From Proteobacteria bacterium 005FR1 (GTDB lineage: Bacteria; Pseudomonadota; Gammaproteobacteria; Pseudomonadales; Cellvibrionaceae), in the NCBI GenBank assembly GCA_026192395.1, contig WACF01000001.1, positions 738,977 through 802,976 of the forward strand: DNA of 64,000 bases, read 5' to 3'. The notes below the pieces were generated by a model, which saw only the letters and a program-made list of their open reading frames with translations, was not told the origin of the DNA and did not search any database. How positions within the stretch are numbered: position 1 is the first letter of the stretch; each line of letters opens with the position of its first letter. Of the stretch, positions 1 to 64,000 are shown piece by piece. The translations under genes and the position numbers were made by a program.

Positions 1-53
1 ATCAGAATGATGACAACCCAATAGTTGTAATGCGATAGCAGCTGCTCGATCAT
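1..53 (-). CDS. mnhC: Mrp antiporter subunit C (MnhC/MrpC), 5' fragment
   Basis: Only the first 17 codons are inside the window; the gene continues past position 1. The ATG at 53-51 overlaps the TGA of the upstream MnhB-type gene in an ATGA arrangement, the usual sign of translational coupling. The visible peptide begins MIEQLLSHYNYWVVIIL, which fits the amphipathic start and first membrane helix of MrpC/NuoK-like subunits. MrpC is a small three-helix membrane protein of the multi-subunit Na+/H+ antiporter. The call rests on gene order (E-F-G-B then C) as much as on the short peptide. Confidence 0.7.
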   Translation of the reverse strand, partial: MIEQLLSHYNYWVVIIL

Positions 54-1036
54 GCCCCGCCCTCGCGGTCCATACGCCTGGAAAAGGCGAAGAAGATAAG
101 AATCATCACCGCAGCAACCGTGATCCCCACGCCGAGTTCAATGACGATGATACCGATATGCTGCCCAGTCCCAGGATCTTCGGCCAACGCGTTGTAATCG
201 AGAAAATTCTTGCCGCTGAGCATGGTAACCACGCCGACGCTGCCATAGAGGAGCAGACCAAGAGCGGCGAGAATCTGCAGGACCGATTCGTTGACGACGC
301 GTTTGGCCACGTCGAGACCGAACAATATGGAGTAGAGGATGATGGCCGCCGCAAAGATGACCCCCGCCTGGAAACCACCGCCCGGGCCGTACTCACCATG
401 GAACTGCACGTAGAGCGCGAAGATCAGCATGGCAGGAATCAGGATTTTGCTGACAATGCGCAGGATGGTGTGCTCGTACATGGAGGCCACGCCGCCCTCC
501 TTCTCCTCTTCCTTGCGGGATATGGAGAGCAAGCTCAATACACCCAGGCCCGCAGTAAAGATCACAGCAACTTCCCCGAGCGTATCGAAACCGCGGTAAC
601 TGGCCAGAACCGATGTCACGACGTTGGGAATGGCGATCTCTTCGTAGGATTTCTCGATGTAGCGCGGGGCCACATGCTGCTGTGCCGGTGCATCGACAGA
701 ACCGAATGCCGGCATATCCGCGGTGCCGATCATCAGCAGAGCGCCAACGAGCACCACCAGCGCAAAGCCGAGCAGATAAAAACGGCTCTTTGTTTGCGTC
801 TGAAAACGCCCGGTCAGACCGAGGGTGGCCAGCATCAACAAGGGGGAAATGCCCGCGCCGACGGCCGCTTCAGTGAAGGCCACGTCCACGGCGTCGAGCG
901 CGACAAAAAAGCTTGCGGATAACAGGCCATAAATGCCGGCCAACATCACCACGGCAAACAGGTCCTTGGTGTAGGCAATGGCGAAGGCTGTAACTATCAA
1001 GAGAAACAGCAGCAAGACATCGACTAAGAGTTCGAT
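50..1036 (-). CDS. mnhB: Mrp antiporter subunit B fused to an MbhD-type domain
   Basis: A membrane subunit of the Mrp/Mnh cation-proton antiporter. The N-terminal part (about residues 1-90) looks like the DUF4040/MbhD domain that in classical Mrp systems is the C-terminus of MrpA. A middle stretch carries an extracytoplasmic segment, and the C-terminal ~140 residues are MnhB-like, with the motif HGEYGPGGGFQAGV. About eight hydrophobic helices are visible. The first ordinary start is a TTG at 1015, but a strong Shine-Dalgarno AGGAGG lies at 1043-1048, five bases upstream of an in-frame ATC (1036-1034). Starting there gives an N-terminus beginning IELLVDVLLLF (initiator read as Met), so I chose ATC. 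No ATG or GTG is available in the correct place. It lies downstream of mnhG and is coupled to mnhC. Confidence 0.82.
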   Translation of the reverse strand: MELLVDVLLLFLLIVTAFAIAYTKDLFAVVMLAGIYGLLSASFFVALDAVDVAFTEAAVGAGISPLLMLATLGLTGRFQTQTKSRFYLLGFALVVLVGALLMIGTADMPAFGSVDAPAQQHVAPRYIEKSYEEIAIPNVVTSVLASYRGFDTLGEVAVIFTAGLGVLSLLSISRKEEEKEGGVASMYEHTILRIVSKILIPAMLIFALYVQFHGEYGPGGGFQAGVIFAAAIILYSILFGLDVAKRVVNESVLQILAALGLLLYGSVGVVTMLSGKNFLDYNALAEDPGTGQHIGIIVIELGVGITVAAVMILIFFAFSRRMDREGGA

Positions 1037-1042
1037 GGTAAC

Positions 1043-1051
1043 CTCCTTCTA
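1043..1051 (-). promoter_or_regulatory. Strong ribosome binding site placing an ATC start for mnhB
   Basis: On the minus strand the sequence reads AGAAGGAGG, then TTACC, then ATC. The five-base spacing to ATC is ideal, while the nearest conventional start (TTG at 1015) is 26 bases from the AGGAGG core. This site is the main reason for moving the mnhB start upstream. Confidence 0.7.
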
Positions 1052-1159
1052 AGCGCGTCCGGGCGTCTGTATTTGTTCGACCAAGTGGTTTCGGCCATTT
1101 ATAGATTTCAAGAATGCCCGCGCACCGGAGGGCACTTCAGTTTTGATTCGTCTAATGGA

Positions 1160-1486
1160 TTATCGCGAGCGCTGATCTTCCGGCTCCGCCAGCTGCGGTG
1201 CCAGTTTGCCGTGCTGGGCCGATTTCGCCAGCGCATGGCTCGCCGTGGGACTGGTAATCAAAATGAACAACAAAATCATCATGAGCTTGGCTAACACGAT
1301 TCCCCAACCGGCCAGCAACATCAAGCCAAGCAGAATCAGACCTGTGGCCAGAGTTTCGGTGATGCCGGCGGCGTGCATGCGGGTATAGAAATCCGGGAAG
1401 CGCAGAAGCCCCAGCCCGCCGGAGAAAATCAGAAAGCTGCCAAGTAGCAGACATGCCCCGCTGACGATATTTACAACCGTATCCAC
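1160..1486 (-). CDS. mnhG: Mrp antiporter subunit G
   Basis: A 108-residue membrane subunit of the Mrp/Mnh antiporter, of the MnhG/PhaG family. Three hydrophobic helices are visible, with the family signature GLLRFPDFYTRMHAAG after the first helix and a conserved polar tail. Length is normal for MrpG. The start is a GTG at 1486-1484; no strong Shine-Dalgarno is seen, so translation may be coupled to mnhF, which ends 30 bases upstream. It sits between mnhF and the mnhB-type gene in one minus-strand operon. Confidence 0.9.
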   Translation of the reverse strand: MDTVVNIVSGACLLLGSFLIFSGGLGLLRFPDFYTRMHAAGITETLATGLILLGLMLLAGWGIVLAKLMMILLFILITSPTASHALAKSAQHGKLAPQLAEPEDQRSR

Positions 1487-1516
1487 TTTAAACGATGCCC
1501 ACCGAAGGAATGCCCA

Positions 1517-1816
1517 TCACGATTCTTTTTGTGTTTCAGCTTTTTCATTGTATTCATGCGCTGCGACTTCGTCATTGTATTCAAAGTAACGCAGCACACC
1601 AATGACGCTGATGAAGTTGATCAGCGCATAAACCAGTGCAATATCCAGAAAATCCGGCCGCCCAAAGAGAAATCCAATTACCGCAATCAGCAACACGGTT
1701 TTGGTACCGAAGGTGTTCACCGCCAGTATGCGATCGTAGATGGTCGGACCAAGGAAGGCTCGCACGAGCGCCATGATCATCACAACCAGAATGGCCAGTG
1801 TGGTCGCTATCAACAT
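1517..1816 (-). CDS. mnhF: Mrp antiporter subunit F
   Basis: A 99-residue membrane subunit with three helices, matching the MnhF/PhaF family. The conserved core RAFLGPTIYDRILAVNTFGTKT is followed by a GRPDFLDIALVYALINF-type segment. The C-terminal tail is polar and probably cytoplasmic. The ATG is at 1816, five bases after the stop of mnhE, so the two are co-transcribed. The function is known for the family as part of the heterooligomeric Na+(Li+)/H+ antiporter that supports pH and salt tolerance. Confidence 0.92.
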   Translation of the reverse strand: MLIATTLAILVVMIMALVRAFLGPTIYDRILAVNTFGTKTVLLIAVIGFLFGRPDFLDIALVYALINFISVIGVLRYFEYNDEVAAHEYNEKAETQKES

Positions 1817-1821
1817 CGTCT

Positions 1822-2298
1822 TTACTTTTGCTTTTCCAATCGGCTGACGCGGCGGTCCATTTCACCGCTGCGCAAATCTTCGATGCCGCCGGCGGTGAGG
1901 GAATGCACAACCACTGTGTCGCTATTCAGATCAATGGCGACGGTGCCGGGGGTGAGTGTAATGGAATTGGCATAAATCACGCGCCCCATGTCGGTGCGCT
2001 GGGAGAGCGGCAGAACTGCCATGGAAGGACTGATGGACTTCTTGCCCAGCCAGATTCGCTTGGTCACATCGATGTTGCTCAACACCAACTCCTTCATCAG
2101 CCATGCATAGTACGACGGCAAACGAAGCGTGAGATGGACCGGGGCCGATTCATGATCAACAACATCCATCCGGTAAGCGACCCATACCACAAGGACGACT
2201 GACAAAAGGCCGAGACTGAGGTGCAGCCCAGTGAAAAAACCGGAGTTGAGCAACCAGATCAGACTCAGGACCACGAACATGCTGACTGTATGCCGCAT
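1822..2298 (-). CDS. mnhE: Mrp antiporter subunit E
   Basis: A 158-residue MnhE/PhaE family protein and the first gene of the minus-strand Mrp operon. Two or three N-terminal hydrophobic helices are followed by a soluble domain containing the family motif YANSITLTPGT near residue 110. The start ATG at 2298 begins MRHTVSMFVV. The spacing to mnhF is only five bases. The operon promoter should lie in 2299-2692, which is shared with the divergent gene at 2693. Confidence 0.92.
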   Translation of the reverse strand: MRHTVSMFVVLSLIWLLNSGFFTGLHLSLGLLSVVLVVWVAYRMDVVDHESAPVHLTLRLPSYYAWLMKELVLSNIDVTKRIWLGKKSISPSMAVLPLSQRTDMGRVIYANSITLTPGTVAIDLNSDTVVVHSLTAGGIEDLRSGEMDRRVSRLEKQK

Positions 2299-2692
2299 AG
2301 TACTTCCATCAATAAAAACGCAACATTGAACAGCGAAAGGGCCGCTTTATCGAGGCGACAGTTTCCAGCTGGGAACTGTACCTGCTTTTTCCTTAGCGAA
2401 TTTCATTAGCGAAATCCTTATAGCCGTATAAAGCGAAAGCGGTGATTGCCTATTCGCTATACAGCCGCTCAATTTCGTCGCCCCACTATCGGGCAAACGC
2501 TTCCGCACTCTCGGACGGCGGAGCCACACCCTTTTTTCGCGAAATAAAGCGGTTGGGAGAATCGCATTTTGGAACCTTTTTGTCCAGCCTGAGCGAGACT
2601 TTTCGGTCGCGGCAGCAGCTGTATACCAGCAAGCGCGCACGAATCTTGCCTGTTGCCTAAACACATGCAAATTGGCAAAGCAGGAGGTTTTC
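2299..2692. other. Divergent intergenic region, likely promoters
   Basis: This 394-base stretch separates mnhE (minus) from the small acidic-protein gene (plus). It is locally AT-richer than its surroundings and contains the direct repeat TTAGCGAA at 2393-2400 and 2406-2413 and a near-palindrome TTCCAGCTGGGAA around 2363-2375. I could not place promoter elements with confidence. Overlapping reading frames of about 70-115 codons here look random. Confidence 0.4.
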
Positions 2693-2965
2693 ATGTCAGG
2701 TGCAGCAGAAAAGACCCGCGATCATGAAACGATTCGCCGCTGGGCGGAACAGCGCGGCGGCCACCCCGCCGTCGTGGAAGGTACGGAAGACAAGCAGGAA
2801 GGCGCCGGCCTGCTGCGAATCAAATTCGACGAGAGTGACGACGACCTGAAGGACATCGAATGGGATGAGTTTTTCGATACCTTCGATGATCGGGGGCTCA
2901 CATTTCTTTACCAGAATGAAATCGATGGAAGCAAAAGCCGCTTCTTCAAACTGGTCCGGGAGTGA
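2693..2965 (+). CDS. Small acidic protein associated with alpha-glucan genes
   Basis: A 90-residue acidic soluble protein of unknown biochemical role. It starts at ATG 2693, with CAGGAGG at 2681-2687 giving a clear ribosome site; a longer frame from TTG 2672 lacks one. The pattern DHETIRRWAEQRGGHPA near the N-terminus and DLKDIEWDEFFDTFDDRGLTFLYQ near the C-terminus resembles a widespread small family, sometimes annotated by association as branching-enzyme related. That name is not supported by the sequence, which lacks any GH13 domain. Its position next to glycoside hydrolases is consistent with a role in the alpha-glucan module, but this is inference. Confidence 0.75.
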   Translation: MSGAAEKTRDHETIRRWAEQRGGHPAVVEGTEDKQEGAGLLRIKFDESDDDLKDIEWDEFFDTFDDRGLTFLYQNEIDGSKSRFFKLVRE

Positions 2966-3005
2966 CCCGGCGCTCGGAGGAGATCAGCCGCCTCGTCTTC
3001 CGATC

Positions 3006-3030
3006 ATCGCCCCGATCTAGTCGGGGCGAT
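3006..3030. terminator. Hairpin between convergent genes
   Basis: A perfect 10-base stem (ATCGCCCCGA at 3006-3015 pairing with 3021-3030) with loop TCTAG. It includes the stop codon of the minus-strand gene ending at 3017 and lies 40 bases after the plus-strand gene ending at 2965. No long T-run follows on either side, so intrinsic termination is plausible but not certain. Confidence 0.55.
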
Positions 3031-4009
3031 TACCCTTAGTCTCGCCCCCTCCCTTCGGCGCCTCCCTGGCCAGCCAGGGAGCGGTTTGGTCCGGCCGGAG
3101 GGCGGCCTCCTCTTGCTCCGCCACGGCCGTGTTCATCGCCCCGATGATCAGCTTGGCAATCCGGTCGGAGCCGAACCCGCCGCTGTCCGAGACCAGCGCC
3201 TGCATCGCTGCCTGCGCAAGAACCGGGACCGCAAGCCTGCGATGGGCCGCCTCTTCAAGTAGTTTGCAGGAGTCTGCCCCAGAGAAAGCGCTTTTCCCCC
3301 TAGCCCCGCTCTCCCTGCCGTCGCCGATAGTCTCAGCCAGCAGCGTTAGCGGCCAGGACCGGATCGTTGCACCCTCGACCCAGGCGCGGATAATCGTCGT
3401 GACCGGGAGGTGATGAGGCCAGGACTCGAGCAGCTGAACCCCTTCGCCTAGGGCCTGGATAAGCGCGGACTGGATCGCATCATGTATCGCCTTGGCGAAA
3501 TGACCACTGCCCGGTGGCCCACAATTCACGAAGCTCCCGGGCGCGGCCAGGAGGCGCAACGCAGGTTCGACGAGAGCAATACTTCCAGACTCGCCCCCAA
3601 TCATGAAGCAGGCGCCGGTGCGCGCTCCCCGAATCCCCCCGGCGATCCCGCAGTCCACCAGGTTCAGACCCTGCGCCAGTGCCTCTTCTTGACGGCGGAC
3701 AGAATCGACCCAGTGGGAATCGCTTGCGTCGATCACCACGTCCCCCGCCTCCAGTACCGGCGTAAGCTGGGCCAGCAGCCTCTCCACGGCGGCCACCGGC
3801 ACCTGAAGCAGGATCCTGCGGGGCGACTCAAGTCGCTGACGAAATTGCCCGGGCATGGTCAGCAGATCGATGCCGCTCTCCTGGAGCTCTTCGCTCGCTC
3901 CGGCGGGCTCGTAGCCCACCACGTGCATCCCCTTGCGTAGAGCCTGGGTAGCCAGCGCTCCTCCGAGTCCCCCGAGGCCAACGACCCCGAGATGCGCCCT
4001 GCCTTCCAT
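3017..4009 (-). CDS. Divergent 6-phosphogluconate dehydrogenase-like protein
   Basis: A 330-residue protein with an N-terminal NAD(P)-binding Rossmann fold (GVVGLGGLGGALA, residues 8-20) and a 6PGDH-type helical domain. The layout matches short decarboxylating 6-phosphogluconate dehydrogenases, including DCGIAGGIRGARTGACFMIGGE at 119-140 and GPPGSGHFAKAIHDAIQSAL at 164-183. The usual substrate and catalytic residues are altered: the HNGIEY stretch reads HDAIQS (Asp177, Gln180), the GGNS loop reads ASDS, and the SGG loop reads AGG. Lys173 and His176 remain. It may therefore be a paralogue with changed substrate or weak activity. It sits immediately downstream of the two GH13 genes on the same strand, a linkage seen with 6PGDH-like genes elsewhere. 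Confidence 0.75.
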   Translation of the reverse strand: MEGRAHLGVVGLGGLGGALATQALRKGMHVVGYEPAGASEELQESGIDLLTMPGQFRQRLESPRRILLQVPVAAVERLLAQLTPVLEAGDVVIDASDSHWVDSVRRQEEALAQGLNLVDCGIAGGIRGARTGACFMIGGESGSIALVEPALRLLAAPGSFVNCGPPGSGHFAKAIHDAIQSALIQALGEGVQLLESWPHHLPVTTIIRAWVEGATIRSWPLTLLAETIGDGRESGARGKSAFSGADSCKLLEEAAHRRLAVPVLAQAAMQALVSDSGGFGSDRIAKLIIGAMNTAVAEQEEAALRPDQTAPWLAREAPKGGGETKGNRPD

Positions 4010-4058
4010 ACGCCCTCCTCGTAACCGCGATGGGAGGAAACAGTCTGATCACGCCTCG

Positions 4059-5702
4059 TCAGGGCCCTTCGGCACTTGACGCTGGCCGTTCCGGCGGCGA
4101 TGCAAGACGCACGACGATGCCCTCGTTCGGCCGAAGGTCGATCCGATCCTTTACCTCTTGCAACTCCGACTCCCTATGAGTGGATATCACCACCTGCCCT
4201 GTGCCTGGCCGCGAACGCGGCTTGAAGCTCTGCGGCTCGTTGGTGAGATTCAAGACCACCAGGAAGCTTGCCTTGTGATCATGGCGGAGATAGGCGAGTA
4301 GATTGGCGCTGGATTCCAAGGGCTCATAGGTCCCCACCGCCAGCGCGGATTCCCGCCTCCGTAATTCGATAAGACGGTGATAAAGCATCAGCAGGGAATG
4401 CTCATCGCGCTGCTGATCACCGACATTGTGTTCGCGATAATCGCTGTTGACCGGAAGCCAGGGCACTCCCTCGGTAAAGTGAGCGCTGGGACCGTTATCC
4501 CACTGCATGGGCGTACGCGCGGGATCACGTCCGAGGCCACGGCCCGGGCAATTGAGCTCCCGCGGATCCTTCACCTGCTCCTGCGGAATGTTGCCGTCGA
4601 CCATGCCGATCTCGTCGCCGTAGTAGAGCGTGGGCGTTCCTCGCAAGGTGAGCAGCAGCATGGCGGCCACTCCTGCCTGTTCGCGGCCGATACGGCTGGC
4701 CAGCCGCGGCTTGTCGTGATTGCCCAGAACCCAGTTGGGCCAATCGTGTTGGCGCAGCGATGCCTCATAGGTATCCACGACGCTGCGGATGTGATCAGCA
4801 TCCCATGGAGCACCGATGAGCTGGAAGTTGAAAGGCAAATGCGCTTCGGATTCTTCATTGCCGTAATAAGTAACCAGCTTCTCGATGGGCAGGTAAATCT
4901 CGCCGATCAGCAGTCTGTTCTTGTACTCGTCAACGACGAGTCTCATCTCACGCACTACGTTATGCACTTCCGGCTGATCGGCCGAATAAACCGGTATCAC
5001 TTCGTGGTAAGGAGAATCCCGCTCGGGATCATAGTCGGGGTTGTGAGGGTTGTTACGCAGGTGTTCGTCCTTGATCATGTGCCACATCACATCGACCCGA
5101 AAACCGTCGACACCCTTGTCCAGCCAGAAGCGCATTGTCTGGTAAAAAGCTGCGCGCACTTCCGGGTGGCGCCAGTTCAAATCGGGCTGCTCTTTCAGAA
5201 ATGCGTGGTAATAGTACTGCTGGGTGCCTTCGTGCCATTCCCAGGCGCTGCCGGCGAACTCACTGATCCAGTTGTTGGGCGGACCGCCATCCGGCGCAGG
5301 ATCACTCCAGATGTACCAGTTGCGTTTCGGGTTGCTCGTTGAAGACGCTGATTCCAGAAACCAGGGGTGCTGGTCGGAGGTGTGATTGGGAACGAGGTCG
5401 AGTATCACCTTGAGGTTGCGCCGATGTGCTTCGGCAAGCAGCTCATCGAAGTCGGCCATCTTGCCGAACAAAGGATGTACGTCCTTGTAGTCGCTGATGT
5501 CGTAACCGAAATCCTTCATCGGCGAAGGATAGAAGGGCGAAATCCACACGGCTTCCACGCCTAGCCAGGCGAGGTAGTCCAATCGCTTGATGATGCCCCG
5601 CAGGTCGCCGCAGCCATCACCATTGCTGTCCTGGAATGAGCGCGGATATATCTGATAGATAACGCCCCGCTGCCACCACTCCCATCGATCCTGCCACGAC
5701 AT
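4059..5702 (-). CDS. GH13 alpha-glucosidase (oligo-1,6-glucosidase-like)
   Basis: A 547-residue cytoplasmic glycoside hydrolase of family GH13. The (beta/alpha)8 motifs are complete: DLVPNHTS, nucleophile Asp about 204 in GFRVDVMW, acid/base Glu about 268 in LIGEIYLP, and transition-state Asp about 330 in LGNHD. The DSNGDGCGDLRGI calcium-type loop and the long insertion after HPWF are typical of alpha-glucosidases acting on short alpha-glucans. Start: ATG 5702, preceded by AAGGAGG four bases upstream; the open frame extends 11 codons further without a better site. There is no signal peptide. It lies downstream of another GH13 gene and upstream of the 6PGDH-like gene, apparently co-transcribed. 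Exact substrate (maltose, isomaltose, trehalose-related) cannot be read from sequence. Confidence 0.88.
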   Translation of the reverse strand: MSWQDRWEWWQRGVIYQIYPRSFQDSNGDGCGDLRGIIKRLDYLAWLGVEAVWISPFYPSPMKDFGYDISDYKDVHPLFGKMADFDELLAEAHRRNLKVILDLVPNHTSDQHPWFLESASSTSNPKRNWYIWSDPAPDGGPPNNWISEFAGSAWEWHEGTQQYYYHAFLKEQPDLNWRHPEVRAAFYQTMRFWLDKGVDGFRVDVMWHMIKDEHLRNNPHNPDYDPERDSPYHEVIPVYSADQPEVHNVVREMRLVVDEYKNRLLIGEIYLPIEKLVTYYGNEESEAHLPFNFQLIGAPWDADHIRSVVDTYEASLRQHDWPNWVLGNHDKPRLASRIGREQAGVAAMLLLTLRGTPTLYYGDEIGMVDGNIPQEQVKDPRELNCPGRGLGRDPARTPMQWDNGPSAHFTEGVPWLPVNSDYREHNVGDQQRDEHSLLMLYHRLIELRRRESALAVGTYEPLESSANLLAYLRHDHKASFLVVLNLTNEPQSFKPRSRPGTGQVVISTHRESELQEVKDRIDLRPNEGIVVRLASPPERPASSAEGP

Positions 5703-5735
5703 ACATCCTCCTTGCCGCTCCCCATGCGTTGCCAT

Positions 5736-7391
5736 TCAGCGATCTGGTTCGCTGCGCTCTCCTTTCGGGAACTGCGTTCGACGAAACCAGCGGTACCCAT
5801 AAGGCTCAAGCGCCACCCGTTTGTTGCCAGGCTCCCAGGGCTCGTATTTGCGATCTCCAAAAAGATCGAGCAAGTACTCGGTGTCCTGATCAGGGATGTC
5901 GAGGTCTGTCTCCACCGGCTGGTCCGAAAGGTTGTGAACCGCCAGGGTAAAACGATGATCCATCGCGCAGTAATGCGCAAACACCCGGGAATCTCCCGTT
6001 TCCACCAGCCGCAATTCACCACGGCCGAACTCGGGACAGTCGCTTCGCAGATGAATTGCCCGCGAGAACCAATTCAGCAGGGAAGCCGGATCGCGACGCT
6101 GGTCTGTCACGTTGCGTTGGCGAAAACCCCAAGAGCCATCGGCCATCGCCCGATGAATCAGCTCATCACTTTCCGCGGTACTGAAACCGCCGTTGCGCTC
6201 CGAGGACCATTGCATCAACAGTCGTACCGCATCCCTGCCCTTGCGCGACAGATCCTCGCCGATGCCGATCTCATCTCCATATAGCAGCACGGGCGTTCCC
6301 GGCAAGGTCAGAAGCAGACTGTAGGCCAGCTCGAGGCGACGCTGATCGTCCTGCAGCATGGGTGCCATCCGGCGGCGAATCCCGCGTCCAAATGCGCGCA
6401 TGTCTTCTTCGGGAGCGAATTCCCGCAGGGCCTGTTCGTAACCTTGCTTGTCGAGACGCTCGAGATCGAGCTCGTCATGGTTGCGCAGAAAGTTCGCCCA
6501 CCGGCCGATCCCGCGAATGTCGGGCAAGGTTTCCAGCGCCTGCCGGATCGGCTCTCCATCCCTGCGCGCCAAAGCGAGAAAGATGTGGTTGCAGAGGTAA
6601 AAGTTGAGAGCCATGTGGAGCTCATCACCCTCGCCAAAGAACTCGCGATATTCCTTTGGCGGCACATCCACTTCCGCCAGCAGCACCGAGGTAGGCTTCT
6701 GCACATCCACAAAGGAACGCAAGTCCTTCAGCAGGCGATGGGCGTCTCCTGGATGAGCCATCGAGCCTTTTTCCCTCAACATGTGGGGGACCGCATCCAA
6801 TCGAAAACCGTAAATGCCCTGCCGAAGCCAAAAGCGGACGATGTTTTCGATCTCTTCGCGAACTCGTGGATTGGTCAGATTCAGATCGGCTTCGTGATTG
6901 TAGAACGTGTGGTAATAATACCTATTGACCTCTGGAGCGTAACACCAGTTACCCGTCTGCTGCTTACCGAAAATGATTTTTGGCGGCTCGTCATCAGGCG
7001 GTTCATCGCACCAGATGTAGTAATCATGGAAACGCGAGTTCCGGTCCCGCTTCGCCTCCTGAAACCAGGGGTGGTCAATCGAGGTGTGGTTTAGCGGCAG
7101 ATCCACCATCACCCGAATCCCGCGATCCTCCGCCTCTTCAATGAATTTGGCGAAGTTGCCGAAATCGCCCAGCTGCTCGTCGATGCTGTAGTAATCGCAG
7201 ACGTCGTAACCGTTGTCTCGATGGGGGCTTGCGAAAATGGGCAGTAGCCACAAACAATCGGTGCCGAGTCCGCGCAAATAATCCAGTGTTCCTGAGAGAC
7301 CTTCGAAGTCACCCACGCCGTCGCCGTTGGAATCCATGAAATTCTTTACGTCCACGGAGTAGATGACGCTGTTTCCGTACCAGTCGCGCAT
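5736..7391 (-). CDS. GH13 trehalose synthase/trehalose hydrolase-like enzyme
   Basis: A 551-residue GH13 enzyme beginning MRDWYGNSVIYSVDVKNF. Catalytic residues are Asp about 199 (GFRLDAVPHM), Glu about 240 (LLAEVDVP) and Asp about 306 (FLRNHDELDLERL). The RNHDEL motif and the N-terminal region resemble trehalose synthases and a related group of trehalose-acting GH13 enzymes, so trehalose turnover is the best guess. There is no maltokinase domain and no signal peptide. Start: ATG 7391, with GGGAGGGAG upstream; the frame is open for 41 more codons but the added residues are not family-like. The gap to the next GH13 gene is 33 bases, indicating an operon. Confidence 0.85.
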   Translation of the reverse strand: MRDWYGNSVIYSVDVKNFMDSNGDGVGDFEGLSGTLDYLRGLGTDCLWLLPIFASPHRDNGYDVCDYYSIDEQLGDFGNFAKFIEEAEDRGIRVMVDLPLNHTSIDHPWFQEAKRDRNSRFHDYYIWCDEPPDDEPPKIIFGKQQTGNWCYAPEVNRYYYHTFYNHEADLNLTNPRVREEIENIVRFWLRQGIYGFRLDAVPHMLREKGSMAHPGDAHRLLKDLRSFVDVQKPTSVLLAEVDVPPKEYREFFGEGDELHMALNFYLCNHIFLALARRDGEPIRQALETLPDIRGIGRWANFLRNHDELDLERLDKQGYEQALREFAPEEDMRAFGRGIRRRMAPMLQDDQRRLELAYSLLLTLPGTPVLLYGDEIGIGEDLSRKGRDAVRLLMQWSSERNGGFSTAESDELIHRAMADGSWGFRQRNVTDQRRDPASLLNWFSRAIHLRSDCPEFGRGELRLVETGDSRVFAHYCAMDHRFTLAVHNLSDQPVETDLDIPDQDTEYLLDLFGDRKYEPWEPGNKRVALEPYGYRWFRRTQFPKGERSEPDR

Positions 7392-7649
7392 TTGTAGCTC
7401 CCTCCCAATTTCCTGTGAAGACAGTGAGCGCATCTTGCAGTTCATCGGTCCTTCAGCTGGAGTCGTCGCTGGATACAAAGAGATTCTGCGGCGGATAGCC
7501 AACTCACTTATCAAGCACAGCTATACGGTTGTAGGTTCTGCAACTGAAGCTCTGCTTTGCAGTCGAATCCGGGCAAGGGTTCTCTAGTGAAGGGGGCACA
7601 GCTCTTGCTGTGCCGTGTTCTGCCATACACAGCATCGTGCGGAGCAAGA

Positions 7650-9518
7650 ATGTCAACGCGGGAAGCAAGTGCAAGCGCCGGCAAAGCGAGGGACACCTGG
7701 CCCGCTATCGGTGATTATGGCCTGATAGGCGACTCCCGCACCGCCGCGCTGGTGGGCCTCGACGGTGGTATCGACTGGCTATGCCTGCCGAATTTTTCCG
7801 GACCCGCTTTCTTCGCTCGTCTGCTGGATCGCCAACGCGGGGGATACTTTCAAGTGAGACCGGCGCATCCGAGCCAGAGACGCGCCGATCAAACCTATGT
7901 AGCTGACAGCAACGTACTGGAAACCCGCTTCCGCTCGGGAACGGGAGTAGCCCTGCGGCTTACCGATGCGATGACCATACCGCCCAGCGCAGCAGCCGAA
8001 CAATTGCGCCCCCAGCGGGAGTTGCTGCGCAAGGTGGAAGCGCTGGAAGATACCGAAATCGAAATCATCTTCGAACCTCGGCCGGACTACGCCCGTGCCC
8101 GCACCGCCTTGAGACGCTACGGCAAACTGGGCTGGACATGCAGCTATCGCGACCACTTTCTGCTGTTGCATACGGATTTGCCCGTCGAACTGACAGAGGA
8201 CCGTCAATCAGTTCGGGCCATCGTTCGCCTGCAGCGCGGTGAGCGGCGTTTTCTTTCACTCAGCTATGTGCGAAGGGACATTGGCATCATCCTCCCGCTC
8301 GGCAACTCTGCGGAACAGCGTCTGATCGAGACTCGCGACTGGTGGCGCGACTGGAGTTCGCACTGCCGATATCAAGGTCCCTACCGGGAGGCCGTGCTGC
8401 GCAGTGCGCTGACCCTGAAGCTGCTCACGTTCTGCCTTTCCGGCGCCGTTGTGGCCGCACCGACCACGTCTCTGCCGGAGGCGGTGGGCAGTTCACGCAA
8501 TTGGGATTATCGCTACTGCTGGCTGCGAGACGCGTCGCTCACGCTCGATGCATTCGTGGACCTCGGCTATCACTCAGAGGCGGATGAATTCATCGGTTGG
8601 CTGCTGTACACCACCGCCCTGAGTCGACCGAAGCTGCAGGTACTCTATGACGTCTACGGCGAATCGCGCATTCCCGAACACTCGCTCGAGAGCTTGCAGG
8701 GTTATCGCGATTCCCGCCCGGTGCGCATCGGCAATGCGGCCTGGCGACAAACCCAGCTGGATGTTTACGGCATGGTGGTCATGGCGGCAGCCGACTATGT
8801 GCGCGCCGGTGGACGGATCAGCCGCGACGGCCGCAAGATGCTGCTCGGCTTCGGCAAGCTGGTCTGTCAGCTATGGCGGGATCCCGACCATGGTTTGTGG
8901 GAAGCCCGTGGCCGCAAGCGCCACCACACCCACTCCAAAGTGACCTGCTGGGCGGCGCTCAACAGTCTGCTCGCACTCGCCGAGGAGCGGCATCTACAAG
9001 TCCCCGAAGACGGGTTCCGAGGTGAACTCAGCGCGATCCGCGACGCTATCGAAGCCAAGGGCTTTGATCGTGAGCTGAACAGCTACACGGATACCTTCGA
9101 TTCCAACGAGCCGGATGCAAGCTTGCTGCTCATGCCGCGATTCGGATATCTGCCGCCGGATGATCCGCGCATGCTTGGAACGATCCGCTACATCCTGGAT
9201 AAGCTCTCGTCCGGGCCGCTGCTCTATCGCTACCCACCCGGCAGCGATGAACTTGCCGGCAAAGAGGCACCATTCGGCATCTGCAGCTTCTGGGCAGTTG
9301 AAGCGCTCGCCCGCGCGGGTCGTGTCGAAGAGGCAACCGAGCGATTCGAACAACTGCTCGAACATGCCAATCACCTCGGACTCTACAGCGAGGAAATCAG
9401 CGCGGACACTGGCGAGGCGATTGGCAACTTTCCCCAGGCTTTCACCCACGTGGGTTTGATCAACGCCGCCCTGAGCCTGGCCGCGGCGAGTGAACACGGC
9501 GGGAGCAAACCGACATGA
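7650..9518 (+). CDS. GH15 glucoamylase/trehalase-like enzyme
   Basis: A 622-residue protein with the N-terminal domain (IGDYGLIGDSRTAALVGLDGGIDWLCLP) and the (alpha/alpha)6 barrel of bacterial GH15 enzymes. The barrel shows SRNWDYRYCWLRDASLT, a general acid Glu about 418 in GLWEARG followed by HHTHSKVTCWAAL, and a base Glu about 581/582 in LYSEEISADTGEAIGNFPQAF. Start: ATG 7650, with GGAG at 7641-7644; the frame extends 31 codons upstream with no better site. No signal peptide is seen. Family members hydrolyse alpha-glucans or trehalose from the non-reducing end. It is divergent from the GH13 genes and shares their 7392-7649 intergenic region, pointing to a common alpha-glucan or trehalose pathway. 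Confidence 0.88.
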   Translation: MSTREASASAGKARDTWPAIGDYGLIGDSRTAALVGLDGGIDWLCLPNFSGPAFFARLLDRQRGGYFQVRPAHPSQRRADQTYVADSNVLETRFRSGTGVALRLTDAMTIPPSAAAEQLRPQRELLRKVEALEDTEIEIIFEPRPDYARARTALRRYGKLGWTCSYRDHFLLLHTDLPVELTEDRQSVRAIVRLQRGERRFLSLSYVRRDIGIILPLGNSAEQRLIETRDWWRDWSSHCRYQGPYREAVLRSALTLKLLTFCLSGAVVAAPTTSLPEAVGSSRNWDYRYCWLRDASLTLDAFVDLGYHSEADEFIGWLLYTTALSRPKLQVLYDVYGESRIPEHSLESLQGYRDSRPVRIGNAAWRQTQLDVYGMVVMAAADYVRAGGRISRDGRKMLLGFGKLVCQLWRDPDHGLWEARGRKRHHTHSKVTCWAALNSLLALAEERHLQVPEDGFRGELSAIRDAIEAKGFDRELNSYTDTFDSNEPDASLLLMPRFGYLPPDDPRMLGTIRYILDKLSSGPLLYRYPPGSDELAGKEAPFGICSFWAVEALARAGRVEEATERFEQLLEHANHLGLYSEEISADTGEAIGNFPQAFTHVGLINAALSLAAASEHGGSKPT

Positions 9519-10006
9519 CACTGCTGGAACAAATGCCTGACCTGCTCACGCTGTTGGTCTGGGGTCTTGCTGCGAGCATGGTGATGGTCGCCATCCAGTC
9601 GGGCAGCCAACATGCGGGACTCTCGCGACTGAGCCTGCCTTTTCTGTTTGGCACCTATTTCACCGCAAATCGCAGCCGCGCCCACATTATCGGCTTTATC
9701 ACCTATCTGATCGGCGGGTGGACCTTCACCTTCATCTATGCCGGCATTTTCGTCAGGGTGGGCACAAACTGGTGGATTGGCGCGATAGTCGGCTTTATCC
9801 ACGGCCTTTTTCTGCTGTTGTTCATGCTGCCGGCGATGCCTCACGTGCACCCGAGAATGGCCTCGGAATACGACGGCCCGACGGATACCCGCCGGATCGA
9901 GCCGCCCGGATTTCTGGGGCTGAACTACGGCTATCGAACGCCCTTGACGACTTTGGCATCGCAGATTGCTTATGGGATCGTGCTTGGCGGCTTTTTACCT
10001 TCTTGA
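9515..10006 (+). CDS. Small integral membrane protein, unknown
   Basis: A 163-residue protein with about four hydrophobic segments (near residues 11-27, 60-80, 88-107 and 145-160). I do not recognise a named family. The ATG at 9515 overlaps the TGA of the GH15 gene (ATGA), so translation is coupled. A loop between helices three and four carries HVHPRMASEYDGPTDTRR, rich in His and charged residues. Its role in the alpha-glucan module is unknown. The GH15 gene and this one appear to form a two-gene operon ending before the repeat-rich spacer. Confidence 0.7.
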   Translation: MTLLEQMPDLLTLLVWGLAASMVMVAIQSGSQHAGLSRLSLPFLFGTYFTANRSRAHIIGFITYLIGGWTFTFIYAGIFVRVGTNWWIGAIVGFIHGLFLLLFMLPAMPHVHPRMASEYDGPTDTRRIEPPGFLGLNYGYRTPLTTLASQIAYGIVLGGFLPS

Positions 10007-10388
10007 CGTGAGATGTGAGACGTAAGATGTGAGATGAAAGACACGGGAAAGTAAGTGCAAGCGGGAAGCGAGGAGCCGCGGCAAGGCGAATGGTGAATCG
10101 TGTATTGCGAATCGCGAGATCAGCTTTCCATGTGGCGTTGAGCTTCGCGCGCCCTCTCATCTCGCATGTCACAAGTGGCCACACCCTGGCGCTTCGTGAA
10201 TAGTGAGATCAGCTTTCCCTATGGCGCTGAGCTTCGCGCACCCTTTCATCTCACATCTCACATCTCACATCTCACAAGCGCCACACCGTGGCACCTAAAA
10301 GAAGGAATCCTACCGCTATTCTGCTGTCGAGGAATGCAGCAGAGTGCCTGCAGCACATTCTTCAAGAAAAAATCGACAGGGAATGGAA
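10007..10388. repeat. Repeat-rich spacer with ATCTCAC-type heptamers in both orientations
   Basis: The spacer between the glucan genes and the act operon begins with GATGTGA-like heptamers (about 10012-10040) and contains CATCTCA heptamers in inverse orientation (about 10247-10275, four in a row). Between them is an imperfect direct duplication: about 10116-10190 and 10205-10294 share GAGATCAGCTTTCC, a TGGCG-TGAGCTTCGCGC block, a CATCTC block and a CCACACC-TGGC block. No gene is apparent. The act promoter must lie in or near this region. A similar heptamer string occurs at about 48959-48980. Confidence 0.7.
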
Positions 10389-11045
10389 ATGGCTCAACTG
10401 TTTCCACAATGGTCCAACACCGTGGTCCGCATCGCCTTTGTTGCCTTGCTGGCACTTCCTGTTGCAGTGCCAGCCGCACTGATGATCGCCGTGCGTACGC
10501 CATACCAGACCGGCGAAGGCGTTTATCGCGAGCAGCCGGTTCCATTCAGCCATGAGCACCACGCGGGCAATCTCAACATCGATTGCCGCTACTGCCACCA
10601 CACCGTCGAGCAATCCACATTTTCCGGCATGCCGGCAACTCAGGTCTGCATGACCTGCCACTCCCAGTTATGGACGGATGCCGACATGCTCGCGCCAGTT
10701 CGTCGCAGTCTTGCTTTTCAGGAGCCGCTGCGCTGGAGACGCATTAACAAGCTCGCGGATTACGTCTACTTCGATCACAGCATCCATGTGAACAAGGGTG
10801 TGGGCTGCGAGACCTGTCACGGCCGCATCGACACGATGCCGCTGACTTACCCCACCGAGGGTTTTCAAATGCAGTTCTGCCTCGAGTGCCACCGCAATCC
10901 GGAGCGTTATCTCCGGCCACGCAGCGAGATAACTACCATGGGCTGGGAACCGCCGGTGCCCCAGCATCAACTCGGTACCAGACTGCTCGAGACCTTTCAG
11001 ATCCACAAAGAACAGCTGACCGATTGCTCCATCTGCCATCGTTGA
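10389..11045 (+). CDS. actA: Alternative complex III subunit A, pentaheme cytochrome c
   Basis: A 218-residue membrane-anchored multiheme cytochrome c. One N-terminal hydrophobic helix (about residues 11-31) is followed by five CXXCH haem sites: CRYCH, CMTCH, CETCH, CLECH and CSICH. This count and size match ActA of alternative complex III, a quinol oxidoreductase that replaces the bc1 complex. Start: ATG 10389 with AGGGA at 10378-10382 spaced six bases; the ATG at 10383 abuts that site and is unlikely. It opens a long operon of act and cox genes. Confidence 0.92.
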   Translation: MAQLFPQWSNTVVRIAFVALLALPVAVPAALMIAVRTPYQTGEGVYREQPVPFSHEHHAGNLNIDCRYCHHTVEQSTFSGMPATQVCMTCHSQLWTDADMLAPVRRSLAFQEPLRWRRINKLADYVYFDHSIHVNKGVGCETCHGRIDTMPLTYPTEGFQMQFCLECHRNPERYLRPRSEITTMGWEPPVPQHQLGTRLLETFQIHKEQLTDCSICHR

Positions 11046-11063
11046 AGGAAGGAAGTTGACCAC

Positions 11064-14000
11064 GTGACGGATCGAAAGCCTTCACCATCAGCCCGTATTC
11101 CCGCAGTGAACGTCGATGACGATTCTAACGTTCAGCTGTGGCAACCCTCCGAATCGAAGGATTCGCCGGATTTGCCGCCTCACATTGACGTTCCACTGGG
11201 CCGACAGCAGCTCGAACGCTATCTGCCGATCCTGAACGCCTCAAGTGATCGCCGGCGTTTTCTGAAGATGATGGCGGCCTCAATGGGCGCCGCCGGGCTC
11301 GGGCCCGGTCTGACCGCCTGCGTAAAAGGCCCGGCCGAGGAGATCGTGCCCTATGTGGACGCGCCGGAAATCATCGTGCCGGGCAAGGCCCGCTACTACA
11401 GCAGTGTGTTCACGCGCAATGGTTACGGCTACGGCGTGGTCGCGGAATCGCATCAAGGCCGCCCGACCAAAATCGAAGGCAATCCAATGCATCCCGCCTC
11501 TCTCGGGGCCAGCGACGTGTTCATGCAAGCGGAGTTGCTGAATCTTTATGATCCGGATCGCTCGCGAGCCGTACAGGAAAACGGAGAAATCCGCAGCCAG
11601 GGCAATCTGCGCCTGGCGCTCGCAAACAAGCGCGAGCAGTGGTCATCATCCCGGGGACGGGGCCTGCGGATTCTCACTCCGCTGGTTACCTCGCCCTCTC
11701 TGGCGTCGCAAATCCGGGAGCTTTTGCGGGTCTATCCCGAAGCGCGCTGGCACCAATGGCAGCCGATCAACGACGACAAGGCCTTGCAGGGGGCGCGACT
11801 CGCATTTGGGCGGGATCTCGCTGTGGATTACCGGCTCGCGCAAGCGGATGTAGTGCTGCAACTCGATGGCGACCTGCTGTCGGAATTGCCGGGAAGCCTG
11901 CATTACGCCCGCGATTTCGCACGACGACGAGAGCCGCTCGGAAACATGTCGCGGGTCTATGCGGTGGAAAGCCAGCCCGGATTGATCGGCGCGATGGCGG
12001 ACCATCGCCTGGGCGCCAATGCGCTGCTGATCGAGCAGCTGGCCCGTCACCTGTCCGCACAGCTGACCGGCAGACCCGTCGATCCGAGTGAGACAAGCGC
12101 ATTGAGCGATGAGCAGCAACGATGGTTGCAGCGATGCGCCCGCGACTTGCGCGAGCATGCGGGCCGTTCGCTGGTGATCGCGGGCGCGCAGCAGTCTCCG
12201 TCGGTACACGCCCTCGCTCACTGGATCAACGATTATCTCGGCAATGCCGGCACGACCGTCATCTATCGGGAGCCGGTAGCGCAGCGCAGCGAACTGCTCA
12301 CCGAATCACTGCAGGACCTTAGCCGGGACATCGCGACCGGCGAGGTCGACAGTCTGCTGATGATCGACTGTAATCCAGTCTTCGATGCACCGGCCGATTT
12401 CGAATTCGGACAGCACCTGAAAGCAGTCCCCTTTACTGCCCATATCGGGCTCTATTTTGACGAGACCGCTGCGCTCAGCCGCTGGCACATACCGCTCTCC
12501 CACGCGCTGGAAAGTTGGGGAGACGCGCGCGCCTTCGAAGGCACCATCGCCATTCAGCAACCGCTGATATCGCCGCTTTACGACACAGTCTCCCCCTATA
12601 GCCTGCTGGCCTTTTTGTCGGGCGACATTTGGCGCAGCGACTACGACTGCGTGCGCCGCTACTGGGCGGATGTTTTTTCCGGCGGCGACTCCGAACAACG
12701 ATGGCGAAGGATGCTGATCAGGGGTGTACTGGAGGACTCGGCCTCCGCGCTGCTTGCGCCCAGCCTGCAAAAAGACGCGATTGCGGCGCTGAATTTCGAA
12801 CCACAGCCCGAGGGCGGTTTGCTTCTGCAGTTTGCACCCGATCCGAGGCTCTGGGACGGACGCTACGCGAACAACGCCTGGTTGCAGGAACTGCCCCAGC
12901 CGCTGACCAAGACCACCTGGGGCAATGCCCTGCTCATGAGTCCAGCCCTGGCGGCAGCACACGATCTCTCGCCCGGCGATCTGGTGCAAATTGATTTCGG
13001 CGATGCCGGGCTCGAAGCGCCCGTCTGGCCCATGCCCGGCCATCCGGACGATGCCGTGAGTATTACGCTGGGTTATGGCAGAAACATCAAGCCGACGCAG
13101 GCCCCCGCCGACGAAGACGGCGCCATCGGCAATGCCGTTGGCGCCGATGCCTATCCACTGCGAATGTCGGACAATCTCGCACTGCGCGCCGGAGCGACGC
13201 TGCGCAAAACCGGGCGATCGGTCGCGCTGGCCCGCAGTCAGCACCAGTCCACGCCGGAAGGACGCGAGCCGGTTCGCGAGGCGACGCTGGATTTCTTTCG
13301 GGACAACCCGGCTTTCATCGCCAGCGATGAAAGCGCCCACAACCCTGAGAAATCTCTGTATCCGGAGCCCACTCCCGAACCCTTCGCCACCGCGGGTTAC
13401 GAATGGGGTATGTCTGTGGATCTCAACGCCTGCATCGGTTGCGGCGCCTGCAGCCTGGCCTGCCAGGCCGAAAACAACATCCCGGTGGTGGGCAGAGAAC
13501 AGGTTCTTGAAGGCCGCCTGATGCACTGGCTGCGCATCGATCGCTATTATTCTTCAGGGTCGTCTTCCAGTTCGTCTTCGGAGTCATTTTCCGATTCGAA
13601 CAACGCGTTGGTTTCGCGAGACGCCGATGTGCAAACCCACTTCCAGCCGATGCTTTGTCAGCATTGCGAGAACGCGCCCTGCGAATACGTCTGCCCGGTG
13701 GGCGCCACGGTGCACGATTCAGAAGGGCTGAACGTGATGGTTTACAACCGCTGCATCGGCACCCGCGATTGCTCTCAGAACTGTCCCTACAAAGTACGAC
13801 GCTTTAATTTCCTCGAATACAACTACGACCAGCCGCGCACCGACGCGATGGCGCCGGCCCGCAACCCGGATGTGACGGTACGCTCACGGGGGGTCATGGA
13901 GAAGTGTACCTACTGTTTGCAACGGATCAGCGAGACGCGGCGGGAAGCCAAGAAGGAAGGACGCCCCATCCGGGACGGCGAAGTCCTTACCGCCTGCCAA

Positions 14001-14195
14001 CAGTCTTGTCCGACCCAGGCCATCGTCTTCGGCGATGTCAGCGACCCGGATACTCGCGTGAGTAAGGCCAAGCGTCACCCGCTATCCTACAGTGTGCTTG
14101 CGCCCCTCAATACGCGACCGCGCACCACCTATGTTGCGCGCATTCGCAACCCCGGTTTTGAAAGGAGGCCGGTTAGGAACGAGGAGAGCGAATAG
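11064..14195 (+). CDS. actB: Alternative complex III subunit B, molybdopterin-oxidoreductase-like iron-sulfur protein
   Basis: A 1043-residue periplasm-facing subunit. A twin-arginine signal (RRRFLKMMAASMGAAGLG, from about residue 63) is followed by Cys86 in GLTAC, which may be a lipid attachment site. The large middle region is the molybdopterin oxidoreductase fold; in ActB proteins this domain has no cofactor. The C-terminal ~270 residues carry cysteine clusters: CIGCGACSLAC, CQHCENAPCEYVC, CIGTRDCSQNC and CTYC with a distant CQQSC, consistent with one 3Fe-4S and three 4Fe-4S centres. A serine-rich insertion (SSGSSSSSSSESFSDSNN) splits the ferredoxin-like part near 13555-13610. The start is GTG 11064 with GGAAGG upstream. 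Confidence 0.92.
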   Translation: MTDRKPSPSARIPAVNVDDDSNVQLWQPSESKDSPDLPPHIDVPLGRQQLERYLPILNASSDRRRFLKMMAASMGAAGLGPGLTACVKGPAEEIVPYVDAPEIIVPGKARYYSSVFTRNGYGYGVVAESHQGRPTKIEGNPMHPASLGASDVFMQAELLNLYDPDRSRAVQENGEIRSQGNLRLALANKREQWSSSRGRGLRILTPLVTSPSLASQIRELLRVYPEARWHQWQPINDDKALQGARLAFGRDLAVDYRLAQADVVLQLDGDLLSELPGSLHYARDFARRREPLGNMSRVYAVESQPGLIGAMADHRLGANALLIEQLARHLSAQLTGRPVDPSETSALSDEQQRWLQRCARDLREHAGRSLVIAGAQQSPSVHALAHWINDYLGNAGTTVIYREPVAQRSELLTESLQDLSRDIATGEVDSLLMIDCNPVFDAPADFEFGQHLKAVPFTAHIGLYFDETAALSRWHIPLSHALESWGDARAFEGTIAIQQPLISPLYDTVSPYSLLAFLSGDIWRSDYDCVRRYWADVFSGGDSEQRWRRMLIRGVLEDSASALLAPSLQKDAIAALNFEPQPEGGLLLQFAPDPRLWDGRYANNAWLQELPQPLTKTTWGNALLMSPALAAAHDLSPGDLVQIDFGDAGLEAPVWPMPGHPDDAVSITLGYGRNIKPTQAPADEDGAIGNAVGADAYPLRMSDNLALRAGATLRKTGRSVALARSQHQSTPEGREPVREATLDFFRDNPAFIASDESAHNPEKSLYPEPTPEPFATAGYEWGMSVDLNACIGCGACSLACQAENNIPVVGREQVLEGRLMHWLRIDRYYSSGSSSSSSSESFSDSNNALVSRDADVQTHFQPMLCQHCENAPCEYVCPVGATVHDSEGLNVMVYNRCIGTRDCSQNCPYKVRRFNFLEYNYDQPRTDAMAPARNPDVTVRSRGVMEKCTYCLQRISETRREAKKEGRPIRDGEVLTACQQSCPTQAIVFGDVSDPDTRVSKAKRHPLSYSVLAPLNTRPRTTYVARIRNPGFERRPVRNEESE

Positions 14196-15554
14196 TTGAA
14201 GAAGAGTACGGAAAGGGCGCGACACCAGGGCGACGTGTTCGAGTCCATCGGCAGGAAACTGGCCGCGATGACCTCTGGCGGGTCGCGCCGCGGGTGGCTG
14301 CTGATGTTCGCCTTTTTTGCGCTCCTTTCGCTGATTTTTCTGTACACGATCATGCTCGTGTTTACGGTGGGCGTCGGCATGTTGGGCATCAATATTCCGG
14401 TGGCCTGGGGCTTTCCGATCATCAATGTTGTATGGTGGATCGGCATTGGCCACGCGGGCACGTTGATCTCCGCCATTTTGTTGCTGTTGCGACAGGGTTG
14501 GCGCGCACCCATCAGCCGCTTCGCCGAGGCCATGACACTCTTCGCCGCCGGCATTGCGGGAATGATGCCGATTATCCACTTGGGCCGCCCCTGGTTCTTC
14601 TATTGGCTGGTGCCCTACCCGGCCACGATGGGCGTCTGGCCTCAGTGGCGCAGCCCGCTGGTCTGGGACTTCTTCGCCATCGCCACCTACATCACCGTGT
14701 CGCTGCTGTTCTGGTATCTGGGCCTGGTGCCGGATCTAGGCAGCATGCGCGATCGCGCAAAAACGAAACTGGGGCGGCGCATTTACGGCGTTTTCGCGTT
14801 GGGCTGGCGCGGCGCAGCAAGCCACTGGCGGCGTTACCAAACGGCTTATCTGCTGATTGCGGGACTCGCCACCCCTTTGGTGGTTTCGGTGCACAGCGTA
14901 ATCGCGCTGGACTTTGCGGTGACGCTGGTGCCCGGCTACCACTCGCAGGTTTTCCCGCCCTACTTTGTCGCCGGCGCGTTATTTTCCGGCTTTGCCATGG
15001 TACTCACCCTGACCATTCCGATGCGCCGGATCTTCAGGCTTTATGATCTTATCACCAGCGATCATCTGGAGGTCATGGCCAAGATCATGCTCGCTGCGGG
15101 ACTCGTGGTGATCTATGGCTACGTCATTGAATATTTTCTTATCTGGTACGACGGTGACGAGTACCACATCTATCTTGCTTTCAACCGGATGTTTGGTCCG
15201 TACGCGCCCTACTTCTGGGGAATGATGTTCATCAATGTCTTGCTCACCCAATCGCTCTGGTTTCCCAAGGTACGTCGCAGCGCAGGCATTCTGTTCGCGG
15301 TTGCGGTGGTGCTCAATGTGGGCATGTGGCTGGAGCGCTACGTGATCGTCATCATCAGCACCAATCGCGATTTTCTTCCCTCATCCTGGAATACATCGTT
15401 CGGCACCTGGGTTGACTGGAGCATGCTACTGGGATCGCTCGGTCTTTTCTTCGCGTTGTTTTTGCTGTTCATCCGCGCGGTGCCGGCGATTTCGATTTTT
15501 GAGGAAAAAGAACTGGAATACGAGCACGAACATGAAGAGAGCGGACGCTCATGA
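14196..15554 (+). CDS. actC: Alternative complex III subunit C, NrfD-like quinol-binding membrane protein
   Basis: A 452-residue polytopic protein of the NrfD/PsrC family with about ten transmembrane helices. It holds the quinol site of alternative complex III in characterised examples. Recognisable stretches include WWIGIGHAGTLISAILLL in helix two and HLGRPWFFYWLVPYP shortly after. The start is TTG 14196, directly after the TAG of actB, with GGAG about 10-15 bases upstream inside actB. No better start is available. The stop overlaps the ATG of actD. Confidence 0.9.
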   Translation: MKKSTERARHQGDVFESIGRKLAAMTSGGSRRGWLLMFAFFALLSLIFLYTIMLVFTVGVGMLGINIPVAWGFPIINVVWWIGIGHAGTLISAILLLLRQGWRAPISRFAEAMTLFAAGIAGMMPIIHLGRPWFFYWLVPYPATMGVWPQWRSPLVWDFFAIATYITVSLLFWYLGLVPDLGSMRDRAKTKLGRRIYGVFALGWRGAASHWRRYQTAYLLIAGLATPLVVSVHSVIALDFAVTLVPGYHSQVFPPYFVAGALFSGFAMVLTLTIPMRRIFRLYDLITSDHLEVMAKIMLAAGLVVIYGYVIEYFLIWYDGDEYHIYLAFNRMFGPYAPYFWGMMFINVLLTQSLWFPKVRRSAGILFAVAVVLNVGMWLERYVIVIISTNRDFLPSSWNTSFGTWVDWSMLLGSLGLFFALFLLFIRAVPAISIFEEKELEYEHEHEESGRS

Positions 15555-16096
15555 GCGAACAGCGACTGCACGGTTATCTCCTGGAATTCGCGGACGTCGA
15601 GGACCTGCTCGAGGCAGCCAGGCACGTGGTCGGCATAGGCTATCGCGATGTGGAGGCATTCACGCCTTTCCCGGTGCACGAACTCGAAGACGTTCTACCA
15701 CCCTGCTCCAACCCGATCGCCTTCTGGGTGCTTGTGGGTGGCCTGCTTGGGGGCCTGCTCGGTTACGGCATCCAATACTATTCGGCGGTTATCGACTACC
15801 CCTATCTGGTGGGTGGCAAACCAATGCATGCCTGGCCCGCCTTCATACCGGTGACCTTCGAACTAACCGTGCTGTTCGGGGCATTTGGTGCGTTTCTGGC
15901 GAGCATTTTCGCCAACGGGCTGCCACAACTGCATCATCCGATTTTCGCCGCCGAGGATTTCGATCTGGCGAGCCGCGACCGGTTTTTCCTGCTAATCGAA
16001 GCGTGCGACAAACTGTTCGACGCGCAACGCACAAGAACGCAGCTGGAGAATGTTAAGGCAAGCCAACTTCATAGTGTGGATCTGGAAGAGTCATGA
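15551..16096 (+). CDS. actD: Alternative complex III subunit D (DUF3341)
   Basis: A 181-residue membrane protein with a short soluble N-terminal domain (YLLEFADVEDLLEAARHV, then GYRDVEAFTPFPVHEL) and two transmembrane helices at about residues 57-78 and 98-118. This is the layout of the DUF3341 family, the ActD subunit. The family motif YPYLVGGKPMHAWPAFIPVTFELTVL is present between and in the helices. The ATG overlaps the actC stop by four bases and the gene in turn overlaps actE by four bases. Confidence 0.92.
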   Translation: MSEQRLHGYLLEFADVEDLLEAARHVVGIGYRDVEAFTPFPVHELEDVLPPCSNPIAFWVLVGGLLGGLLGYGIQYYSAVIDYPYLVGGKPMHAWPAFIPVTFELTVLFGAFGAFLASIFANGLPQLHHPIFAAEDFDLASRDRFFLLIEACDKLFDAQRTRTQLENVKASQLHSVDLEES

Positions 16097-16704
16097 CTGG
16101 CAACCCGCAACTGTATTCGATCTCCACCCTGCTGGTCGTCTTCCTGGCCGGTCTGCTGGCGGCCTGTGATCAGCGGATGGCAGAGCAGCCAAAGTATGAA
16201 GCCCTGGAAGCTTCTGCACTGTTCGAAAACAAGCAGGCGGCGCGTCATCCGCCCGCCGGCAGCATCGCAAGGGATGAACCGCTTGTCTCCAGTGATCCTG
16301 CCGACGGACCGCCGCTTGAACTGAACCGAGCGGATATAGAGCGGGGGGAACGGCGTTTTCGAATCTACTGCATGCCCTGCCATGGCGTGCTGGGCAATGG
16401 CGAAGGCCCCGTGGTGCAGCGCGGCTTCCCCTCCCCGCCCTCGTACCACATTGCGCGTTTGCGCGAGGCGAATCTTGATTATTTCTTTCAGGTGATCACA
16501 TCGGGGCACGGTGTCATGCACTCCTACGCCGACCGCGTGGAGCCGGCGGACCGGTGGCGCATTGCACTCTACATCAGGGCCTTGCAGCGCAGTCAGCAAA
16601 TCGATGTCGAACGCTTGCCGCAATTCCGGGAGCCGGTCGAGCAGGCAGCGACTTCGGACAACGACACGTTGATGCCGACAAGGATCGGGGAGCAAGGGCA
16701 GTGA
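16093..16704 (+). CDS. actE: Alternative complex III subunit E, monohaem cytochrome c lipoprotein
   Basis: A 203-residue lipoprotein. The signal ends in the lipobox GLLAAC, so Cys25 or so is the lipidated residue. The cytochrome c domain has a single CMPCH site and a distal Met region (SGHGVMHSYADRV). ActE transfers electrons from the complex toward the terminal oxidase. It overlaps actD upstream and actF downstream by four bases each, which indicates tight coupling. Confidence 0.92.
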   Translation: MTGNPQLYSISTLLVVFLAGLLAACDQRMAEQPKYEALEASALFENKQAARHPPAGSIARDEPLVSSDPADGPPLELNRADIERGERRFRIYCMPCHGVLGNGEGPVVQRGFPSPPSYHIARLREANLDYFFQVITSGHGVMHSYADRVEPADRWRIALYIRALQRSQQIDVERLPQFREPVEQAATSDNDTLMPTRIGEQGQ

Positions 16705-17858
16705 ACCGAACAGCAGATCGAAAGCCAGCGAATGCCATCGTGATCGCCGCCGTCCCGGCGATCATCATCGCGATATTCGTGATTTTTTCGCCGCAAAATG
16801 TACTGCGCGGCTACTTGCTCGCCTGGCTCGGCAGTTTGCACATTGTGCTCGGTTCGATGCTGGTGCTGCTGATTCATGCGCTTACCGGTGGTGCCTGGGG
16901 CCGCTGGCTGACGACGCCGCTGCGCGGGGCGGTTGCCACTTTGCCGGCCTTCGCCCTGCTGCTGATACCGTTGTGGTTTTCGATGGACGCGATCTTTCCT
17001 TCCGTCGAGGGACCACAAATGGAAGCGAATCAGGCGATCTGGTTGCAGCCGTGGTTCCTGATAACCCGCAGTGCAATCATGTTTCTAATCTGGTTGGCCC
17101 TCGCCGCAGGCATGTCGATCTGGTCATTCTCCCGATCCGTTGCGGTCTCCGCCGGACTGGCGGCCTTGAGCATTATCGCATTTGTTCTGTCGACCTCTGC
17201 TTTCGCGGTGGACTGGATCATGACGCTCATCATCGAAAACAGCACCACGATGATCGGGTTCCTCGTCATCAGTGATCAATTGGTTGCGGCTCTGGCCTTT
17301 GCGGCGATCTGGCTGTCGCTGCAACACTGGCGCAGCCCTCCGACGCAGGCTGAAATCAATGAGCGTCGCAAGGCTCGCAACGACATAGGCAACATGTTGC
17401 TCGCTGCCGCGATGTTTCATGCTTACTGCCTGTACATGGACTTCCTGATTGTCTGGGAAGCCAATCTACCCCACGAGATCGCCTGGTATATCGACCGCAG
17501 CGAACCGTTCGGCGCAGCCCTGATATCGACCGTTGCCGTCCTGATGATTGCGCTGCCGATTTTTCTTCTGCTCTTTCGCCGCATCAAATCCAGCGCAAAA
17601 GGCCTCGCTGCGATTTCGGCAATGGTTCTGCTCGGCCATTTTCTGCTGATCTACTGGTATCTGAGCCCGCTTCTAACGCGACATTCAGTCATGGGAGAAC
17701 CGGGGTTCTGGGCGTGGGATGGGGCGCTTGCGGTTTTGCTGTTTTCAGCCTGGGCAGCGGCCATGACTTCCCTCAGTCGGCGGATCGGAGAGCAGACCGA
17801 GAACGCCAACAAACCGGGCGTCGTTGCATGGCAATCACGAGTGAAACATGGCAGATAA
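16701..17858 (+). CDS. actF: Alternative complex III subunit F, polytopic membrane protein
   Basis: A 385-residue membrane protein with about ten helices, matching the ActF family, a distant relative of ActC that lacks a known cofactor. Helices are evident from the first hydrophobic block (AIVIAAVPAIIIAIFVIF) to the last (ALAVLLFSAWAAAM). Start: GTG 16701 in a GTGA overlap with the actE stop; the frame is open for 49 codons upstream but those codons lie within actE and are not family-like. GGGGAGCAAGGG precedes it as the ribosome site. Confidence 0.88.
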   Translation: MNRTADRKPANAIVIAAVPAIIIAIFVIFSPQNVLRGYLLAWLGSLHIVLGSMLVLLIHALTGGAWGRWLTTPLRGAVATLPAFALLLIPLWFSMDAIFPSVEGPQMEANQAIWLQPWFLITRSAIMFLIWLALAAGMSIWSFSRSVAVSAGLAALSIIAFVLSTSAFAVDWIMTLIIENSTTMIGFLVISDQLVAALAFAAIWLSLQHWRSPPTQAEINERRKARNDIGNMLLAAAMFHAYCLYMDFLIVWEANLPHEIAWYIDRSEPFGAALISTVAVLMIALPIFLLLFRRIKSSAKGLAAISAMVLLGHFLLIYWYLSPLLTRHSVMGEPGFWAWDGALAVLLFSAWAAAMTSLSRRIGEQTENANKPGVVAWQSRVKHGR

Positions 17859-18186
17859 ATATCAGGACTATCACATCGCCGCCAAGCCTATCCTCATCAC
17901 GCTGCTGGCGGTGATCGCAATTTTCGGCGGTTCGCTTTCGGTACTGTACTGGTATTACGCGGGCTCCAGGCCGAGCGAAAGCCCCAGTCGGCCTGTCGAA
18001 GCCGTCCGCACCGATGCCGTACCTTTTGATCGGATTCAGTCAAGGGAACAGCGATACCTTCAAAGCTACGGCTGGATTTCCCGGCAAGATGGAATCGCCC
18101 ATATTCCTATCAGCGAGGCGATGGACCTGGTTCTGATGGAAATCCGCCAGCCGCCGGATGAAGCGATAGAGGAAGAAAGCCCGTGA
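17848..18186 (+). CDS. Small single-helix membrane protein of the act-cox operon
   Basis: A 112-residue protein with one strong transmembrane segment (ILITLLAVIAIFGGSLSVLYWYYA, about residues 15-38) and a soluble, probably periplasmic C-terminal domain ending in an acidic tail. It overlaps the end of actF by 11 bases and the start of sco by four. I do not recognise it as a standard subunit. Its place between actF and sco suggests an assembly or linker subunit in the complex III-oxidase unit, which is inference. Confidence 0.8.
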   Translation: MADKYQDYHIAAKPILITLLAVIAIFGGSLSVLYWYYAGSRPSESPSRPVEAVRTDAVPFDRIQSREQRYLQSYGWISRQDGIAHIPISEAMDLVLMEIRQPPDEAIEEESP

Positions 18187-19004
18187 AGAAATCAGTGATG
18201 AGAAAATCCGCGGCGATAAAACTTTACGTCACGATCATTGCAATCGTCACATCCGTCGGTTTTGCCACTGCGAAGCCGCACACCGATGCGGATGTAAGCG
18301 CGCAGGTCAGCTTCCGCCCGGCCACCGGGGCGCAGGTCCCCGATGATCTTGTATTCACTACTGAGCAAGGCACCGATGCGCTGAGCGATCTCCTGGATGG
18401 CCGGGTTACCTTGCTGACTTTCGCCTGGCTCGACTGCACTAATCTGTGCGGGCTGACCCTCAACGCCCTTGCGGACAGCACCGGCAAGTATCGCGGAGCG
18501 CGCGGCCGCGCTTTTCAGGTGGTGATCGTCAGCATGGATCCGACGGCGAGCCAGGCGAAGGCGATTCAGCACAAGGATAGCCTGGCGCAACGATATCCGC
18601 GGGCAAAAGTAAACGAGTGGCGATTCCTCACCGGCGGTGCCGAGGCCATTGGCAGTCTGGCGAATGCCGCGGGATACGGTTTCACCTTTGACGAGCGCAA
18701 GAAGCAGTTCGCCCATCCGGCCGGCATCATTTCGCTGGACGCCGATGGCAGGGTCCGGGACTTCATCAGTGGGATCAATTACCGGGCCGCGGACATCGAT
18801 CGCCTGGTGGACTCGGCATACTCGCTGGCCTCGGCGCCCGCGAACACCAATCCGCTGGTGCTACTCTGCTACGACTACGACCCCAGTAGTGGCCGCTACA
18901 GTCTCGCGATCATGAAAGTACTGCGACTGCTGGCCATTCTATGCCTGGTGGCTTTTGGGGCAGTCATTTGGCGCTGGCAGCGAAAGACGGCGAACAGACC
19001 ATGA
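18183..19004 (+). CDS. SCO1/SenC-family copper chaperone
   Basis: A 273-residue thioredoxin-fold protein that in this family delivers copper to the CuA centre of cytochrome oxidase. Cu ligands are visible: Cys85 and Cys89 in DCTNLC and His178 in QFAHPAGI. An N-terminal signal or anchor spans about residues 11-30 and a second hydrophobic helix lies near the C-terminus (VLRLLAILCLVAFGAVIW), so it is membrane-anchored at the end. The GTG start at 18183 overlaps the preceding gene by four bases. It lies directly upstream of coxB, whose CuA site is its likely target. Confidence 0.9.
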   Translation: MKKSVMRKSAAIKLYVTIIAIVTSVGFATAKPHTDADVSAQVSFRPATGAQVPDDLVFTTEQGTDALSDLLDGRVTLLTFAWLDCTNLCGLTLNALADSTGKYRGARGRAFQVVIVSMDPTASQAKAIQHKDSLAQRYPRAKVNEWRFLTGGAEAIGSLANAAGYGFTFDERKKQFAHPAGIISLDADGRVRDFISGINYRAADIDRLVDSAYSLASAPANTNPLVLLCYDYDPSSGRYSLAIMKVLRLLAILCLVAFGAVIWRWQRKTANRP

Positions 19005-19954
19005 ACGAGCTTCAGCAAGCTGTGGAACAGTCACCGTTCGCAGCCTCCGAGCTTGCCTCGGATGTGGATCTGCTGTTTTACGCCATGTTGACGGTGTGCG
19101 GCTTTGTGGCGCTCGGCGTCACCGTGGCGATGCTTGATTTCTGCATTCGCTACCGCAGCGGTAAACAGGTCGACCGAACCCTGCGTCTGCGCAATCTGCG
19201 CCTGCCGGAATATATCTGGATCGGCGTGCCGCTGCTGATTTTTCTCGGTTTTTTCGTCTGGGGCGCGACTCTGTTCATGCGTTACCAACAGCTTCCGCCT
19301 GAAGACGCCTTGCGAATCCACGGAGTCGGAAAGCAGTGGATGTGGAAGTTCTATCATCCCGGCGGACAGCGGGAAATCAACGAGTTGCACATTCCCGTGG
19401 ACCGGCCTGTGGTGGTGGTGCTGTCATCGGAAGATGTGATTCACAGCTTTTTCGTGCCCGCTTTTCGGGTCAAGCAGGACGCGGTGCCGGGACGCTACAC
19501 GCGGACGGCTTTCACCGCCAGCGAGCCGGGCACTTACCGCCTGTTCTGTGCTGAATTCTGCGGTCTCAAACACAGCAAAATGCGCGGCCAGGTCGAAGTC
19601 ATGAGCGCGCAGCATTATGCCGAGTGGCTCGATACGCGTGAACAGAGCCCGACATTGGCCGCCGCCGGTGAAGCCCTGTTCCGCACCAAGGGCTGCAGCG
19701 GTTGTCACGCGGTCGACTCCGCCGTTCATGCCCCCGACTTGCGAGGGATCTATGGCCGTATCGTTCACCTGCGTGACGGCCGCAGTCTGCGGGCCGACGT
19801 GGCTTATCTCCGGGATTCCATATTGCTGCCGGAAAAGGACGTGGTCGCGGGCTACCAGCCCATCATGCCCAGCTTTGCCGATCAATTAACGGAGGAAGAA
19901 TTGCTGAAGATACTGGCCTTTTTGCAGGATTTCGACGAGAGGGACGCGCCATGA
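19001..19954 (+). CDS. coxB: caa3-type cytochrome c oxidase subunit II with fused cytochrome c
   Basis: A 317-residue subunit with two N-terminal helices (about 25-48 and 71-95), a cupredoxin domain holding the CuA site (His148, Cys183, Glu185, Cys187, His191, Met194) and a C-terminal cytochrome c domain with CSGCH at about 232-236. The fused haem domain defines the caa3 type and allows direct electron entry. Start: ATG 19001 overlaps the sco stop. The frame is open for 20 codons upstream, but those belong to the sco reading region. This subunit probably receives electrons from ActE. Confidence 0.95.
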
Positions 19955-21594
19955 GCAATGCGACTTCCGCCGGCGATTACCGGGCCACCAAGAGCTATCT
20001 TCATCACGAACCCCACTCGATCAGAGCCTGGTTGCTTACCACTGACCACAAACGGATTGCCTGGCTGTTCATCGCGTCGATCACTTTTTTCTTTGTGATC
20101 GGCGGGCTCGCGGCCACTTTGATTCGACTCGAGTTGATCACGCCAGTCGGCGACCTGCTCACCGCGGAAGGCTACAACCGCACCTTCAGTCTGCACGGCA
20201 TCGTCATGGTCTGGTTCTTTCTGGTGCCGGCAATCCCGGCTACGCTGGGGAATTTTCTGCTGCCCATCATGATTGGCGCCCGCGATCTGGCGTTCCCGCG
20301 TTTGAACCTGCTCAGCTGGTACGTGTACATCCTCGGTGCGCTGTTTACGGTTTTCGCCGTGGTGGCGGGCGGAGTGGATACTGGTTGGACTTTCTATACG
20401 CCCTTGTCCAGTATGTTCGCCAACGGCAATGTGGTGGCCGCCATCATCGGCGTGTTCGTAGTGGGGTTTTCGAGCATTCTCACCGGCATTAATTTTATCG
20501 CCACGGTTCACACCATGCGGGCGCCGGGCCTGACCTGGTTCCGTCTGCCATTGTTTGTCTGGGCCATCTACGCCACCGCCCTGATCATGGTACTGGCCAC
20601 GCCGGTGTTAGCAATCACGCTCCTGATGGTGGCGCTCGAACGTCTATTTCAGATCGGAATTTTCAATCCCGCACTCGGAGGTGATCCCCTGCTCTTCCAG
20701 CACCTGTTCTGGTTTTACTCTCATCCGGCTGTCTACATCATGATTCTTCCCGGCATGGGCGTGGTCTCGGAAATCATCACCTGTTTCGCCCGCAAACGGA
20801 TTTTCGGCTATCGCTTCATGGCCTATTCGCTGCTCGCGATCGCCTTTATCGGCTTTCTCGTCTGGGGACATCACATGTTTGTCTCCGGGCAGACGACTTA
20901 CGCCAGTCTGGCCTTCGGACTGCTCAGCTTTCTGGTCGCCATTCCCTCGGCAGTCAAGGTCTTCAACTGGACCGCCACACTCTACAAGGGGCGAATCCAT
21001 TTCGACGGGGCCATGCTCTACGCGCTCGGTTTCGTGGCGCTGTTTACGATCGGAGGCCTCACCGGCCTGTTTCTGGCCTCTGTGGCCCTGGACGTCCAGG
21101 TTCATGATACCTACTTCGTCGTGGCCCATTTCCACTACATTATGGTGGGTGGAATGGTGATGGCCTATCTCGGCGGGTTGCACTTCTGGTGGCCGAAGAT
21201 TTCCGGCCGGCTGTTCAGCGAGTTCTGGGCGAAGGTGTCCGCGATTACGATTTTTGTCGGTTTCAATCTGACCTTCTTTCCTCAATTCATCATGGGCTAC
21301 CTCGGTATGCCGCGGCGCTACCACACCTACACCCCGGAGTTCACCTCCTACCACGTGATCTCCTCCCTGGGGGCGCTGCTACTTGCGGCAGGCTATCTGT
21401 TACCCCTTCTGAATCTGGGCTGGTCCATGTTCTGGGGCAAACGCTCTGGCAGCAATCCCTGGCACGCCACTGGACTCGAGTGGCAGGCCCACTCGCCACC
21501 GCCGCCACTTAATTTCGAGAGCGTGCCGGAGGTGACCGAGCCCCCGTACAACTATGATGCCCGGGATCCGTTCGACGGGAGCAGACCGCAATGA
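19951..21594 (+). CDS. coxA: Haem-copper oxidase subunit I (A2-type caa3)
   Basis: A 547-residue 12-helix catalytic subunit. Metal ligands are present: His82 and His395 for the low-spin haem, His258, His307 and His308 for CuB and His393 for haem a3. The active-site helix reads [16 protein letters not shown]: the D-channel glutamate of HPEVY is Ala, and Tyr256-Ser257 occupy the turn before. That is the YSHP signature of A2-type oxidases, as in Rhodothermus caa3. His258 and Tyr262 are spaced for the cross-link. The ATG overlaps coxB by four bases and the stop overlaps coxC. Confidence 0.95.
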
Positions 21595-22235
21595 AGGAAG
21601 CGCAAAATGCCGTAAGGATGCAGTTCGAAGCTCTGGATCAGCAGAAGCAAGCGGATACGCTGGGGATGTGGATTTTTCTTGCCACAGAGGTGCTATTTTT
21701 CGGCGGGATGTTCATGGCCTACGCGGCCTACCGATGGTTCAACCCGGATGTTTTCGTATTGGCGAGCAAAGAACTGAACCTGCTGGCCGGTAGCATCAAT
21801 ACCGCAGTATTGCTAAGCAGTTCACTGACTATGGCGCTCGCGGATCATTTCATCCATGCCGGAAACAAAACAAACGCCCAGCGGCTGCTGACCCTCACTA
21901 TCTCGCTGGGCTTGGTGTTCTTGCTCATCAAGGGCTACGAATATCACGAGGAATACAGCCACGGCCTCATTCCTTTTATCAACGATCAGTTTCAATGGGA
22001 GCACGGGCAAGCCGATCGAGCTGAGCTGTTTTTCAACTTGTATTTCCTGATGACCGGCATGCACGCTTTGCATCTGTTCTTGGGCTGTTGCCTGCTCACC
22101 GTGATGCTCTTCATCAACCGGGGTCGCCGCACGCTGTTCCGGCCGCAGATGCGCATCAAACTCAGCGCGCTTTACTGGCATTTCGTCGACGTGGTCTGGG
22201 TTTTTCTGTTCCCCCTGTTTTATCTGGCGAGGTAG
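21591..22235 (+). CDS. coxC: Cytochrome c oxidase subunit III
   Basis: A 214-residue membrane subunit with five helices, the short form of subunit III common in caa3 oxidases. Typical segments are [21 protein letters not shown] in helix one and [18 protein letters not shown] at the C-terminus. The ATG overlaps the coxA stop. Three bases separate it from the subunit IV gene. Confidence 0.95.
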
Positions 22236-22238
22236 CGG

Positions 22239-22526
22239 ATGCGCAAACTGCTGTTGACATATGCCGCCCTGCTTGCACTGCTCAGCCTGACGGTCGCAGC
22301 GAGTTTCATTCCCCTGGATACCTGGAGTCTGCCCGTGAGTCTGGGCATCGCGACGGCAAAAACAGCACTCATCATGGCCTTTTTCATGCAATTAAGTCGT
22401 GCAAGCACCTTGACCCGCGTGGCGGCGGCGGCGGGTTTTCTCTGGCTGGCGATACTCTTGTCGTTGAGCTTTTCCGATTACGCGTTCAGAGAGCCGGAGA
22501 ATGCGTCCTATCATTCCAATCCATGA
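22239..22526 (+). CDS. coxD: Cytochrome c oxidase subunit IV-family small membrane protein
   Basis: A 95-residue protein with three hydrophobic helices and the segment GIATAKTALIMAFFMQLSR that is typical of bacterial subunit IV (CoxD/CyoD-like caa3 subunit). It starts three bases after coxC and is the last gene of the operon. It is convergent with the outer-membrane protein gene ending at 22566; no strong terminator is visible in the 39-base gap. Confidence 0.85.
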   Translation: MRKLLLTYAALLALLSLTVAASFIPLDTWSLPVSLGIATAKTALIMAFFMQLSRASTLTRVAAAAGFLWLAILLSLSFSDYAFREPENASYHSNP

Positions 22527-22565
22527 GGTGAAATCTCTGTGCGCCGTGCGCGCAAGAGTCTGCGC

Positions 22566-23600
22566 TCAGTAGGAGAACGACGCGCTGAGCACCGCCCGCC
22601 AATCGGTATCGATGTGCCCTTCCTTGCGATGCTCATAGACGGGAACCCCGAGGGACAGTGCCGTCGTCCAGCCACCAATGCCACTTAGCCTGAGACCCGG
22701 TGCGAGATAAATGATGTTCTCGAAATCGTCTTCGGTAATACCATCGATGGTCTGGCCGTGCGTGTATTCGCCGGTGAATTCCAGCAGAGCATCCCAGTTG
22801 AGACTACTCGAGCCGTGGTGACGGTGTCCCGATACACCGGGTCCGTGCGCGTGCTCTTCGTCGGCACCGTTCAGGCGGTAGACTAAAGCCAGGCCGTAGT
22901 CGATCTTGTCACCCAGTTCGGTGTCCTGGGCACCCTCATTTGCCAGCGTATAGCGCAGGTTGGAATGCCAGGCAATTCGTTCCCCGTTCCAACTCGTTAT
23001 GACACCGACGAATGGCCGCCACGCACCGCTCCCGGGCTGAAACTCCGTCTCCAGTCGCTCTCCTTCGGCATTCAGCTGGTCGTCTTCCCCCGTCGGCAGA
23101 AAAATGCCAACGCTGAGGGCGGTCTTCAAACCAGTGTCGCTCTCCCATGGCCTCCAATACACTGCTGCCGCCGCATCCCCGAGCCCACTTGCATCGCCGA
23201 GTTCATGGAAACCGCCTCCGTGGTCGCCATGCAGGTGGGCCTCTAGGATGTTCTCGCGCCGGACGTAGGGAAGGCTCAAGCTGAAAGTCAGGTCATCGCG
23301 CACTCCGTAAGAGAGCGCCACTGACCCGGAGGACAGGAAGTCCAGCGCGTGCACATGACCTTCCTCGCCCGCCTGCGCCAGTAGTTGTCTCCGGCTACGA
23401 TCATCGAAGCGCCGATATTGACCATTGACCCCCACTCCCCATTGTCCCTGCGGGAGCGTCTGGGCGGTCGGCGTGACCACCGGCCCGCCAGTTGTGGGAC
23501 CGAATATACCGATCGGGTGATCCGCGAACGTCAGGGCCGGAAGTAACAAGAGCATGAGAGTCAAGCCCGTAGAGCGAAGTGCTAGCTGATCGCAACGCAT
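22566..23600 (-). CDS. Outer-membrane transporter-like beta-barrel protein
   Basis: A 344-residue exported protein. Start: ATG 23600 with GAGGAGAT about ten bases upstream; the signal peptide is LTLMLLLLPALTFA, cleaved near residue 26. The mature protein alternates polar and hydrophobic residues with aromatic strand ends and finishes in a C-terminal aromatic (ASFSY), as in outer-membrane barrels. It resembles uncharacterised proteins of the MetA/phenol-degradation transporter-like type. Two histidine-rich loops (EAHLHGDHGGGFHE and EEHAHGPGVSGHRHHG) suggest metal contact, but this is inference. It lies alone between the cox operon and a methyltransferase. Confidence 0.72.
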   Translation of the reverse strand: MRCDQLALRSTGLTLMLLLLPALTFADHPIGIFGPTTGGPVVTPTAQTLPQGQWGVGVNGQYRRFDDRSRRQLLAQAGEEGHVHALDFLSSGSVALSYGVRDDLTFSLSLPYVRRENILEAHLHGDHGGGFHELGDASGLGDAAAAVYWRPWESDTGLKTALSVGIFLPTGEDDQLNAEGERLETEFQPGSGAWRPFVGVITSWNGERIAWHSNLRYTLANEGAQDTELGDKIDYGLALVYRLNGADEEHAHGPGVSGHRHHGSSSLNWDALLEFTGEYTHGQTIDGITEDDFENIIYLAPGLRLSGIGGWTTALSLGVPVYEHRKEGHIDTDWRAVLSASFSY

Positions 23601-23838
23601 ATTCTCAGATCTCCTCGATGAAGGAAGCTGCCCCCATGTTACGAGGCACCTCCGGCGCCCACAATGCGACAAATTGTCGCACTTCCCTCCCAACGAGCAC
23701 CTTGGACCCACGTTCCCCTGCCAGGGCGGCAGTGGCCAAGCCGAGCCATAAACGCGCTTTCCCACGGAACCCCGGTGGCGAATACCGGCTCTGAAAAGCG
23801 GGGAACAGACTGACCGGGCTCCGGCGAGCGAGGCGAGG

Positions 23839-24726
23839 ATGAACGACTTCGAGTGGTTCCGCGACCATCACACCGAGAACATCGAGCGGATGTTCGCGGC
23901 CGTAGGCGATTTATACGCTGAGTTCTGGAATGACTTTTTTCACTTCGCGATTTTCGATCAGCCTGACGATAGCTGGGACGATGCCTTTCTGCGCACCCAC
24001 CGTTTTTACGCCGGGGCGCTCGGTATCGGACCAGGCGGCACGGCACTCGAGCTCGCCTGTGGACGTGGCGGTTTCGCGAATTTTCTCGCAAGAGAAACGG
24101 GGGCGGAGGTGCTGGGCATCGACCTTTCGCGGGCTCAACTGAGACGGGCGCGGCGCCACAAGCAGCCGAATCTGCAGTTTCTTCACCACGACATCATGGC
24201 AGTGCACGAGCTTGACCAAACCTTCGATGCGGTGGTGTTGATGGATGCCGACATATACTTGCCAGACAAGCGCCTTGCAATCGAGCGGATCAGCCGGACC
24301 ATGAACCCGGGTGCGCGCTTTCTCCTGATTGCCTGGTGCAAGCAGGAAGGATTGAATTCGCTGCAGGAAGAAGTGGTGCTGCATCCCTTCATGCGCTACT
24401 GGGGAGCCCCGAGTCTCGAATCGGCTTCCGGCTATAACAAGCACTTCGCCGCGGCTGGCTTGCGTATTGTTGATCAGATTGACCTGAACGATAAGGTCGC
24501 GAGGAACTGGGAAACCGGATACCGGCGCGCGATTAAGGCCGCACAAGAGCTGAGTACCGCCAAGGCCGCCAGTTACGCGTGGAAGTCACTTCGGCAGGGC
24601 AAGGAAAGCCTGCGCCTCATCAAGGAACAGTTCCCGGCCGCTCTCTATATCAAGGCCGCTTTCGATGCCGGTTTCTTGCGTTACACCTATCTGTTGGCAG
24701 AGAAGGAGGGACAGGCGCTCCATTGA
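23839..24726 (+). CDS. SAM-dependent methyltransferase
   Basis: A 295-residue class I methyltransferase of about usual size for small-molecule enzymes. Motif I is ALELACGRGGFANFLA, followed by LGIDLS and, later, FDAVVLMDADIYLPD and NPGARFLLIAW. The fold is of the cyclopropane-synthase/tocopherol-methyltransferase group, but the substrate cannot be predicted. Start: ATG 23839 with GAGGCGAGG upstream. It has no obvious operon partner. Confidence 0.8.
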   Translation: MNDFEWFRDHHTENIERMFAAVGDLYAEFWNDFFHFAIFDQPDDSWDDAFLRTHRFYAGALGIGPGGTALELACGRGGFANFLARETGAEVLGIDLSRAQLRRARRHKQPNLQFLHHDIMAVHELDQTFDAVVLMDADIYLPDKRLAIERISRTMNPGARFLLIAWCKQEGLNSLQEEVVLHPFMRYWGAPSLESASGYNKHFAAAGLRIVDQIDLNDKVARNWETGYRRAIKAAQELSTAKAASYAWKSLRQGKESLRLIKEQFPAALYIKAAFDAGFLRYTYLLAEKEGQALH

Positions 24727-24793
24727 GCAAGATACGATGGCCGAACTTGCCGACGAGGGCTGGCAAGCAGCATCCGTGCGGAGCTCCCGCAAA

Positions 24794-25201
24794 TTACGGC
24801 TGAACCACTCGCAAGGTACCTTCCATTCCGAGCGCCCGGTGGCCGGGTTTCGCGCAGTAATATGTGTAGGTGCCGGCCGGCGCCTCGAGCGTAATGGTCT
24901 TGGTTTCGCCGGCCGCAACGTCCACGTCGATGTCTAGTTCATCGATCGAGAAGTTGTGCCCAAGGGAGCCCTCGTTCGGTAAATGAACCATCACCTCGGT
25001 GCCGGCAGGGATGATTTCCTTGTTCGGGTTGAAGTCGACGTCGACCATCGTGATGGTGACGTCCTCTACCGAAGGACCGCCCCCAACGGCTTCGGGGTCC
25101 TCCTGGCCGAAAAATGGAGCGCAGCCAGACAGCAGCGTCAGCCCGAGAATGGCTGCACTGTAGCGGCGAACGTGATGCGTTTGGCGCCGGGGATCTTTCA
25201 T
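24794..25201 (-). CDS. Cupredoxin-domain lipoprotein
   Basis: A 135-residue lipoprotein: a basic N-terminus, hydrophobic stretch and lipobox LLSGC. The mature part is a plastocyanin-like cupredoxin. Type 1 copper ligands are visible: His in SLGHNFSI, then Cys, His and Met in YYCAKPGHRALGM. It should therefore carry blue copper on the periplasmic or outer-membrane face. It could shuttle electrons to or from the complex III-oxidase chain located upstream, but no direct link is shown. Start ATG 25201 follows GGAGAACAGCGA. Confidence 0.88.
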   Translation of the reverse strand: MKDPRRQTHHVRRYSAAILGLTLLSGCAPFFGQEDPEAVGGGPSVEDVTITMVDVDFNPNKEIIPAGTEVMVHLPNEGSLGHNFSIDELDIDVDVAAGETKTITLEAPAGTYTYYCAKPGHRALGMEGTLRVVQP

Positions 25202-25246
25202 TCGCTGTTCTCCTTCTGCTCTGCCGCCTGATCGCTATGCGTGGCT

Positions 25247-25274
25247 AAAAGGGCGGCTTTCCAGCCGCCCTTTT
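25247..25274 (-). terminator. Intrinsic terminator
   Basis: A perfect 12-base stem (AAAAGGGCGGCT at 25247-25258 with 25263-25274) and loop TTCC, ending in TTTT. It lies just after the Gln-rich gene that ends at 25288 on the minus strand and before the cupredoxin gene. Confidence 0.85.
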
Positions 25275-25287
25275 CTGCGATCCCGGC

Positions 25288-26994
25288 TCACTGTTGTGGT
25301 TGCGGAAGTCGCTGGAGATTTTGCTGTCCTCCCTGTTGAAACTGTTGGTCCTGCTGGAATTGACCCTGCTGCTGACCAGACTGAAGCTGGCCCTGCTGCC
25401 CTTGCCCGAATTGCCCGCCCATGGGGCTTATGTCCAGACTTGCCATAGTCTGCGTGGTCAGCGTCCCGGTCGGCTCCAGGCCACGCGTCCGCTGGTAGTG
25501 CTGTATGGCCTGGCTGGTCTGCTGGTCCCAAGCTCCATCGATTTGGCCGGGATCAAAGCCGCGCTGGCCAAGCGTCGCTTCTACCTGTCGCACGGTTGCG
25601 GGACTCGCCCACAAAGCCGCGCCAGCGCCCGCTGCCTGCTCCTGAGCCCATTGCTGCTGGTTCTGCCCACCTTGCCCGAGTTGTTGACCCTGCTGTGCGC
25701 CCTGTACTCCGGCAGCCATCTGCTGGTTACCGGTTTGCTGCTGACCGATTTGGCCCTGCTGAGATGGCTGTTGCTGAAGATTCTGTTGCCCCGTTTGCCC
25801 GAACTGCTGTCCGGGCTGAAACTGCTGTTGCGACTGCTGTCCACCGGCCATTTGCTGATTGCTAGCGGCCTGCTGCTGACCGAGCTGTCCCTGCTGCGAG
25901 AGTTGTTGTTGAAAACCCTGCGTACCAGCCGCGCCCTGTTGCTGTTGTCGTTGTTGACCCTGCTGCTGTCCCGCTGGACTCAATTGCGCAAGAGGTTGTT
26001 GTGTCTGCTGGTTTTGCTGCTGAAAAGCCTGCTGCGGTGACATCTGCTGCTGTTGAAGTGGTTGCTGTTGCTGCGGCTGTCCTTGGAACCCTTGCTGCCC
26101 GGCCGTGCTGAACTGCGAAAGTGGCTGCTGTGTCTGCTGACCCTGGCCCTGAAAACCCTGTTGCTGAGGCGAAATCTGTTGCTGCTGGGAAGGTCCTTGC
26201 TGTTGAAAACCTTGTTGTTCTGCCATACCCAACTGCTGACCCTGCTGAGAAGGCTGCGTCTGCTGAAACTGCTGCTGACCGGGCTGAGCGAACGGCTGTC
26301 CGGACGCAGCCTGCAACTGACCGGCCTGGGCCTGCTGCTGATACGCCCCCTGCTGTCCGGTGCCAGCCTGACCCAGCTGCTGACCCGCGCCGAAAATCTG
26401 CTGGTTCAGGCCGAGCTCTGCGATCAGGTTGGCATCCGGCTGGCCAGTCGGCTCGAGGTTATTGGCCGCCTGGAAATTTGCCGCCGCCTGCTGCGTTTGC
26501 TGATTCCATTGACCCGAAACAGGCGCGTTGTAGCCTGCCTGACTCAGCGCCTGCTGGATCTGTCGAACGTAGGCGGAACTGATGTAGACGGGAACACCCG
26601 GTCCCTGTACAGATTCCTGCTGCCACTGCATGTCCCCGGACTGAGCGAGTCCCTGCCCCTGGAGAACATTGGTGGCGCCGAGCGCATTGATGGTATCGAT
26701 GGTTGGTGTACCCGTGGGAGTGATTCCCCGAGCCTGCTGAAAAGCACGTAGTGCCTGGGCGGTCTGGTTGCTCCACTGTCCGCTCACATTGCCGGCGTTG
26801 TAGCCGAGGTTGTTCAGTGCTGACTGAATCTGCCGAAGCCCGGCGGTACTCAGGTAAATCGGTGCACCCTGTGCCTGCACGAATTCCTGGGTCCACTGCT
26901 GGTCGCCGCTCTGGCTACTCGCGCCCTGTTGGGCCAGTGCCGAGGTCGCACAGAAAGCGGACGCAGTTGCTGCGAGAATGTATCGCTTGTTCAT
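25288..26994 (-). CDS. Secreted Gln-rich protein with three peptidoglycan-binding repeats
   Basis: A 568-residue exported protein. Signal peptide: MNKRYILAATASAFCATSALA. Two PG_binding_1-like units follow (about residues 41-108 and 131-197), then roughly 280 residues of low-complexity sequence dominated by Gln with Gly, Ala and Ser, and a third unit near 485-550. Each unit has the form [I/L]Y[L/I]S-x3-[VL]RQIQ-x2-L-x3-GY-N/D-A-G-x-[VI]-x-G-x-W-x3-T. The units are preceded by a W-x-QE motif. Start: ATG 26994, with GAGGAAGAC before it. No catalytic domain is present. A paralogue with the same plan is at 44642 and a short one is divergent at 27422. The role is unknown: wall-anchored scaffold or matrix protein is inference. 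Confidence 0.82.
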   Translation of the reverse strand: MNKRYILAATASAFCATSALAQQGASSQSGDQQWTQEFVQAQGAPIYLSTAGLRQIQSALNNLGYNAGNVSGQWSNQTAQALRAFQQARGITPTGTPTIDTINALGATNVLQGQGLAQSGDMQWQQESVQGPGVPVYISSAYVRQIQQALSQAGYNAPVSGQWNQQTQQAAANFQAANNLEPTGQPDANLIAELGLNQQIFGAGQQLGQAGTGQQGAYQQQAQAGQLQAASGQPFAQPGQQQFQQTQPSQQGQQLGMAEQQGFQQQGPSQQQQISPQQQGFQGQGQQTQQPLSQFSTAGQQGFQGQPQQQQPLQQQQMSPQQAFQQQNQQTQQPLAQLSPAGQQQGQQRQQQQGAAGTQGFQQQLSQQGQLGQQQAASNQQMAGGQQSQQQFQPGQQFGQTGQQNLQQQPSQQGQIGQQQTGNQQMAAGVQGAQQGQQLGQGGQNQQQWAQEQAAGAGAALWASPATVRQVEATLGQRGFDPGQIDGAWDQQTSQAIQHYQRTRGLEPTGTLTTQTMASLDISPMGGQFGQGQQGQLQSGQQQGQFQQDQQFQQGGQQNLQRLPQPQQ

Positions 26995-27421
26995 GATGTC
27001 TTCCTCTTCCATTGAGCAATGAGTAGATTTTTTTTGAGTTTCGAACTCAGGTTCGAATGCCCGCTGCCCATCGCAACCCATGTGCCAGAAGAAGCACGTT
27101 CATAAGGCGCAGCCGCCATCTGCACGGAAATCTCTCCATTCAGCGGCGTAAATCAGGTCTGCAATTCCGCCCCGCGGATACACGTCGCTAGAAGAATCAA
27201 AAACGGCTGGACCGGAGCTGCATTTTCTACACGTCCGCAGCGAAGGACGCACCGAATGAACACTGCGCGCAGGCCGCAGTTTCCGGTCATGTCGGGTGAC
27301 GCGGCCGACGCGGCATGGGTTCGCGGCGTCCAGCGCGAAGCCTTTGGTCTGGATGCTGCTTGTGGCTGAGAAAAGCCCCGAGTCAAACGCCGCTAAAGGA
27401 TTCAGCTGAAATGAGGCAGTT
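26995..27421. other. Divergent promoter region between two peptidoglycan-binding protein genes
   Basis: This 427-base gap separates two divergently oriented paralogues. Short open frames here (up to 129 codons on the minus strand) have no ribosome sites or family features and look random. I could not identify promoter or operator elements confidently. Confidence 0.4.
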
Positions 27422-28306
27422 ATGGTCGACGCCGCGCAATGCCGCCCCCGTGCAATCCAGGTTTTGCTGATTACTGCTGTCACGATCACAGTGATGATGA
27501 ACGGGCACGGTCAGCCACTGACTCAGGAGCAAGTGAGCGGATCAGCGTCACCGATTTATCTAAGCCCCGCGTCGGTTAGGCTGATTCAGCAAACTCTCAA
27601 TCGTCAGGGGTTTGATGCAGGTCCCGTTGACGGAATCTGGGGGGAGCTGACACGGGGTGCTGTACAAGCGTATCAGCGTTCACATACGCTGGAGCCGACC
27701 GGAACGCCGACCGTCTCATTCATCGCTGCGCTGGGCATTGCAATCATCAACAGAGAGCCTGAACAGATGCGCGATGTTCAGGATCAACAGTGGGTCCAGG
27801 AGTACACACGAGGCCCCGGAAAACCGCTCTATCTCAGTCCCGCCCGCGTGCGCCAGACTCAGAAAACGCTCGCCGAACTGGGCCACGACCCGGGCGAAAT
27901 CGATGGAATCTGGGGCGCCGCAACCAGAATGGCCGCCGGCAATTTTCAGCGGACCCGAGGACTCGAGCCCACCGGCATGCCGACGCTCGACCTGCTTGCC
28001 GCGCTCGGTTTGAACGTATGGTCTTCGCCGAGCCATTCCGATGAGCAGTCCTGGCAATGGAAGCAGGAAGCGGCGACGGGTCCCGGCACGGTACTGCGCG
28101 CGAGTCCGGCCTTGGTGCGAAGAATCCAATTGATGCTGGCGAAAGACGGCTTTGATCCTGGCGAGATTTCAGGGATATGGGATTCTCGAACGGCGAAAGC
28201 GGCAAGAAACTATCAACGTACACACGGACTCGAACCGACGGGAACGCTCACGACTGAGCTATTGAGGTTGTCTGGCAGTGCCCTTCCGACGGAGATTCGC
28301 AAGTGA
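27422..28306 (+). CDS. Exported protein with three peptidoglycan-binding-like repeats
   Basis: A 294-residue protein with a hydrophobic N-terminal segment (AIQVLLITAVTITVMM, probable signal or anchor) and three successive PG_binding_1-like units at about residues 42-102, 135-196 and 215-280. The consensus matches the Gln-rich paralogue: YLSPA-VR-x-[TI]Q-[KQ]TL then GIWG-x2-T and LEPTGTPT. Unlike its relatives it lacks the long glutamine linker. No enzymatic domain is visible. It is divergent from the gene at 25288 and likely shares its regulatory region. Start ATG 27422 has a weak GAGG site. Confidence 0.78.
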   Translation: MVDAAQCRPRAIQVLLITAVTITVMMNGHGQPLTQEQVSGSASPIYLSPASVRLIQQTLNRQGFDAGPVDGIWGELTRGAVQAYQRSHTLEPTGTPTVSFIAALGIAIINREPEQMRDVQDQQWVQEYTRGPGKPLYLSPARVRQTQKTLAELGHDPGEIDGIWGAATRMAAGNFQRTRGLEPTGMPTLDLLAALGLNVWSSPSHSDEQSWQWKQEAATGPGTVLRASPALVRRIQLMLAKDGFDPGEISGIWDSRTAKAARNYQRTHGLEPTGTLTTELLRLSGSALPTEIRK

Positions 28307-28317
28307 CAGTCGCGCAC

Positions 28318-28342
28318 AAAAAAGGCGCCAAGGCGCCCTTTC
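28318..28342. terminator. Hairpin between convergent genes
   Basis: AAAAGGCGCC-AAG-GCGCCCTTT forms a stem with a single bulge and flanking A and T runs, placed between the genes ending at 28306 (plus) and 28371 (minus). It could terminate transcription from both sides. Confidence 0.6.
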
Positions 28343-28370
28343 GTTGACTTCATCACAGCTGCGTTTGCGA

Positions 28371-29708
28371 TCACTTCATCTTTAAAACGACGATGTCGTG
28401 GTTGAGCGGATCGGTGGCTTCGCGAATCTCTTTGACCTGCTCGACAGTAACCGGCGATGCATCATGGCCCCAGGCCTTACGCATGAAGGTCACCACATCG
28501 GCGATTTGCTGGTCGTTCAGCAATCCGCGGAAGTACGGCATGTCGTAGGTTTCCGGCTCGCCGTCAACGACGACGCGCAGCGAACCATTCAGAGCCAGGT
28601 TGATCAGCGATGATGGATCGGGATCCATCACCACCGGGTTGCCCGCCAGCGGCGGCATGAATTCGCCGTGACCACTACCGTCATAAAGGTGACAGGACAC
28701 GCAATACTCGTAGTAGGTTTGTGAACCGGTCTGATCGAACTTGAAGCTCGCCAACTGCTGCGCGGTGGACGGATCGTACTCCCATTTGGGGGTATCCTGC
28801 TCATGTACCACGGGCAGCGACTTCAGGTAAACCGCCATCGCCCGCAGGTCTTCGTCGGTCATGTACTGGGTGCTGTTGTTGACCACTTCCACCATGGTGC
28901 CGAAGGCACTACCCCAGCGGTTTTTGCCGGTCTTGAGGAATTTGACGATGTCATCCTCCGTCCAACGGCCGAGGCCAACGTTGTGGTCACCGGTGAGCGG
29001 TGATGCGGACCAGTGATCCAGCGGCGAGCCGGCCAGGAAGTCGGAGTCGCTTTCATCCAGACCTTTCTCCTGGAACAGCAGACCACGGGGCGTATGACAG
29101 GCGCCGCAGTGGCCGAGGCCCTGGGTCAGGTAGGCGCCGCGGTTCCACAATTCGTCCTTGCTCGGGTCGGGCTCGAAGCGCGCGTCATCCAGAGTCAGGA
29201 AATTCCAAACCGCCAAGGGCCAGCGGGCGCTCATCCACTCGGGGATTTCGTTGGCGGCATTAGCCTGTTTGACGGGCTTTACCTCGTTCATGAAGAAGTC
29301 ATACATCGCTCGCATGTCTTCTTCAGTGATCTTGGCGTAGGAAGGATATGGCATTGCCGGATAGAGGTGGTGACCGTCTTTGGCGACACCCAGGCGCATG
29401 GAGCGGTCGAAATCCTCAAAGGTGTAGTCGCCGATTCCGGTTTCCTTGTCGGGCGTGATGTTGGTGGTGTAAATCGCACCGAGCATGGGAACGGCCATCT
29501 TCAGGCCACCGGCAAAAGGCTCGCCGCCTTCAATGGTGTGACATGCGGCGCAATTGCCCACTCTGGCCAGATATTCACCGCGAGACATTTGTTCGCCGCC
29601 GGTCATTGCTGCACCCTCGGCTCCCTCCCCCTGGGCCGCTCCCTGGGCGAACAGGACGGGCGCTGAAACCGTTAGCGCTACGGTCAGAAAGGCTTTGGAT
29701 AGATTCAT
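28371..29708 (-). CDS. Triheme cytochrome c, dehydrogenase-partner type
   Basis: A 445-residue exported cytochrome with signal peptide MNLSKAFLTVALTVSAPVLFA and three CXXCH sites at about residues 53-57 (CAACH), 201-205 (CGACH) and 336-340 (CVSCH). This spacing matches the membrane cytochrome subunit of periplasmic alcohol, aldehyde or gluconate dehydrogenases. No dehydrogenase gene is adjacent, so it is an orphan here. Start: ATG 29708 with GAAGGATAACA; the longer open frame has no ribosome site. Possible role: passing electrons from a distant dehydrogenase to the quinone pool or the act-cox chain. Confidence 0.85.
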   Translation of the reverse strand: MNLSKAFLTVALTVSAPVLFAQGAAQGEGAEGAAMTGGEQMSRGEYLARVGNCAACHTIEGGEPFAGGLKMAVPMLGAIYTTNITPDKETGIGDYTFEDFDRSMRLGVAKDGHHLYPAMPYPSYAKITEEDMRAMYDFFMNEVKPVKQANAANEIPEWMSARWPLAVWNFLTLDDARFEPDPSKDELWNRGAYLTQGLGHCGACHTPRGLLFQEKGLDESDSDFLAGSPLDHWSASPLTGDHNVGLGRWTEDDIVKFLKTGKNRWGSAFGTMVEVVNNSTQYMTDEDLRAMAVYLKSLPVVHEQDTPKWEYDPSTAQQLASFKFDQTGSQTYYEYCVSCHLYDGSGHGEFMPPLAGNPVVMDPDPSSLINLALNGSLRVVVDGEPETYDMPYFRGLLNDQQIADVVTFMRKAWGHDASPVTVEQVKEIREATDPLNHDIVVLKMK

Positions 29709-29960
29709 TGTTATCCTTCCCATTGGCTTATTATGAGTAGCGCTACAGTGTAATTGAGAAAACCGGGCGGTGCTATGGCTTTTAGGCCGCGCGGTCGGGC
29801 TCTTTCCCACCGCTCAATTGCTTCCAGACAATTCTTTACGCTTTGCCGACCTGGTCAGCTGCTCCGCCACTCGGGCAGGTCGCTCTACTACATCCTTGCA
29901 CTGGTACACACATTGCTTAGCGCCAAGGATGAGCTATCGCCAAGATCAAGCGGAGTTGGC

Positions 29961-31562
29961 ATGACCAGCGGAGACAATCGGAGCGCCCGAGGAAAGCTGC
30001 GGCTTCTCTACCGGCTCGAAGCCTCCCTGGAAGCCCCGATGTTCGTACTCGCCCTGGTCTGGCTGTGGCTGTTCGTGGTTGAACTGACCGCCGGACTGAC
30101 GCCCCTACAGCAACGCATCGGCACGGTGATCTGGATCACTTTTATCGCCGAGTACCTGTTGAAGCTCGCAGTGGCACCTCGCAAGATCCCTTATATCCAA
30201 AAGAATCTGCTGACGCTGATTGCTCTGGTCATTCCTGCATTCCGCGCCTTCAGACTACTGCGGGCGGTGCGACTGATGCGCTCCGCCCGTGTGGTGACCT
30301 CGACGCGTTTTGTCCGCGCGCTGACCTCCACTCGCCGGCTGCTGCGGAATCTGGAGGAAGTTCAGGGCGAGCGCCCTTCGCGGGAAATCAATGTGGGTAC
30401 ATTGCTGTTCCTCAGTGGGCACCTTGATGTCGAGACCGTCCGAGGGTTTACCAGCAGGCTGACAGCCGCGGCGAAGACAGAGCTCGATCGCGCCAGCGGT
30501 GCGCGGTGGCAATTCCATCCGCCCCGTGAACTTGGATTGGAATCGGAATCACCACAACGCCCTTCCGCCTTTCTCGATGAGGCGAGCCGCGAGATGGCCA
30601 ATGGGCCCTTCGACCTGATCATCGTAATTACCGAAGGTGTTCTGGTTTCGCGTCGGCAGCTTGTGCAGCCGGGGCTGGCGTCTCCGACTGCGCGCTGCGT
30701 TTGTCTGTCACTTCCCGCTCTGACAAAGACCGGTCGCAATCGCCCGCCCCGCTCCTTGGACGATCAGACCGTAAATTTTAACGGCACCGCCTTGCTGCTG
30801 CACATGCTTGGTCATCTGCTGGGCCTGGATCACAGAGAGCGAAACGCGAGTGAAGTGATGGCGCCCTTTCGCTGGCGAGAGCTGGATGCGGCCACTCCCC
30901 GCTTCAGCCAGAGTGAAGAACGGGCCCTGAAGTTGCGAAGCCGACAATTACCGGAACGGGAGCTTCGCGGCAGTGGTCCTTTGGCAAGCCTTGTTTTTCA
31001 TTTTGTAATGATACTGCGTCACCCGAGAGAGGTGCTGGTCCCGCTGTTTCGCAGCAAGGCCTTCTTCCTGCCCTTCTCGCTGCCCGGACTCGCCACAGCC
31101 GCCGTTGCGCCAACGCTCATTCTGGTCTTCAGCGCTGAGACATGGGATGTGGGACTGAACATGAGCAGTGGCATCGCTGCGCTGTTTGCAATTCTCATTG
31201 TGCTGCTCGCAAGCTTTTATCTGGTGCGCATCCAGTCGCTGTTCTTTCCACGCAAGGAAAAACAAACCGTTACCGAACACCTGGCCGTAGCCAACGGCGT
31301 TGTGTTCCTGAGCATGTTGCTCGCTTGCCTTGGTCTCTTTGTGATGGTGGTCGCGCTGATGCTCGCCATACAGCTTTATGTTTTTCCGGAAAATTTGATG
31401 CGGACATGGCCGACGCTGACCGACCCCGAAATCGGCTGGGGCGATCAACTGCGTCTGGCGGTCTTCATTGCGACCGTGGGCGTTGCCACCGGCGCGCTGG
31501 CCGGTGGCCTCGAGAATCGGTCGGTGATTCAGCAGCTGGCCCTCTTCGAGGATGTACCCTAG
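29961..31562 (+). CDS. Voltage-sensor-like membrane protein joined to a degenerate metzincin-type domain
   Basis: A 533-residue protein of unusual architecture. The N-terminus has helices resembling S1-S4 of a voltage-gated ion channel: an acidic S2-like helix (ITFIAEYLLKLAV, about 59-71) and an S4-like segment with Arg at every third position (FRAFRLLRAVRLMRSAR, about 94-110). No pore helix or selectivity motif follows. A soluble domain then contains HMLGHLLGLDH (281-291) and a downstream SEVMAPF, closely resembling the metzincin HExxHxxGxxH zinc site and Met-turn, but the catalytic Glu is Met282. The C-terminus has about four more helices (from 365). Start: ATG 29961 with CGGAG spaced five bases. 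The next gene is 16 bases downstream. Confidence 0.78.
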   Translation: MTSGDNRSARGKLRLLYRLEASLEAPMFVLALVWLWLFVVELTAGLTPLQQRIGTVIWITFIAEYLLKLAVAPRKIPYIQKNLLTLIALVIPAFRAFRLLRAVRLMRSARVVTSTRFVRALTSTRRLLRNLEEVQGERPSREINVGTLLFLSGHLDVETVRGFTSRLTAAAKTELDRASGARWQFHPPRELGLESESPQRPSAFLDEASREMANGPFDLIIVITEGVLVSRRQLVQPGLASPTARCVCLSLPALTKTGRNRPPRSLDDQTVNFNGTALLLHMLGHLLGLDHRERNASEVMAPFRWRELDAATPRFSQSEERALKLRSRQLPERELRGSGPLASLVFHFVMILRHPREVLVPLFRSKAFFLPFSLPGLATAAVAPTLILVFSAETWDVGLNMSSGIAALFAILIVLLASFYLVRIQSLFFPRKEKQTVTEHLAVANGVVFLSMLLACLGLFVMVVALMLAIQLYVFPENLMRTWPTLTDPEIGWGDQLRLAVFIATVGVATGALAGGLENRSVIQQLALFEDVP

Positions 31563-31578
31563 GTTCTTTGGAGGTTTG

Positions 31579-32181
31579 ATGGAGTGGTTTCTCGACAATG
31601 CACAGGCAATATCCGCACTGGCATCCGCCGGCATGCTGGTCATTTGGAGCATGTACGCCTGGCTTTTCTATCAGGAATTTCGCCGGCAGCGGGGTTCGCA
31701 GTTGTTTATACACGAAGGCGGCAGCCAAGGCCCAAATGCCACCTGCATGCTGGTTAATCTCAGTAAGGAGCCGATCCACGTACTCTGCTCGATGGCCGCC
31801 TATGGCGATGAGACTGTGCAGCTTCACGATACCGAGAAAACCGACGGAGCAGGTCCGATCAATCGAACCAAACAGGGTCCATTGCAGATGGGTGAACTGC
31901 TGGAACTGGGCTCGTTCAAAAGAATCTGCCAAGCGCTGAATCTGCCGCAGAGTAGCGGCAGTGATGAAATCTCAGAGTTCGAAATCCGAGTCGTCGGTAT
32001 TCATGGCTTTCGGGAATGGCCGGTCGGAGCAAGGCGTCGTTTTCAGATCGATCACAAGACGTCGGAAATCTGGCCACTCACCGAACGTACCGAGCAACTG
32101 CGCAGCAAGCGGCACGCGGCGGAAGTCCGAAACTGGATCGCCAGTTGCCGGGCCAGAGGGCTGAGCGACGAGGGGGGCTAG
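31579..32181 (+). CDS. Membrane-anchored protein of unknown function
   Basis: A 200-residue protein with one N-terminal transmembrane helix (ISALASAGMLVIWSMYAWLFY, about 11-31) and a soluble domain. I do not recognise a family. The soluble part contains MLVNLSKEPIHVLCSMAAYGD, suggesting a beta-sandwich-like fold. Start: ATG 31579 with GGAGG at 31570-31574. It lies just downstream of the voltage-sensor/metzincin-like gene and is probably co-transcribed with it. Its stop codon shares the palindrome CTAG with the stop of the convergent antiporter gene. Confidence 0.72.
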   Translation: MEWFLDNAQAISALASAGMLVIWSMYAWLFYQEFRRQRGSQLFIHEGGSQGPNATCMLVNLSKEPIHVLCSMAAYGDETVQLHDTEKTDGAGPINRTKQGPLQMGELLELGSFKRICQALNLPQSSGSDEISEFEIRVVGIHGFREWPVGARRRFQIDHKTSEIWPLTERTEQLRSKRHAAEVRNWIASCRARGLSDEGG

Positions 32182-33437
32182 CACTGGCCCCCGCCATCAG
32201 CGGCGGAAAACATGCGGCGAGTCAAATAGGTACTGCTGACCCCGTGGATCACCACTGAGGTCGCGACCAGAAAACTGGCCACCGGCCATAGATCAGGAGC
32301 GCCTTGCATACCCGAATAGCTCAACGCGTAGAAGATGGTCGCCGCCCCGATCGGCCCGAACCATCCCGCAAAAGCAGCTTCGTTTCGCTTTTTCAGAGAT
32401 GGCAGCAGCGGGCTCAGTGCGAGCCAGAGTGGCAGGCGGCGAACCAACAGGATGGCGATCGCAAAGGGTAGCAATGTTTCGATTTGTTGAAGCCATTCGT
32501 TCAAAGGCAACACGATGCCGAGAGAGATAAAAAAAGTGAAGTCCGCAAAGCGACCGACGGCCTGGCGGAACTCAAACTGCCGCGTGGCGTCCCCGGCCGG
32601 GAAATGGCTCGACATGGATACGCTGGCGAAAAATACCGCCAGTAGGCCGTCCGTATCCATGACCCTTGCAATCGCCAGCGTGGCAAGTCCGGTAGCAAGT
32701 GCGAGAGGAAGCATCGACTCTTCGTCAGCCCAGTGTTTTTCGCGACTCCAGCTGTGAAGGCGCCCGGCAAGTGCGCCAATGACGAGTCCTATAAGAATAG
32801 CCACCCCGATTTCCCACAGGATTCCAGTCAGCAACCATTCGGAAAACGCTGCGCTCGGCTGCGTGTGCCGCAACAGCTCCACCGGCAGAAGTACTAACGC
32901 CAGAGCGGCACCATCGTTGGATCCGCTTTCAAGCACAATCAAGTCACCGACCCGGCGCGGAACTCGCTCGCGCGCCAGTCTCCCGGTAACTATCGGACTT
33001 GCCAACACCGGATCGGTGGGTGCGAGTACAGCGCCAAGTAGCAGAGCACCGAGGAGCGCATAATCGAATACCCAGTACGCCAGGGCTGAACTAATCAACC
33101 ACATCCCCGCCATCCCGATGGTGAGAACGATCAGAAGTTCAAGAGCATGTTTGCGCACACAGCCATGCGGAAGTCTCAGTGCGGCGCCTACGATGGCCAC
33201 CGCGAGAGTGATGCGAGCCAACTCCGTCAGCATGAGTGTGGCGGTGGAACCAGGCGCGATGTCGAGGGAAATCGCGTCGGTCACGAATGGACCGATGGCA
33301 GTGCCGATCAGCAGCGCGATGATCGGCTCGGAAAGGTGCAGGCGGTAACGGAAATAGCCCGCACTCGCACTGGTGAGGATGATCGCCAGTGCGACGACGG
33401 CGAGCATCGAATAAAATGTCTCTACCGCTGGCGTCAC
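32178..33437 (-). CDS. CPA1-family Na+/H+ (cation/proton) antiporter
   Basis: A 419-residue membrane protein with about twelve helices, of the NhaP/CPA1 type. Family motifs include GAVLAPTDPVLASPIVTG (helix with the TDP motif) and LIVLESGSNDGAALAL, which carries the conserved ESxxND-like ion-binding Asp. It exchanges Na+ or K+ for H+ across the inner membrane. Start is GTG 33437; GGGAGAGCAGGAGC lies upstream. It is shorter than many CPA1 members and lacks the cytoplasmic C-terminal domain. Together with the Mrp operon it points to a salt- or pH-stressed habitat. Confidence 0.88.
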   Translation of the reverse strand: MTPAVETFYSMLAVVALAIILTSASAGYFRYRLHLSEPIIALLIGTAIGPFVTDAISLDIAPGSTATLMLTELARITLAVAIVGAALRLPHGCVRKHALELLIVLTIGMAGMWLISSALAYWVFDYALLGALLLGAVLAPTDPVLASPIVTGRLARERVPRRVGDLIVLESGSNDGAALALVLLPVELLRHTQPSAAFSEWLLTGILWEIGVAILIGLVIGALAGRLHSWSREKHWADEESMLPLALATGLATLAIARVMDTDGLLAVFFASVSMSSHFPAGDATRQFEFRQAVGRFADFTFFISLGIVLPLNEWLQQIETLLPFAIAILLVRRLPLWLALSPLLPSLKKRNEAAFAGWFGPIGAATIFYALSYSGMQGAPDLWPVASFLVATSVVIHGVSSTYLTRRMFSAADGGGQC

Positions 33438-33453
33438 GCTCCTGCTCTCCCGG

Positions 33454-33978
33454 TCATCCGAACTCGTCTTTGCCGGTCAGCGACAAGTCGCCGGCAGTTC
33501 CTTTTCTAATTATTGAAAATCGTCCGTCACATTCCAGGACGATAGCTTCGACCAGGTCCATGGATCCCAGACCGCGATTACGGGCCACCATCTTCAGATC
33601 GTCCTCGGTCACCCGCTCTTCGAGCATGGCCGGCCGCAGGTACTGACCACGGTAGAAGAGAAGACTGGGGCCGGCCATGACCAGGCTGTGGACCCGCGCG
33701 GAGCGCACCTGCAGCCAGCTGATCAGGAACTGCAGGGTTATCAGCAAAACAAAGGCAGCCAACGCTTCTGCCAACGCAACCTGGTGGGCGGTAAGGACTC
33801 GTCCGAAGGCTGCGCCAATGGCGACTACGACCACGAAGTCGAAGGCGTTCAGACTCGCCAGGGTGCGTTTACGACTTAGGCGCAGCAGCAGCACGATGGA
33901 AAAATACGCCAGGGTTCCCACCACCAGGATGCGAGCGATCGGCTCCCAGCCGTTGTACCACCAAATGACCTCAGTCAT
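33454..33978 (-). CDS. DUF421/YetF-family membrane protein
   Basis: A 174-residue protein with three N-terminal helices followed by a soluble DUF421 domain (GPSLLFYRGQYLRPAMLEERVTEDDL). The motif SLNAFDFVVVVAIGAAFGR in helix two is typical of the YetF/YcaP family. The exact function of the family is not established. Start: ATG 33978 with GGAGAAG. It ends 17 bases before the CPA1 antiporter gene, and the two are probably one operon. Confidence 0.85.
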   Translation of the reverse strand: MTEVIWWYNGWEPIARILVVGTLAYFSIVLLLRLSRKRTLASLNAFDFVVVVAIGAAFGRVLTAHQVALAEALAAFVLLITLQFLISWLQVRSARVHSLVMAGPSLLFYRGQYLRPAMLEERVTEDDLKMVARNRGLGSMDLVEAIVLECDGRFSIIRKGTAGDLSLTGKDEFG

Positions 33979-34017
33979 TCCACTTCTCCTGCTTTCCGAA
34001 TCACCTGATGGGCGCGG

Positions 34018-34422
34018 TTAAGGTTTTTGGTACGCACTAACCGACAACACCAGCCGTCCGCGATGGGGGTCCTGCCGAAAAAAGAAGCCTCCTTTTCTGG
34101 AGGAATCGGCAGGGATGTAATTCAGTATGGTTTCGGCCGCCTCCGTATTCACGATACCAGTCCTCAGTTCAGCCTGTACCATGACATTGGCGGCCGCCTG
34201 CCCACCGTGATTGCGCGCCTCAAATATCACCAGAAAGTCCTGTCCGTTCTGCTCAATGCGTTCTATCGTGACCTGAATATCGGGGGGTGTATCTTCTACC
34301 CAGATAGCGTTGTAGAGGAGATATCCCGACATCGCGACAACCACGGTCAAACCCGTCAATGCGAGGAGACGCTCGGAAATGGAAGCCCTGTGTTTCTCTT
34401 TATCCGTATTGTGTTCCGCCAT
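34018..34422 (-). CDS. TIGR02588-like membrane-anchored protein
   Basis: A 134-residue protein with one transmembrane helix (LLALTGLTVVVAMSGYLLY, about 20-38) and a beta-rich extracytoplasmic domain with the stretch FLVIFEARNHGGQAAANVMVQAEL. It matches, from memory of family features, the uncharacterised TIGR02588 group, which is commonly encoded beside TIGR02587. Start: ATG 34422, overlapping the TAA of the upstream gene. Role unknown. Confidence 0.7.
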   Translation of the reverse strand: MAEHNTDKEKHRASISERLLALTGLTVVVAMSGYLLYNAIWVEDTPPDIQVTIERIEQNGQDFLVIFEARNHGGQAAANVMVQAELRTGIVNTEAAETILNYIPADSSRKGGFFFRQDPHRGRLVLSVSAYQKP

Positions 34423-35243
34423 TACACAATGATCCTCGAGATAGCGGCGCCCAGCGACGCCGGGAAGGCAAGCACAATCGTGCACTTGATGGCGGGAAGC
34501 AGCGCCACGCCCTCGAAGCGATTAAAAGTCCACAGCAAATAGGCGCTGGTCAGCGTTACCAGCGCGTAGCCGGTGGCGGTGAAAATTGCGAATGTCCCCC
34601 AGAATCCCAGGCCCGGCGGCGAATCCTCCTGCCCCCGGAATTCAACGGTGTAAACGAGGGCATGCATCAATACGATCGAGATTGCCATCAGCGAGAGCGC
34701 ATGCCAGGAGCTCATTTTCAGGCCGATCAGCAACATTTCCTCAGTGGGAGCGACGCTGAACGCCAGCACGATTGCGCCCACGACCATGATGAACAGTTCG
34801 CCCCAGTAGCCGCTTCGCCGCTTCCGTTCCTGATCCGCCTTGACCTCCTGGCCGAACTGCTTGCTGGCCAACATCGCACCGAGACTGGCTGGAACGCTCA
34901 ACAGGATGGAACGGCCAACCAACTCCTGAACGGACATGTACCTGGTCAGTATCGCCATGGCCGATAGGAAAACCAGCACGGTGGCCAGACCAATGGCGTA
35001 AGCCACCAGGGCGTCCAGCACGTCCTCCATCCAGCTGCCGGTCTCGCGAAAACCCGCGTAATAAGAGAGCCCGACCAGCAGCGGGACGTTCGCAAGCACA
35101 AAAATGAGTATCTTGCTTTCGTTCAGATAAAAGCCCATCCACCACATTTCCATGGTCATGAGCAATGTGAACGAAAAGATTACCGCCCCGCCAAAGGCGC
35201 GACCCGCTGATCTCCAGAACTGCTTTTCTCTATTCCAGTCCAT
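34422..35243 (-). CDS. TIGR02587-like integral membrane protein
   Basis: A 273-residue protein with about seven hydrophobic helices. The N-terminal FGGAVIFSFTLLMTMEMWWMGFY and the motif APTEEMLLIG around residue 165 are characteristic of the TIGR02587 group of uncharacterised membrane proteins. The stop is shared with the start of the TIGR02588-like gene (TAATG), so the two proteins are translationally coupled and probably form a complex. Start: ATG 35243 with a weak AGGAAAC site. Confidence 0.75.
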   Translation of the reverse strand: MDWNREKQFWRSAGRAFGGAVIFSFTLLMTMEMWWMGFYLNESKILIFVLANVPLLVGLSYYAGFRETGSWMEDVLDALVAYAIGLATVLVFLSAMAILTRYMSVQELVGRSILLSVPASLGAMLASKQFGQEVKADQERKRRSGYWGELFIMVVGAIVLAFSVAPTEEMLLIGLKMSSWHALSLMAISIVLMHALVYTVEFRGQEDSPPGLGFWGTFAIFTATGYALVTLTSAYLLWTFNRFEGVALLPAIKCTIVLAFPASLGAAISRIIV

Positions 35244-35399
35244 TTAGGCCCGTTTCCTATCGCCCTGCCGTCATCGCATAGCGGCTCAAGCACAGGATTT
35301 GCTTGTCAGTCCGCAACGACGCACTCACCTGCTTTGGATGGGGTGTGTAGCCGCTTGTTTCACCACGAGGCACCCAAAGACCTGGGATAGGTAGTTTGA

Positions 35400-36719
35400 A
35401 TGGCGATGACCCGCCGTAGCATCTGGTTTTCTCTCCGCGGCAGTCTCTGGTTCATTCCGGCGGCGCTGATGGCGCTGGGTATTGCCCTGGCGCTCGGTCT
35501 CGTGCAGCTGGATATCTGGCTCGACGCACAAGACATCAAGCGGATCCCAAATGCAATGTTTGCCGGGCCGGAAGGCGCCCGCCAGATCCTTTCGGTCATT
35601 GCGGGCTCCAGCATCACCGTCGCGGGGGTAATCTTCTCGATTACCATCGTCACGCTGTCGCTGGCCGCCGCTCAATACAGTCCCCGCGTGCTGCGCAGCT
35701 TCATGCGTGATCGCGTCAACCAGTGGGTTCTCGGCATTCTGGTACTGGTGTTCGTCTACAATCTCCTGGTGCTTAGAGCGGTGCGAACTGACGACGACGG
35801 ATTCGTGCCGCAGATCTCGCTATGGTTTGGGATCCTGCTGGTATTCGTTGCCATCGGATTTTTTATTGCCTTCATCCACAACACCGCCGTCTCCATTCAG
35901 GCGCCGGAAATCGTTTCCCGTATCACCGACGAAGCGCTCGAGGCTCTCGAAGCGGTGCGGCACACCGCTCAGGAGGACAAGTCCGCAAGCATCAGCAAGG
36001 ACTTGCCCGATCCGCATCTGCTCGCTCAGCTGAGCTGGCGCACTATTCCCTCACGCGAGTCCGGCTACATTCAGGACGTGGATGTCAGCGGGCTGTTCGA
36101 CATCGCCTGCCACCACGACGTCATCCTGCACGTGATCTTGCCGGTGGGCGAATTCGTGGTGGAGGGTCGTCCACTGGTCAGGGCCAGCTGCCCGAACACG
36201 CTGGATGATGAGCTGATCAAAAAGGTACAGCAGAAGTTCGGGATCAACAGCTATCGAACCGTCGGTCAGGACCCTGCCTTCGGTGTCCGTCAGTTGGTGG
36301 ACATCGCTCTGAAGGCACTGTCCCCCAGCATGAACGACACCACCACGGCGATTCATTGCGTGGACTATCTGAGTGTCATTCTGCACCGGGCGGCAAAGGT
36401 GGAAGGCTTGCCCCAGACACATCGCCAGGGCGGGAAGCTGCGACTGATTACGCCGCGCCATGAGACGGCTCATTTCATCGACCTGGCGCTGAACGAGATC
36501 CGGCAAAGCGCGCAGGGAAACGTGGCGGTTCTGCTACGGCTATTTCGCTTGTGCCGGCAAGTTCGCGAGGACACCTCAAACCCCGTCTTGAGGCGACATA
36601 TCCGCGAACATATCGAGTTGCTAAGCGAGAACATCGACCGTCACGTGGCCTGCCCCCACGATCGACGGGTGTTGCGCGAATCATCGCAGCGGGCAATTGA
36701 AGCGGGTCCGGCCAGTTAA
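35400..36719 (+). CDS. DUF2254 membrane protein
   Basis: A 439-residue protein with four N-terminal transmembrane helices (about 12-35, 60-85, 105-125 and 140-160) and a cytoplasmic or periplasmic domain rich in charged residues. The AQYSPRVLRSFMRDR motif after helix two and the ALSPSMNDTTTAIHCVDYL motif near residue 310 identify the DUF2254 family. Function is not known; the second motif recalls ring-forming channel domains, but I cannot assign transport. Start: ATG 35400 (or 35406), with a weak ribosome site. It is divergent from the TIGR02587-like gene. Confidence 0.82.
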   Translation: MAMTRRSIWFSLRGSLWFIPAALMALGIALALGLVQLDIWLDAQDIKRIPNAMFAGPEGARQILSVIAGSSITVAGVIFSITIVTLSLAAAQYSPRVLRSFMRDRVNQWVLGILVLVFVYNLLVLRAVRTDDDGFVPQISLWFGILLVFVAIGFFIAFIHNTAVSIQAPEIVSRITDEALEALEAVRHTAQEDKSASISKDLPDPHLLAQLSWRTIPSRESGYIQDVDVSGLFDIACHHDVILHVILPVGEFVVEGRPLVRASCPNTLDDELIKKVQQKFGINSYRTVGQDPAFGVRQLVDIALKALSPSMNDTTTAIHCVDYLSVILHRAAKVEGLPQTHRQGGKLRLITPRHETAHFIDLALNEIRQSAQGNVAVLLRLFRLCRQVREDTSNPVLRRHIREHIELLSENIDRHVACPHDRRVLRESSQRAIEAGPAS

Positions 36720-36750
36720 CAGGTGCTCGAAAGAGTTTGCAAAGGCAGGA

Positions 36751-37395
36751 TCACGCGGACCCCACGGCAGCAATGCATTGGGGACCTTCGTTGCCAGGCT
36801 TCTTCACGTAGTCGCTCACCGGCCTGCTGATCATTCCCGGGTAGTCGCGCGGCATCAGCAGCTCTTGGATTCCGTGCTCATCAAGGTCCCCGGCGAGCCA
36901 CCTTTCCTGGTCCCGGGGATCGATAATCAGCGGCATGCGGTCGTGAATGGCTGCGATCAGCGAGTTGGCTTCACAGGTAATCAGAGTGAAGCCCTCGTTG
37001 ATCCAGAGACCGGCGAAACAGAAACTGCGCCCGTCTTCATACTCGAACAAATACCAGGGACGATTCTTGGCGCCCTGCGGTCCTTTTGGCTCGTAAAATC
37101 CGTCGGCGAGCACGAGGCAGCGCCGCTGCAGCAGCGACTTCCGGTACATCTTGCTACTGAAAACGTTTTCCGCCCGCGCATTGATCACCGGGTGATATTT
37201 GGACCAGGACGGCTTGAAGCCCCATTTCAGCGGTTCGCAGACCAGCTCGCCGGCGACGCGCCGGATGACCGGGCTTTCCTCACTGGGGCAGATGTTGAAA
37301 CGGGGCGAGAATACGCTGATGTTTCGCCAGAACTCGCTCCAGAGCGGATGCGTCTCTTCTTTGGGTGCGTTGCGCAGAAGGTAGCGGCCACACAT
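36751..37395 (-). CDS. HMCES/YedK abasic-site shielding protein
   Basis: A 214-residue SRAP-domain protein. Cys2 (after removal of Met) is the catalytic residue that forms a covalent link with abasic sites in single-stranded DNA. Other conserved residues are the Asn in INARAEN, Glu in DGFYEPKG and His in HDRMPLII. Length is normal. Family members protect genome integrity during replication. No LexA box was sought in detail and no other SOS gene is adjacent. It ends near the plus-strand DUF2254 gene and follows the ETHE1-type gene by 20 bases. Confidence 0.92.
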   Translation of the reverse strand: MCGRYLLRNAPKEETHPLWSEFWRNISVFSPRFNICPSEESPVIRRVAGELVCEPLKWGFKPSWSKYHPVINARAENVFSSKMYRKSLLQRRCLVLADGFYEPKGPQGAKNRPWYLFEYEDGRSFCFAGLWINEGFTLITCEANSLIAAIHDRMPLIIDPRDQERWLAGDLDEHGIQELLMPRDYPGMISRPVSDYVKKPGNEGPQCIAAVGSA

Positions 37396-37415
37396 TGCCT
37401 ATTCTCGGACCTCGC

Positions 37416-38165
37416 TCAGCCTTGAGGGCTCTGCGCCATTCGCTCGCAGTATTCCTGCAGATGTTCCGGCAAATCTTCCGGACACACCCCGCAGGCACGA
37501 TTACCCGGCACCGCATAATCGATGAACTTCGGATAAGCAAGCTTCAAATTGGCCATGATCTCGCGGAACTCTTCCAGCGTCTTCTGCTTGCCGAGCCGCT
37601 GATTGCGCGCCTTTTCCTGGGCAACGCTGGACACCCGCCGCTCCTGATAATCATGGCCGGGATAGATCAGGTAATCCTCGGGCAGGGTAAACAGCTTTTC
37701 GGTGACACTCTTGTAAAGTGAATCGGCGTCTCCGTTCTGGAAGTCGGTGCGACCGCAACCATCGATCAGCAAAGCATCGCCGGTGAATACCCGATCCCCG
37801 AAAACATAGGCAAAATGGCCATCGGTGTGTCCCGGGGTGTGAAGCGGTTTGATGTCAATACTGCCCACCCGAAAGGGCTTGCCCTCTTCGATGCCAACTT
37901 CAGTGCAGGGCAGATTGTCGATGGCCGGCGCGGCGATTTTGCTTCCCACTTTCTTGTGCAGCTCCAAAGCCGCCGTGATGTGGTCGGCATGGATATGCGT
38001 ATCCAGTGTGTAGGCAAGCGTCATTCCGAGCTTTTGTACCTCCTGAATATCCCGCTCCATTGAGTTGATTACCGGATCGATGAGGATCGCCTGTCCAGTT
38101 TCCTCGCAGCCAAGCAGGTAGGTATAGGTACTGGAGATATTTTCGAAAAGCTGGCGGAAAATCAT
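37416..38165 (-). CDS. ETHE1-type persulfide dioxygenase
   Basis: A 249-residue metallo-beta-lactamase fold protein. The iron ligand motif THIHADH (56-62) and the downstream TPGHTDGHFAYVFGDRVFTGD, DGCGRTDFQNGD and IYPGHDY match ETHE1/persulfide dioxygenases, which oxidise glutathione persulfide to sulfite. It lacks a C-terminal rhodanese domain. Cysteines in NRACGVCPEDL near the C-terminus are an additional pair. Start: ATG 38165 with AGGAGGGACTTGCG. It sits between the HMCES gene and aspartokinase, without sulfur genes nearby. Confidence 0.88.
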   Translation of the reverse strand: MIFRQLFENISSTYTYLLGCEETGQAILIDPVINSMERDIQEVQKLGMTLAYTLDTHIHADHITAALELHKKVGSKIAAPAIDNLPCTEVGIEEGKPFRVGSIDIKPLHTPGHTDGHFAYVFGDRVFTGDALLIDGCGRTDFQNGDADSLYKSVTEKLFTLPEDYLIYPGHDYQERRVSSVAQEKARNQRLGKQKTLEEFREIMANLKLAYPKFIDYAVPGNRACGVCPEDLPEHLQEYCERMAQSPQG

Positions 38166-38189
38166 CGCAAGTCCCTCCTGAGTTTCACG

Positions 38190-39548
38190 TTAGCCAATCA
38201 GGGTGTCGTAAAGGATCTGCAAGGCAGCATCACCGACGGCGTACTGAACGCCGATGTGAAAACAAATCTGCGACGGACTGAGATCCACCATTTCGATGGG
38301 AATGTGTGCGTCGCCGAGCGCACTCAAGGCGGCCACCATGGGATAGGAGTTGCCTTTCAGCCCCATTCCCACCGGCGTCAGAATCGAAAGGTTGTAAACC
38401 ACATCCATGAAGTCCGGCTTCAATTTCTGCTCGATGCGGCGTCGCAGATCATTGATGGTGCCGGTCAGGTCCTGCTGATTGACCACGACCGCGATGTCGT
38501 CCTTGTCGGTCGGATAGTGGTAAGTCTGAATGCCGAAATCTTGAAAAATCCGCAACAGCTCGGCGGTGAAACCGATCTCCTCTCCCAGCTGGTCCTTCTG
38601 CATATAGATATAGGCGACGTTATCCAGCCGGGCGATGCCCACTACGCCCTCTTCCGGCACGCGCTCGGAGAGGATCAGTGTACCCTGGTCCTCCGGGCGG
38701 TTGGTGTTGCGAATGTGGATCGGGATCTTTCGCTGGCGACAGGGCAGCATCGCATTCAGATGAAAGACGTTGAAACCTTTCGAAGACAGCAGCCGGATTT
38801 CTTTGAAGGTCAGCCTGGGAATTGCCTGAGCCTTTTTGATCAGCCGCGGATCCGCCTCAAAAACTCCGCTGACATCGGTCCAGTTCTCATAGCGGCTGGC
38901 GTCGACTGCGTAGGCGATCTCACTGCCCGTGAGATCCGAGCCGCCGCGGGAAAACACCGCAATGTCGCCCCCTTCGGTGACGCCATAAAACCCCGGCACC
39001 ACCACGACAGCATCGTCCTCCGGCAAGCTGGCAATGTTTTCGTAAGAAATCGGAAGCAGTCGCGCGTCCAGATATTCCGAGTTCACGGTAAATCCGAATT
39101 CTTCGGGCAATCTCGCTCGTGCTTTGGTGCCGCACTTCTCGAAGTAGGCGGCGATCAAGCGCGCGTTGTAGTGTTCGCCGCGGGAAGCGAGAAAAGCGAC
39201 GCGGCGATCACCGCGAAGGTCACAGTCCAGGTCGCGCCGCAGTTCCGAAACGATCTCATCGCCATGAATTCCGAGATCTTCCACGATCCGCTCGAAGCGG
39301 GTGACTACCGCCTGCTTGCTTTGTGCGCTGTTTATGGTTACGCGCTGATCGCGAAAATGTGCGCCGTCGGTGGCGATATTGATCAGATGATCGGTAAGCT
39401 TCTGTTCCTTTGGGTCGATTCTCCCCGGTGCTGATACCACTACGATCCTTCGCAGCGGGTCTTCCGTGACAATCTTGCGAACCTTCTCGATCTGGGTGGC
39501 GCTCGCTACCGAGCTACCACCGAATTTGCAAACTACCAACTCACTCAA
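38190..39548 (-). CDS. Aspartate kinase
   Basis: A 452-residue kinase that phosphorylates aspartate, the first step to lysine, threonine, methionine and, here perhaps, ectoine. The N-terminal KFGGSS motif (8-13), the AKF-type SRGGSDLTGSE and ADPR segments and two C-terminal ACT-like domains are present. The proximity of an ectB-type gene suggests it is the ectoine-linked isoform (ask_ect), often insensitive to feedback, but this is inference. Start: TTG 39548 with GGAG about nine bases upstream; no ATG is suitably placed. The spacer to ectB contains an inverted repeat. Confidence 0.88.
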   Translation of the reverse strand: MSELVVCKFGGSSVASATQIEKVRKIVTEDPLRRIVVVSAPGRIDPKEQKLTDHLINIATDGAHFRDQRVTINSAQSKQAVVTRFERIVEDLGIHGDEIVSELRRDLDCDLRGDRRVAFLASRGEHYNARLIAAYFEKCGTKARARLPEEFGFTVNSEYLDARLLPISYENIASLPEDDAVVVVPGFYGVTEGGDIAVFSRGGSDLTGSEIAYAVDASRYENWTDVSGVFEADPRLIKKAQAIPRLTFKEIRLLSSKGFNVFHLNAMLPCRQRKIPIHIRNTNRPEDQGTLILSERVPEEGVVGIARLDNVAYIYMQKDQLGEEIGFTAELLRIFQDFGIQTYHYPTDKDDIAVVVNQQDLTGTINDLRRRIEQKLKPDFMDVVYNLSILTPVGMGLKGNSYPMVAALSALGDAHIPIEMVDLSPSQICFHIGVQYAVGDAALQILYDTLIG

Positions 39549-39622
39549 ATCAGTCTCCAGTTTTCAGTCTGCAGTGTCGGGAAGTGTGGAAAACACTGCG
39601 CTCAGTCGGAGCAAAGCACCTG

Positions 39623-39693
39623 CCATTCCGGCGAAGGCCGGAATCCATAGAACGAATGCACCCGCCTGTGGATTCCGGCCTTAGCCGGAATGG
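39623..39693. repeat. Inverted repeat (REP-like) between ectB and aspartokinase
   Basis: Two 25-base arms (39623-39647 and 39669-39693) are inverse complements with one mismatch, separated by 21 bases. Each arm is itself a partial palindrome around CCGGC-GCCGG. It could form a stable cruciform or RNA stem. Such CATTCCGG-type elements are commonly found dispersed in proteobacterial genomes. No other copy was found by eye in this window. Confidence 0.8.
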
Positions 39694-39742
39694 CTTTGAG
39701 AAGTGGTCTAGTTCCCTTGCTTCCTGAGAGCTATGGCCCGTT

Positions 39743-41023
39743 TCAAACCTCCCCTCCCCCGGACATCAGCTGCTGCCGCTTGTCCACCAAGGCCTGCAAG
39801 GCTTGCTCCACAATTCCGAGGCCTTCGCGCAGCAGCTCTTCCTCGATCAGCAGCGAGGGCAGGAACTTCAATACCTGACTGTCGGCGCCAGCTGTTTCAA
39901 TGATAAGCCCCCGTTCGAAAGCCTCCTTCGATGCCTCGCCCGCCACACCGATTTGCGGCAGTACCAGACCCTGGATCATGCCGAGACCACGCACGCTGGC
40001 CTCGAGCTCGGGAAATTTGGCAGCCAAATTTTCAAGCTCAGTACGCAGGATATCGGCCTTGTACTTTATCGCCTGGGCAAGGTCCTCATTGTCCCAATAG
40101 CTCAGCGCCTGCGTTGCAGCCACGAAGGCCAGATTGTTGCCGCGGAAGGTGCCGGTATGTTCGCCGGGTTGCCACTGGTCCAGATCCGGGCGCATCAGCA
40201 GCAAGGCCATCGGCAAGCCGCCGCCAATGGATTTGGACAAGGTCACCATGTCCGGATAAATGCCAGCGCGCTCGAAACTGAAATAGCTGCCGGTGCGGCC
40301 ATTGCCCACCTGTATTTCGTCGATGATCAGCAGGATGTCGAACTCGCGACAGAGGGCTTCAAGTTGTTGCAGCCACTCGACGCTGGCGACATTGACACCG
40401 CCCTCCCCTTGCACCGTTTCGACAATAATCGCCGCAGGCAAATCGACGCCACTGCTGTTGTCCTCCAGAAAACGCCGCAGGTAATCCAGGGTGTTGACGC
40501 CCTCACCCAAAAAGCCGTCATAAGGCATGAAAGCCACGTTGCTGCGGGCGCCATAGGATTCGTCTTTGTATTTGTAGTTGCCGGTTACCGCCAGAGCACC
40601 GAGCGTCAGGCCGTGATAACCATTCGTGAAGGAAATGACGTTGGAGCGGCGCTTGACCATCCGTGCCAGTTTTAGCGCCGTTTCCACTGCATTGGTGCCG
40701 GTCGGGCCGGTGAACTGAACTTTGTACTGCAGATTGCGTGGCGCCAGTATGGTATCGCGCAGCTTGGTGAGAAAAGCGCGTTTTGCCACCGTCGCCTTGT
40801 CGAGTCCATGCACAATTCCGCCGCGCTCCAGATACTCGATCATTGCCCGCGTCATCAGCGGATTGTTGTGGCCGTAGTTCAGCGTCCCTGCCCCGGCGAA
40901 AAAGTCGATGTAGCGGTTGTCGTGCTCGTCAAAAACTTCCGAGCCTTTGGCTACGTCGAAAATCGCCGGAAATGAACGCACATAACCTCGAACTTCCGAT
41001 TCCATTTCTTCAAAAATTCGCAT
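39743..41023 (-). CDS. ectB: Diaminobutyrate-2-oxoglutarate aminotransferase, EctB-type
   Basis: A 426-residue class III PLP aminotransferase, the first committed step of ectoine synthesis from aspartate semialdehyde. The N-terminus MRIFEEMESEVRGYVRSFP is characteristic of EctB. Cofactor region: TGTNAVETALKLAR, DEIQVGNGRTG and the PLP lysine in TLSKSIGGG. Length is typical. The gene is immediately followed, after a repeat-bearing spacer, by aspartokinase. However, ectA and ectC are not in the window and the gene upstream is an amidase. A role in diaminobutyrate production for another purpose cannot be excluded. Confidence 0.9.
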   Translation of the reverse strand: MRIFEEMESEVRGYVRSFPAIFDVAKGSEVFDEHDNRYIDFFAGAGTLNYGHNNPLMTRAMIEYLERGGIVHGLDKATVAKRAFLTKLRDTILAPRNLQYKVQFTGPTGTNAVETALKLARMVKRRSNVISFTNGYHGLTLGALAVTGNYKYKDESYGARSNVAFMPYDGFLGEGVNTLDYLRRFLEDNSSGVDLPAAIIVETVQGEGGVNVASVEWLQQLEALCREFDILLIIDEIQVGNGRTGSYFSFERAGIYPDMVTLSKSIGGGLPMALLLMRPDLDQWQPGEHTGTFRGNNLAFVAATQALSYWDNEDLAQAIKYKADILRTELENLAAKFPELEASVRGLGMIQGLVLPQIGVAGEASKEAFERGLIIETAGADSQVLKFLPSLLIEEELLREGLGIVEQALQALVDKRQQLMSGGGEV

Positions 41024-41161
41024 AATTCCGCCTTTTGCTATTCTGTTCAGGTCAACGATCTGTGTGGGAGATTATCAGACGAGTCGCCGCCATCCGCATT
41101 GTCCTATGTCACTCATTGGCTCTTAAGCCTTGCGCCAACCGGTTTTTCCTCTGGCTGGCGT

Positions 41162-42625
41162 TTACTCTTGATAGCCTGGTGGCACCGCAAAGCCATTGAT
41201 GAGGTCGTCTAGGTGACGCGCGAACTCCAGACAGCTCATATCCTCCAGATAAGGTCCGACAATCTGCACGCCGATGGGCAAACCGCTCGAGCCCGTGCCC
41301 AACGGAATCACGGTTGAGGGCAGGTATACGCCACCAACCAGACCGACCCATACCAGAATGTCTGTATAGGGGGTCGGCTTGCCGTTGATTTGAAGCTGAC
41401 GCTCGTGAATCGGATTGGAGTGGTCGTGAGGAAAGGGCAAGGTGTTCGTCACGGGGCAGAGAAGTATGTCCACGTCCTTGAAGAACTCTGCCCAGCGCTG
41501 GCGCATCTGCAATCGCTTTTCGTGAGCAGCGAGCCAGTCGCCGTGGCTCTGAGTGGCGCCGCGGGCAAAACGTACCTTGTAGCTGCGGTCGTCCGGGCCG
41601 GCTTCCGCCGCGATACTGCGCTGTTTCTCGAAAACCCGCTCGGGCATACCCGAGCCGATCGCACCGATTAGCAGGCTGTAATAGTTGCCGTACGCTTCCG
41701 CGAGTTCGATGCCCGCGGGCCGCGCGCTTTCGTCGACATCAACGCCCGCCTCGCGAAGCTTTGTCACGGCCAGTTGCAGGCGTTCGACGATTTCGCCTTC
41801 CACCGGACAGGCCGGATCGTCCAGCCAGGCCGCCACCCGATAGTCCTGCAGGCGTGTATGCCGGGCCGGCGGCAACTGCAGCTTCCAGCCGGTCGCGTCG
41901 TCGCTATCGGGGCCGGCGGTCACCTCCAGCGCCAGCTGCAGATCATCAACGTTGCGCGCCAGCGGGCCCATCACGCCAATGTCCGGACGAGTCAGTGAGC
42001 CGGGAGGCCCGGGGATGTGACCGCGCGCAGGGACCAGATCGAAGCTGGGCTTGTGCCCATAAACGCCGCAAAAACTTGCTGGTGTCCGGATCGACCCGCC
42101 GATATCGCTACCGTACTCCAGCGGTGTGAGCCCGGCCACCAGTGCCGCCGCCGCTCCGCCGGAAGAGCCGCCCGGAGTTCGTTTGGGGTCCCAGGGATTG
42201 TTGGTAGTGCCGTAAATCTCGTTGTAGCTCTGCAGATCGCCCGCATACAGCGGTACGTTGGTTTTACCAATGATAATGGCCCCGGCGTCGATCAGACGCT
42301 GTGCCGCCACCGCATCGTGATCCGGGCGATGGTCGCGCAACTCCGTTGCCCCGGCAGACGTGGGCATGCCGGTCACCTCGTAAGTTTCCTTGATCGTCAT
42401 CGGCAGCCCGTGCAATGGACCCCAGCTTTCCCCTCGTGCGGTGGCCTGATCCGCCTCCCTCGCCCGCTCTCGCGCCCGGTCTGCATCCAGATAAATGACC
42501 GCATTCAGATCTGGATTGAGTCGTTCGATGCGAGCCAGCATGGCCTCGAGCGCGGCCTCGCTGGTCAGTTCACCACGCTGGATCATTTGGACGATTTCAC
42601 GAGCGGAACGGTAGGCTAACTGCAT
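41162..42625 (-). CDS. Amidase-signature family amidase
   Basis: A 487-residue enzyme with the complete Ser-cisSer-Lys triad: Lys79 (MTIKETYEV), Ser154 in GGSSGG and Ser178 in SDIGGSIRTPASFCG. Close to GatA in architecture, but no GatB or GatC is adjacent and the substrate is unknown; many relatives hydrolyse small amides. Start: ATG 42625 with GGGAGACTCCCC upstream. Length is within the usual range. It lies upstream of ectB with a 138-base gap, so co-transcription is uncertain. Confidence 0.88.
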   Translation of the reverse strand: MQLAYRSAREIVQMIQRGELTSEAALEAMLARIERLNPDLNAVIYLDADRARERAREADQATARGESWGPLHGLPMTIKETYEVTGMPTSAGATELRDHRPDHDAVAAQRLIDAGAIIIGKTNVPLYAGDLQSYNEIYGTTNNPWDPKRTPGGSSGGAAAALVAGLTPLEYGSDIGGSIRTPASFCGVYGHKPSFDLVPARGHIPGPPGSLTRPDIGVMGPLARNVDDLQLALEVTAGPDSDDATGWKLQLPPARHTRLQDYRVAAWLDDPACPVEGEIVERLQLAVTKLREAGVDVDESARPAGIELAEAYGNYYSLLIGAIGSGMPERVFEKQRSIAAEAGPDDRSYKVRFARGATQSHGDWLAAHEKRLQMRQRWAEFFKDVDILLCPVTNTLPFPHDHSNPIHERQLQINGKPTPYTDILVWVGLVGGVYLPSTVIPLGTGSSGLPIGVQIVGPYLEDMSCLEFARHLDDLINGFAVPPGYQE

Positions 42626-42748
42626 GGGGAGTCTCCCGGTTAAGGCTTTTCTGATCAGATCAGACGAAAGAAGATTCCCGAGTGTAACGATTCGCTAAGT
42701 GGCCGGCGAGTCGCGTTGCGATGGGCGGACAGAAAGCAGGCAAGCTGA

Positions 42749-43201
42749 TCAAAGGGGATACGACTCGCACAAGCTCTGTACTTGGCTCCGGGTGGCGTCG
42801 ACGTGTTGCTGTATTTCGGCGACTACGTCTTCGATGCCCTTAGTCCAACCGGCATCGCGGGCACGCTGGATCACAGCTTCGAAATGATCTTCGCCATCGA
42901 GGCGCTGCTGGAGAATATCGCGGATCTCGTCGCGGGACATGCTCGCATGCATTCGATGGAAGAGCTTCTCAACGCTCTCGCGGTCCTCATCGGGTGCCTT
43001 CGGCAAGTCGCCTATGGACTGAATCGCTTGTCTGAGCCGCTGCACCAGACGATCACGCTCGTCGGCGATCGCCCGCAGCTTGGCACTGACCTCAAGCCCC
43101 TCGAGAAAGTCGGCGCTGTCGCGGTAGTGGTCGGCTGTCTTTTCGCTCTCTACCAGCAAGTCGTTGAGAGCCACCTGTTGATCAGTTCTGAAAATGCTCA
43201 T
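42749..43201 (-). CDS. DUF2383/ferritin-like four-helix protein
   Basis: A 150-residue all-helical protein. Pattern of helices with charged faces (ALNDLLVESEKTADHYRDSADFL, then SVEKLFHRMHASM and EDHFEAVIQRARDA) resembles the DUF2383/PA2169 ferritin-like family, although canonical iron-ligand pairs are only partly visible. It is probably a small stress-related cytoplasmic protein. The ATG at 43201 shares its A with the stop of the lipid-kinase gene ending at 43201, so the two are coupled. Confidence 0.6.
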   Translation of the reverse strand: MSIFRTDQQVALNDLLVESEKTADHYRDSADFLEGLEVSAKLRAIADERDRLVQRLRQAIQSIGDLPKAPDEDRESVEKLFHRMHASMSRDEIRDILQQRLDGEDHFEAVIQRARDAGWTKGIEDVVAEIQQHVDATRSQVQSLCESYPL

Positions 43202-44175
43202 CAGTGGGTTCCGCTCCTGATAGTGTCCATTGCCGCGCCCTGTTTTGGCGGCGCATATACGGTGAGAGCCTGCGGGATGATTTCAAGTTTCGCCGGCGTG
43301 TAGGTCACCAACTCACCATCCGCGTGCACCTCCAGCGGTTTGGCGGTCACTACCTCGATTTTTTTGCCACACTTGCTGAAGGTATTTTTGGCAAGGCTTT
43401 GCCTGCCCAGCCGCAACAAGGGAGCGAGAAGAAACAGCTTCCAGTTCGGTTGCGGTCTGATGCTGTAAAGGCACAAATCGCCGCTATCGATCTCCGCATC
43501 GTGGTCGACGACATTGCCGCCGCCATAGTAACGGCCGTTCCCGATGGTGAGGTGAATCGAACGCTCATGGAAAACCTTCCCGTCCACAGTAACCTTCACT
43601 TTAAAGGCATTCTGTTTCGCGACCGAAATCCAAAGTGCGCGCAAATAGCTGAACACACCCCAGGCCTTCTTTATGTCCTTGGTCAGATGATGAGTAATCT
43701 TGGTGCCCAACCCAATGTTCACCGCGTTGAAAAAATAGTGTTCGTTTACGACGCCGAGATCGATTCGCCTTAACTGGTTCTCCGTCACCAGCCTGCCGGC
43801 AGCTTCCAGGTCGTCGGAAATGGATAGTGAACGCGCCAGATCGTTGGCGGTACCCAGCGGAAGAATCGCCAGCGGCTTGTTGTGCTGATAGACCGAAGCG
43901 GCCGCCGAGCTGACGGTGCCATCGCCGCCGGCGACTATCACCAAGTCCAGGTCGTCGCACATGGCCTCAAGGTTTTGTGCACATTCCTCCGCACTTTGCG
44001 ACTCGCGAACGGTGACGTCGTAGCCGGAATCTCTGAGCAGTTCCAGGACCGCCTCGAGATTTGCCTCGGAGCCGCGTCGACTGTTCGGATTGATCACCAA
44101 CAGCGCCTTTTTTTGCGCCGCAGGCGCGGGCCTGTTCTCGCGATGGTCGATCCCGCTTGTCGGCTTGATGGCCAT
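43201..44175 (-). CDS. YegS/DgkB-type lipid kinase
   Basis: A 324-residue diacylglycerol-kinase-catalytic family protein. Signature motifs: INPNSRRG near residue 28, IVAGGDGTVSSAA near 80 and LPLGTANDLARSL near 103. A beta-sandwich C-terminal domain follows. Such enzymes phosphorylate lipids or sphingosine-like substrates; the substrate here is not predictable. Start: codon at 44175 with GGAATTACG. No signal peptide is seen. It overlaps the DUF2383-like gene by one base. Confidence 0.85.
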   Translation of the reverse strand: MAIKPTSGIDHRENRPAPAAQKKALLVINPNSRRGSEANLEAVLELLRDSGYDVTVRESQSAEECAQNLEAMCDDLDLVIVAGGDGTVSSAAASVYQHNKPLAILPLGTANDLARSLSISDDLEAAGRLVTENQLRRIDLGVVNEHYFFNAVNIGLGTKITHHLTKDIKKAWGVFSYLRALWISVAKQNAFKVKVTVDGKVFHERSIHLTIGNGRYYGGGNVVDHDAEIDSGDLCLYSIRPQPNWKLFLLAPLLRLGRQSLAKNTFSKCGKKIEVVTAKPLEVHADGELVTYTPAKLEIIPQALTVYAPPKQGAAMDTIRSGTH

Positions 44176-44641
44176 ACTCGTAATTCCACGTGTTCACAGG
44201 AAGTTATGCATACGCCTCACATTGAGCTTGCCTCCGAGAGATGATGCAACCACCAGGCCAGCGCGGACCCTTCCAATCTTTCGGGTGGAGCCAATCTTCC
44301 TCATCCGCGTTTCCGAGGCTCTTCAGAACAATAATACGAGTTAGCGATAGTTGCCATCTCCCTGTAAAGCTTTGCAAGAGCTAGTGCTCGCCTGCGCGCG
44401 ACGCGCAGCTTCTCCCACATTGCTCGTCTCTTCATGGCCGTTGCGACAGATCAAAAAAGCGAGATTCGGCGTCATTCTGCCGGAGCTCTGCCTGCTTCTT
44501 CGGTGAAGTGGCATATGCGTTGCGAAGCCCGAAGCGCACAGCTGATGTGGCGCAACTCGTCTTCGGGTGAAGAACACCAGGAAGCTACGGTCGCGCCCTT
44601 CAGTTTCATTCTCGATGGAGAGTAAAATGAAGGAGCAAACC
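44176..44641. other. Upstream region of the Gln-rich peptidoglycan-binding gene
   Basis: A 466-base non-coding gap separates the minus-strand lipid kinase from the plus-strand gene at 44642. Open frames here (up to 106 codons on the minus strand) lack ribosome sites and look random. The only clear element is AAGGAG at 44630-44635, the ribosome site for the following gene. Promoters could not be assigned. Confidence 0.4.
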
Positions 44642-45682
44642 ATGATTAACAAACCGCTCATTGCAGCAGCTGTATCAGCGGCTCTGTTTGCGACACCGGC
44701 CCTTGCCCAGCAGCAGGGTCAGCAAGGACAGCAGGGTCAGCAACAGCCTCAAAACCAGCAAATCACCCAGGAGAAGGCGCAAGACGGTACCGAGATCTAC
44801 CTCAGCACCGCGTCGGTCCGACAAATCGAACAGGCTCTGAATCAACAAGGCTATAACGCCGGCAATGTAGACGGGCAATGGGATCAGGACACGACCAAAG
44901 CTGCCCAGGATTATCAAAAGTCAAAGGAAATGGAACCAACCGGCACACCCACTATTGAGCTGGTCAACTCTCTGGGCCTCAGCCAGATCATCAAGGGCCA
45001 AAGTCAGCAACAAGGTCAACAACAGAGCCAGCAATGGGCTCAGGAGGAAGCACAGGGCGAGGGCACTCCCCTCTACGTGAGCACCGCTTACGTTCGTCAG
45101 ATTCAGCAAAAGCTGAACGAGAAAGGCTATAACGTTGGCGCCACCGACGGTCTCTGGGGCGAAAGCACCAAGCAAGCGGCCGCCAACTTCCAGCAGGCAG
45201 CCGGTCTAGAGCCGAGCGGACAGCTAACCACCAATCTTCTCGAGCAGCTCGGGCTTGCGCAACAGATCATGCAAGCCGGTCAGCAAGGCAAGCAAGATCA
45301 GAAGTGGGAGCAGGAAACTGCTCAAAGTGAAGGTACACCGCTGTATGCAAGCCCTGCCACGGTTCGCCAAATCGAAGTGAGCCTGAACAAAGAGGGCTAC
45401 GACGCGGGCAATGTGGACGGATCCTGGGATGAGGACACAACCGCTGCGATCGAGCGATACCAGCGCTCCCGCGGTCTTGAGCCCACTGGCACACTGACTA
45501 CCGAATCGATGGCTGCTCTCGACATGAGCGTTCTGGGCGGCGGTCAGGGTGGCCAGGGTCAGCAACAAGGTCAACAGAGTCAACAAAGCCAACAAGGTCA
45601 GCAGCAAGGCCAGCAAAACCAGCAGCAACAGCAGCCGCAGCAGCAACAACAGCGTCAGCAGCAACAGAGGCAGCAGCAATAG
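44642..45682 (+). CDS. Secreted Gln-rich protein with three peptidoglycan-binding repeats
   Basis: A 346-residue exported protein. Signal peptide MINKPLIAAAVSAALFATPALA. Three PG_binding_1-like units lie at about residues 50-112, 142-206 and 231-296, each with YxSx2-x-VRQI and a GxxDGxWxxxT core followed by LEPTG or MEPTG. They are linked by Gln-rich segments and the protein ends in a Gln-rich tail of about 46 residues. The last unit ends like the Gln-rich protein at 25288 (RGLEPTGTLTT, then LD and GG), so the two are paralogues. Start: ATG 44642 with AAGGAG spaced six bases; upstream ATG 44627 has none. No catalytic domain. A terminator follows at 45745. Confidence 0.83.
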   Translation: MINKPLIAAAVSAALFATPALAQQQGQQGQQGQQQPQNQQITQEKAQDGTEIYLSTASVRQIEQALNQQGYNAGNVDGQWDQDTTKAAQDYQKSKEMEPTGTPTIELVNSLGLSQIIKGQSQQQGQQQSQQWAQEEAQGEGTPLYVSTAYVRQIQQKLNEKGYNVGATDGLWGESTKQAAANFQQAAGLEPSGQLTTNLLEQLGLAQQIMQAGQQGKQDQKWEQETAQSEGTPLYASPATVRQIEVSLNKEGYDAGNVDGSWDEDTTAAIERYQRSRGLEPTGTLTTESMAALDMSVLGGGQGGQGQQQGQQSQQSQQGQQQGQQNQQQQQPQQQQQRQQQQRQQQ

Positions 45683-45744
45683 CTTGTCGATTCGGTGAAA
45701 AACGCGGAGGTTTGCGTCAGAGTCTTCGAGTTATCACCGGCGAG

Positions 45745-45772
45745 GCAGGCGTCCCACTCGGGGCGCCTGCTT
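45745..45772 (+). terminator. Intrinsic terminator candidate
   Basis: An 11-base stem with one G-T wobble (45745-45755 with 45760-45770), loop ACTC, followed by TTTG. It lies 62 bases after the stop of the peptidoglycan-binding gene, so that gene may be monocistronic. Confidence 0.6.
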
Positions 45773-46096
45773 TGCTATAGCGAAACAGCGCTCCAGTCTT
45801 ACTTCCGCCATTCCTTGTAAATGGTGGACACTCAAGTGCAGCAAAAACATTGAAACACTCCCGCTCGTGCATACCCGTGACCCACGAGCGAAACAAATCG
45901 TCGTTTACATCTCTGTTTTGACCTCCCAAAGCCCCCGCCCCGAGCTGCCGACGGCTGTGTCTCGACATATCGCGCCAAGGTGGATCGGCGGGCCACTGGT
46001 GTGATTATTGCTCCGACTTGGCCAACCGCGACAAGGTCAATTTGCTTTGTCGCTGGACTTATTTCGATGCACCCGACGCACAGGAGAGGAAGCAAG
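45773..46096. other. Non-coding region before the PRC-barrel gene
   Basis: This 324-base stretch contains no supported gene. Short minus-strand frames at 45717-45968 and 45832-46095 have no ribosome sites. AGAGGAAG at 46085-46092 is the ribosome site for the gene at 46097. A promoter is expected here but was not identified. Confidence 0.4.
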
Positions 46097-47023
46097 ATGA
46101 AATTGACTTACATCATCCGGAAATTGCAGGGACGGCCTTTGGTACTGAGCCTGGGCGCCAGCGGCATCTTACTCGCCGCCTCTGGAATGACTTACGCACA
46201 GCAGCAAGAGCAGCAAACCCAAGAACAGATTCCTCAGGAAATCGCACAGCAGGAAGGCACCGACATCGTCGTTGAACAGCAGCAGCCGCAAGTTCAGGTG
46301 GAACGCGCTCCGCTGGAAGTGATCGCGGAGCAAAAAGAAATGGACGTACAGGTGGAAACCGGTGAGCCGGAGGTTTCTATTCAGCAACCTGAACCGGAAG
46401 TGATGGTGCAACAGCAGGAGCCGGAGATCCAGATTCGGCAATCCGAGCCGGAAGTTGTTGTGGAGAGCGCCGAGCCACAAGTGGAAGTTCGACAGGCAGA
46501 GCCACAAGTCCAGGTGCGCAGTGCAGACCCGATCGTCCGGGTAATTACTGTCGACGAACAGGGGCAGGAGCAGGTCTCTGAAATCGAAGCACAGCCGATG
46601 CAAAACCAGCGAAGCCAGCAGGCTCAGGCACAACAAAGACAGACCCAACAGCCCCAGCAACAGCAGCAGATGGCCCAGGACCTGATGCAGGTGAATGTTA
46701 CAGAGCTGGGACAAAAAACGGTGGTGACCAGCCAGGGTGAAGAGCTTGGCAGCGTCGAGGATATTGTCATTCAGCCCGATCAAGGTCAGGCCGGCCTGGT
46801 GGTATCCACTGGCGGTATTCTGGGCATTGGGGCAGAGCAAATCCTGGTGCCGGCAGATGAAACGATGATGCAGGGCGACCAGATCGTCTGGCAGACCCAG
46901 CAGTCCCCTGACCAGCTTGCAGAGCAGTCGAAGTACAATGAGCAGGGATACGTTTCTGTCGCTGAAGCGGAAGGCACGCTAGGAGATGCGCGCAACGAAG
47001 CCATGCAGCGGGCGCAGCGCTAA
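46097..47023 (+). CDS. Exported protein with nine-residue repeats and PRC-barrel
   Basis: A 308-residue protein. Signal peptide: basic start then LVLSLGASGILLAASGMTYA (about 15-34). After a Gln/Glu-rich stretch, six exact nine-residue repeats run from residue 91 to 144 (P-[EQ]-[VI]-x-[VI]-x-x-x-[ED]; for example PEVMVQQQE, PQVEVRQAE). A Gln-rich linker follows, then a PRC-barrel-like domain at about 195-290 (VVTSQGEELGSVEDIVIQPD, then GLVVSTGGILGIGAEQILVPADE). Start: ATG 46097 with AGAGGAAG. The next gene starts 48 bases downstream and shares repeats and PRC-barrel, so they form an operon. Function unknown; surface scaffold is inference. Confidence 0.82.
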   Translation: MKLTYIIRKLQGRPLVLSLGASGILLAASGMTYAQQQEQQTQEQIPQEIAQQEGTDIVVEQQQPQVQVERAPLEVIAEQKEMDVQVETGEPEVSIQQPEPEVMVQQQEPEIQIRQSEPEVVVESAEPQVEVRQAEPQVQVRSADPIVRVITVDEQGQEQVSEIEAQPMQNQRSQQAQAQQRQTQQPQQQQQMAQDLMQVNVTELGQKTVVTSQGEELGSVEDIVIQPDQGQAGLVVSTGGILGIGAEQILVPADETMMQGDQIVWQTQQSPDQLAEQSKYNEQGYVSVAEAEGTLGDARNEAMQRAQR

Positions 47024-47071
47024 TTACCCTCCGCCCGGACAAATTCGCCTCAAGACTGAAAGGAGTCAATT

Positions 47072-48547
47072 ATGCAACGCAGAGGAATCAAACTCACTCA
47101 GGGATTCGTTACAGCCAGTGCTGTCGGCCTTCTTATGACGGCATCCGCCTTCGTCAGCGCGCAGGGACAACAATCCCAACAGCAGCAGCAGCCGCCACAG
47201 TTTTCAGAACTGGACCAAAATCAGGACCAGCGCCTGAGCCAGCAGGAATTGCAGCAAGTTGCTCAGCGCCAAAATACCCAGGCCAGTGAACTTGTTAGTC
47301 AATATGACCAGGACGGCAACAACGTGCTCAATCAGCAGGAATATCAGCAGCTGAGCCAGAGCATGCAGATGCAGCAGCAAATGCAGCAGGCGCGGCAGCA
47401 GCAGGAGCAGCAGCGTCAGCAACAGCAACGCCAGCAGGGGCAGCAGCAACAGACCCCGCAATTCTCACAGCTTGACCAGAACCAGGACCAGCGCCTGAAC
47501 CAACAGGAGCTGCAACCCCTGGCTCAACGTCAGAACACGCAACCCGACCAACTGATAAGTCGGTTTGACCAGGACGGCAATCAGGCTCTGGATCAGCAGG
47601 AGTATCAGCAGCTGAGCCAGAACATGCAGCAACAGCAGCAAGGCCAGCAGCAAGCCCGTCAACAAAGTCAGCAGCAAGGCGGCCAACAAATGGCTCAGAG
47701 TCAACAGGGCCAGCAGCAGGGCCAGCAAGGGCAGCAGCAACAAGCTCAGCAAGGCCAGGGCGGCACGGTGATCTACGTCCGCGAGAAGCCGACCCAGGTG
47801 ATCGTAAGTCGCCCTCCTGCCCAGATCACCGTCGATCAACCCCGCCCTGTCATCACCATCCGCACTCAGGAACCTCAGGTAAACGTTCAGCAAGGCGAGC
47901 CGCAGGTGTCGGTGACCCAACCCGAGCCGGAGGTCATGGTTCAACAGGAGCGTCCCGAAGTTGCGGTACAGCAGCAGGATCCGCAGGTCGTTGTTGATCC
48001 CGCTCAACCACAGGTTCAGATCAGCGAAGCACAGCCGCAGGTATTTGTGCAGGAAGCTGACCAGCCTCAGGTGCAAGTACAGCAACAGGAACAGCAACGT
48101 AGGCAGGAACAACAGCGCCAGCAGGCCCAGCAGCAGTTCCAGCAAGAACAACAGCGGCAGCAGGCTCAGCAGCAACAACAGCCGCAGCAGCAGCAATCGC
48201 AGCAGCAGCGTAACCTCTGGTCTGCACCTGTTTCCCAGCTGCGACAGTCACAGGTGACCGACGCTACCGGTAATCAGATGGGCCAGGTGGTGGAAATCGT
48301 CGTCCAGCAAGACGGTAGCCGTGCAGGTATTCTCGTTGAATCCCAGCAACAGGATGGCTACCGGTACATTCCGCTGTATCAGATCTCCATGCGCGGACAG
48401 CAGCTGATGGTCGAGTCACAGGCTAATATTTCCAATGTGACCGAGCAGGAGCTGCTTCAGCAGAACTTCAACCGCATTCCGGAAAGCCAGCGTCCGCTGA
48501 GCGACTACGTGTCTGTGGCTGAGCTGCAGCAGCAACAGCAGCAGTAA
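47072..48547 (+). CDS. Exported Gln-rich protein with EF-hands, nine-residue repeats and PRC-barrel
   Basis: A 491-residue exported protein. Signal peptide: residues 1-30 (GFVTASAVGLLMTASAFVSA). Four EF-hand-type loops occur as two duplicated pairs: 48-59, 79-90, 135-146 and 166-177, each with D-x-[DN]-x-[DN] and a Glu at position 12. A Gln-rich linker leads to eight nine-residue repeats (about 268-340) of the same kind as in the neighbour. After a second Gln-rich linker comes a PRC-barrel-like domain (about 386-475; DATGNQMGQVVEIVVQQDGSRAGI, then YRYIPLYQISM) and a Gln tail. Ca2+ binding is likely from the loops. Start: ATG 47072 with AAAGGAG upstream. A terminator follows at 48568. Confidence 0.85.
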   Translation: MQRRGIKLTQGFVTASAVGLLMTASAFVSAQGQQSQQQQQPPQFSELDQNQDQRLSQQELQQVAQRQNTQASELVSQYDQDGNNVLNQQEYQQLSQSMQMQQQMQQARQQQEQQRQQQQRQQGQQQQTPQFSQLDQNQDQRLNQQELQPLAQRQNTQPDQLISRFDQDGNQALDQQEYQQLSQNMQQQQQGQQQARQQSQQQGGQQMAQSQQGQQQGQQGQQQQAQQGQGGTVIYVREKPTQVIVSRPPAQITVDQPRPVITIRTQEPQVNVQQGEPQVSVTQPEPEVMVQQERPEVAVQQQDPQVVVDPAQPQVQISEAQPQVFVQEADQPQVQVQQQEQQRRQEQQRQQAQQQFQQEQQRQQAQQQQQPQQQQSQQQRNLWSAPVSQLRQSQVTDATGNQMGQVVEIVVQQDGSRAGILVESQQQDGYRYIPLYQISMRGQQLMVESQANISNVTEQELLQQNFNRIPESQRPLSDYVSVAELQQQQQQ

Positions 48548-48567
48548 GGGCTCAAGCCCCACGCAAG

Positions 48568-48601
48568 AAAGGGGAGAAGGTTTAGCCTTCTCCCCTTTTT
48601 T
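48568..48601 (+). terminator. Intrinsic terminator
   Basis: A 13-base perfect stem (48568-48580 with 48586-48598), loop TTTAG, followed by a run of T. It closes the two-gene PRC-barrel operon and may also serve the minus-strand SET-domain gene ending at 48628. Confidence 0.92.
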
Positions 48602-48627
48602 CGTGGGATCTACCATCCGCGGCTCAT

Positions 48628-48930
48628 CTACTCCCAATCGTCACCATAATGATGAGTCAATTCGTCTCCCGGTTTTATTTTTCTCAAGGCTACGACGGAC
48701 AGATCATCGTAGTAGGCCACATTCGGTTTCGCATTGTGATTGATGTACTTCAATCGACAGGTCACATCAACTGGGCCCTTGTCCAGCCATAGCGTATGGT
48801 CGCCGGGCTTTTTGGTCTTTCGGGTCTTGCAGTAGCCAATCACGGTGCCCTTCTTGATGGTTCCAGTGGCGAAGAGGCCCTTACCATGGATGCAGCTTTT
48901 GCCGACTTTTAGGGTTTTCTTGAGAGACAT
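48628..48930 (-). CDS. Small SET-domain protein
   Basis: A 100-residue protein with a minimal SET domain: GKSCIHGKGLFATGTIKKGTVIG at the N-terminus, then KYINHNAKPNV and finally VVALRKIKPGDELTHHYGDDW. These are the SAM-binding and catalytic segments of SET lysine methyltransferases; the Tyr of HHYG is in the usual catalytic position. Pre-SET and post-SET regions are absent, as in bacterial short SET proteins. Start: ATG 48930 (MSLKKTLKVG); an upstream extension adds ten residues without support. Substrate unknown. Confidence 0.8.
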   Translation of the reverse strand: MSLKKTLKVGKSCIHGKGLFATGTIKKGTVIGYCKTRKTKKPGDHTLWLDKGPVDVTCRLKYINHNAKPNVAYYDDLSVVALRKIKPGDELTHHYGDDWE

Positions 48931-48958
48931 ACAATTTCCGAAGCCTGGGTTAGTTCGC

Positions 48959-48982
48959 AAGATGTCATCTCACATCTCACCT
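48959..48982. repeat. Short ATCTCAC-type heptamer string
   Basis: The sequence AAGATGTCATCTCACATCTCACC contains two copies of ATCTCAC and resembles the heptamer strings of the 10007-10388 spacer. It overlaps the end of the SDR-like gene (stop at 48977). Confidence 0.5.
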
Positions 48983-49660
48983 ATTCACCCATCCCCCACA
49001 AACCGGAAAAATCTGCCCCACGAAGCAGTTCGCACTGTCGCTGCACAGATAGGCCGCAAACTCGGCGTCCTCGCGGGCGCTGACCAGCCGACCCAAGGGC
49101 ACCTCGCGCTGTAGCCGATCCTGGAATTTCGGATTGGCCTGGATTGCAGGCGGAAAGTACATGGGATTGTCGACGAAGTTCTGGGCGATGGCATTCACCT
49201 GAATCTTATGCGGTGCCACTTCCACGCCGAGTGCCTGGACATAGGCAAGCTGAGCGCCGCGCGCCGCGCTATAGGTGGAAGCGCGCTTCATGCCACGTAG
49301 TGCTGAGGAGCTGCCCATCAAAAGAATCTTGCCCGACTCCCGCTCAATCATCGCCGGCAAGGCGGCTTGGCATAGCCGAGGTAATGGATCCACCATCTCC
49401 GCAAAAGTGCTCCGCCATTCTTCGTCATCCACATCCACCGCTTTGGTGGTCGGTGCCGGCACCCCGAGATTGGCGATTAACACGTCGATTCTCTTCGCGT
49501 CGGCGATCACCTGCTCCGCTGCCCCGGGATCTCGTAAAGATCCCCTGCTCTCGATCACCTCAGCGCCGTGCTCGGCAAGCACTTCGCACAGTACTGGCCC
49601 CATGAATGCGTCGGCCTGAGTGACCAGGATTCGTTTGTTCTTGAGCATTTCGCTTGGCAT
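48977..49660 (-). CDS. Short-chain dehydrogenase-like protein with altered active site
   Basis: A 227-residue SDR-fold protein. The Rossmann start is ILVTQADAFMGPVLCEVLAE, where the usual TGxxxGxG is degenerate. Catalytic Ser is in LLMGSSSALRG and Tyr130 in STYSAARGAQ, but the Lys of YxxxK is Arg134. The C-terminal VPLGRLVSAREDAEFAAYLCSDSANCFVGQIFPVCGGW is typical of classical SDRs. Resemblance to halohydrin-dehalogenase-like SDRs (Ser-Tyr-Arg, broken nucleotide motif) is notable but unproven. Start: ATG 49660 with GAGGAGATGAT. No operon partner. Confidence 0.78.
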   Translation of the reverse strand: MPSEMLKNKRILVTQADAFMGPVLCEVLAEHGAEVIESRGSLRDPGAAEQVIADAKRIDVLIANLGVPAPTTKAVDVDDEEWRSTFAEMVDPLPRLCQAALPAMIERESGKILLMGSSSALRGMKRASTYSAARGAQLAYVQALGVEVAPHKIQVNAIAQNFVDNPMYFPPAIQANPKFQDRLQREVPLGRLVSAREDAEFAAYLCSDSANCFVGQIFPVCGGWVNR

Positions 49661-49923
49661 ATCATCTCCTCTTAACAGAATGGCGGGATCCCGCGGGCGG
49701 GCCTATTGCGGTCATGGCGCGCTTGTAAAAAATGTATTCAGTTTCCGAGTTTACAGAGTATTTTCGAGCGTCGCACTGGCAGAGCCCGTGCTTGCAGTGG
49801 CAACCGGCGCTTTAAATGGTACAGCTATTGCTCCTGTCATTGAATGATTGATTCACAAAATCTCGTGCGGGACGCTGAGTAATAAGAGCTGCGGGACGCG
49901 CTAGTTGAAACGAGGAGGATCTG

Positions 49924-50610
49924 ATGCATCCGATTGCAAGTTGCGCAAGAACGTTGCTGACCATGACGGTGGTCGCGCTGATGCCGCTGGCGCTTGCGGA
50001 AAACCCGACCCCGCCGGAAGCCGTGGATTACGGTTCGGCAAAGCCACCGCCCGACGACCCCGGCGACGGCTCCAGAGTAGCCCTGAAGGGCACCGTGGTG
50101 GCGCTACGCGCGGGTAGTTTCATTCTCGACCACGGAGATGGGACCATCAGCATCGAGATGGACAACTGGGCCAATCAGGACGTGGACGGCGCTATTCGCG
50201 AAGGCCAGCACGTGACGGTGCGCGGCAAGGTGGATAACGACTTCTGGCATCGCCGCCGCGTCGAAGCGGACTCGGTGCATGTCGAGGAGTTGCAGACTAC
50301 GTTGACCGCGCCCTCCCCGGCCGACGAGGAGGAAGCGCAAAATCAACGTCTCACCTCCTCTTACGGACCGATTCCGAACGACATCGAGGTGGCGGGCACC
50401 GTCACCTCGGTTCGCGGAGACAAGTTCACGATCGACAATGGGCGTCGACGAATCACAGTCGATACCTCCTTCCTCGACAAGAATCCGATGGACGATTCCG
50501 GCTACCAGCAAATTGACGTAGGCGACTTCGTCCGCGCGTCGGGCGACCTCGGTGAACGCGCGATGGATGAACGCGTCATCGCCGCAAAGTCGGTCATTGT
50601 TATCGAATAG
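49924..50610 (+). CDS. Exported double OB-fold-like protein, first of a tandem pair
   Basis: A 228-residue protein with a signal peptide (MTVVALMPLALA, cleavage near residue 25). Two similar beta-rich units follow (about 53-127 and 155-227), each with the form G-T-V-x-[SA]-x-R-x2-x-F-x-[IL]-D then I-x2-[DE] and G-D/Q-x-V-x-[AV]-[RS]-G. They recall OB-fold domains of the BOF/YgiW type. Charged linkers separate them. Start: ATG 49924 with GAGGAGG. Its neighbour at 50651 is a paralogue. The role is unknown. Confidence 0.68.
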   Translation: MHPIASCARTLLTMTVVALMPLALAENPTPPEAVDYGSAKPPPDDPGDGSRVALKGTVVALRAGSFILDHGDGTISIEMDNWANQDVDGAIREGQHVTVRGKVDNDFWHRRRVEADSVHVEELQTTLTAPSPADEEEAQNQRLTSSYGPIPNDIEVAGTVTSVRGDKFTIDNGRRRITVDTSFLDKNPMDDSGYQQIDVGDFVRASGDLGERAMDERVIAAKSVIVIE

Positions 50611-50650
50611 CTGATTGCCGCCCAGCGAAAACGGATACAGGAGGAACCGG

Positions 50651-51334
50651 ATGATGAGTTCAGAACTGAAGACCGCGACAGCGAGCCTCGCAATGCTGTT
50701 AGCGATCTCCTCGGGCTCGGCCGCAAACGTGGAAAACTATGGCGAGCAGCTGATCGAAAGCCAGGTATCGCTCAAGGGCACCGTGATCGCGCAAAACCAG
50801 GAGGCCATCCTGCTGGATTACGGCCAGGGCACGATCACAGTGGAGCTGGATGACTGGGACGATCTGGAAGAAGGTGAACTGGCGATGCCGGGTGACCAGG
50901 TGACCGTTTACGGCACTATCGATGACTCCTTCTACAGTGAGAAGTCCATCGAAGCGCAAAGCATCTACGTGGAAGACATCAACGCCGTGCTCACCGGCCC
51001 CTCCCCCTACGACGAGGAAGGCCAGCTTCTGAGCCGTCGCTCCACCGACTTCATGGGACCTAGCCGATACGATATCGAGATCGCGGGGATGGTCACCTCG
51101 GTCGACGGCCGCACCTTTACCATCGACAGCGGTAATCGTCAGATCAAAGTGGACACCAGCATGATGGACTACAACCCGCTGGATGAGCGAGGTTTCCAGA
51201 ACGTGAAAAAAGGCGACTGGGTGCGCGCGTCCGGCGACCTGGCCATGAACACCTTGGAAGACCGGGAGCTTGTGGCCGAATCCGTGGTGACGCTGCCTCA
51301 GCTAAAAGGCCTTTCCCGCTCAAAGGTTGAGTAG
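50651..51334 (+). CDS. Exported double OB-fold-like protein, second of a tandem pair
   Basis: A 227-residue paralogue of the preceding gene, 40 bases downstream. Signal peptide: ATASLAMLLAISSGSA. Two OB-like units repeat the pattern (LKGTVIAQNQEAILLDYGQGTITVE, then AGMVTSVDGRTFTIDSGNRQIKVD) and share LTGPSP/LTAPSP-type linkers and the ending KKGDWVRASGDL with the neighbour (VGDFVRASGDL). Start: ATG 50651 (or 50654) with CAGGAGGAACCGG. The pair probably arose by tandem duplication and acts in the periplasm. Confidence 0.68.
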   Translation: MMSSELKTATASLAMLLAISSGSAANVENYGEQLIESQVSLKGTVIAQNQEAILLDYGQGTITVELDDWDDLEEGELAMPGDQVTVYGTIDDSFYSEKSIEAQSIYVEDINAVLTGPSPYDEEGQLLSRRSTDFMGPSRYDIEIAGMVTSVDGRTFTIDSGNRQIKVDTSMMDYNPLDERGFQNVKKGDWVRASGDLAMNTLEDRELVAESVVTLPQLKGLSRSKVE

Positions 51335-51952
51335 AGTCAAAAAACCGGATCTGGCGACAATAGTGCCGGGTCCGGCAATACGCCGTAAACCGAGCGGATA
51401 TTGCCGCGCAGATCGCGATAATCAGTCCGCTCGTCCTGCGCTTCGAGCAATACGGGCATGCGCAAAGAACGGAGCTTCGGGCGACCACATTTCCTCGCCG
51501 GACAATCATGTAGCTGACGTAACGACATTGTCGATACTCGCCAGTTGCTCGCCTTTTGTGGCGTCGGCGAAATCAGACCGGAATAGCTCAACGCCCAGAG
51601 AAGGTTAAAGACGTACTACCTAGGACCTTGCCTATGGCGATATCGGTTCATCCTTGATGGTGGTGATCACCGATTCGTTACTTCCGGCGAGCGGGCACGC
51701 CCGCGACGATTGTCAAGCGATCACCGCTTCGTTCACACCCCATGCGGATGCGATTCCGACTGCACTCTGCACCGGTTAGCGGGCGCCCATCACAGTAACA
51801 CTAAACCCTCCACATACAGCAGAACGTTCTTGGACTTTTTCTTCGATTTGTTCCGCGTCGGTTAACCATGACATGCGCGTCCGCTTAAGCACAGGCGAAG
51901 GCCAGAGCCCACGCCGATCTCGCGAGAGAAACGTGAAGGGGGCGTGCTGGAT
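51335..51952. other. Long non-coding region
   Basis: A 618-base region between convergent genes. Short frames on both strands (up to about 120 codons) have no ribosome sites or family traits. I see no tRNA, terminator hairpin or repeat that I can support. It may be decayed coding sequence. Confidence 0.4.
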
Positions 51953-52747
51953 TTAGCCAGGCGCGTCGATGCGACGGTAGAGCGCTTCCAGTAAGCTGTA
52001 GACGCCGAAGGCGAACAGACCGGCGGCTACAACCGCCAACAACCAGGGGCCATAACTGGAATTCCGAAGCGCTCCAAGCGCTTCGGCAATGCCGCTTACC
52101 TCTCCCTGCTGGGCAGTGAATACCGAATCGAGGAAAAACCAACCGATGATTAACCACACTACGCCACGCGCGATCAGCCCGAATTGACATACCGGCCGTG
52201 CCCAGTTCCGCTGGTTAGCGGGGATATGCATGTAACGTTCGAACCGCGCTGACCAGCCTTTGAAGATATGGGCGAAGCCGGCAATGATCACGGCGATGCC
52301 CACCACGGCGAATACCACCTGCCCCCACTCAGATCCCAGTAAGGTCTGGGCCTGGCCTTTCCCGGAGGATCCTCCACCACCGCTGCCGATCAGCAGCTGA
52401 AATGTCCATACCGCCAGCGCCAAATGCGTGATTGCACTAACCATCAGCCCTGTACGGATGGCGATTCCTTTGGCCGAATGGCCGTGGTGATCCACGTCCT
52501 GCACCGACTGAATAAAGCGCCACACCACATAACCCAACAGGCCCACCACCATAGCCCAGAGCAAGACTTGGCCAAACGGTTGGCTGAAAATCTTGAGAAT
52601 GGCCCCTCGGGCATCGGTGGTACTGCCACCCTCTCCGAAGGCGGCCAGCAGCGCGAGCCCACCAATAACAAGGTAAACCACACCGCGCGCAGCATAGCCA
52701 AGCTGCGCCCAGTGTTTGAAGCTTCGTTGCAGAGCCACATCGGTCAT
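51953..52747 (-). CDS. DUF1206 membrane protein
   Basis: A 264-residue integral membrane protein with six hydrophobic helices arranged as three repeated helix pairs. Each pair starts with a GxxARGVVxLxIG-type motif (LGYAARGVVYLVIGGLAL and FGLIARGVVWLIIGWFFL), the DUF1206 signature. A glycine-rich loop (GSGGGGSSGKG) lies near residue 125. Function unknown. Start: ATG 52747 with AAGGAGG. Confidence 0.88.
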   Translation of the reverse strand: MTDVALQRSFKHWAQLGYAARGVVYLVIGGLALLAAFGEGGSTTDARGAILKIFSQPFGQVLLWAMVVGLLGYVVWRFIQSVQDVDHHGHSAKGIAIRTGLMVSAITHLALAVWTFQLLIGSGGGGSSGKGQAQTLLGSEWGQVVFAVVGIAVIIAGFAHIFKGWSARFERYMHIPANQRNWARPVCQFGLIARGVVWLIIGWFFLDSVFTAQQGEVSGIAEALGALRNSSYGPWLLAVVAAGLFAFGVYSLLEALYRRIDAPG

Positions 52748-52991
52748 AGTCGCCTCCTTGCGTGCGCACAGCTGACGTCTTATGCAGAGTCAAGCTGCTC
52801 CGTTACCAATGCAAAGCATGCACCAGCATGGTTGGTGGTTCATATCCTACATGCAGCAGCGACAACTTCTTCGATCGCCCGAGGAATAGAGCTTGCAGAA
52901 ATCCGCCAGATCTTGCTGTGGCCAACCGGACCGCAATGAGCGACCTAGCGGATGCGTCAGAGAAAAGATATCAAGGCAGGGAGGGCCAACA

Positions 52992-54146
52992 ATGCTTGCA
53001 ATGAATTACCGCGGGCCGCAGCGCGTCCGCATTGACCACAAGCCGACGCCAGAGATACTGCACCCGGAAGATGCCATCGTCCGGGTGACTCGCTCGTGTA
53101 TTTGCGGCTCGGATTTACATCTCTACAATGGCGCGGTTCCCGACACGCGAATCGGCACAACGTTCGGACATGAATTTACGGGCATTGTGGAGGACGTCGG
53201 GTCCGATGTGACGAAGCTCAAGGTCGGCGACCACGTACTAGTTCCATTCAACATTGCCTGTGGGCGCTGTGCTTTTTGCCAGCAGGAGCTCTATGGCAAC
53301 TGCCATGAGTCCAACCCCGAGGCCACCGCTGCCGGTGGCATTTTTGGCTACTCCCATACAGCGGGGGGTTATGAAGGTGGCCAGGCGGAATATGTGCGCG
53401 TGCCTTATGCGAACGTAAGCCCCATGGTGCTGCCCCCAGGGATGGACCCGGATGATGCGGTCATGCTTACCGATGTAGTGCCCACCGGCTACCAGGCCGC
53501 GGAAATGGGCGGTATTCAGAAAGGCGACACGGTGATGATTTTCGGCGCGGGACCCATCGGCATCATGGCAGCCCGCTGTTCATGGCTATTCGGCGCGGGC
53601 CGTGTGATCATTATTGATCAGCTCGACTATCGGATCGAATTCGCCGCCCGCTACGCGCAATGCGAAGCCTACAACTTTCGCGACATCGGCGACCCTGTCG
53701 TATTTGCCAAGCGCACCACCGATTCGCTCGGCGCTGATGTATGCATCGACGCCGTAGGCGCGGACGCTGCCGGTAGTGCGATGCAGACCCTCACCGGCCG
53801 CAAACTGAAACTGCAGTCCGGCTCGGCCACTGCACTGCACTGGGCCATCAATTCCGTCAAGAAAGGCGGCATCGTCTCGATTGTCGGGGTTTACGGCCCC
53901 ACGGATACGCTGGTCCCGATCGGAAACGTCGTCAACAAAGGGATTACCATTCGGGCAAACCAGGCCTCGGTGAAGCGGCTTCTGCCGCGGCTGATCGAAC
54001 ACGTGCAAAACGGGATCATCGAGCCGAAGGCCCTGATAACCCATCGCTTACCGCTTGAGGAGGTTTCGGCGGGCTACCGTATTTTTTCAGAGAAGCTGGA
54101 TCACTGCATCAAACCGGTTCTGATTCCGCCGTCGGCGCGCATGTGA
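52992..54146 (+). CDS. Zinc-dependent alcohol dehydrogenase, formaldehyde-dehydrogenase-like
   Basis: A 384-residue medium-chain dehydrogenase. Catalytic zinc ligands Cys38 (CICGSDLH), His60-Glu61 (FGHEF) and structural zinc cysteines at about 90, 93, 96 and 104 are present. The nucleotide-binding motif is GAGPIGIMAA. The close similarity to glutathione-independent formaldehyde dehydrogenases is seen in the insert between the structural zinc lobe and the coenzyme domain (GGIFGYSHTAGGYEGGQAEYVRVPYA). Start: ATG 52992 with GGGAGG; longer frame has no support. A small unknown protein gene follows within 41 bases. Confidence 0.88.
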   Translation: MLAMNYRGPQRVRIDHKPTPEILHPEDAIVRVTRSCICGSDLHLYNGAVPDTRIGTTFGHEFTGIVEDVGSDVTKLKVGDHVLVPFNIACGRCAFCQQELYGNCHESNPEATAAGGIFGYSHTAGGYEGGQAEYVRVPYANVSPMVLPPGMDPDDAVMLTDVVPTGYQAAEMGGIQKGDTVMIFGAGPIGIMAARCSWLFGAGRVIIIDQLDYRIEFAARYAQCEAYNFRDIGDPVVFAKRTTDSLGADVCIDAVGADAAGSAMQTLTGRKLKLQSGSATALHWAINSVKKGGIVSIVGVYGPTDTLVPIGNVVNKGITIRANQASVKRLLPRLIEHVQNGIIEPKALITHRLPLEEVSAGYRIFSEKLDHCIKPVLIPPSARM

Positions 54147-54186
54147 GCACCACTGGAACAAAAAGAGCGACAGGAGGAGACAAGGG

Positions 54187-54813
54187 ATGGACAATACACC
54201 GCACTCAAGCCGCACAATGAACGAGCGTTCACCTGAAGACCTCTCACCCGAAGGTCGTTCACCTGACGACCTTTCCCCCGAAGACAAAGCCATCGCGTTA
54301 GCCGTGCAGGCGCGCAGAAAAGCTCTTGCGGAAATGCCCGACAAACAAGCGCAAATCAAAGGCTGGGGAATCGACGCGGACCCTAAAAACGATCCCACCT
54401 ACCCGATGAAGAAACGCAACAATGCCGAGCACGCAGGTTACAGTTGGGAGCGGCCGCCGCAGCAGCCGGTTAACCTGGAAGTCTTCCATTCGGTGGAGCG
54501 CCCGAACATCACCGCCGTGTTCGGAACTGCCGCACCACCATCGGGAGTGAGTGGAGCCATCCGCCGCGCTGCTTTCAGGAAAAGCGAAAATGACTACGGC
54601 CATTGGGTGCCTCTGTTGATGGCCGACCGAATCAACATGATCGAGGGCATGCTCGACGACGTGAGCCATGGTCGGCTACCGAACCTCTACGAGGAAAAAG
54701 GTTTGCGGGCGGACTGGCGTCATGATCGAGAAATGTTTCTGGCCAAGGCGGTTCTCGGCGTCGGCGTTGCCGCGCTTGCGATCATGTACCTTCGCCAGGA
54801 GCGCCGCGCCTGA
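54187..54813 (+). CDS. Unknown protein with Ser-Pro-Glu-Asp repeats and C-terminal helix
   Basis: A 208-residue protein. An N-terminal stretch has three to four degenerate units of [RDL]-SP-[ED]-[DG] (ERSPEDLSPEGRSPDDLSPEDK). A Pro/Asn-rich middle part follows, and the C-terminus has one hydrophobic helix (FLAKAVLGVGVAALAIMYL, about 185-203), so it is probably membrane-associated. I do not recognise the family. It lies 41 bases after the alcohol dehydrogenase gene with a GGAGGAGACAAGGG site and is probably co-transcribed. Confidence 0.6.
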   Translation: MDNTPHSSRTMNERSPEDLSPEGRSPDDLSPEDKAIALAVQARRKALAEMPDKQAQIKGWGIDADPKNDPTYPMKKRNNAEHAGYSWERPPQQPVNLEVFHSVERPNITAVFGTAAPPSGVSGAIRRAAFRKSENDYGHWVPLLMADRINMIEGMLDDVSHGRLPNLYEEKGLRADWRHDREMFLAKAVLGVGVAALAIMYLRQERRA

Positions 54814-54820
54814 ACCTCGA

Positions 54821-55462
54821 TCAGCTGCGACGCAGTCCGCTGCGCTCCAGACGCCAGCAGAGCGTGTCGATGCGGTCCTGCCCAAAAAAGGGTTCCCCCT
54901 CGAACACCAAGGTGGGCACACCCCAGTGTCCGGCTTCCGCGAGCATCTCCTGGTTGCGCTCGATTTCCTGCATGTGATCACCGTTTTCGATAGCCCGATC
55001 CATGCTGGCGAGTTCTAGGCCGGCCCGTTCAGCCGCCCGCGCCAGGTGATCGCCTTCGTGCCAGTCGCGCGTGCCGCCAAACAGCAAGTGCGAAACCTCG
55101 TAGGCGAATTCGATGCCCCTGCCCCGGCGCTGCGCTTCCACGCCCAACTTGCTGAGACGGAAGATGTAAGGCTGGTCATCGGCAACTTTTAGGGTCTCCA
55201 GATCCTGAACGATCGGGTCTGGCCGCGGCCAGCGGTTGGGCATACCCAAAAACTCCGCCCTTCTCGCCCAATCCATCGCAATATAGCGTGACCGCTTTGC
55301 ATTCTCTGCGTTGAATAATGCTTCCGGGCTGCGGATGGCGATCGGCAAGACCACTCGCAAATTGACGTTCACCTGATATTTGTCCCGAATGTCGAGCATG
55401 CCCGGCGTGGCCAGGTAGGAATACGGACTTCTGAATGACCAAAAAACATCGACACTTTTCAA
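54821..55462 (-). CDS. DsbA-family / 2-hydroxychromene-2-carboxylate isomerase-like protein
   Basis: A 213-residue thioredoxin-fold protein of the HCCA isomerase group. The active-site segment is FWSFRSPYSYLA, where the usual CXXC is SPYS, as in glutathione-dependent isomerases. C-terminal motif GHWGVPTLVFEGEPFFGQDRID is family typical. Start: TTG 55462 with GGAGGCAGTC upstream. No aromatic degradation genes are nearby, so the substrate is unknown. It is convergent with the gene ending at 54813. Confidence 0.82.
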   Translation of the reverse strand: MKSVDVFWSFRSPYSYLATPGMLDIRDKYQVNVNLRVVLPIAIRSPEALFNAENAKRSRYIAMDWARRAEFLGMPNRWPRPDPIVQDLETLKVADDQPYIFRLSKLGVEAQRRGRGIEFAYEVSHLLFGGTRDWHEGDHLARAAERAGLELASMDRAIENGDHMQEIERNQEMLAEAGHWGVPTLVFEGEPFFGQDRIDTLCWRLERSGLRRS

Positions 55463-56002
55463 GACTGCCTCCGAACACCTAGATCAATTTTTGACTGTGA
55501 AGTAGCAAGACATCTTACTACAAACTCTTCGACTATTGTTGAGCCTAAGCAAGCGGCCCTGTGTTCATGCCGCGGCTCACAAGCACCATCATAGACCACA
55601 CGGCGCAAACGAGTGCACGAATCTGGGATTGCGTGATGATCACGCACTTGCCTGACTGACAAGATCGTCTTTTCCTTTCGGTTTTTCCGTGCAAGCACGG
55701 CCTTTTTTCCAACTTCGATACCCACAGTTTCCTTGGTATTGAACTTGCCTCCTCGCGACCACGATAGATGCAGATATTTCAAAACCAGTAAGTCTAGCTA
55801 ACGATAAACATCTGACTTGGTCCATTTCTTCGGTGCATGCAGCCCCACCTCTGCCCCGAAGCTGTTTCGTTGTACGGTGTACGGTTTTTTTTACAAATAA
55901 TTTGCTTTACGCCACTCGTACGTAGACGCTGGTGATGAGTGACAGGTAAATCTCGTTCTGGTGCTGAATCATGCTGTGGTGAATCAAAGGAAAAACAAAG
56001 AC
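55463..56002. other. Regulatory region upstream of the alginate-type operon
   Basis: A 540-base gap without a supported gene. It contains a short hairpin CCGTGCAAGCACGG followed by CCTTTTTT at about 55687-55708, a possible weak terminator. The region around 55860-55915 is AT-rich and may hold the operon promoter. A 107-codon minus-strand frame here has no ribosome site. Confidence 0.45.
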
Positions 56003-57634
56003 ATGGAAAAGTCAGCGCGTGTTATCAAAGAGGTGGCCAGTCAGCGTCGCCATTTTCGTATCGCCGCTCCGATCAACATCACCATTCTGAGCGACGACAA
56101 ACCTCCCGAAACACACGTCACGAAGAACTGGAGTGTTGGGGGTTTCTGTATTGACAGTTACCACGGGAATGCGAATCCGGGAGATCAGATCTACGTCAGA
56201 ATCGATATTGCCTTCAGCGGCTTTTACATCTCATTTGTAAATACTTCTCGCATCGTTAGGGCTAGTCCCGACGGCGAATTGGCCGCGGAGTTTGTCGAGC
56301 TCGAGGAAAGAAACCGAGCTCTTCTGAAGCATTTCTCGGATTCTCTTATATCGGGCGAGATGACCGCGGTCGAAGACATTCTGCAACGTATCGACATCCC
56401 GGTGACGCCAGTCTCGGAGAAACCCGACAAAAGCAAGAAAACCGATTCCGACCCTGACCGACGAAACCGGCGCACCGCTGCCAAAAGCGCGTTCTATCTC
56501 CTGGCTGGGTTTCTGTTGGCCGTCTACGCCTTCAATACTGTCTACACAAATGTATTTAAGGTAAGAGTGGTATCGGCCGCCCTTGCCGCCAGTGACAGTG
56601 TCGTTGACTCTCCTCTCGCAGGCACCGTGGACGAAGCCTATGTCGCGGTTGGTGACAAGGTCCGACAAGGCGACCCCCTGTTCTATATCCGCGACGACGA
56701 TACCCTGGAAAGCGTGGAAATGGCGAGACTCAACGTCGTTGGTTCGCTTGCCAACCTCGAGGAGAAACAACGTGAGCTTGAGTCGCAAAGGGACCTGCTG
56801 GAAAGCTACCGGAAGTTCGGCAACAACGAGCTTGAGATTGCCAGAGCTAAAACGGCTGCGTTAAGAGAACGGCTGCGATTGGCGGAGAAACGCTACGAAC
56901 GCAACGCCGAGCTCAATCGTAGTGGTCTGCTCAGCGACGACATGCTCGACAAGATCGCCGAAGATCTGATCGTTCTGAAGGCTGACCTTCAGGTGGCCGT
57001 GGCCGAGGAAACGATGGCCCGCAGTGCCGTGCAAGAAATCGATAACGGCCGCTTTTACACCGACAACCGTCTCGAGGGAAAGGTCGCCGAACTGGAAGCG
57101 GCGGTGGCGGCGGCCCAGCATCGGGTCGATCTGGAACGCCGAAAGCTCGATCTCATCGAGAAGCGCCGCCTGCGACTGCAAGTGTCGGCCCCCACTGATG
57201 GTAAGGTAGTGAGCCTCTATACCGGCAAATACCAGCTCATTGAAAAGGGCCAGCCCTTGCTTGTGCTTGAGCAGGAGGGCGAAAAGGAAGTGGAGGCCTT
57301 TGTATCAGCGCGGGATCTGGACCGAGTCAATCTCGATCGTCCCGCGACGATCTACTTCGAAGGCAAGACCCGAGGTCTGATGGCCACGGTAGCCAGTGTA
57401 GAGCGCCACCGGGTCCAGGGCCTTGATGGCGAATTGGCAGCGCCGCAGACGATGAGACTCAAGCTCGCGTTCGCGACGGACGATACGGATATGTCAGTTC
57501 ATCAACTGCCGAACGGTTTTCCGGTAACGGTGGAATTCTCCACCCGTCCACTGACCGACCGTATGCCCCTGCTCTCCTTTGTCGGTGGACTGATCACCAC
57601 ATCCGTGCCCGGCGGCCAGGGGGAAGAACAATGA
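56003..57634 (+). CDS. Alg44-like PilZ and HlyD-type protein
   Basis: A 543-residue inner-membrane protein. An N-terminal PilZ domain has the c-di-GMP motifs QRRHFR (14-19) and NWSVGG (42-47). One transmembrane helix (about 162-184) follows, then a periplasmic HlyD/membrane-fusion domain with a long coiled coil (about 245-400) and barrel-like lobes. This is the layout of Alg44, which activates the Alg8 synthase on c-di-GMP binding. The gene lies upstream of the lyase and Alg8-like genes. Start: ATG 56003; AAAGGA lies about 12 bases upstream, and a longer frame from GTG 55961 is also open. The coiled coil is longer than I recall for Pseudomonas Alg44. Confidence 0.82.
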   Translation: MEKSARVIKEVASQRRHFRIAAPINITILSDDKPPETHVTKNWSVGGFCIDSYHGNANPGDQIYVRIDIAFSGFYISFVNTSRIVRASPDGELAAEFVELEERNRALLKHFSDSLISGEMTAVEDILQRIDIPVTPVSEKPDKSKKTDSDPDRRNRRTAAKSAFYLLAGFLLAVYAFNTVYTNVFKVRVVSAALAASDSVVDSPLAGTVDEAYVAVGDKVRQGDPLFYIRDDDTLESVEMARLNVVGSLANLEEKQRELESQRDLLESYRKFGNNELEIARAKTAALRERLRLAEKRYERNAELNRSGLLSDDMLDKIAEDLIVLKADLQVAVAEETMARSAVQEIDNGRFYTDNRLEGKVAELEAAVAAAQHRVDLERRKLDLIEKRRLRLQVSAPTDGKVVSLYTGKYQLIEKGQPLLVLEQEGEKEVEAFVSARDLDRVNLDRPATIYFEGKTRGLMATVASVERHRVQGLDGELAAPQTMRLKLAFATDDTDMSVHQLPNGFPVTVEFSTRPLTDRMPLLSFVGGLITTSVPGGQGEEQ

Positions 57635-58782
57635 TTCCAGCCTTTCCGCAGATCGCCAGCATGATCCCGACAATTTTCGGAGCGCTGCTCTCGATGGCAC
57701 TTTCCTTCGGCGCCAGTGCGCAGGATTGCAGCCAGAGCCTATGGCCGGAGCAGGACGTCGCTGCTGCGCTGAAGGCGGATAACGATGTTCGCGAGGCCCT
57801 TTTGCGGCAGGCAAAAAAAGCAGTCCTGCATCCGCCGGCTGCGGTTGTCGTCCTGCGCAGTGCCGGGGTCAGGGACAAGACCGATCCGCAGCTCGTCAAA
57901 ACTCGACGCGCCTTTCGCGATGCGGATCATGCCGTCATCAGCGCACTGGCGTTCCGGGTCAGCGGCGAGAGACGCTATCTTGATCACGCTCGTGACATTC
58001 TGTTGCACTGGTCAGCGACCAACAAGCCGACCGGACATCCGATTGATGAGACAAGACTGGAAGGTTTGATCTGGTCGTTCGCCGTCCTTTGCGATCAGCT
58101 GAATGGAAGTGACCGGAACCGCGTCCTCGATTATTTCGAACGACTTTATACCGCCAAGCAGCATTGGGAGTTCGGCCCGCAGACCGCCGTCAATAATCAC
58201 CGGACTCATCACCTGAAGCTGATGATTCTTCTCGACCGGGTGCTCTCGCAGGCCTCGCGGCTCACCCGCGATCGACAAGCAGCGGAACTGCATCTGAGCA
58301 ATAACCTGGACCCCGACACTGGTGTTTCAGTGGACTACCGCCAGCGGGACGCCCTCTTTTACCACGTGTACAACCTCGAGGCCTGGCTCGAAATCGAGCT
58401 GCTCACCAGCTGCTGTAGCGAAACGGTCGACGCGGCCTTCCGCTTCGCCGCCGACAGGATTCTCCGTGGCGAGACCGGTGGGGAGTTTGCCGGATCCACG
58501 GCCGCAATCGACCGCGCACGCGCCGAAGCCGGCTTCGACTACGCACGACGCGACGACTACGACGTAGAGCGTTTCTCACGAGCCATGCTGGTTTATTCCA
58601 CTCTGCGGCCGCATACGGTAAGCCCCGAACTGTGGCAACGGGTGAAACAACCAGAACAGGACTCCAGGCTCATCTTCATTCTGGTGCGCAAGCTACTCCT
58701 CACCGGAACAGACAGGCCACAAACAAAGAAGTCACTGACTAAGAAATCAGCGAACAGTATCGAAAAACAAAAAGCGCAGTAA
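57631..58782 (+). CDS. algL: Alginate lyase-like PL5 protein
   Basis: A 383-residue exported protein. Signal: MIPTIFGALLSMALSFGASA-type, cleaved near residue 30. It matches alginate lyases of family PL5: TAVNNHRTHHLKL (Asn-Asn-His at 188-190) and a downstream YRQRDALFYHVYNLEAW, where the catalytic Tyr is expected at 244 or 247. AlgL removes misrouted alginate from the periplasm. It is slightly longer than usual with a Lys-rich tail (KKSLTKKSANS). The ATG overlaps the stop of the Alg44-like gene by four bases. Confidence 0.78.
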   Translation: MIPAFPQIASMIPTIFGALLSMALSFGASAQDCSQSLWPEQDVAAALKADNDVREALLRQAKKAVLHPPAAVVVLRSAGVRDKTDPQLVKTRRAFRDADHAVISALAFRVSGERRYLDHARDILLHWSATNKPTGHPIDETRLEGLIWSFAVLCDQLNGSDRNRVLDYFERLYTAKQHWEFGPQTAVNNHRTHHLKLMILLDRVLSQASRLTRDRQAAELHLSNNLDPDTGVSVDYRQRDALFYHVYNLEAWLEIELLTSCCSETVDAAFRFAADRILRGETGGEFAGSTAAIDRARAEAGFDYARRDDYDVERFSRAMLVYSTLRPHTVSPELWQRVKQPEQDSRLIFILVRKLLLTGTDRPQTKKSLTKKSANSIEKQKAQ

Positions 58783-58831
58783 CTGACGGACCGGAATTCA
58801 GAAGAACCAAGAAGAAACGGACCAGTAAGTG

Positions 58832-60382
58832 ATGGAAGAACAAGAAGTAGCACACAGGGATAGTCGCTTTCATTGGAGCTGGCAGGACCTTATCCACCTT
58901 CTGCTGCTGCTCGCCGTGACCGCTTGGATCCTGTCCACCATCCCCAATCGCTTTTGGGATAACGATAGTGTCCAGCTAGCGATTGCATTGGGAGTGATCG
59001 GCATCTGGCGCTACGGCTGGTGGTTCATTCACTTTGTGCGCGCGCAGATCTACCAGCGGGTGGTTTATCCACGTAAACGGTCCCGGGCGGCTCGGCTATG
59101 GAGCAACGACTGGCGACCGGACAACCTTTACTTCATGATGACCACCTACCGGGAGAACCGCCGGGTGACCGAGCAGGTACTCGCCAGTATTTTGCGGGAG
59201 TCCCGCGAAGTCGGCGTCCCGGCCAAGCTGTTCGTGGGCAGTGGGGATGCCTACGACGAAGAAGTCATTGAAAATTTTCTGCAGCGACACGGACGCGGGA
59301 TCGACCTTTCCGTCATCATCGTTCGCCAGAACAAACCCGGCAAGCGCTTCGCCATCGGGCTCGCGTTGCGCGCCATGTCCCGGCACGGCGTCGACGGGAA
59401 CGATCCGGTGGTTTTCCTGGATGGGGACTCTATTCTCGCGCCGGCTTGCCTGCGGCGCTGCCTACCCTTGTTTCAGCTTGACCGCGCTCTGGTCGCGCTC
59501 ACCACCGACGAGCGGGTGGAGGTAGAGGAAGGACCCGGCTGGATCCGCTCCTGGCTCGACCTGCGCTTCGCCCAGCGACATCTTGCGATGCAGTCCCATG
59601 CCTTGTCGAACAAGGTGCTCACGCTGACCGGGCGGATGTCGATTTTTCGCGCGGCAAATGTGGTGAAAAACGATTTCATCCGCACGGTGGAAGCCGACCA
59701 CCTCGAGCACTGGCTCTGGCATGAATTCAGGTTTCTGTCGGGGGATGACAAAAGCACCTGGTACTGGCTGCTCAAAAACGGCGGAAACATGCTGTACGTG
59801 CCGGATGCACTGGTCATTACGGTGGAGCGGATCGAGGGCAATGGCTACGAGCGCATGGTGCAGAACCTGCTCCGCTGGTCCGGCAACGTTTTACGCAACG
59901 GCGCCCGCGCGCTGGCTCTCGGCCCACGCCACGTCGGCTCGTTCATCTGGTGGTGCATTCTCGATCAACGCATCGCCATGTGGACAACACTGATCGGTCC
60001 GATGAGTGCGCTGATCCTCGCGGTCTTCGTCGACCTGATGGCGATTCCTGCCTACCTCGCCTGGGTACTGATCACCCGCACCTTCCTTTCACTTCTGCTG
60101 TATCCCTACGCGCGACGGATACAGGTCTCGTTTCCGTTCTTCCTGTTCGCCAACCAGTTGCTGAATGCTCTGGTCAAGGTCTACCTCATCTTCCGGCTGC
60201 CGAAGCAGCGTTGGATGAACCGTGGCGACCAGCGTTCGGCCGCAGGCGGTAACGCCGCGTTGATTTTATTTCGCAACTACATGGCCGGTTACCTGACCAC
60301 ATTCTGGGTCGGGCTGCTGGCTTTTTCACTGCTCGTGTACTTGGGAGTGCTTCATCCGCTGCCGCTGGATCTGGGGTTCTGA
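58832..60382 (+). CDS. alg8: Alg8-like alginate synthase (GT2)
   Basis: A 516-residue membrane glycosyltransferase of family 2. One or two N-terminal helices, the catalytic region with FLDGDS (195-200), GDD at 304-306 and QNLLRW (344-349), then about four C-terminal helices. It uses GDP-mannuronate to polymerise mannuronan. Similar placement of HLE-W-RF-L-SGDDKSTWYWLL is seen in Alg8. Start: ATG 58832, directly after an in-frame GTG at 58829; ribosome site weak. Its partner is the PilZ protein two genes upstream. Confidence 0.88.
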   Translation: MEEQEVAHRDSRFHWSWQDLIHLLLLLAVTAWILSTIPNRFWDNDSVQLAIALGVIGIWRYGWWFIHFVRAQIYQRVVYPRKRSRAARLWSNDWRPDNLYFMMTTYRENRRVTEQVLASILRESREVGVPAKLFVGSGDAYDEEVIENFLQRHGRGIDLSVIIVRQNKPGKRFAIGLALRAMSRHGVDGNDPVVFLDGDSILAPACLRRCLPLFQLDRALVALTTDERVEVEEGPGWIRSWLDLRFAQRHLAMQSHALSNKVLTLTGRMSIFRAANVVKNDFIRTVEADHLEHWLWHEFRFLSGDDKSTWYWLLKNGGNMLYVPDALVITVERIEGNGYERMVQNLLRWSGNVLRNGARALALGPRHVGSFIWWCILDQRIAMWTTLIGPMSALILAVFVDLMAIPAYLAWVLITRTFLSLLLYPYARRIQVSFPFFLFANQLLNALVKVYLIFRLPKQRWMNRGDQRSAAGGNAALILFRNYMAGYLTTFWVGLLAFSLLVYLGVLHPLPLDLGF

Positions 60383-60428
60383 AGTGGATTCGTGACAGCG
60401 ATCTAAACTGCAACAGGGGATGTGCATC

Positions 60429-61742
60429 ATGAGAATCAGTATTTTTGGACTGGGCTATGTGGGAGCGGTTTCTGCTGGATGCCTTGCAAGTCAGGGCCAC
60501 CAGGTCGTCGGAGTGGACACGGTCAAGGCCAAAGTCGACGCCATCAACGAGGGACGGTCGCCCATTATCGAGAAGGACATCGGCGCGCTGATCGATCAGG
60601 CTGTCTGCGCGGGTTATCTGCGAGCGACGGACAACGTTGCAGATGCAGTGGCCGACACGGAGCTGTCGTTGATCTGTGTCGGGACCCCAAGTCTTCCCAA
60701 TGGAGCGCTGGATCTGAGTTTTGTGAAATCGGTATGCGAGCAGATTGGTGCGGCTCTTCGTGAGAAAGAGGATTTTCATGTGGTCGTGGCTCGCAGCACG
60801 ATGCTCCCGGGCAGCATGGAATCCACCGTGATTCCTACGCTCGAGTCTGCTTCCGGCAAAGTCGCCGGCCGGGACTTCGGAGTCTGTATCAATCCCGAGT
60901 TCCTGCGCGAAAGCACCGCCGTTCACGACTACTTCCATCCGCCAAAAACGGTTGTTGGCGAGACGGACCGCCGCAGTGGCGACCTCGTAACGTCGCTCTA
61001 TGAAAATATGGAAGCGCCACTGATTCGCACGCGCATCGAAGTTGCCGAAATGGTGAAATACACCGACAACGCCTGGCATGCATTGAAGATCTGCTTCGCC
61101 AATGAAATCGGCAACATCTGCAAGGAGCTGAAGGTAGATGGTCACGAAGTGATGGAAATCTTCTGCCAGGATCGGAAGCTGAACATTTCGCCCTACTACC
61201 TCAAGCCGGGTTTTGCGTTCGGAGGATCCTGCCTACCCAAAGATGTGAGGGCGCTCAATTACAAGGCCCGAAGCCTCGATCTGGATACACCGGTCCTCAG
61301 CTCCATTCTGCGCAACAACCAGTACCAGGTTGACCGCGGGATGACTTTGGTCGTGAACGGAGGACGGCGGAAAAAAATCGGCGTCCTCGGCATCACCTTC
61401 AAGGCGGGCACAGACGACTTGCGCGAAAGTCCCATTGTGGAAGTGGTGGAGCGCTTGATCGGTAAAGGTTACGACCTGCGACTCTACGACAAGAATGTCG
61501 CTCTCGCCTCTCTGGTGGGCGCAAACCGCGACTATATCCTCAACCACATTCCCCACCTCTTCTGCCTGATGGCCAAACAGATCGACGAAGTGATCGAGCA
61601 TGCGGACACGATCGTACTCGGCACCAACGACGAGGAGTTCGCCAGTGTGGCGGAAAAAATAAGACCCGAGCAGGAAGTGATCGACCTGGTGCGAATCGAC
61701 GCTTTGAAAAGCGCTGGAAGTTATCAGGGTATCTGCTGGTAG
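60429..61742 (+). CDS. algD: GDP-mannose 6-dehydrogenase
   Basis: A 437-residue enzyme producing GDP-mannuronic acid for alginate synthesis by four-electron oxidation. The N-terminus MRISIFGLGYVGAVSAGCLA is that of AlgD and the catalytic Cys is Cys268 in GFAFGGSCLPKD, the same number as in Pseudomonas. UDP/GDP-sugar dehydrogenase motifs such as INPEFLRESTAVHDYF and the NAD site are intact. Start: ATG 60429 with AGGGGA eight bases upstream; ATG 60420 abuts that site. It follows alg8. Confidence 0.95.
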   Translation: MRISIFGLGYVGAVSAGCLASQGHQVVGVDTVKAKVDAINEGRSPIIEKDIGALIDQAVCAGYLRATDNVADAVADTELSLICVGTPSLPNGALDLSFVKSVCEQIGAALREKEDFHVVVARSTMLPGSMESTVIPTLESASGKVAGRDFGVCINPEFLRESTAVHDYFHPPKTVVGETDRRSGDLVTSLYENMEAPLIRTRIEVAEMVKYTDNAWHALKICFANEIGNICKELKVDGHEVMEIFCQDRKLNISPYYLKPGFAFGGSCLPKDVRALNYKARSLDLDTPVLSSILRNNQYQVDRGMTLVVNGGRRKKIGVLGITFKAGTDDLRESPIVEVVERLIGKGYDLRLYDKNVALASLVGANRDYILNHIPHLFCLMAKQIDEVIEHADTIVLGTNDEEFASVAEKIRPEQEVIDLVRIDALKSAGSYQGICW

Positions 61743-61830
61743 ATCACCCTTTGCAGAACCATTCCGCCGGCAACCAACAACAACGCGCCGGCGGATCTAA
61801 AACCAAAATGGACTTTATAGGAGACTAGAC

Positions 61831-63261
61831 ATGGATTTCTTCCCCGTGATTCTGTCGGGAGGAGCAGGCAGCCGCCTGTGGCCCCTGTCACGTGAGCTGT
61901 ATCCAAAGCCCCTGTTGCCGATCGTTGGCGACAAAACGCTGTTGCAAATGACCGTCGAGCGACTCGAAGCTCTCTCAGACCGGCGCGAAACGCTGGTGGT
62001 CTGCAACGAAGAGCATCGCTTTTTAGTGGCCGACCAACTCAAGACCGAGCCGATGCCTCCCGGCTCGATTGTGCTTGAACCTTGCGCGCGGGACACAGCG
62101 CCGGCCCTCACCCTTGCCGCCCTGCAGGTTCAGGAACGCTGCCCGGGCGGGACGCTGGTGGTGATGCCCGCCGACCATCTCATACCGGAATCCGCTGCTT
62201 TCTGTGCGGCCGTGGCCAGGGCCGGGATTCTCGCTCGCGACGGATACGTGGTCAGCTTCGGGCTGGTACCGAACCGCCCCGAAACCGGCTACGGCTACAT
62301 TCACCGGGGCGCGGCGATCGGCGATGACGGGGCCTATGCCGTCGATCGCTTCGTGGAGAAACCCGATGCGGCTACCGCGCAAAGCTACCTGGATGCCGGC
62401 GACTACGACTGGAATGCCGGCATCTTCGTGGTGCGCGCCGACCGCTGGCTCGAGGAGATCGGAAAGTTTCGGCCACTGATTCTCGCCGCCTGCAAATCGG
62501 CGCTCGCCGACGGGCGCGCCGACGGCATCTTCCTGCGAGCGGCTTCGCAAGCCTTCGCCAATTCGCCCGCAGAATCAATCGACTACGCGGTAATGGAAAA
62601 CACCGATCGAGCAGCGGTTCTGCCGCTGGACACCTCATGGTCCGACATCGGATCCTGGGCGTCCCTGTGGGAAGTTTCGGACAAGGACGAGCACGGCAAT
62701 GTGAGCAAAGGCGATGTCATCAGCCACTCCACCCGCAACTCACTGCTGTTGGCGAAACACCGCTGTGTCGCCACCGTGGGCCTTGAAAACATCACCGTGA
62801 TTGAAACCAGTGACGCAGTGCTGATCGCGAGCACCGATAAATGCCAGGACGTCAAGACGATTGTGGCAACGCTCAAGCAGTGTGAGCGCAACGAGCACCG
62901 CTTCCATAGCCGGGTTCACCGTCCCTGGGGAAACTACGAAGGCATCGACAAAGGCAGCCGCTACCAGGTCAAGCGCATCACCGTGAAGCCAGGCGCAAAA
63001 TTGTCGCTGCAAATGCACCACCACCGCGCCGAGCACTGGGTCGTGGTATCGGGAACCGCAAAGGTAACCGTGGGAGATACGGAACGGATTCTGACGGAAA
63101 ACGAATCCACCTATGTGCCCCTCGGGTCCGTTCACCGACTTGAGAATCCCGGGACGATCCCACTCGAAATCATCGAAGTGCAATCAGGTAGCTATCTGGG
63201 CGAGGACGATATCGTGCGTCTGGAAGACATCTACAACCGAGCTGCCGAGGTAGCGGTCTGA
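61831..63261 (+). CDS. algA: Mannose-1-phosphate guanylyltransferase / mannose-6-phosphate isomerase
   Basis: A 476-residue bifunctional enzyme. The N-terminal nucleotidyltransferase has LSGGAGSRLWPLSRELYPKP and FVEKPD; the C-terminal cupin domain (about 370-470) has RPWGNYEGIDKGSRYQVKRI and the metal-site QMHHHRAEHW. It makes GDP-mannose, the AlgD substrate. Length matches AlgA/ManC. Start: ATG 61831 with TAGGAGA. The 88-base gap to algD contains no clear terminator. Confidence 0.92.
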   Translation: MDFFPVILSGGAGSRLWPLSRELYPKPLLPIVGDKTLLQMTVERLEALSDRRETLVVCNEEHRFLVADQLKTEPMPPGSIVLEPCARDTAPALTLAALQVQERCPGGTLVVMPADHLIPESAAFCAAVARAGILARDGYVVSFGLVPNRPETGYGYIHRGAAIGDDGAYAVDRFVEKPDAATAQSYLDAGDYDWNAGIFVVRADRWLEEIGKFRPLILAACKSALADGRADGIFLRAASQAFANSPAESIDYAVMENTDRAAVLPLDTSWSDIGSWASLWEVSDKDEHGNVSKGDVISHSTRNSLLLAKHRCVATVGLENITVIETSDAVLIASTDKCQDVKTIVATLKQCERNEHRFHSRVHRPWGNYEGIDKGSRYQVKRITVKPGAKLSLQMHHHRAEHWVVVSGTAKVTVGDTERILTENESTYVPLGSVHRLENPGTIPLEIIEVQSGSYLGEDDIVRLEDIYNRAAEVAV

Positions 63262-63294
63262 CCGAATCCACACGTCGAGCACTATGCAACAAAA

Positions 63295-63320
63295 GGCGGC
63301 GGCCACCCGCTGCCGCCCTT
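63295..63320 (+). terminator. Hairpin between algA and the following gene
   Basis: A nine-base stem with one G-T wobble (63295-63303 with 63309-63317), loop CACCC, then CTT. A long T-run is lacking, so it may be partial terminator or stabilising RNA structure between algA and the epimerase-like gene. Confidence 0.5.
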
Positions 63321-63352
63321 CCGTAACACAGCCAAAGGTCCACGGGGGTCAC

Positions 63353-64000
63353 ATGAAACACAGAATAGCTATCCTTCTCGCCTGCTCTGCCCTGAGTCCT
63401 GCCCTCACGTGGGCTTGCGACACCAGCCATATCCGCTACTCCTCGAGCAACAACCGTATCTACGTTGAGAATGGCGGTGTTTGTTCTCCGAGTCAGATCG
63501 AAAGCATTGTGGTAAACAAGTACAGTTCGGTGGCACCTGGTCAGCTCATGGAGCAGCCGCAGTTTGCAACTTGGTTCATCAAAGCCGAACTGCATGTGCA
63601 GGACGGTTCCACGCTCCTGATCCACGGCACCAGCATCGGCGGCGATACCGATGAACTGCTCTTATTGAGTGAGAACGGCAGTGCGCCCCACCACGTCAAG
63701 ATCCAGGCCAAACACGGCAATGTGGACATCCGCAACACGCTGGTCAGCAGTTGGGATCCGGCGGCGCAGGGCCCGGACACCGATAGCAGCAACGGCCGCG
63801 CATTCATTCACGTCAACTCGCTCGAGGAAAATGGCACGGCCATGGAATCGCGGATGGATGTGGTGGACAGCGAGGTCGCTTATCTTGGTTTCTACGATGC
63901 AGAGTCCTACGGCCTGGTGTGGAAGGTTCGTGGCGGGCACCTGGATCCGACCATCTACGACCGTGTCGAAGTGTACGGGGATATACGCAACAGCTACATT
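63353..64000 (+). CDS. Probable mannuronan C5-epimerase-type beta-helix protein, 5' part
   Basis: The first 216 codons of an exported protein; no stop occurs before the window end. Signal peptide: MKHRIAILLACSALSPALTWA. The mature part is rich in short beta-strands with Asn and Asp turns, as in right-handed parallel beta-helix enzymes. The stretch SEVAYLGFYDAESYGLVWKVRGG followed by YDRVEVYGDIRNSYI resembles mannuronan epimerases as I remember them. The gene context (alginate cluster) supports this. The catalytic region would lie beyond the window. Start: ATG 63353 with GGGGGTC upstream. Confidence 0.6.
   Translation, partial: MKHRIAILLACSALSPALTWACDTSHIRYSSSNNRIYVENGGVCSPSQIESIVVNKYSSVAPGQLMEQPQFATWFIKAELHVQDGSTLLIHGTSIGGDTDELLLLSENGSAPHHVKIQAKHGNVDIRNTLVSSWDPAAQGPDTDSSNGRAFIHVNSLEENGTAMESRMDVVDSEVAYLGFYDAESYGLVWKVRGGHLDPTIYDRVEVYGDIRNSYI

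Follow-up and report, generated by a model that had tools for sequence, protein, structure and literature searches.

PG_binding_1 (PF01471), the family of the peptidoglycan-binding domains (PGBDs) in SltB2, SltB3 and SleB, does not always bind peptidoglycan, and the PRC-barrel (PF05239) is found in RimM, the reaction-centre H subunit and the archaeal CdpB1 and CdpB2. Both families are present among five proteins, P1 to P5, encoded in a 64,000-nucleotide stretch of Proteobacteria bacterium 005FR1 (the window). P1-P3 share sequence family and predicted fold with the first group, in three copies each, and P4-P5 share the PRC-barrel with the second as a C-terminal domain. The earlier note on this DNA had combined the five into a single scaffold. 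Its account of domain content, leaders and paralogy held up, but the single five-protein scaffold did not, as the two kinds of protein have mostly separate distributions. Relatives for the most part encode one kind without the other, so P1-P5 look like independent stress and envelope proteins rather than one fixed machine. Our preferred reading, at a probability of roughly 0.55, is of two modules, inherited separately and co-carried by chance of lineage. Their products would be exported envelope proteins without enzyme domains, largely disordered, mostly acidic and probably stress-linked, some of them tethered to the wall and some binding calcium. Triple-PGBD with Gln-rich linkers, and EF-hand with nine-residue repeats and PRC-barrel, are exported architectures that recur in distant bacteria, and we found no paper describing the function of either in the open-access literature, as judged from listings and a few passages.

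All five open reading frames are present, each with an AG-rich, Shine-Dalgarno-like stretch 5' of the ATG by eye. P1 (25288-26994, minus strand, 568 aa) is divergent from P2 (27422-28306, plus strand, 294 aa), and about 16 kb away P3 (44642-45682, 346 aa), P4 (46097-47023, 308 aa) and P5 (47072-48547, 491 aa) adjoin on the plus strand. Judged by eye only, the Sec-type leaders are clear in P1, P3, P4 and P5 and weaker in P2; export is predicted from these leaders. The shared plan of leader plus domains is thus borne out, with domains assigned by Pfam and leaders by eye. In the profile searches that the earlier note had proposed, PF01471 in P1-P3, the PRC-barrel in P4 and the EF-hands in P5 all score above cut-off, and the PRC-barrel of P5 scores below. 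The claim that the proteins contain no enzymatic domain also stands, in that no enzyme family reached its curated cut-off in Pfam and NCBIfam scans of P1-P5.

The PGBD units lie at about 26680-26841, 26449-26574 and 25426-25599 (minus strand) in P1, at about 27569-27733, 27845-28048 and 28103-28267 in P2, and at about 44789-44995, 45065-45274 and 45335-45517 in P3 (both plus strand). PF01471 matches three stretches in each protein, with 117.2, 136.6 and 131.5 bits for P1, P2 and P3 against a cut-off of 23. A segment with W-x-QE and SPxxVRQ precedes most of the units, and its W-x-QE part is mostly not kept in the triple-PGBD proteins of Methylobacterium. The proposal that paralogous ends link the two loci is confirmed, since P1 and P3 share RGLEPTGTLTT exactly and P2 has the counterpart HGLEPTGTLTT; paralogy within P1-P3 and within P4-P5 was correctly called. 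The predicted structure of P3 has three confident PGBD folds with linkers of low confidence between them, and SltB2, SltB3 and the SleB N-domain are among its top PDB hits, none of which reaches E 0.001. Two more specific identities were rejected: HxsA (TIGR03979; 82.4, 108.4 and 98.1 bits for P1-P3, cut-off 121.65) and the spore cortex-lytic enzyme SleB (TIGR02869; 74.9, 84.2 and 93.0 bits, cut-off 236.5), where the best-scoring stretches do not extend past profile position 90 of 201. Across relatives, units 1, 2 and 3 group by position, with 8 label changes against a shuffled mean of 19.7 and a minimum possible of 2, a clustering that near-copies among the relatives favor. This clustering suggests that the triple layout is old. 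In P1-P3 the three folds on flexible linkers would probably give each protein as many as three attachment points on peptidoglycan.

P4 and P5 are built around nine-residue repeats, at about 46367-46543 in P4 and about 47846-48079 in P5, followed by a PRC-barrel at about 46694-46885 and about 48230-48415 (all plus strand). Chains of P.[VIL].[VIFL] at exact spacing number 7 in P4 and 8 in P5, and none of 5000 residue shuffles matches either count (shuffle maximum 2). The PRC-barrel scores 36.0 bits in P4 and 17.0 bits in P5, against a cut-off of 21.2. The P5 domain is nonetheless supported by its model, in which residues of about 381-480 are predicted to form a PRC-barrel fold with block pLDDT of 77-91, and by the Foldseek list, which has PRC-barrels at its top, among them the CdpB1/CdpB2 heterodimer (best E 2.5e-3, with a target TM-score of at most 0.70). 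Among the best 50 of 256 matches none reaches E 0.001, and we take these 50 to be PRC-barrel proteins, partly by their titles. P5 additionally carries two EF-hand pairs (EF-hand_7, PF13499, 54.2 bits over two stretches, cut-off 30) with four canonical 12-residue loops, each with Glu last, at residues 48, 79, 135 and 166 (47213-47602, plus strand): DQNQDQRLSQQE, DQDGNNVLNQQE, DQNQDQRLNQQE and DQDGNQALDQQE. This part is modeled at low confidence, and identification as lanmodulin (NF053806, 24.7 bits, cut-off 135) or as the XopAW family (NF041410, 51.7 bits, cut-off 120) was rejected. Since only 48 bases separate the end of P4 from the start of P5, the two may be on one transcript.

Three further paralogues of the P4-P5 kind are found elsewhere in the same genome. 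Exported EF-hand plus PRC proteins recur in the family and in Modicisalibacter luteus, with the EF-hand above the Pfam cut-off in L004, L011 (G030), L005 (G004) and L075 (M. luteus), and below it in L002 (G035), L078 (M. luteus) and the own-genome paralogue L015. In paralogue L074 neither an EF-hand nor a PRC-barrel was found by Pfam at E 0.01. Genes for a PF07332 holin-like protein and a DUF3618 protein are located near the own-genome PRC paralogue L088 and near a repeat plus PRC gene (L084) in the distant genome G368. In this second module, P4-P5 and the three paralogues, a repeat or Gln-rich stalk would carry the PRC-barrel close to its C-terminus, the EF-hand head of P5 probably binds calcium, and the PRC-barrels of the adjacent P4 and P5 could pair.

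Both modules are most likely made under stress, such as salt, drying or stationary phase, and could act passively, by spacing the envelope, stiffening the wall or filling the envelope with hydrated, calcium-loaded material. In the upstream regions of P1-P5 no motif common to all five and no common promoter was found. The published EcfG promoter consensus is GGAAC-N16-CGTT with a flexible -10 box (PMC7083833). An EcfG-type box, GGAA[AC]{1,2}-N14-18-[CG]GTT, a pattern loosened after inspection of the sequences, lies upstream of 8 of 10 triple-PGBD genes from Methylobacterium/Methylorubrum and of 4 of the 109 remaining ORFs in those loci. The ten sequences, two from plasmids and eight from contigs, are all related, with nearly identical plasmid copies and two loci from one genome. 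The strict pattern occurs in 3 of 13 triple-PGBD loci and is absent from those of Microvirga, Modicisalibacter and Desulfatitalea. This evidence is alphaproteobacterial and comes from outside the source organism. Additionally, stress-related tables for three alphaproteobacteria list PRC-barrel genes (PMC6180224, PMC6599016, PMC3989490), which are tied to P4 and P5 by the shared PRC-barrel label. If the EcfG link holds, the two architectures would be a structural envelope output of the general stress response.

The Gln fractions of P1-P5 are 0.326, 0.078, 0.251, 0.214 and 0.360, whereas 37 other window genes, picked by hand, have a median of 0.033 and reach at most 0.080; four of the five are thus Gln-rich (0.214-0.360), as had been claimed, and P2 is not. 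The Gln-rich parts are the long linker joining units 2 and 3 of P1, the linkers and tail of P3, a stretch of P4 and the linkers of P5. Fresh CAG or other triplet expansion was ruled out as their source, because CAA and CAG codons are mixed and the longest run of identical codons is 4. It is conceivable, but in our view unlikely, that these disordered parts act as hydrophilin- or LEA-like protectants, shielding envelope proteins in drying or salt stress, with the folded domains only placing them. The mature proteins are hydrophilic (GRAVY -1.02, -0.46, -1.24, -0.82 and -1.45 for P1-P5), and genes for DUF421, DUF2254 and DUF1206 proteins, which we take to be stress-associated, are neighbours. 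Hydrophilins have more than 6% Gly and high hydrophilicity, the latter gauged here by GRAVY instead of the original index. The Gly contents of P1 and P3 (13.9 and 11.5%; P2, 9.8%) speak for the protectant reading, those of P4 and P5 (5.8 and 4.3%) against it. Moreover, conservation within the triple-PGBD family lies in the folded units.

The distribution of the two kinds is where the preferred reading, of separately inherited modules, and the single scaffold part. One scan of genome contigs found triple-PGBD relatives at 15 loci in 14 other genomes (L038 and L041 share one), 11 of them Methylobacterium/Methylorubrum. These were obtained once an M. radiotolerans protein joined P1-P3 as query; a first contig scan with P1-P3 alone, whose patterns rested on the W-x-QE stretch, gave no relatives. 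The 14-row alignment (A6) leaves out L044, L049, L050 and L051, which look broken or incomplete, and retains L047 (M. luteus), although this protein lacks a clear leader and its second unit is shortened. Of 397 other Pseudomonadota sampled, 6 showed a repeat plus PRC protein; for this count one locus was taken from each matching genome and read on the matched strand in all 28 other matching genomes, with second matches read only in part. Absences in the large samples are weaker, because scoring there was limited to the top 4 or 5 candidates of each genome.

The scaffold would have wall-anchored triple-PGBD proteins bind the repeat plus PRC proteins while the EF-hands gel with calcium, perhaps together with an alginate-type exopolymer, and we consider it quite unlikely. 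The same-strand adjacency of P3, P4 and P5, the shared Gln-rich character and the alginate-type genes about 7 kb downstream (55961-63261 and beyond) are in its favor, as is the co-presence of both kinds in M. luteus and, doubtfully, in Microvirga. A joint gain is possible too, given that 14 of 143 family relatives match the repeat plus PRC query but none over the repeats (family loci read have chains of 0 or 1), and that 36 family relatives have no strong triple-PGBD match. However, P1-P2 are distant from P3-P5, and the 14 other triple-PGBD genomes contain both kinds clearly only in M. luteus, on different contigs, and doubtfully in Microvirga roseola, whose candidate has two repeats at a contig edge. 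Repeat plus PRC was not seen in the other 12 (ten with PRC matches ending before the repeat columns, loci read in six of these, and two without a match). In reverse, a triple-PGBD protein was seen in none of 7 other repeat plus PRC genomes, though exported proteins with two PGBDs (G580) and with one PGBD (G129) were. Co-occurrence, which the earlier note had named as a check, thus speaks mostly against one scaffold. Against the 6/397 background, the excess with the clear case alone is not significant (p = 0.22 by genome and 0.11 by genus), and adding Microvirga gives 0.027 and 0.006, in tests made after the data were seen and across unlike searches (every candidate scored for A2 or A4, versus the best 4 for A4). 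Since the Microvirga case is doubtful and the values without it are 0.22 and 0.11, we do not claim enrichment.

A combined version, in which modules that travel separately are joined in few lineages into a Gln-rich envelope matrix that responds to calcium, with triple-PGBD proteins tying the wall to a Ca2+-stiffened EF-hand, repeat and PRC mesh paired via PRC-barrels and possibly containing alginate-type exopolymer, seems to us very unlikely. That P1-P3 regulate peptidoglycan hydrolases, or act as decoys masking the wall sites of PGBD-bearing lytic enzymes, is similarly improbable: their PGBD family is that of lytic transglycosylases and SleB and they show no catalytic domain, but no annotated hydrolase adjoins the gene in the two M. 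radiotolerans plasmid loci.

Compared to SltB2, SltB3 and SleB, then, P1-P3 differ in lacking a catalytic domain, in having three units, on Gln-rich linkers in P1 and P3, and in the W-x-QE and SPxxVRQ segment. Closer to P3 are the M. radiotolerans plasmid proteins annotated as peptidoglycan-binding domain-containing (WP_012329962.1 and WP_053622625.1), with a leader (by eye), three units, an EPTGTLTT end and 42-44% identity over 72% of P3. They are less Gln-rich, an alcohol dehydrogenase gene follows at about 1 kb, and, unlike in the source genome, the search of 11 Methylobacterium/Methylorubrum genomes showed no repeat plus PRC protein. P4-P5 are set apart from RimM, the H subunit and CdpB1/CdpB2 by the leader, the repeat stalk and the EF-hands of P5, and no RNA, photosynthetic or division partner was seen for them. 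Plasmid-encoded proteins annotated as PRC-barrel domain-containing in Pelagibacterium sp. H642 and Indioceanicola profundi are alphaproteobacterial and, unlike P5, have no EF-hand by eye, but they resemble P4-P5 in their leader (by eye), nine-residue repeats and PRC annotation.

The genes that the earlier note had picked out were all found in place (P1, 25288-26994, reverse strand; P2, 27422-28306, P3, 44642-45682, P4, 46097-47023, and P5, 47072-48547, all forward), and its reading of the five proteins from sequence is accurate. Pfam places three PG_binding_1 units (PF01471; PGBD) in each of P1-P3 and two EF-hand pairs, with four loops, in P5, and the nine-residue P.[VIL].[VIFL] repeats are exactly spaced, 7 in P4 and 8 in P5, which 0 of 5000 shuffles reached for either. 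Gln is enriched in four of the five proteins relative to 37 other window genes, and profile searches found no enzyme family at its cut-off in P1-P5. The PRC-barrel (PF05239) claimed for both repeat proteins stands in P4, above the Pfam cut-off; the P5 stretch falls below it, though the predicted fold supports it. The P5 model is poor as a whole (mean pLDDT 51.1, built on an alignment of two sequences), being confident over residues about 381-480 and of low confidence in the EF-hand part; the Foldseek matches listed are PRC-barrels, among them CdpB1/CdpB2, RimM and reaction-centre H, and no match reached E 0.001 (best 2.5e-3). In the P3 model (mean pLDDT 74.9) three PGBD folds are confident, whereas the linkers and the tail are of low confidence. 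No PDB match to it reached E 0.001; the best include PGBDs of SltB2, SltB3 and SleB, and SleB and SltB3 chains were also found by sequence profile (E down to 2.7e-6).

The further proposal, that these proteins form one extracellular scaffold system, is unsupported, as the triple-PGBD module and the repeat+PRC module mostly occur apart in the genomes searched. A second contig scan gave 15 triple-PGBD loci from 14 genomes: 11 Methylobacterium/Methylorubrum, Microvirga roseola, Modicisalibacter luteus and a Desulfatitalea MAG. A repeat+PRC protein is clear in one of these (M. luteus) and doubtful in another (Microvirga, two repeats and then the contig edge); of the remaining 12, 10 have PRC matches that leave the repeats uncovered and two have no match. 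From the other side, a triple-PGBD protein was seen in none of the seven other repeat+PRC genomes. G368 had no match in the triple-PGBD search, the matches read in G716, G797, G777 and G743 look lytic-transglycosylase-like by eye, G580 has an exported and a larger two-PGBD protein, and G129 encodes an exported, Gln-rich protein with a single PGBD at a distance of about 32 kb from its repeat+PRC gene. Given these counts and the Fisher tests (p = 0.027 counting both positives, 0.22 counting one), the modules are separable, and a modest association between them is possible.

Searches for triple-PGBD proteins covered three samples, each counting the own genome: 58 relatives, 369 genomes of the class and 398 of the phylum. 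The class and phylum sets each gave one other genome at E 1e-15 or better: an exported single-unit protein of 117 residues (G178) and a 783-residue protein with a kinase-like N-terminal part by eye (G545). The best match among 36 family relatives was 7.4e-7. A triple-unit relative is present on two M. radiotolerans plasmids. In a tree of 41 units, grouping by position exceeds that in shuffles, with 8 changes against a mean of 19.7 after shuffling and a possible minimum of 2. This suggests that the triple layout is old, although Methylobacterium near-copies strengthen the grouping and the tree leaves many forks open. At 12 loci (L034, L035, L039-L043, L045, L046, L049-L051) the Methylobacterium triple-PGBD gene has zinc alcohol dehydrogenase genes close by, and the window gene at 52893-54146 is a relative of them.

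Three further exported PRC proteins are encoded in the own genome. L015 (375 aa) is Gln-rich and shows two EF-like loops by eye, its EF-hand scoring under the Pfam cut-off; L073 (223 aa) is also Gln-rich; L074 (271 aa) shows one EF-like loop by eye, and its PRC was identified by the A2 profile, while Pfam at E 0.01 gave nothing. Within the family, PRC is accompanied by EF-hands that score above a Pfam EF-hand cut-off in L004 and L011 (both G030) and L005 (G004), under it in L002 (G035), and by EF-hands recognised by pattern or eye in further proteins; the PRC profile matches 14 of 143 family relatives, over the repeats in none. In M. luteus, EF-hands, repeats and PRC occur together in two proteins, L075 and L078, the latter with its EF-hand below cut-off. 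Repeats and PRC without EF-hands occur in six of 397 other phylum-sample genomes (G129, G716, G797, G777, G743, G580), in the class-sample genome G368 and on Pelagibacterium and Indioceanicola plasmids. A relative of the repeat+PRC protein, at L136:5986-6972, sits on a 13.5-kb Paracoccus liaowanqingii plasmid typed as mobilizable, thus the repeat+PRC module can sit on mobile DNA. Genes near L015 (helical protein, PF07332 holin-like, DUF3618) match those upstream of the G368 repeat+PRC gene; this cluster is conserved in two genomes distant from each other (L088:6258-8684, L084:239-2706), in both of them close to exported PRC genes.

From family knowledge and domain anatomy, P1-P3 would tether to the wall, P5 may bind Ca2+, and the PRC-barrels of P4 and P5, whose genes are 48 bases apart, could pair. 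Downstream of P5, an alginate-type exopolysaccharide locus (55961-63261, running past the window end into L087:13-1674) encodes a PilZ-HlyD protein, an alginate-lyase family protein, a glycosyltransferase 2, a nucleotide-sugar dehydrogenase and GMP_PMI, with one stretch matching AlgG below its cut-off; lying near calcium-binding motifs, it is a suggestive neighbour and nothing more. The window also encodes tandem paralogous exported proteins (49924-50610 and 50615-51334) with OB-fold-like and DUF5666-like stretches, DUF5666 being just under the Pfam cut-off in both, and a 602-aa membrane protein (29754-31562) with HMLGHLLGLDH, which we take to be a metzincin-like zinc pattern with Met at the catalytic Glu position.

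We consider that the five genes are known domains newly combined, in two separately inherited, probably stress-linked envelope modules. Ten Methylobacterium/Methylorubrum triple-PGBD upstream regions align at a GGAAC or GGAAAC box, and GGAA[AC]{1,2}-N14-18-[CG]GTT, starting at -55 to -76, occurs in 8 of these 10 versus 4 of 109 other ORFs of the same loci, a comparison that is indicative only, as the ten sequences are related to one another and the pattern had been relaxed once they were inspected. The strict GGAAC-N15-18-[CG]GTT is found at 3 of 13 loci (expectation 0.012 per 300 bases). As published, the general-stress promoter consensus is GGAAC-N16-CGTT, and its -10 box is flexible (PMC7083833). 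On the PRC side, the parallel is one of domain type: PRC-barrel genes are included in the tables for S. meliloti RpoE2/RpoE6 (PMC6180224), the S. melonis general stress response (PMC6599016) and M. loti heat shock (PMC3989490).
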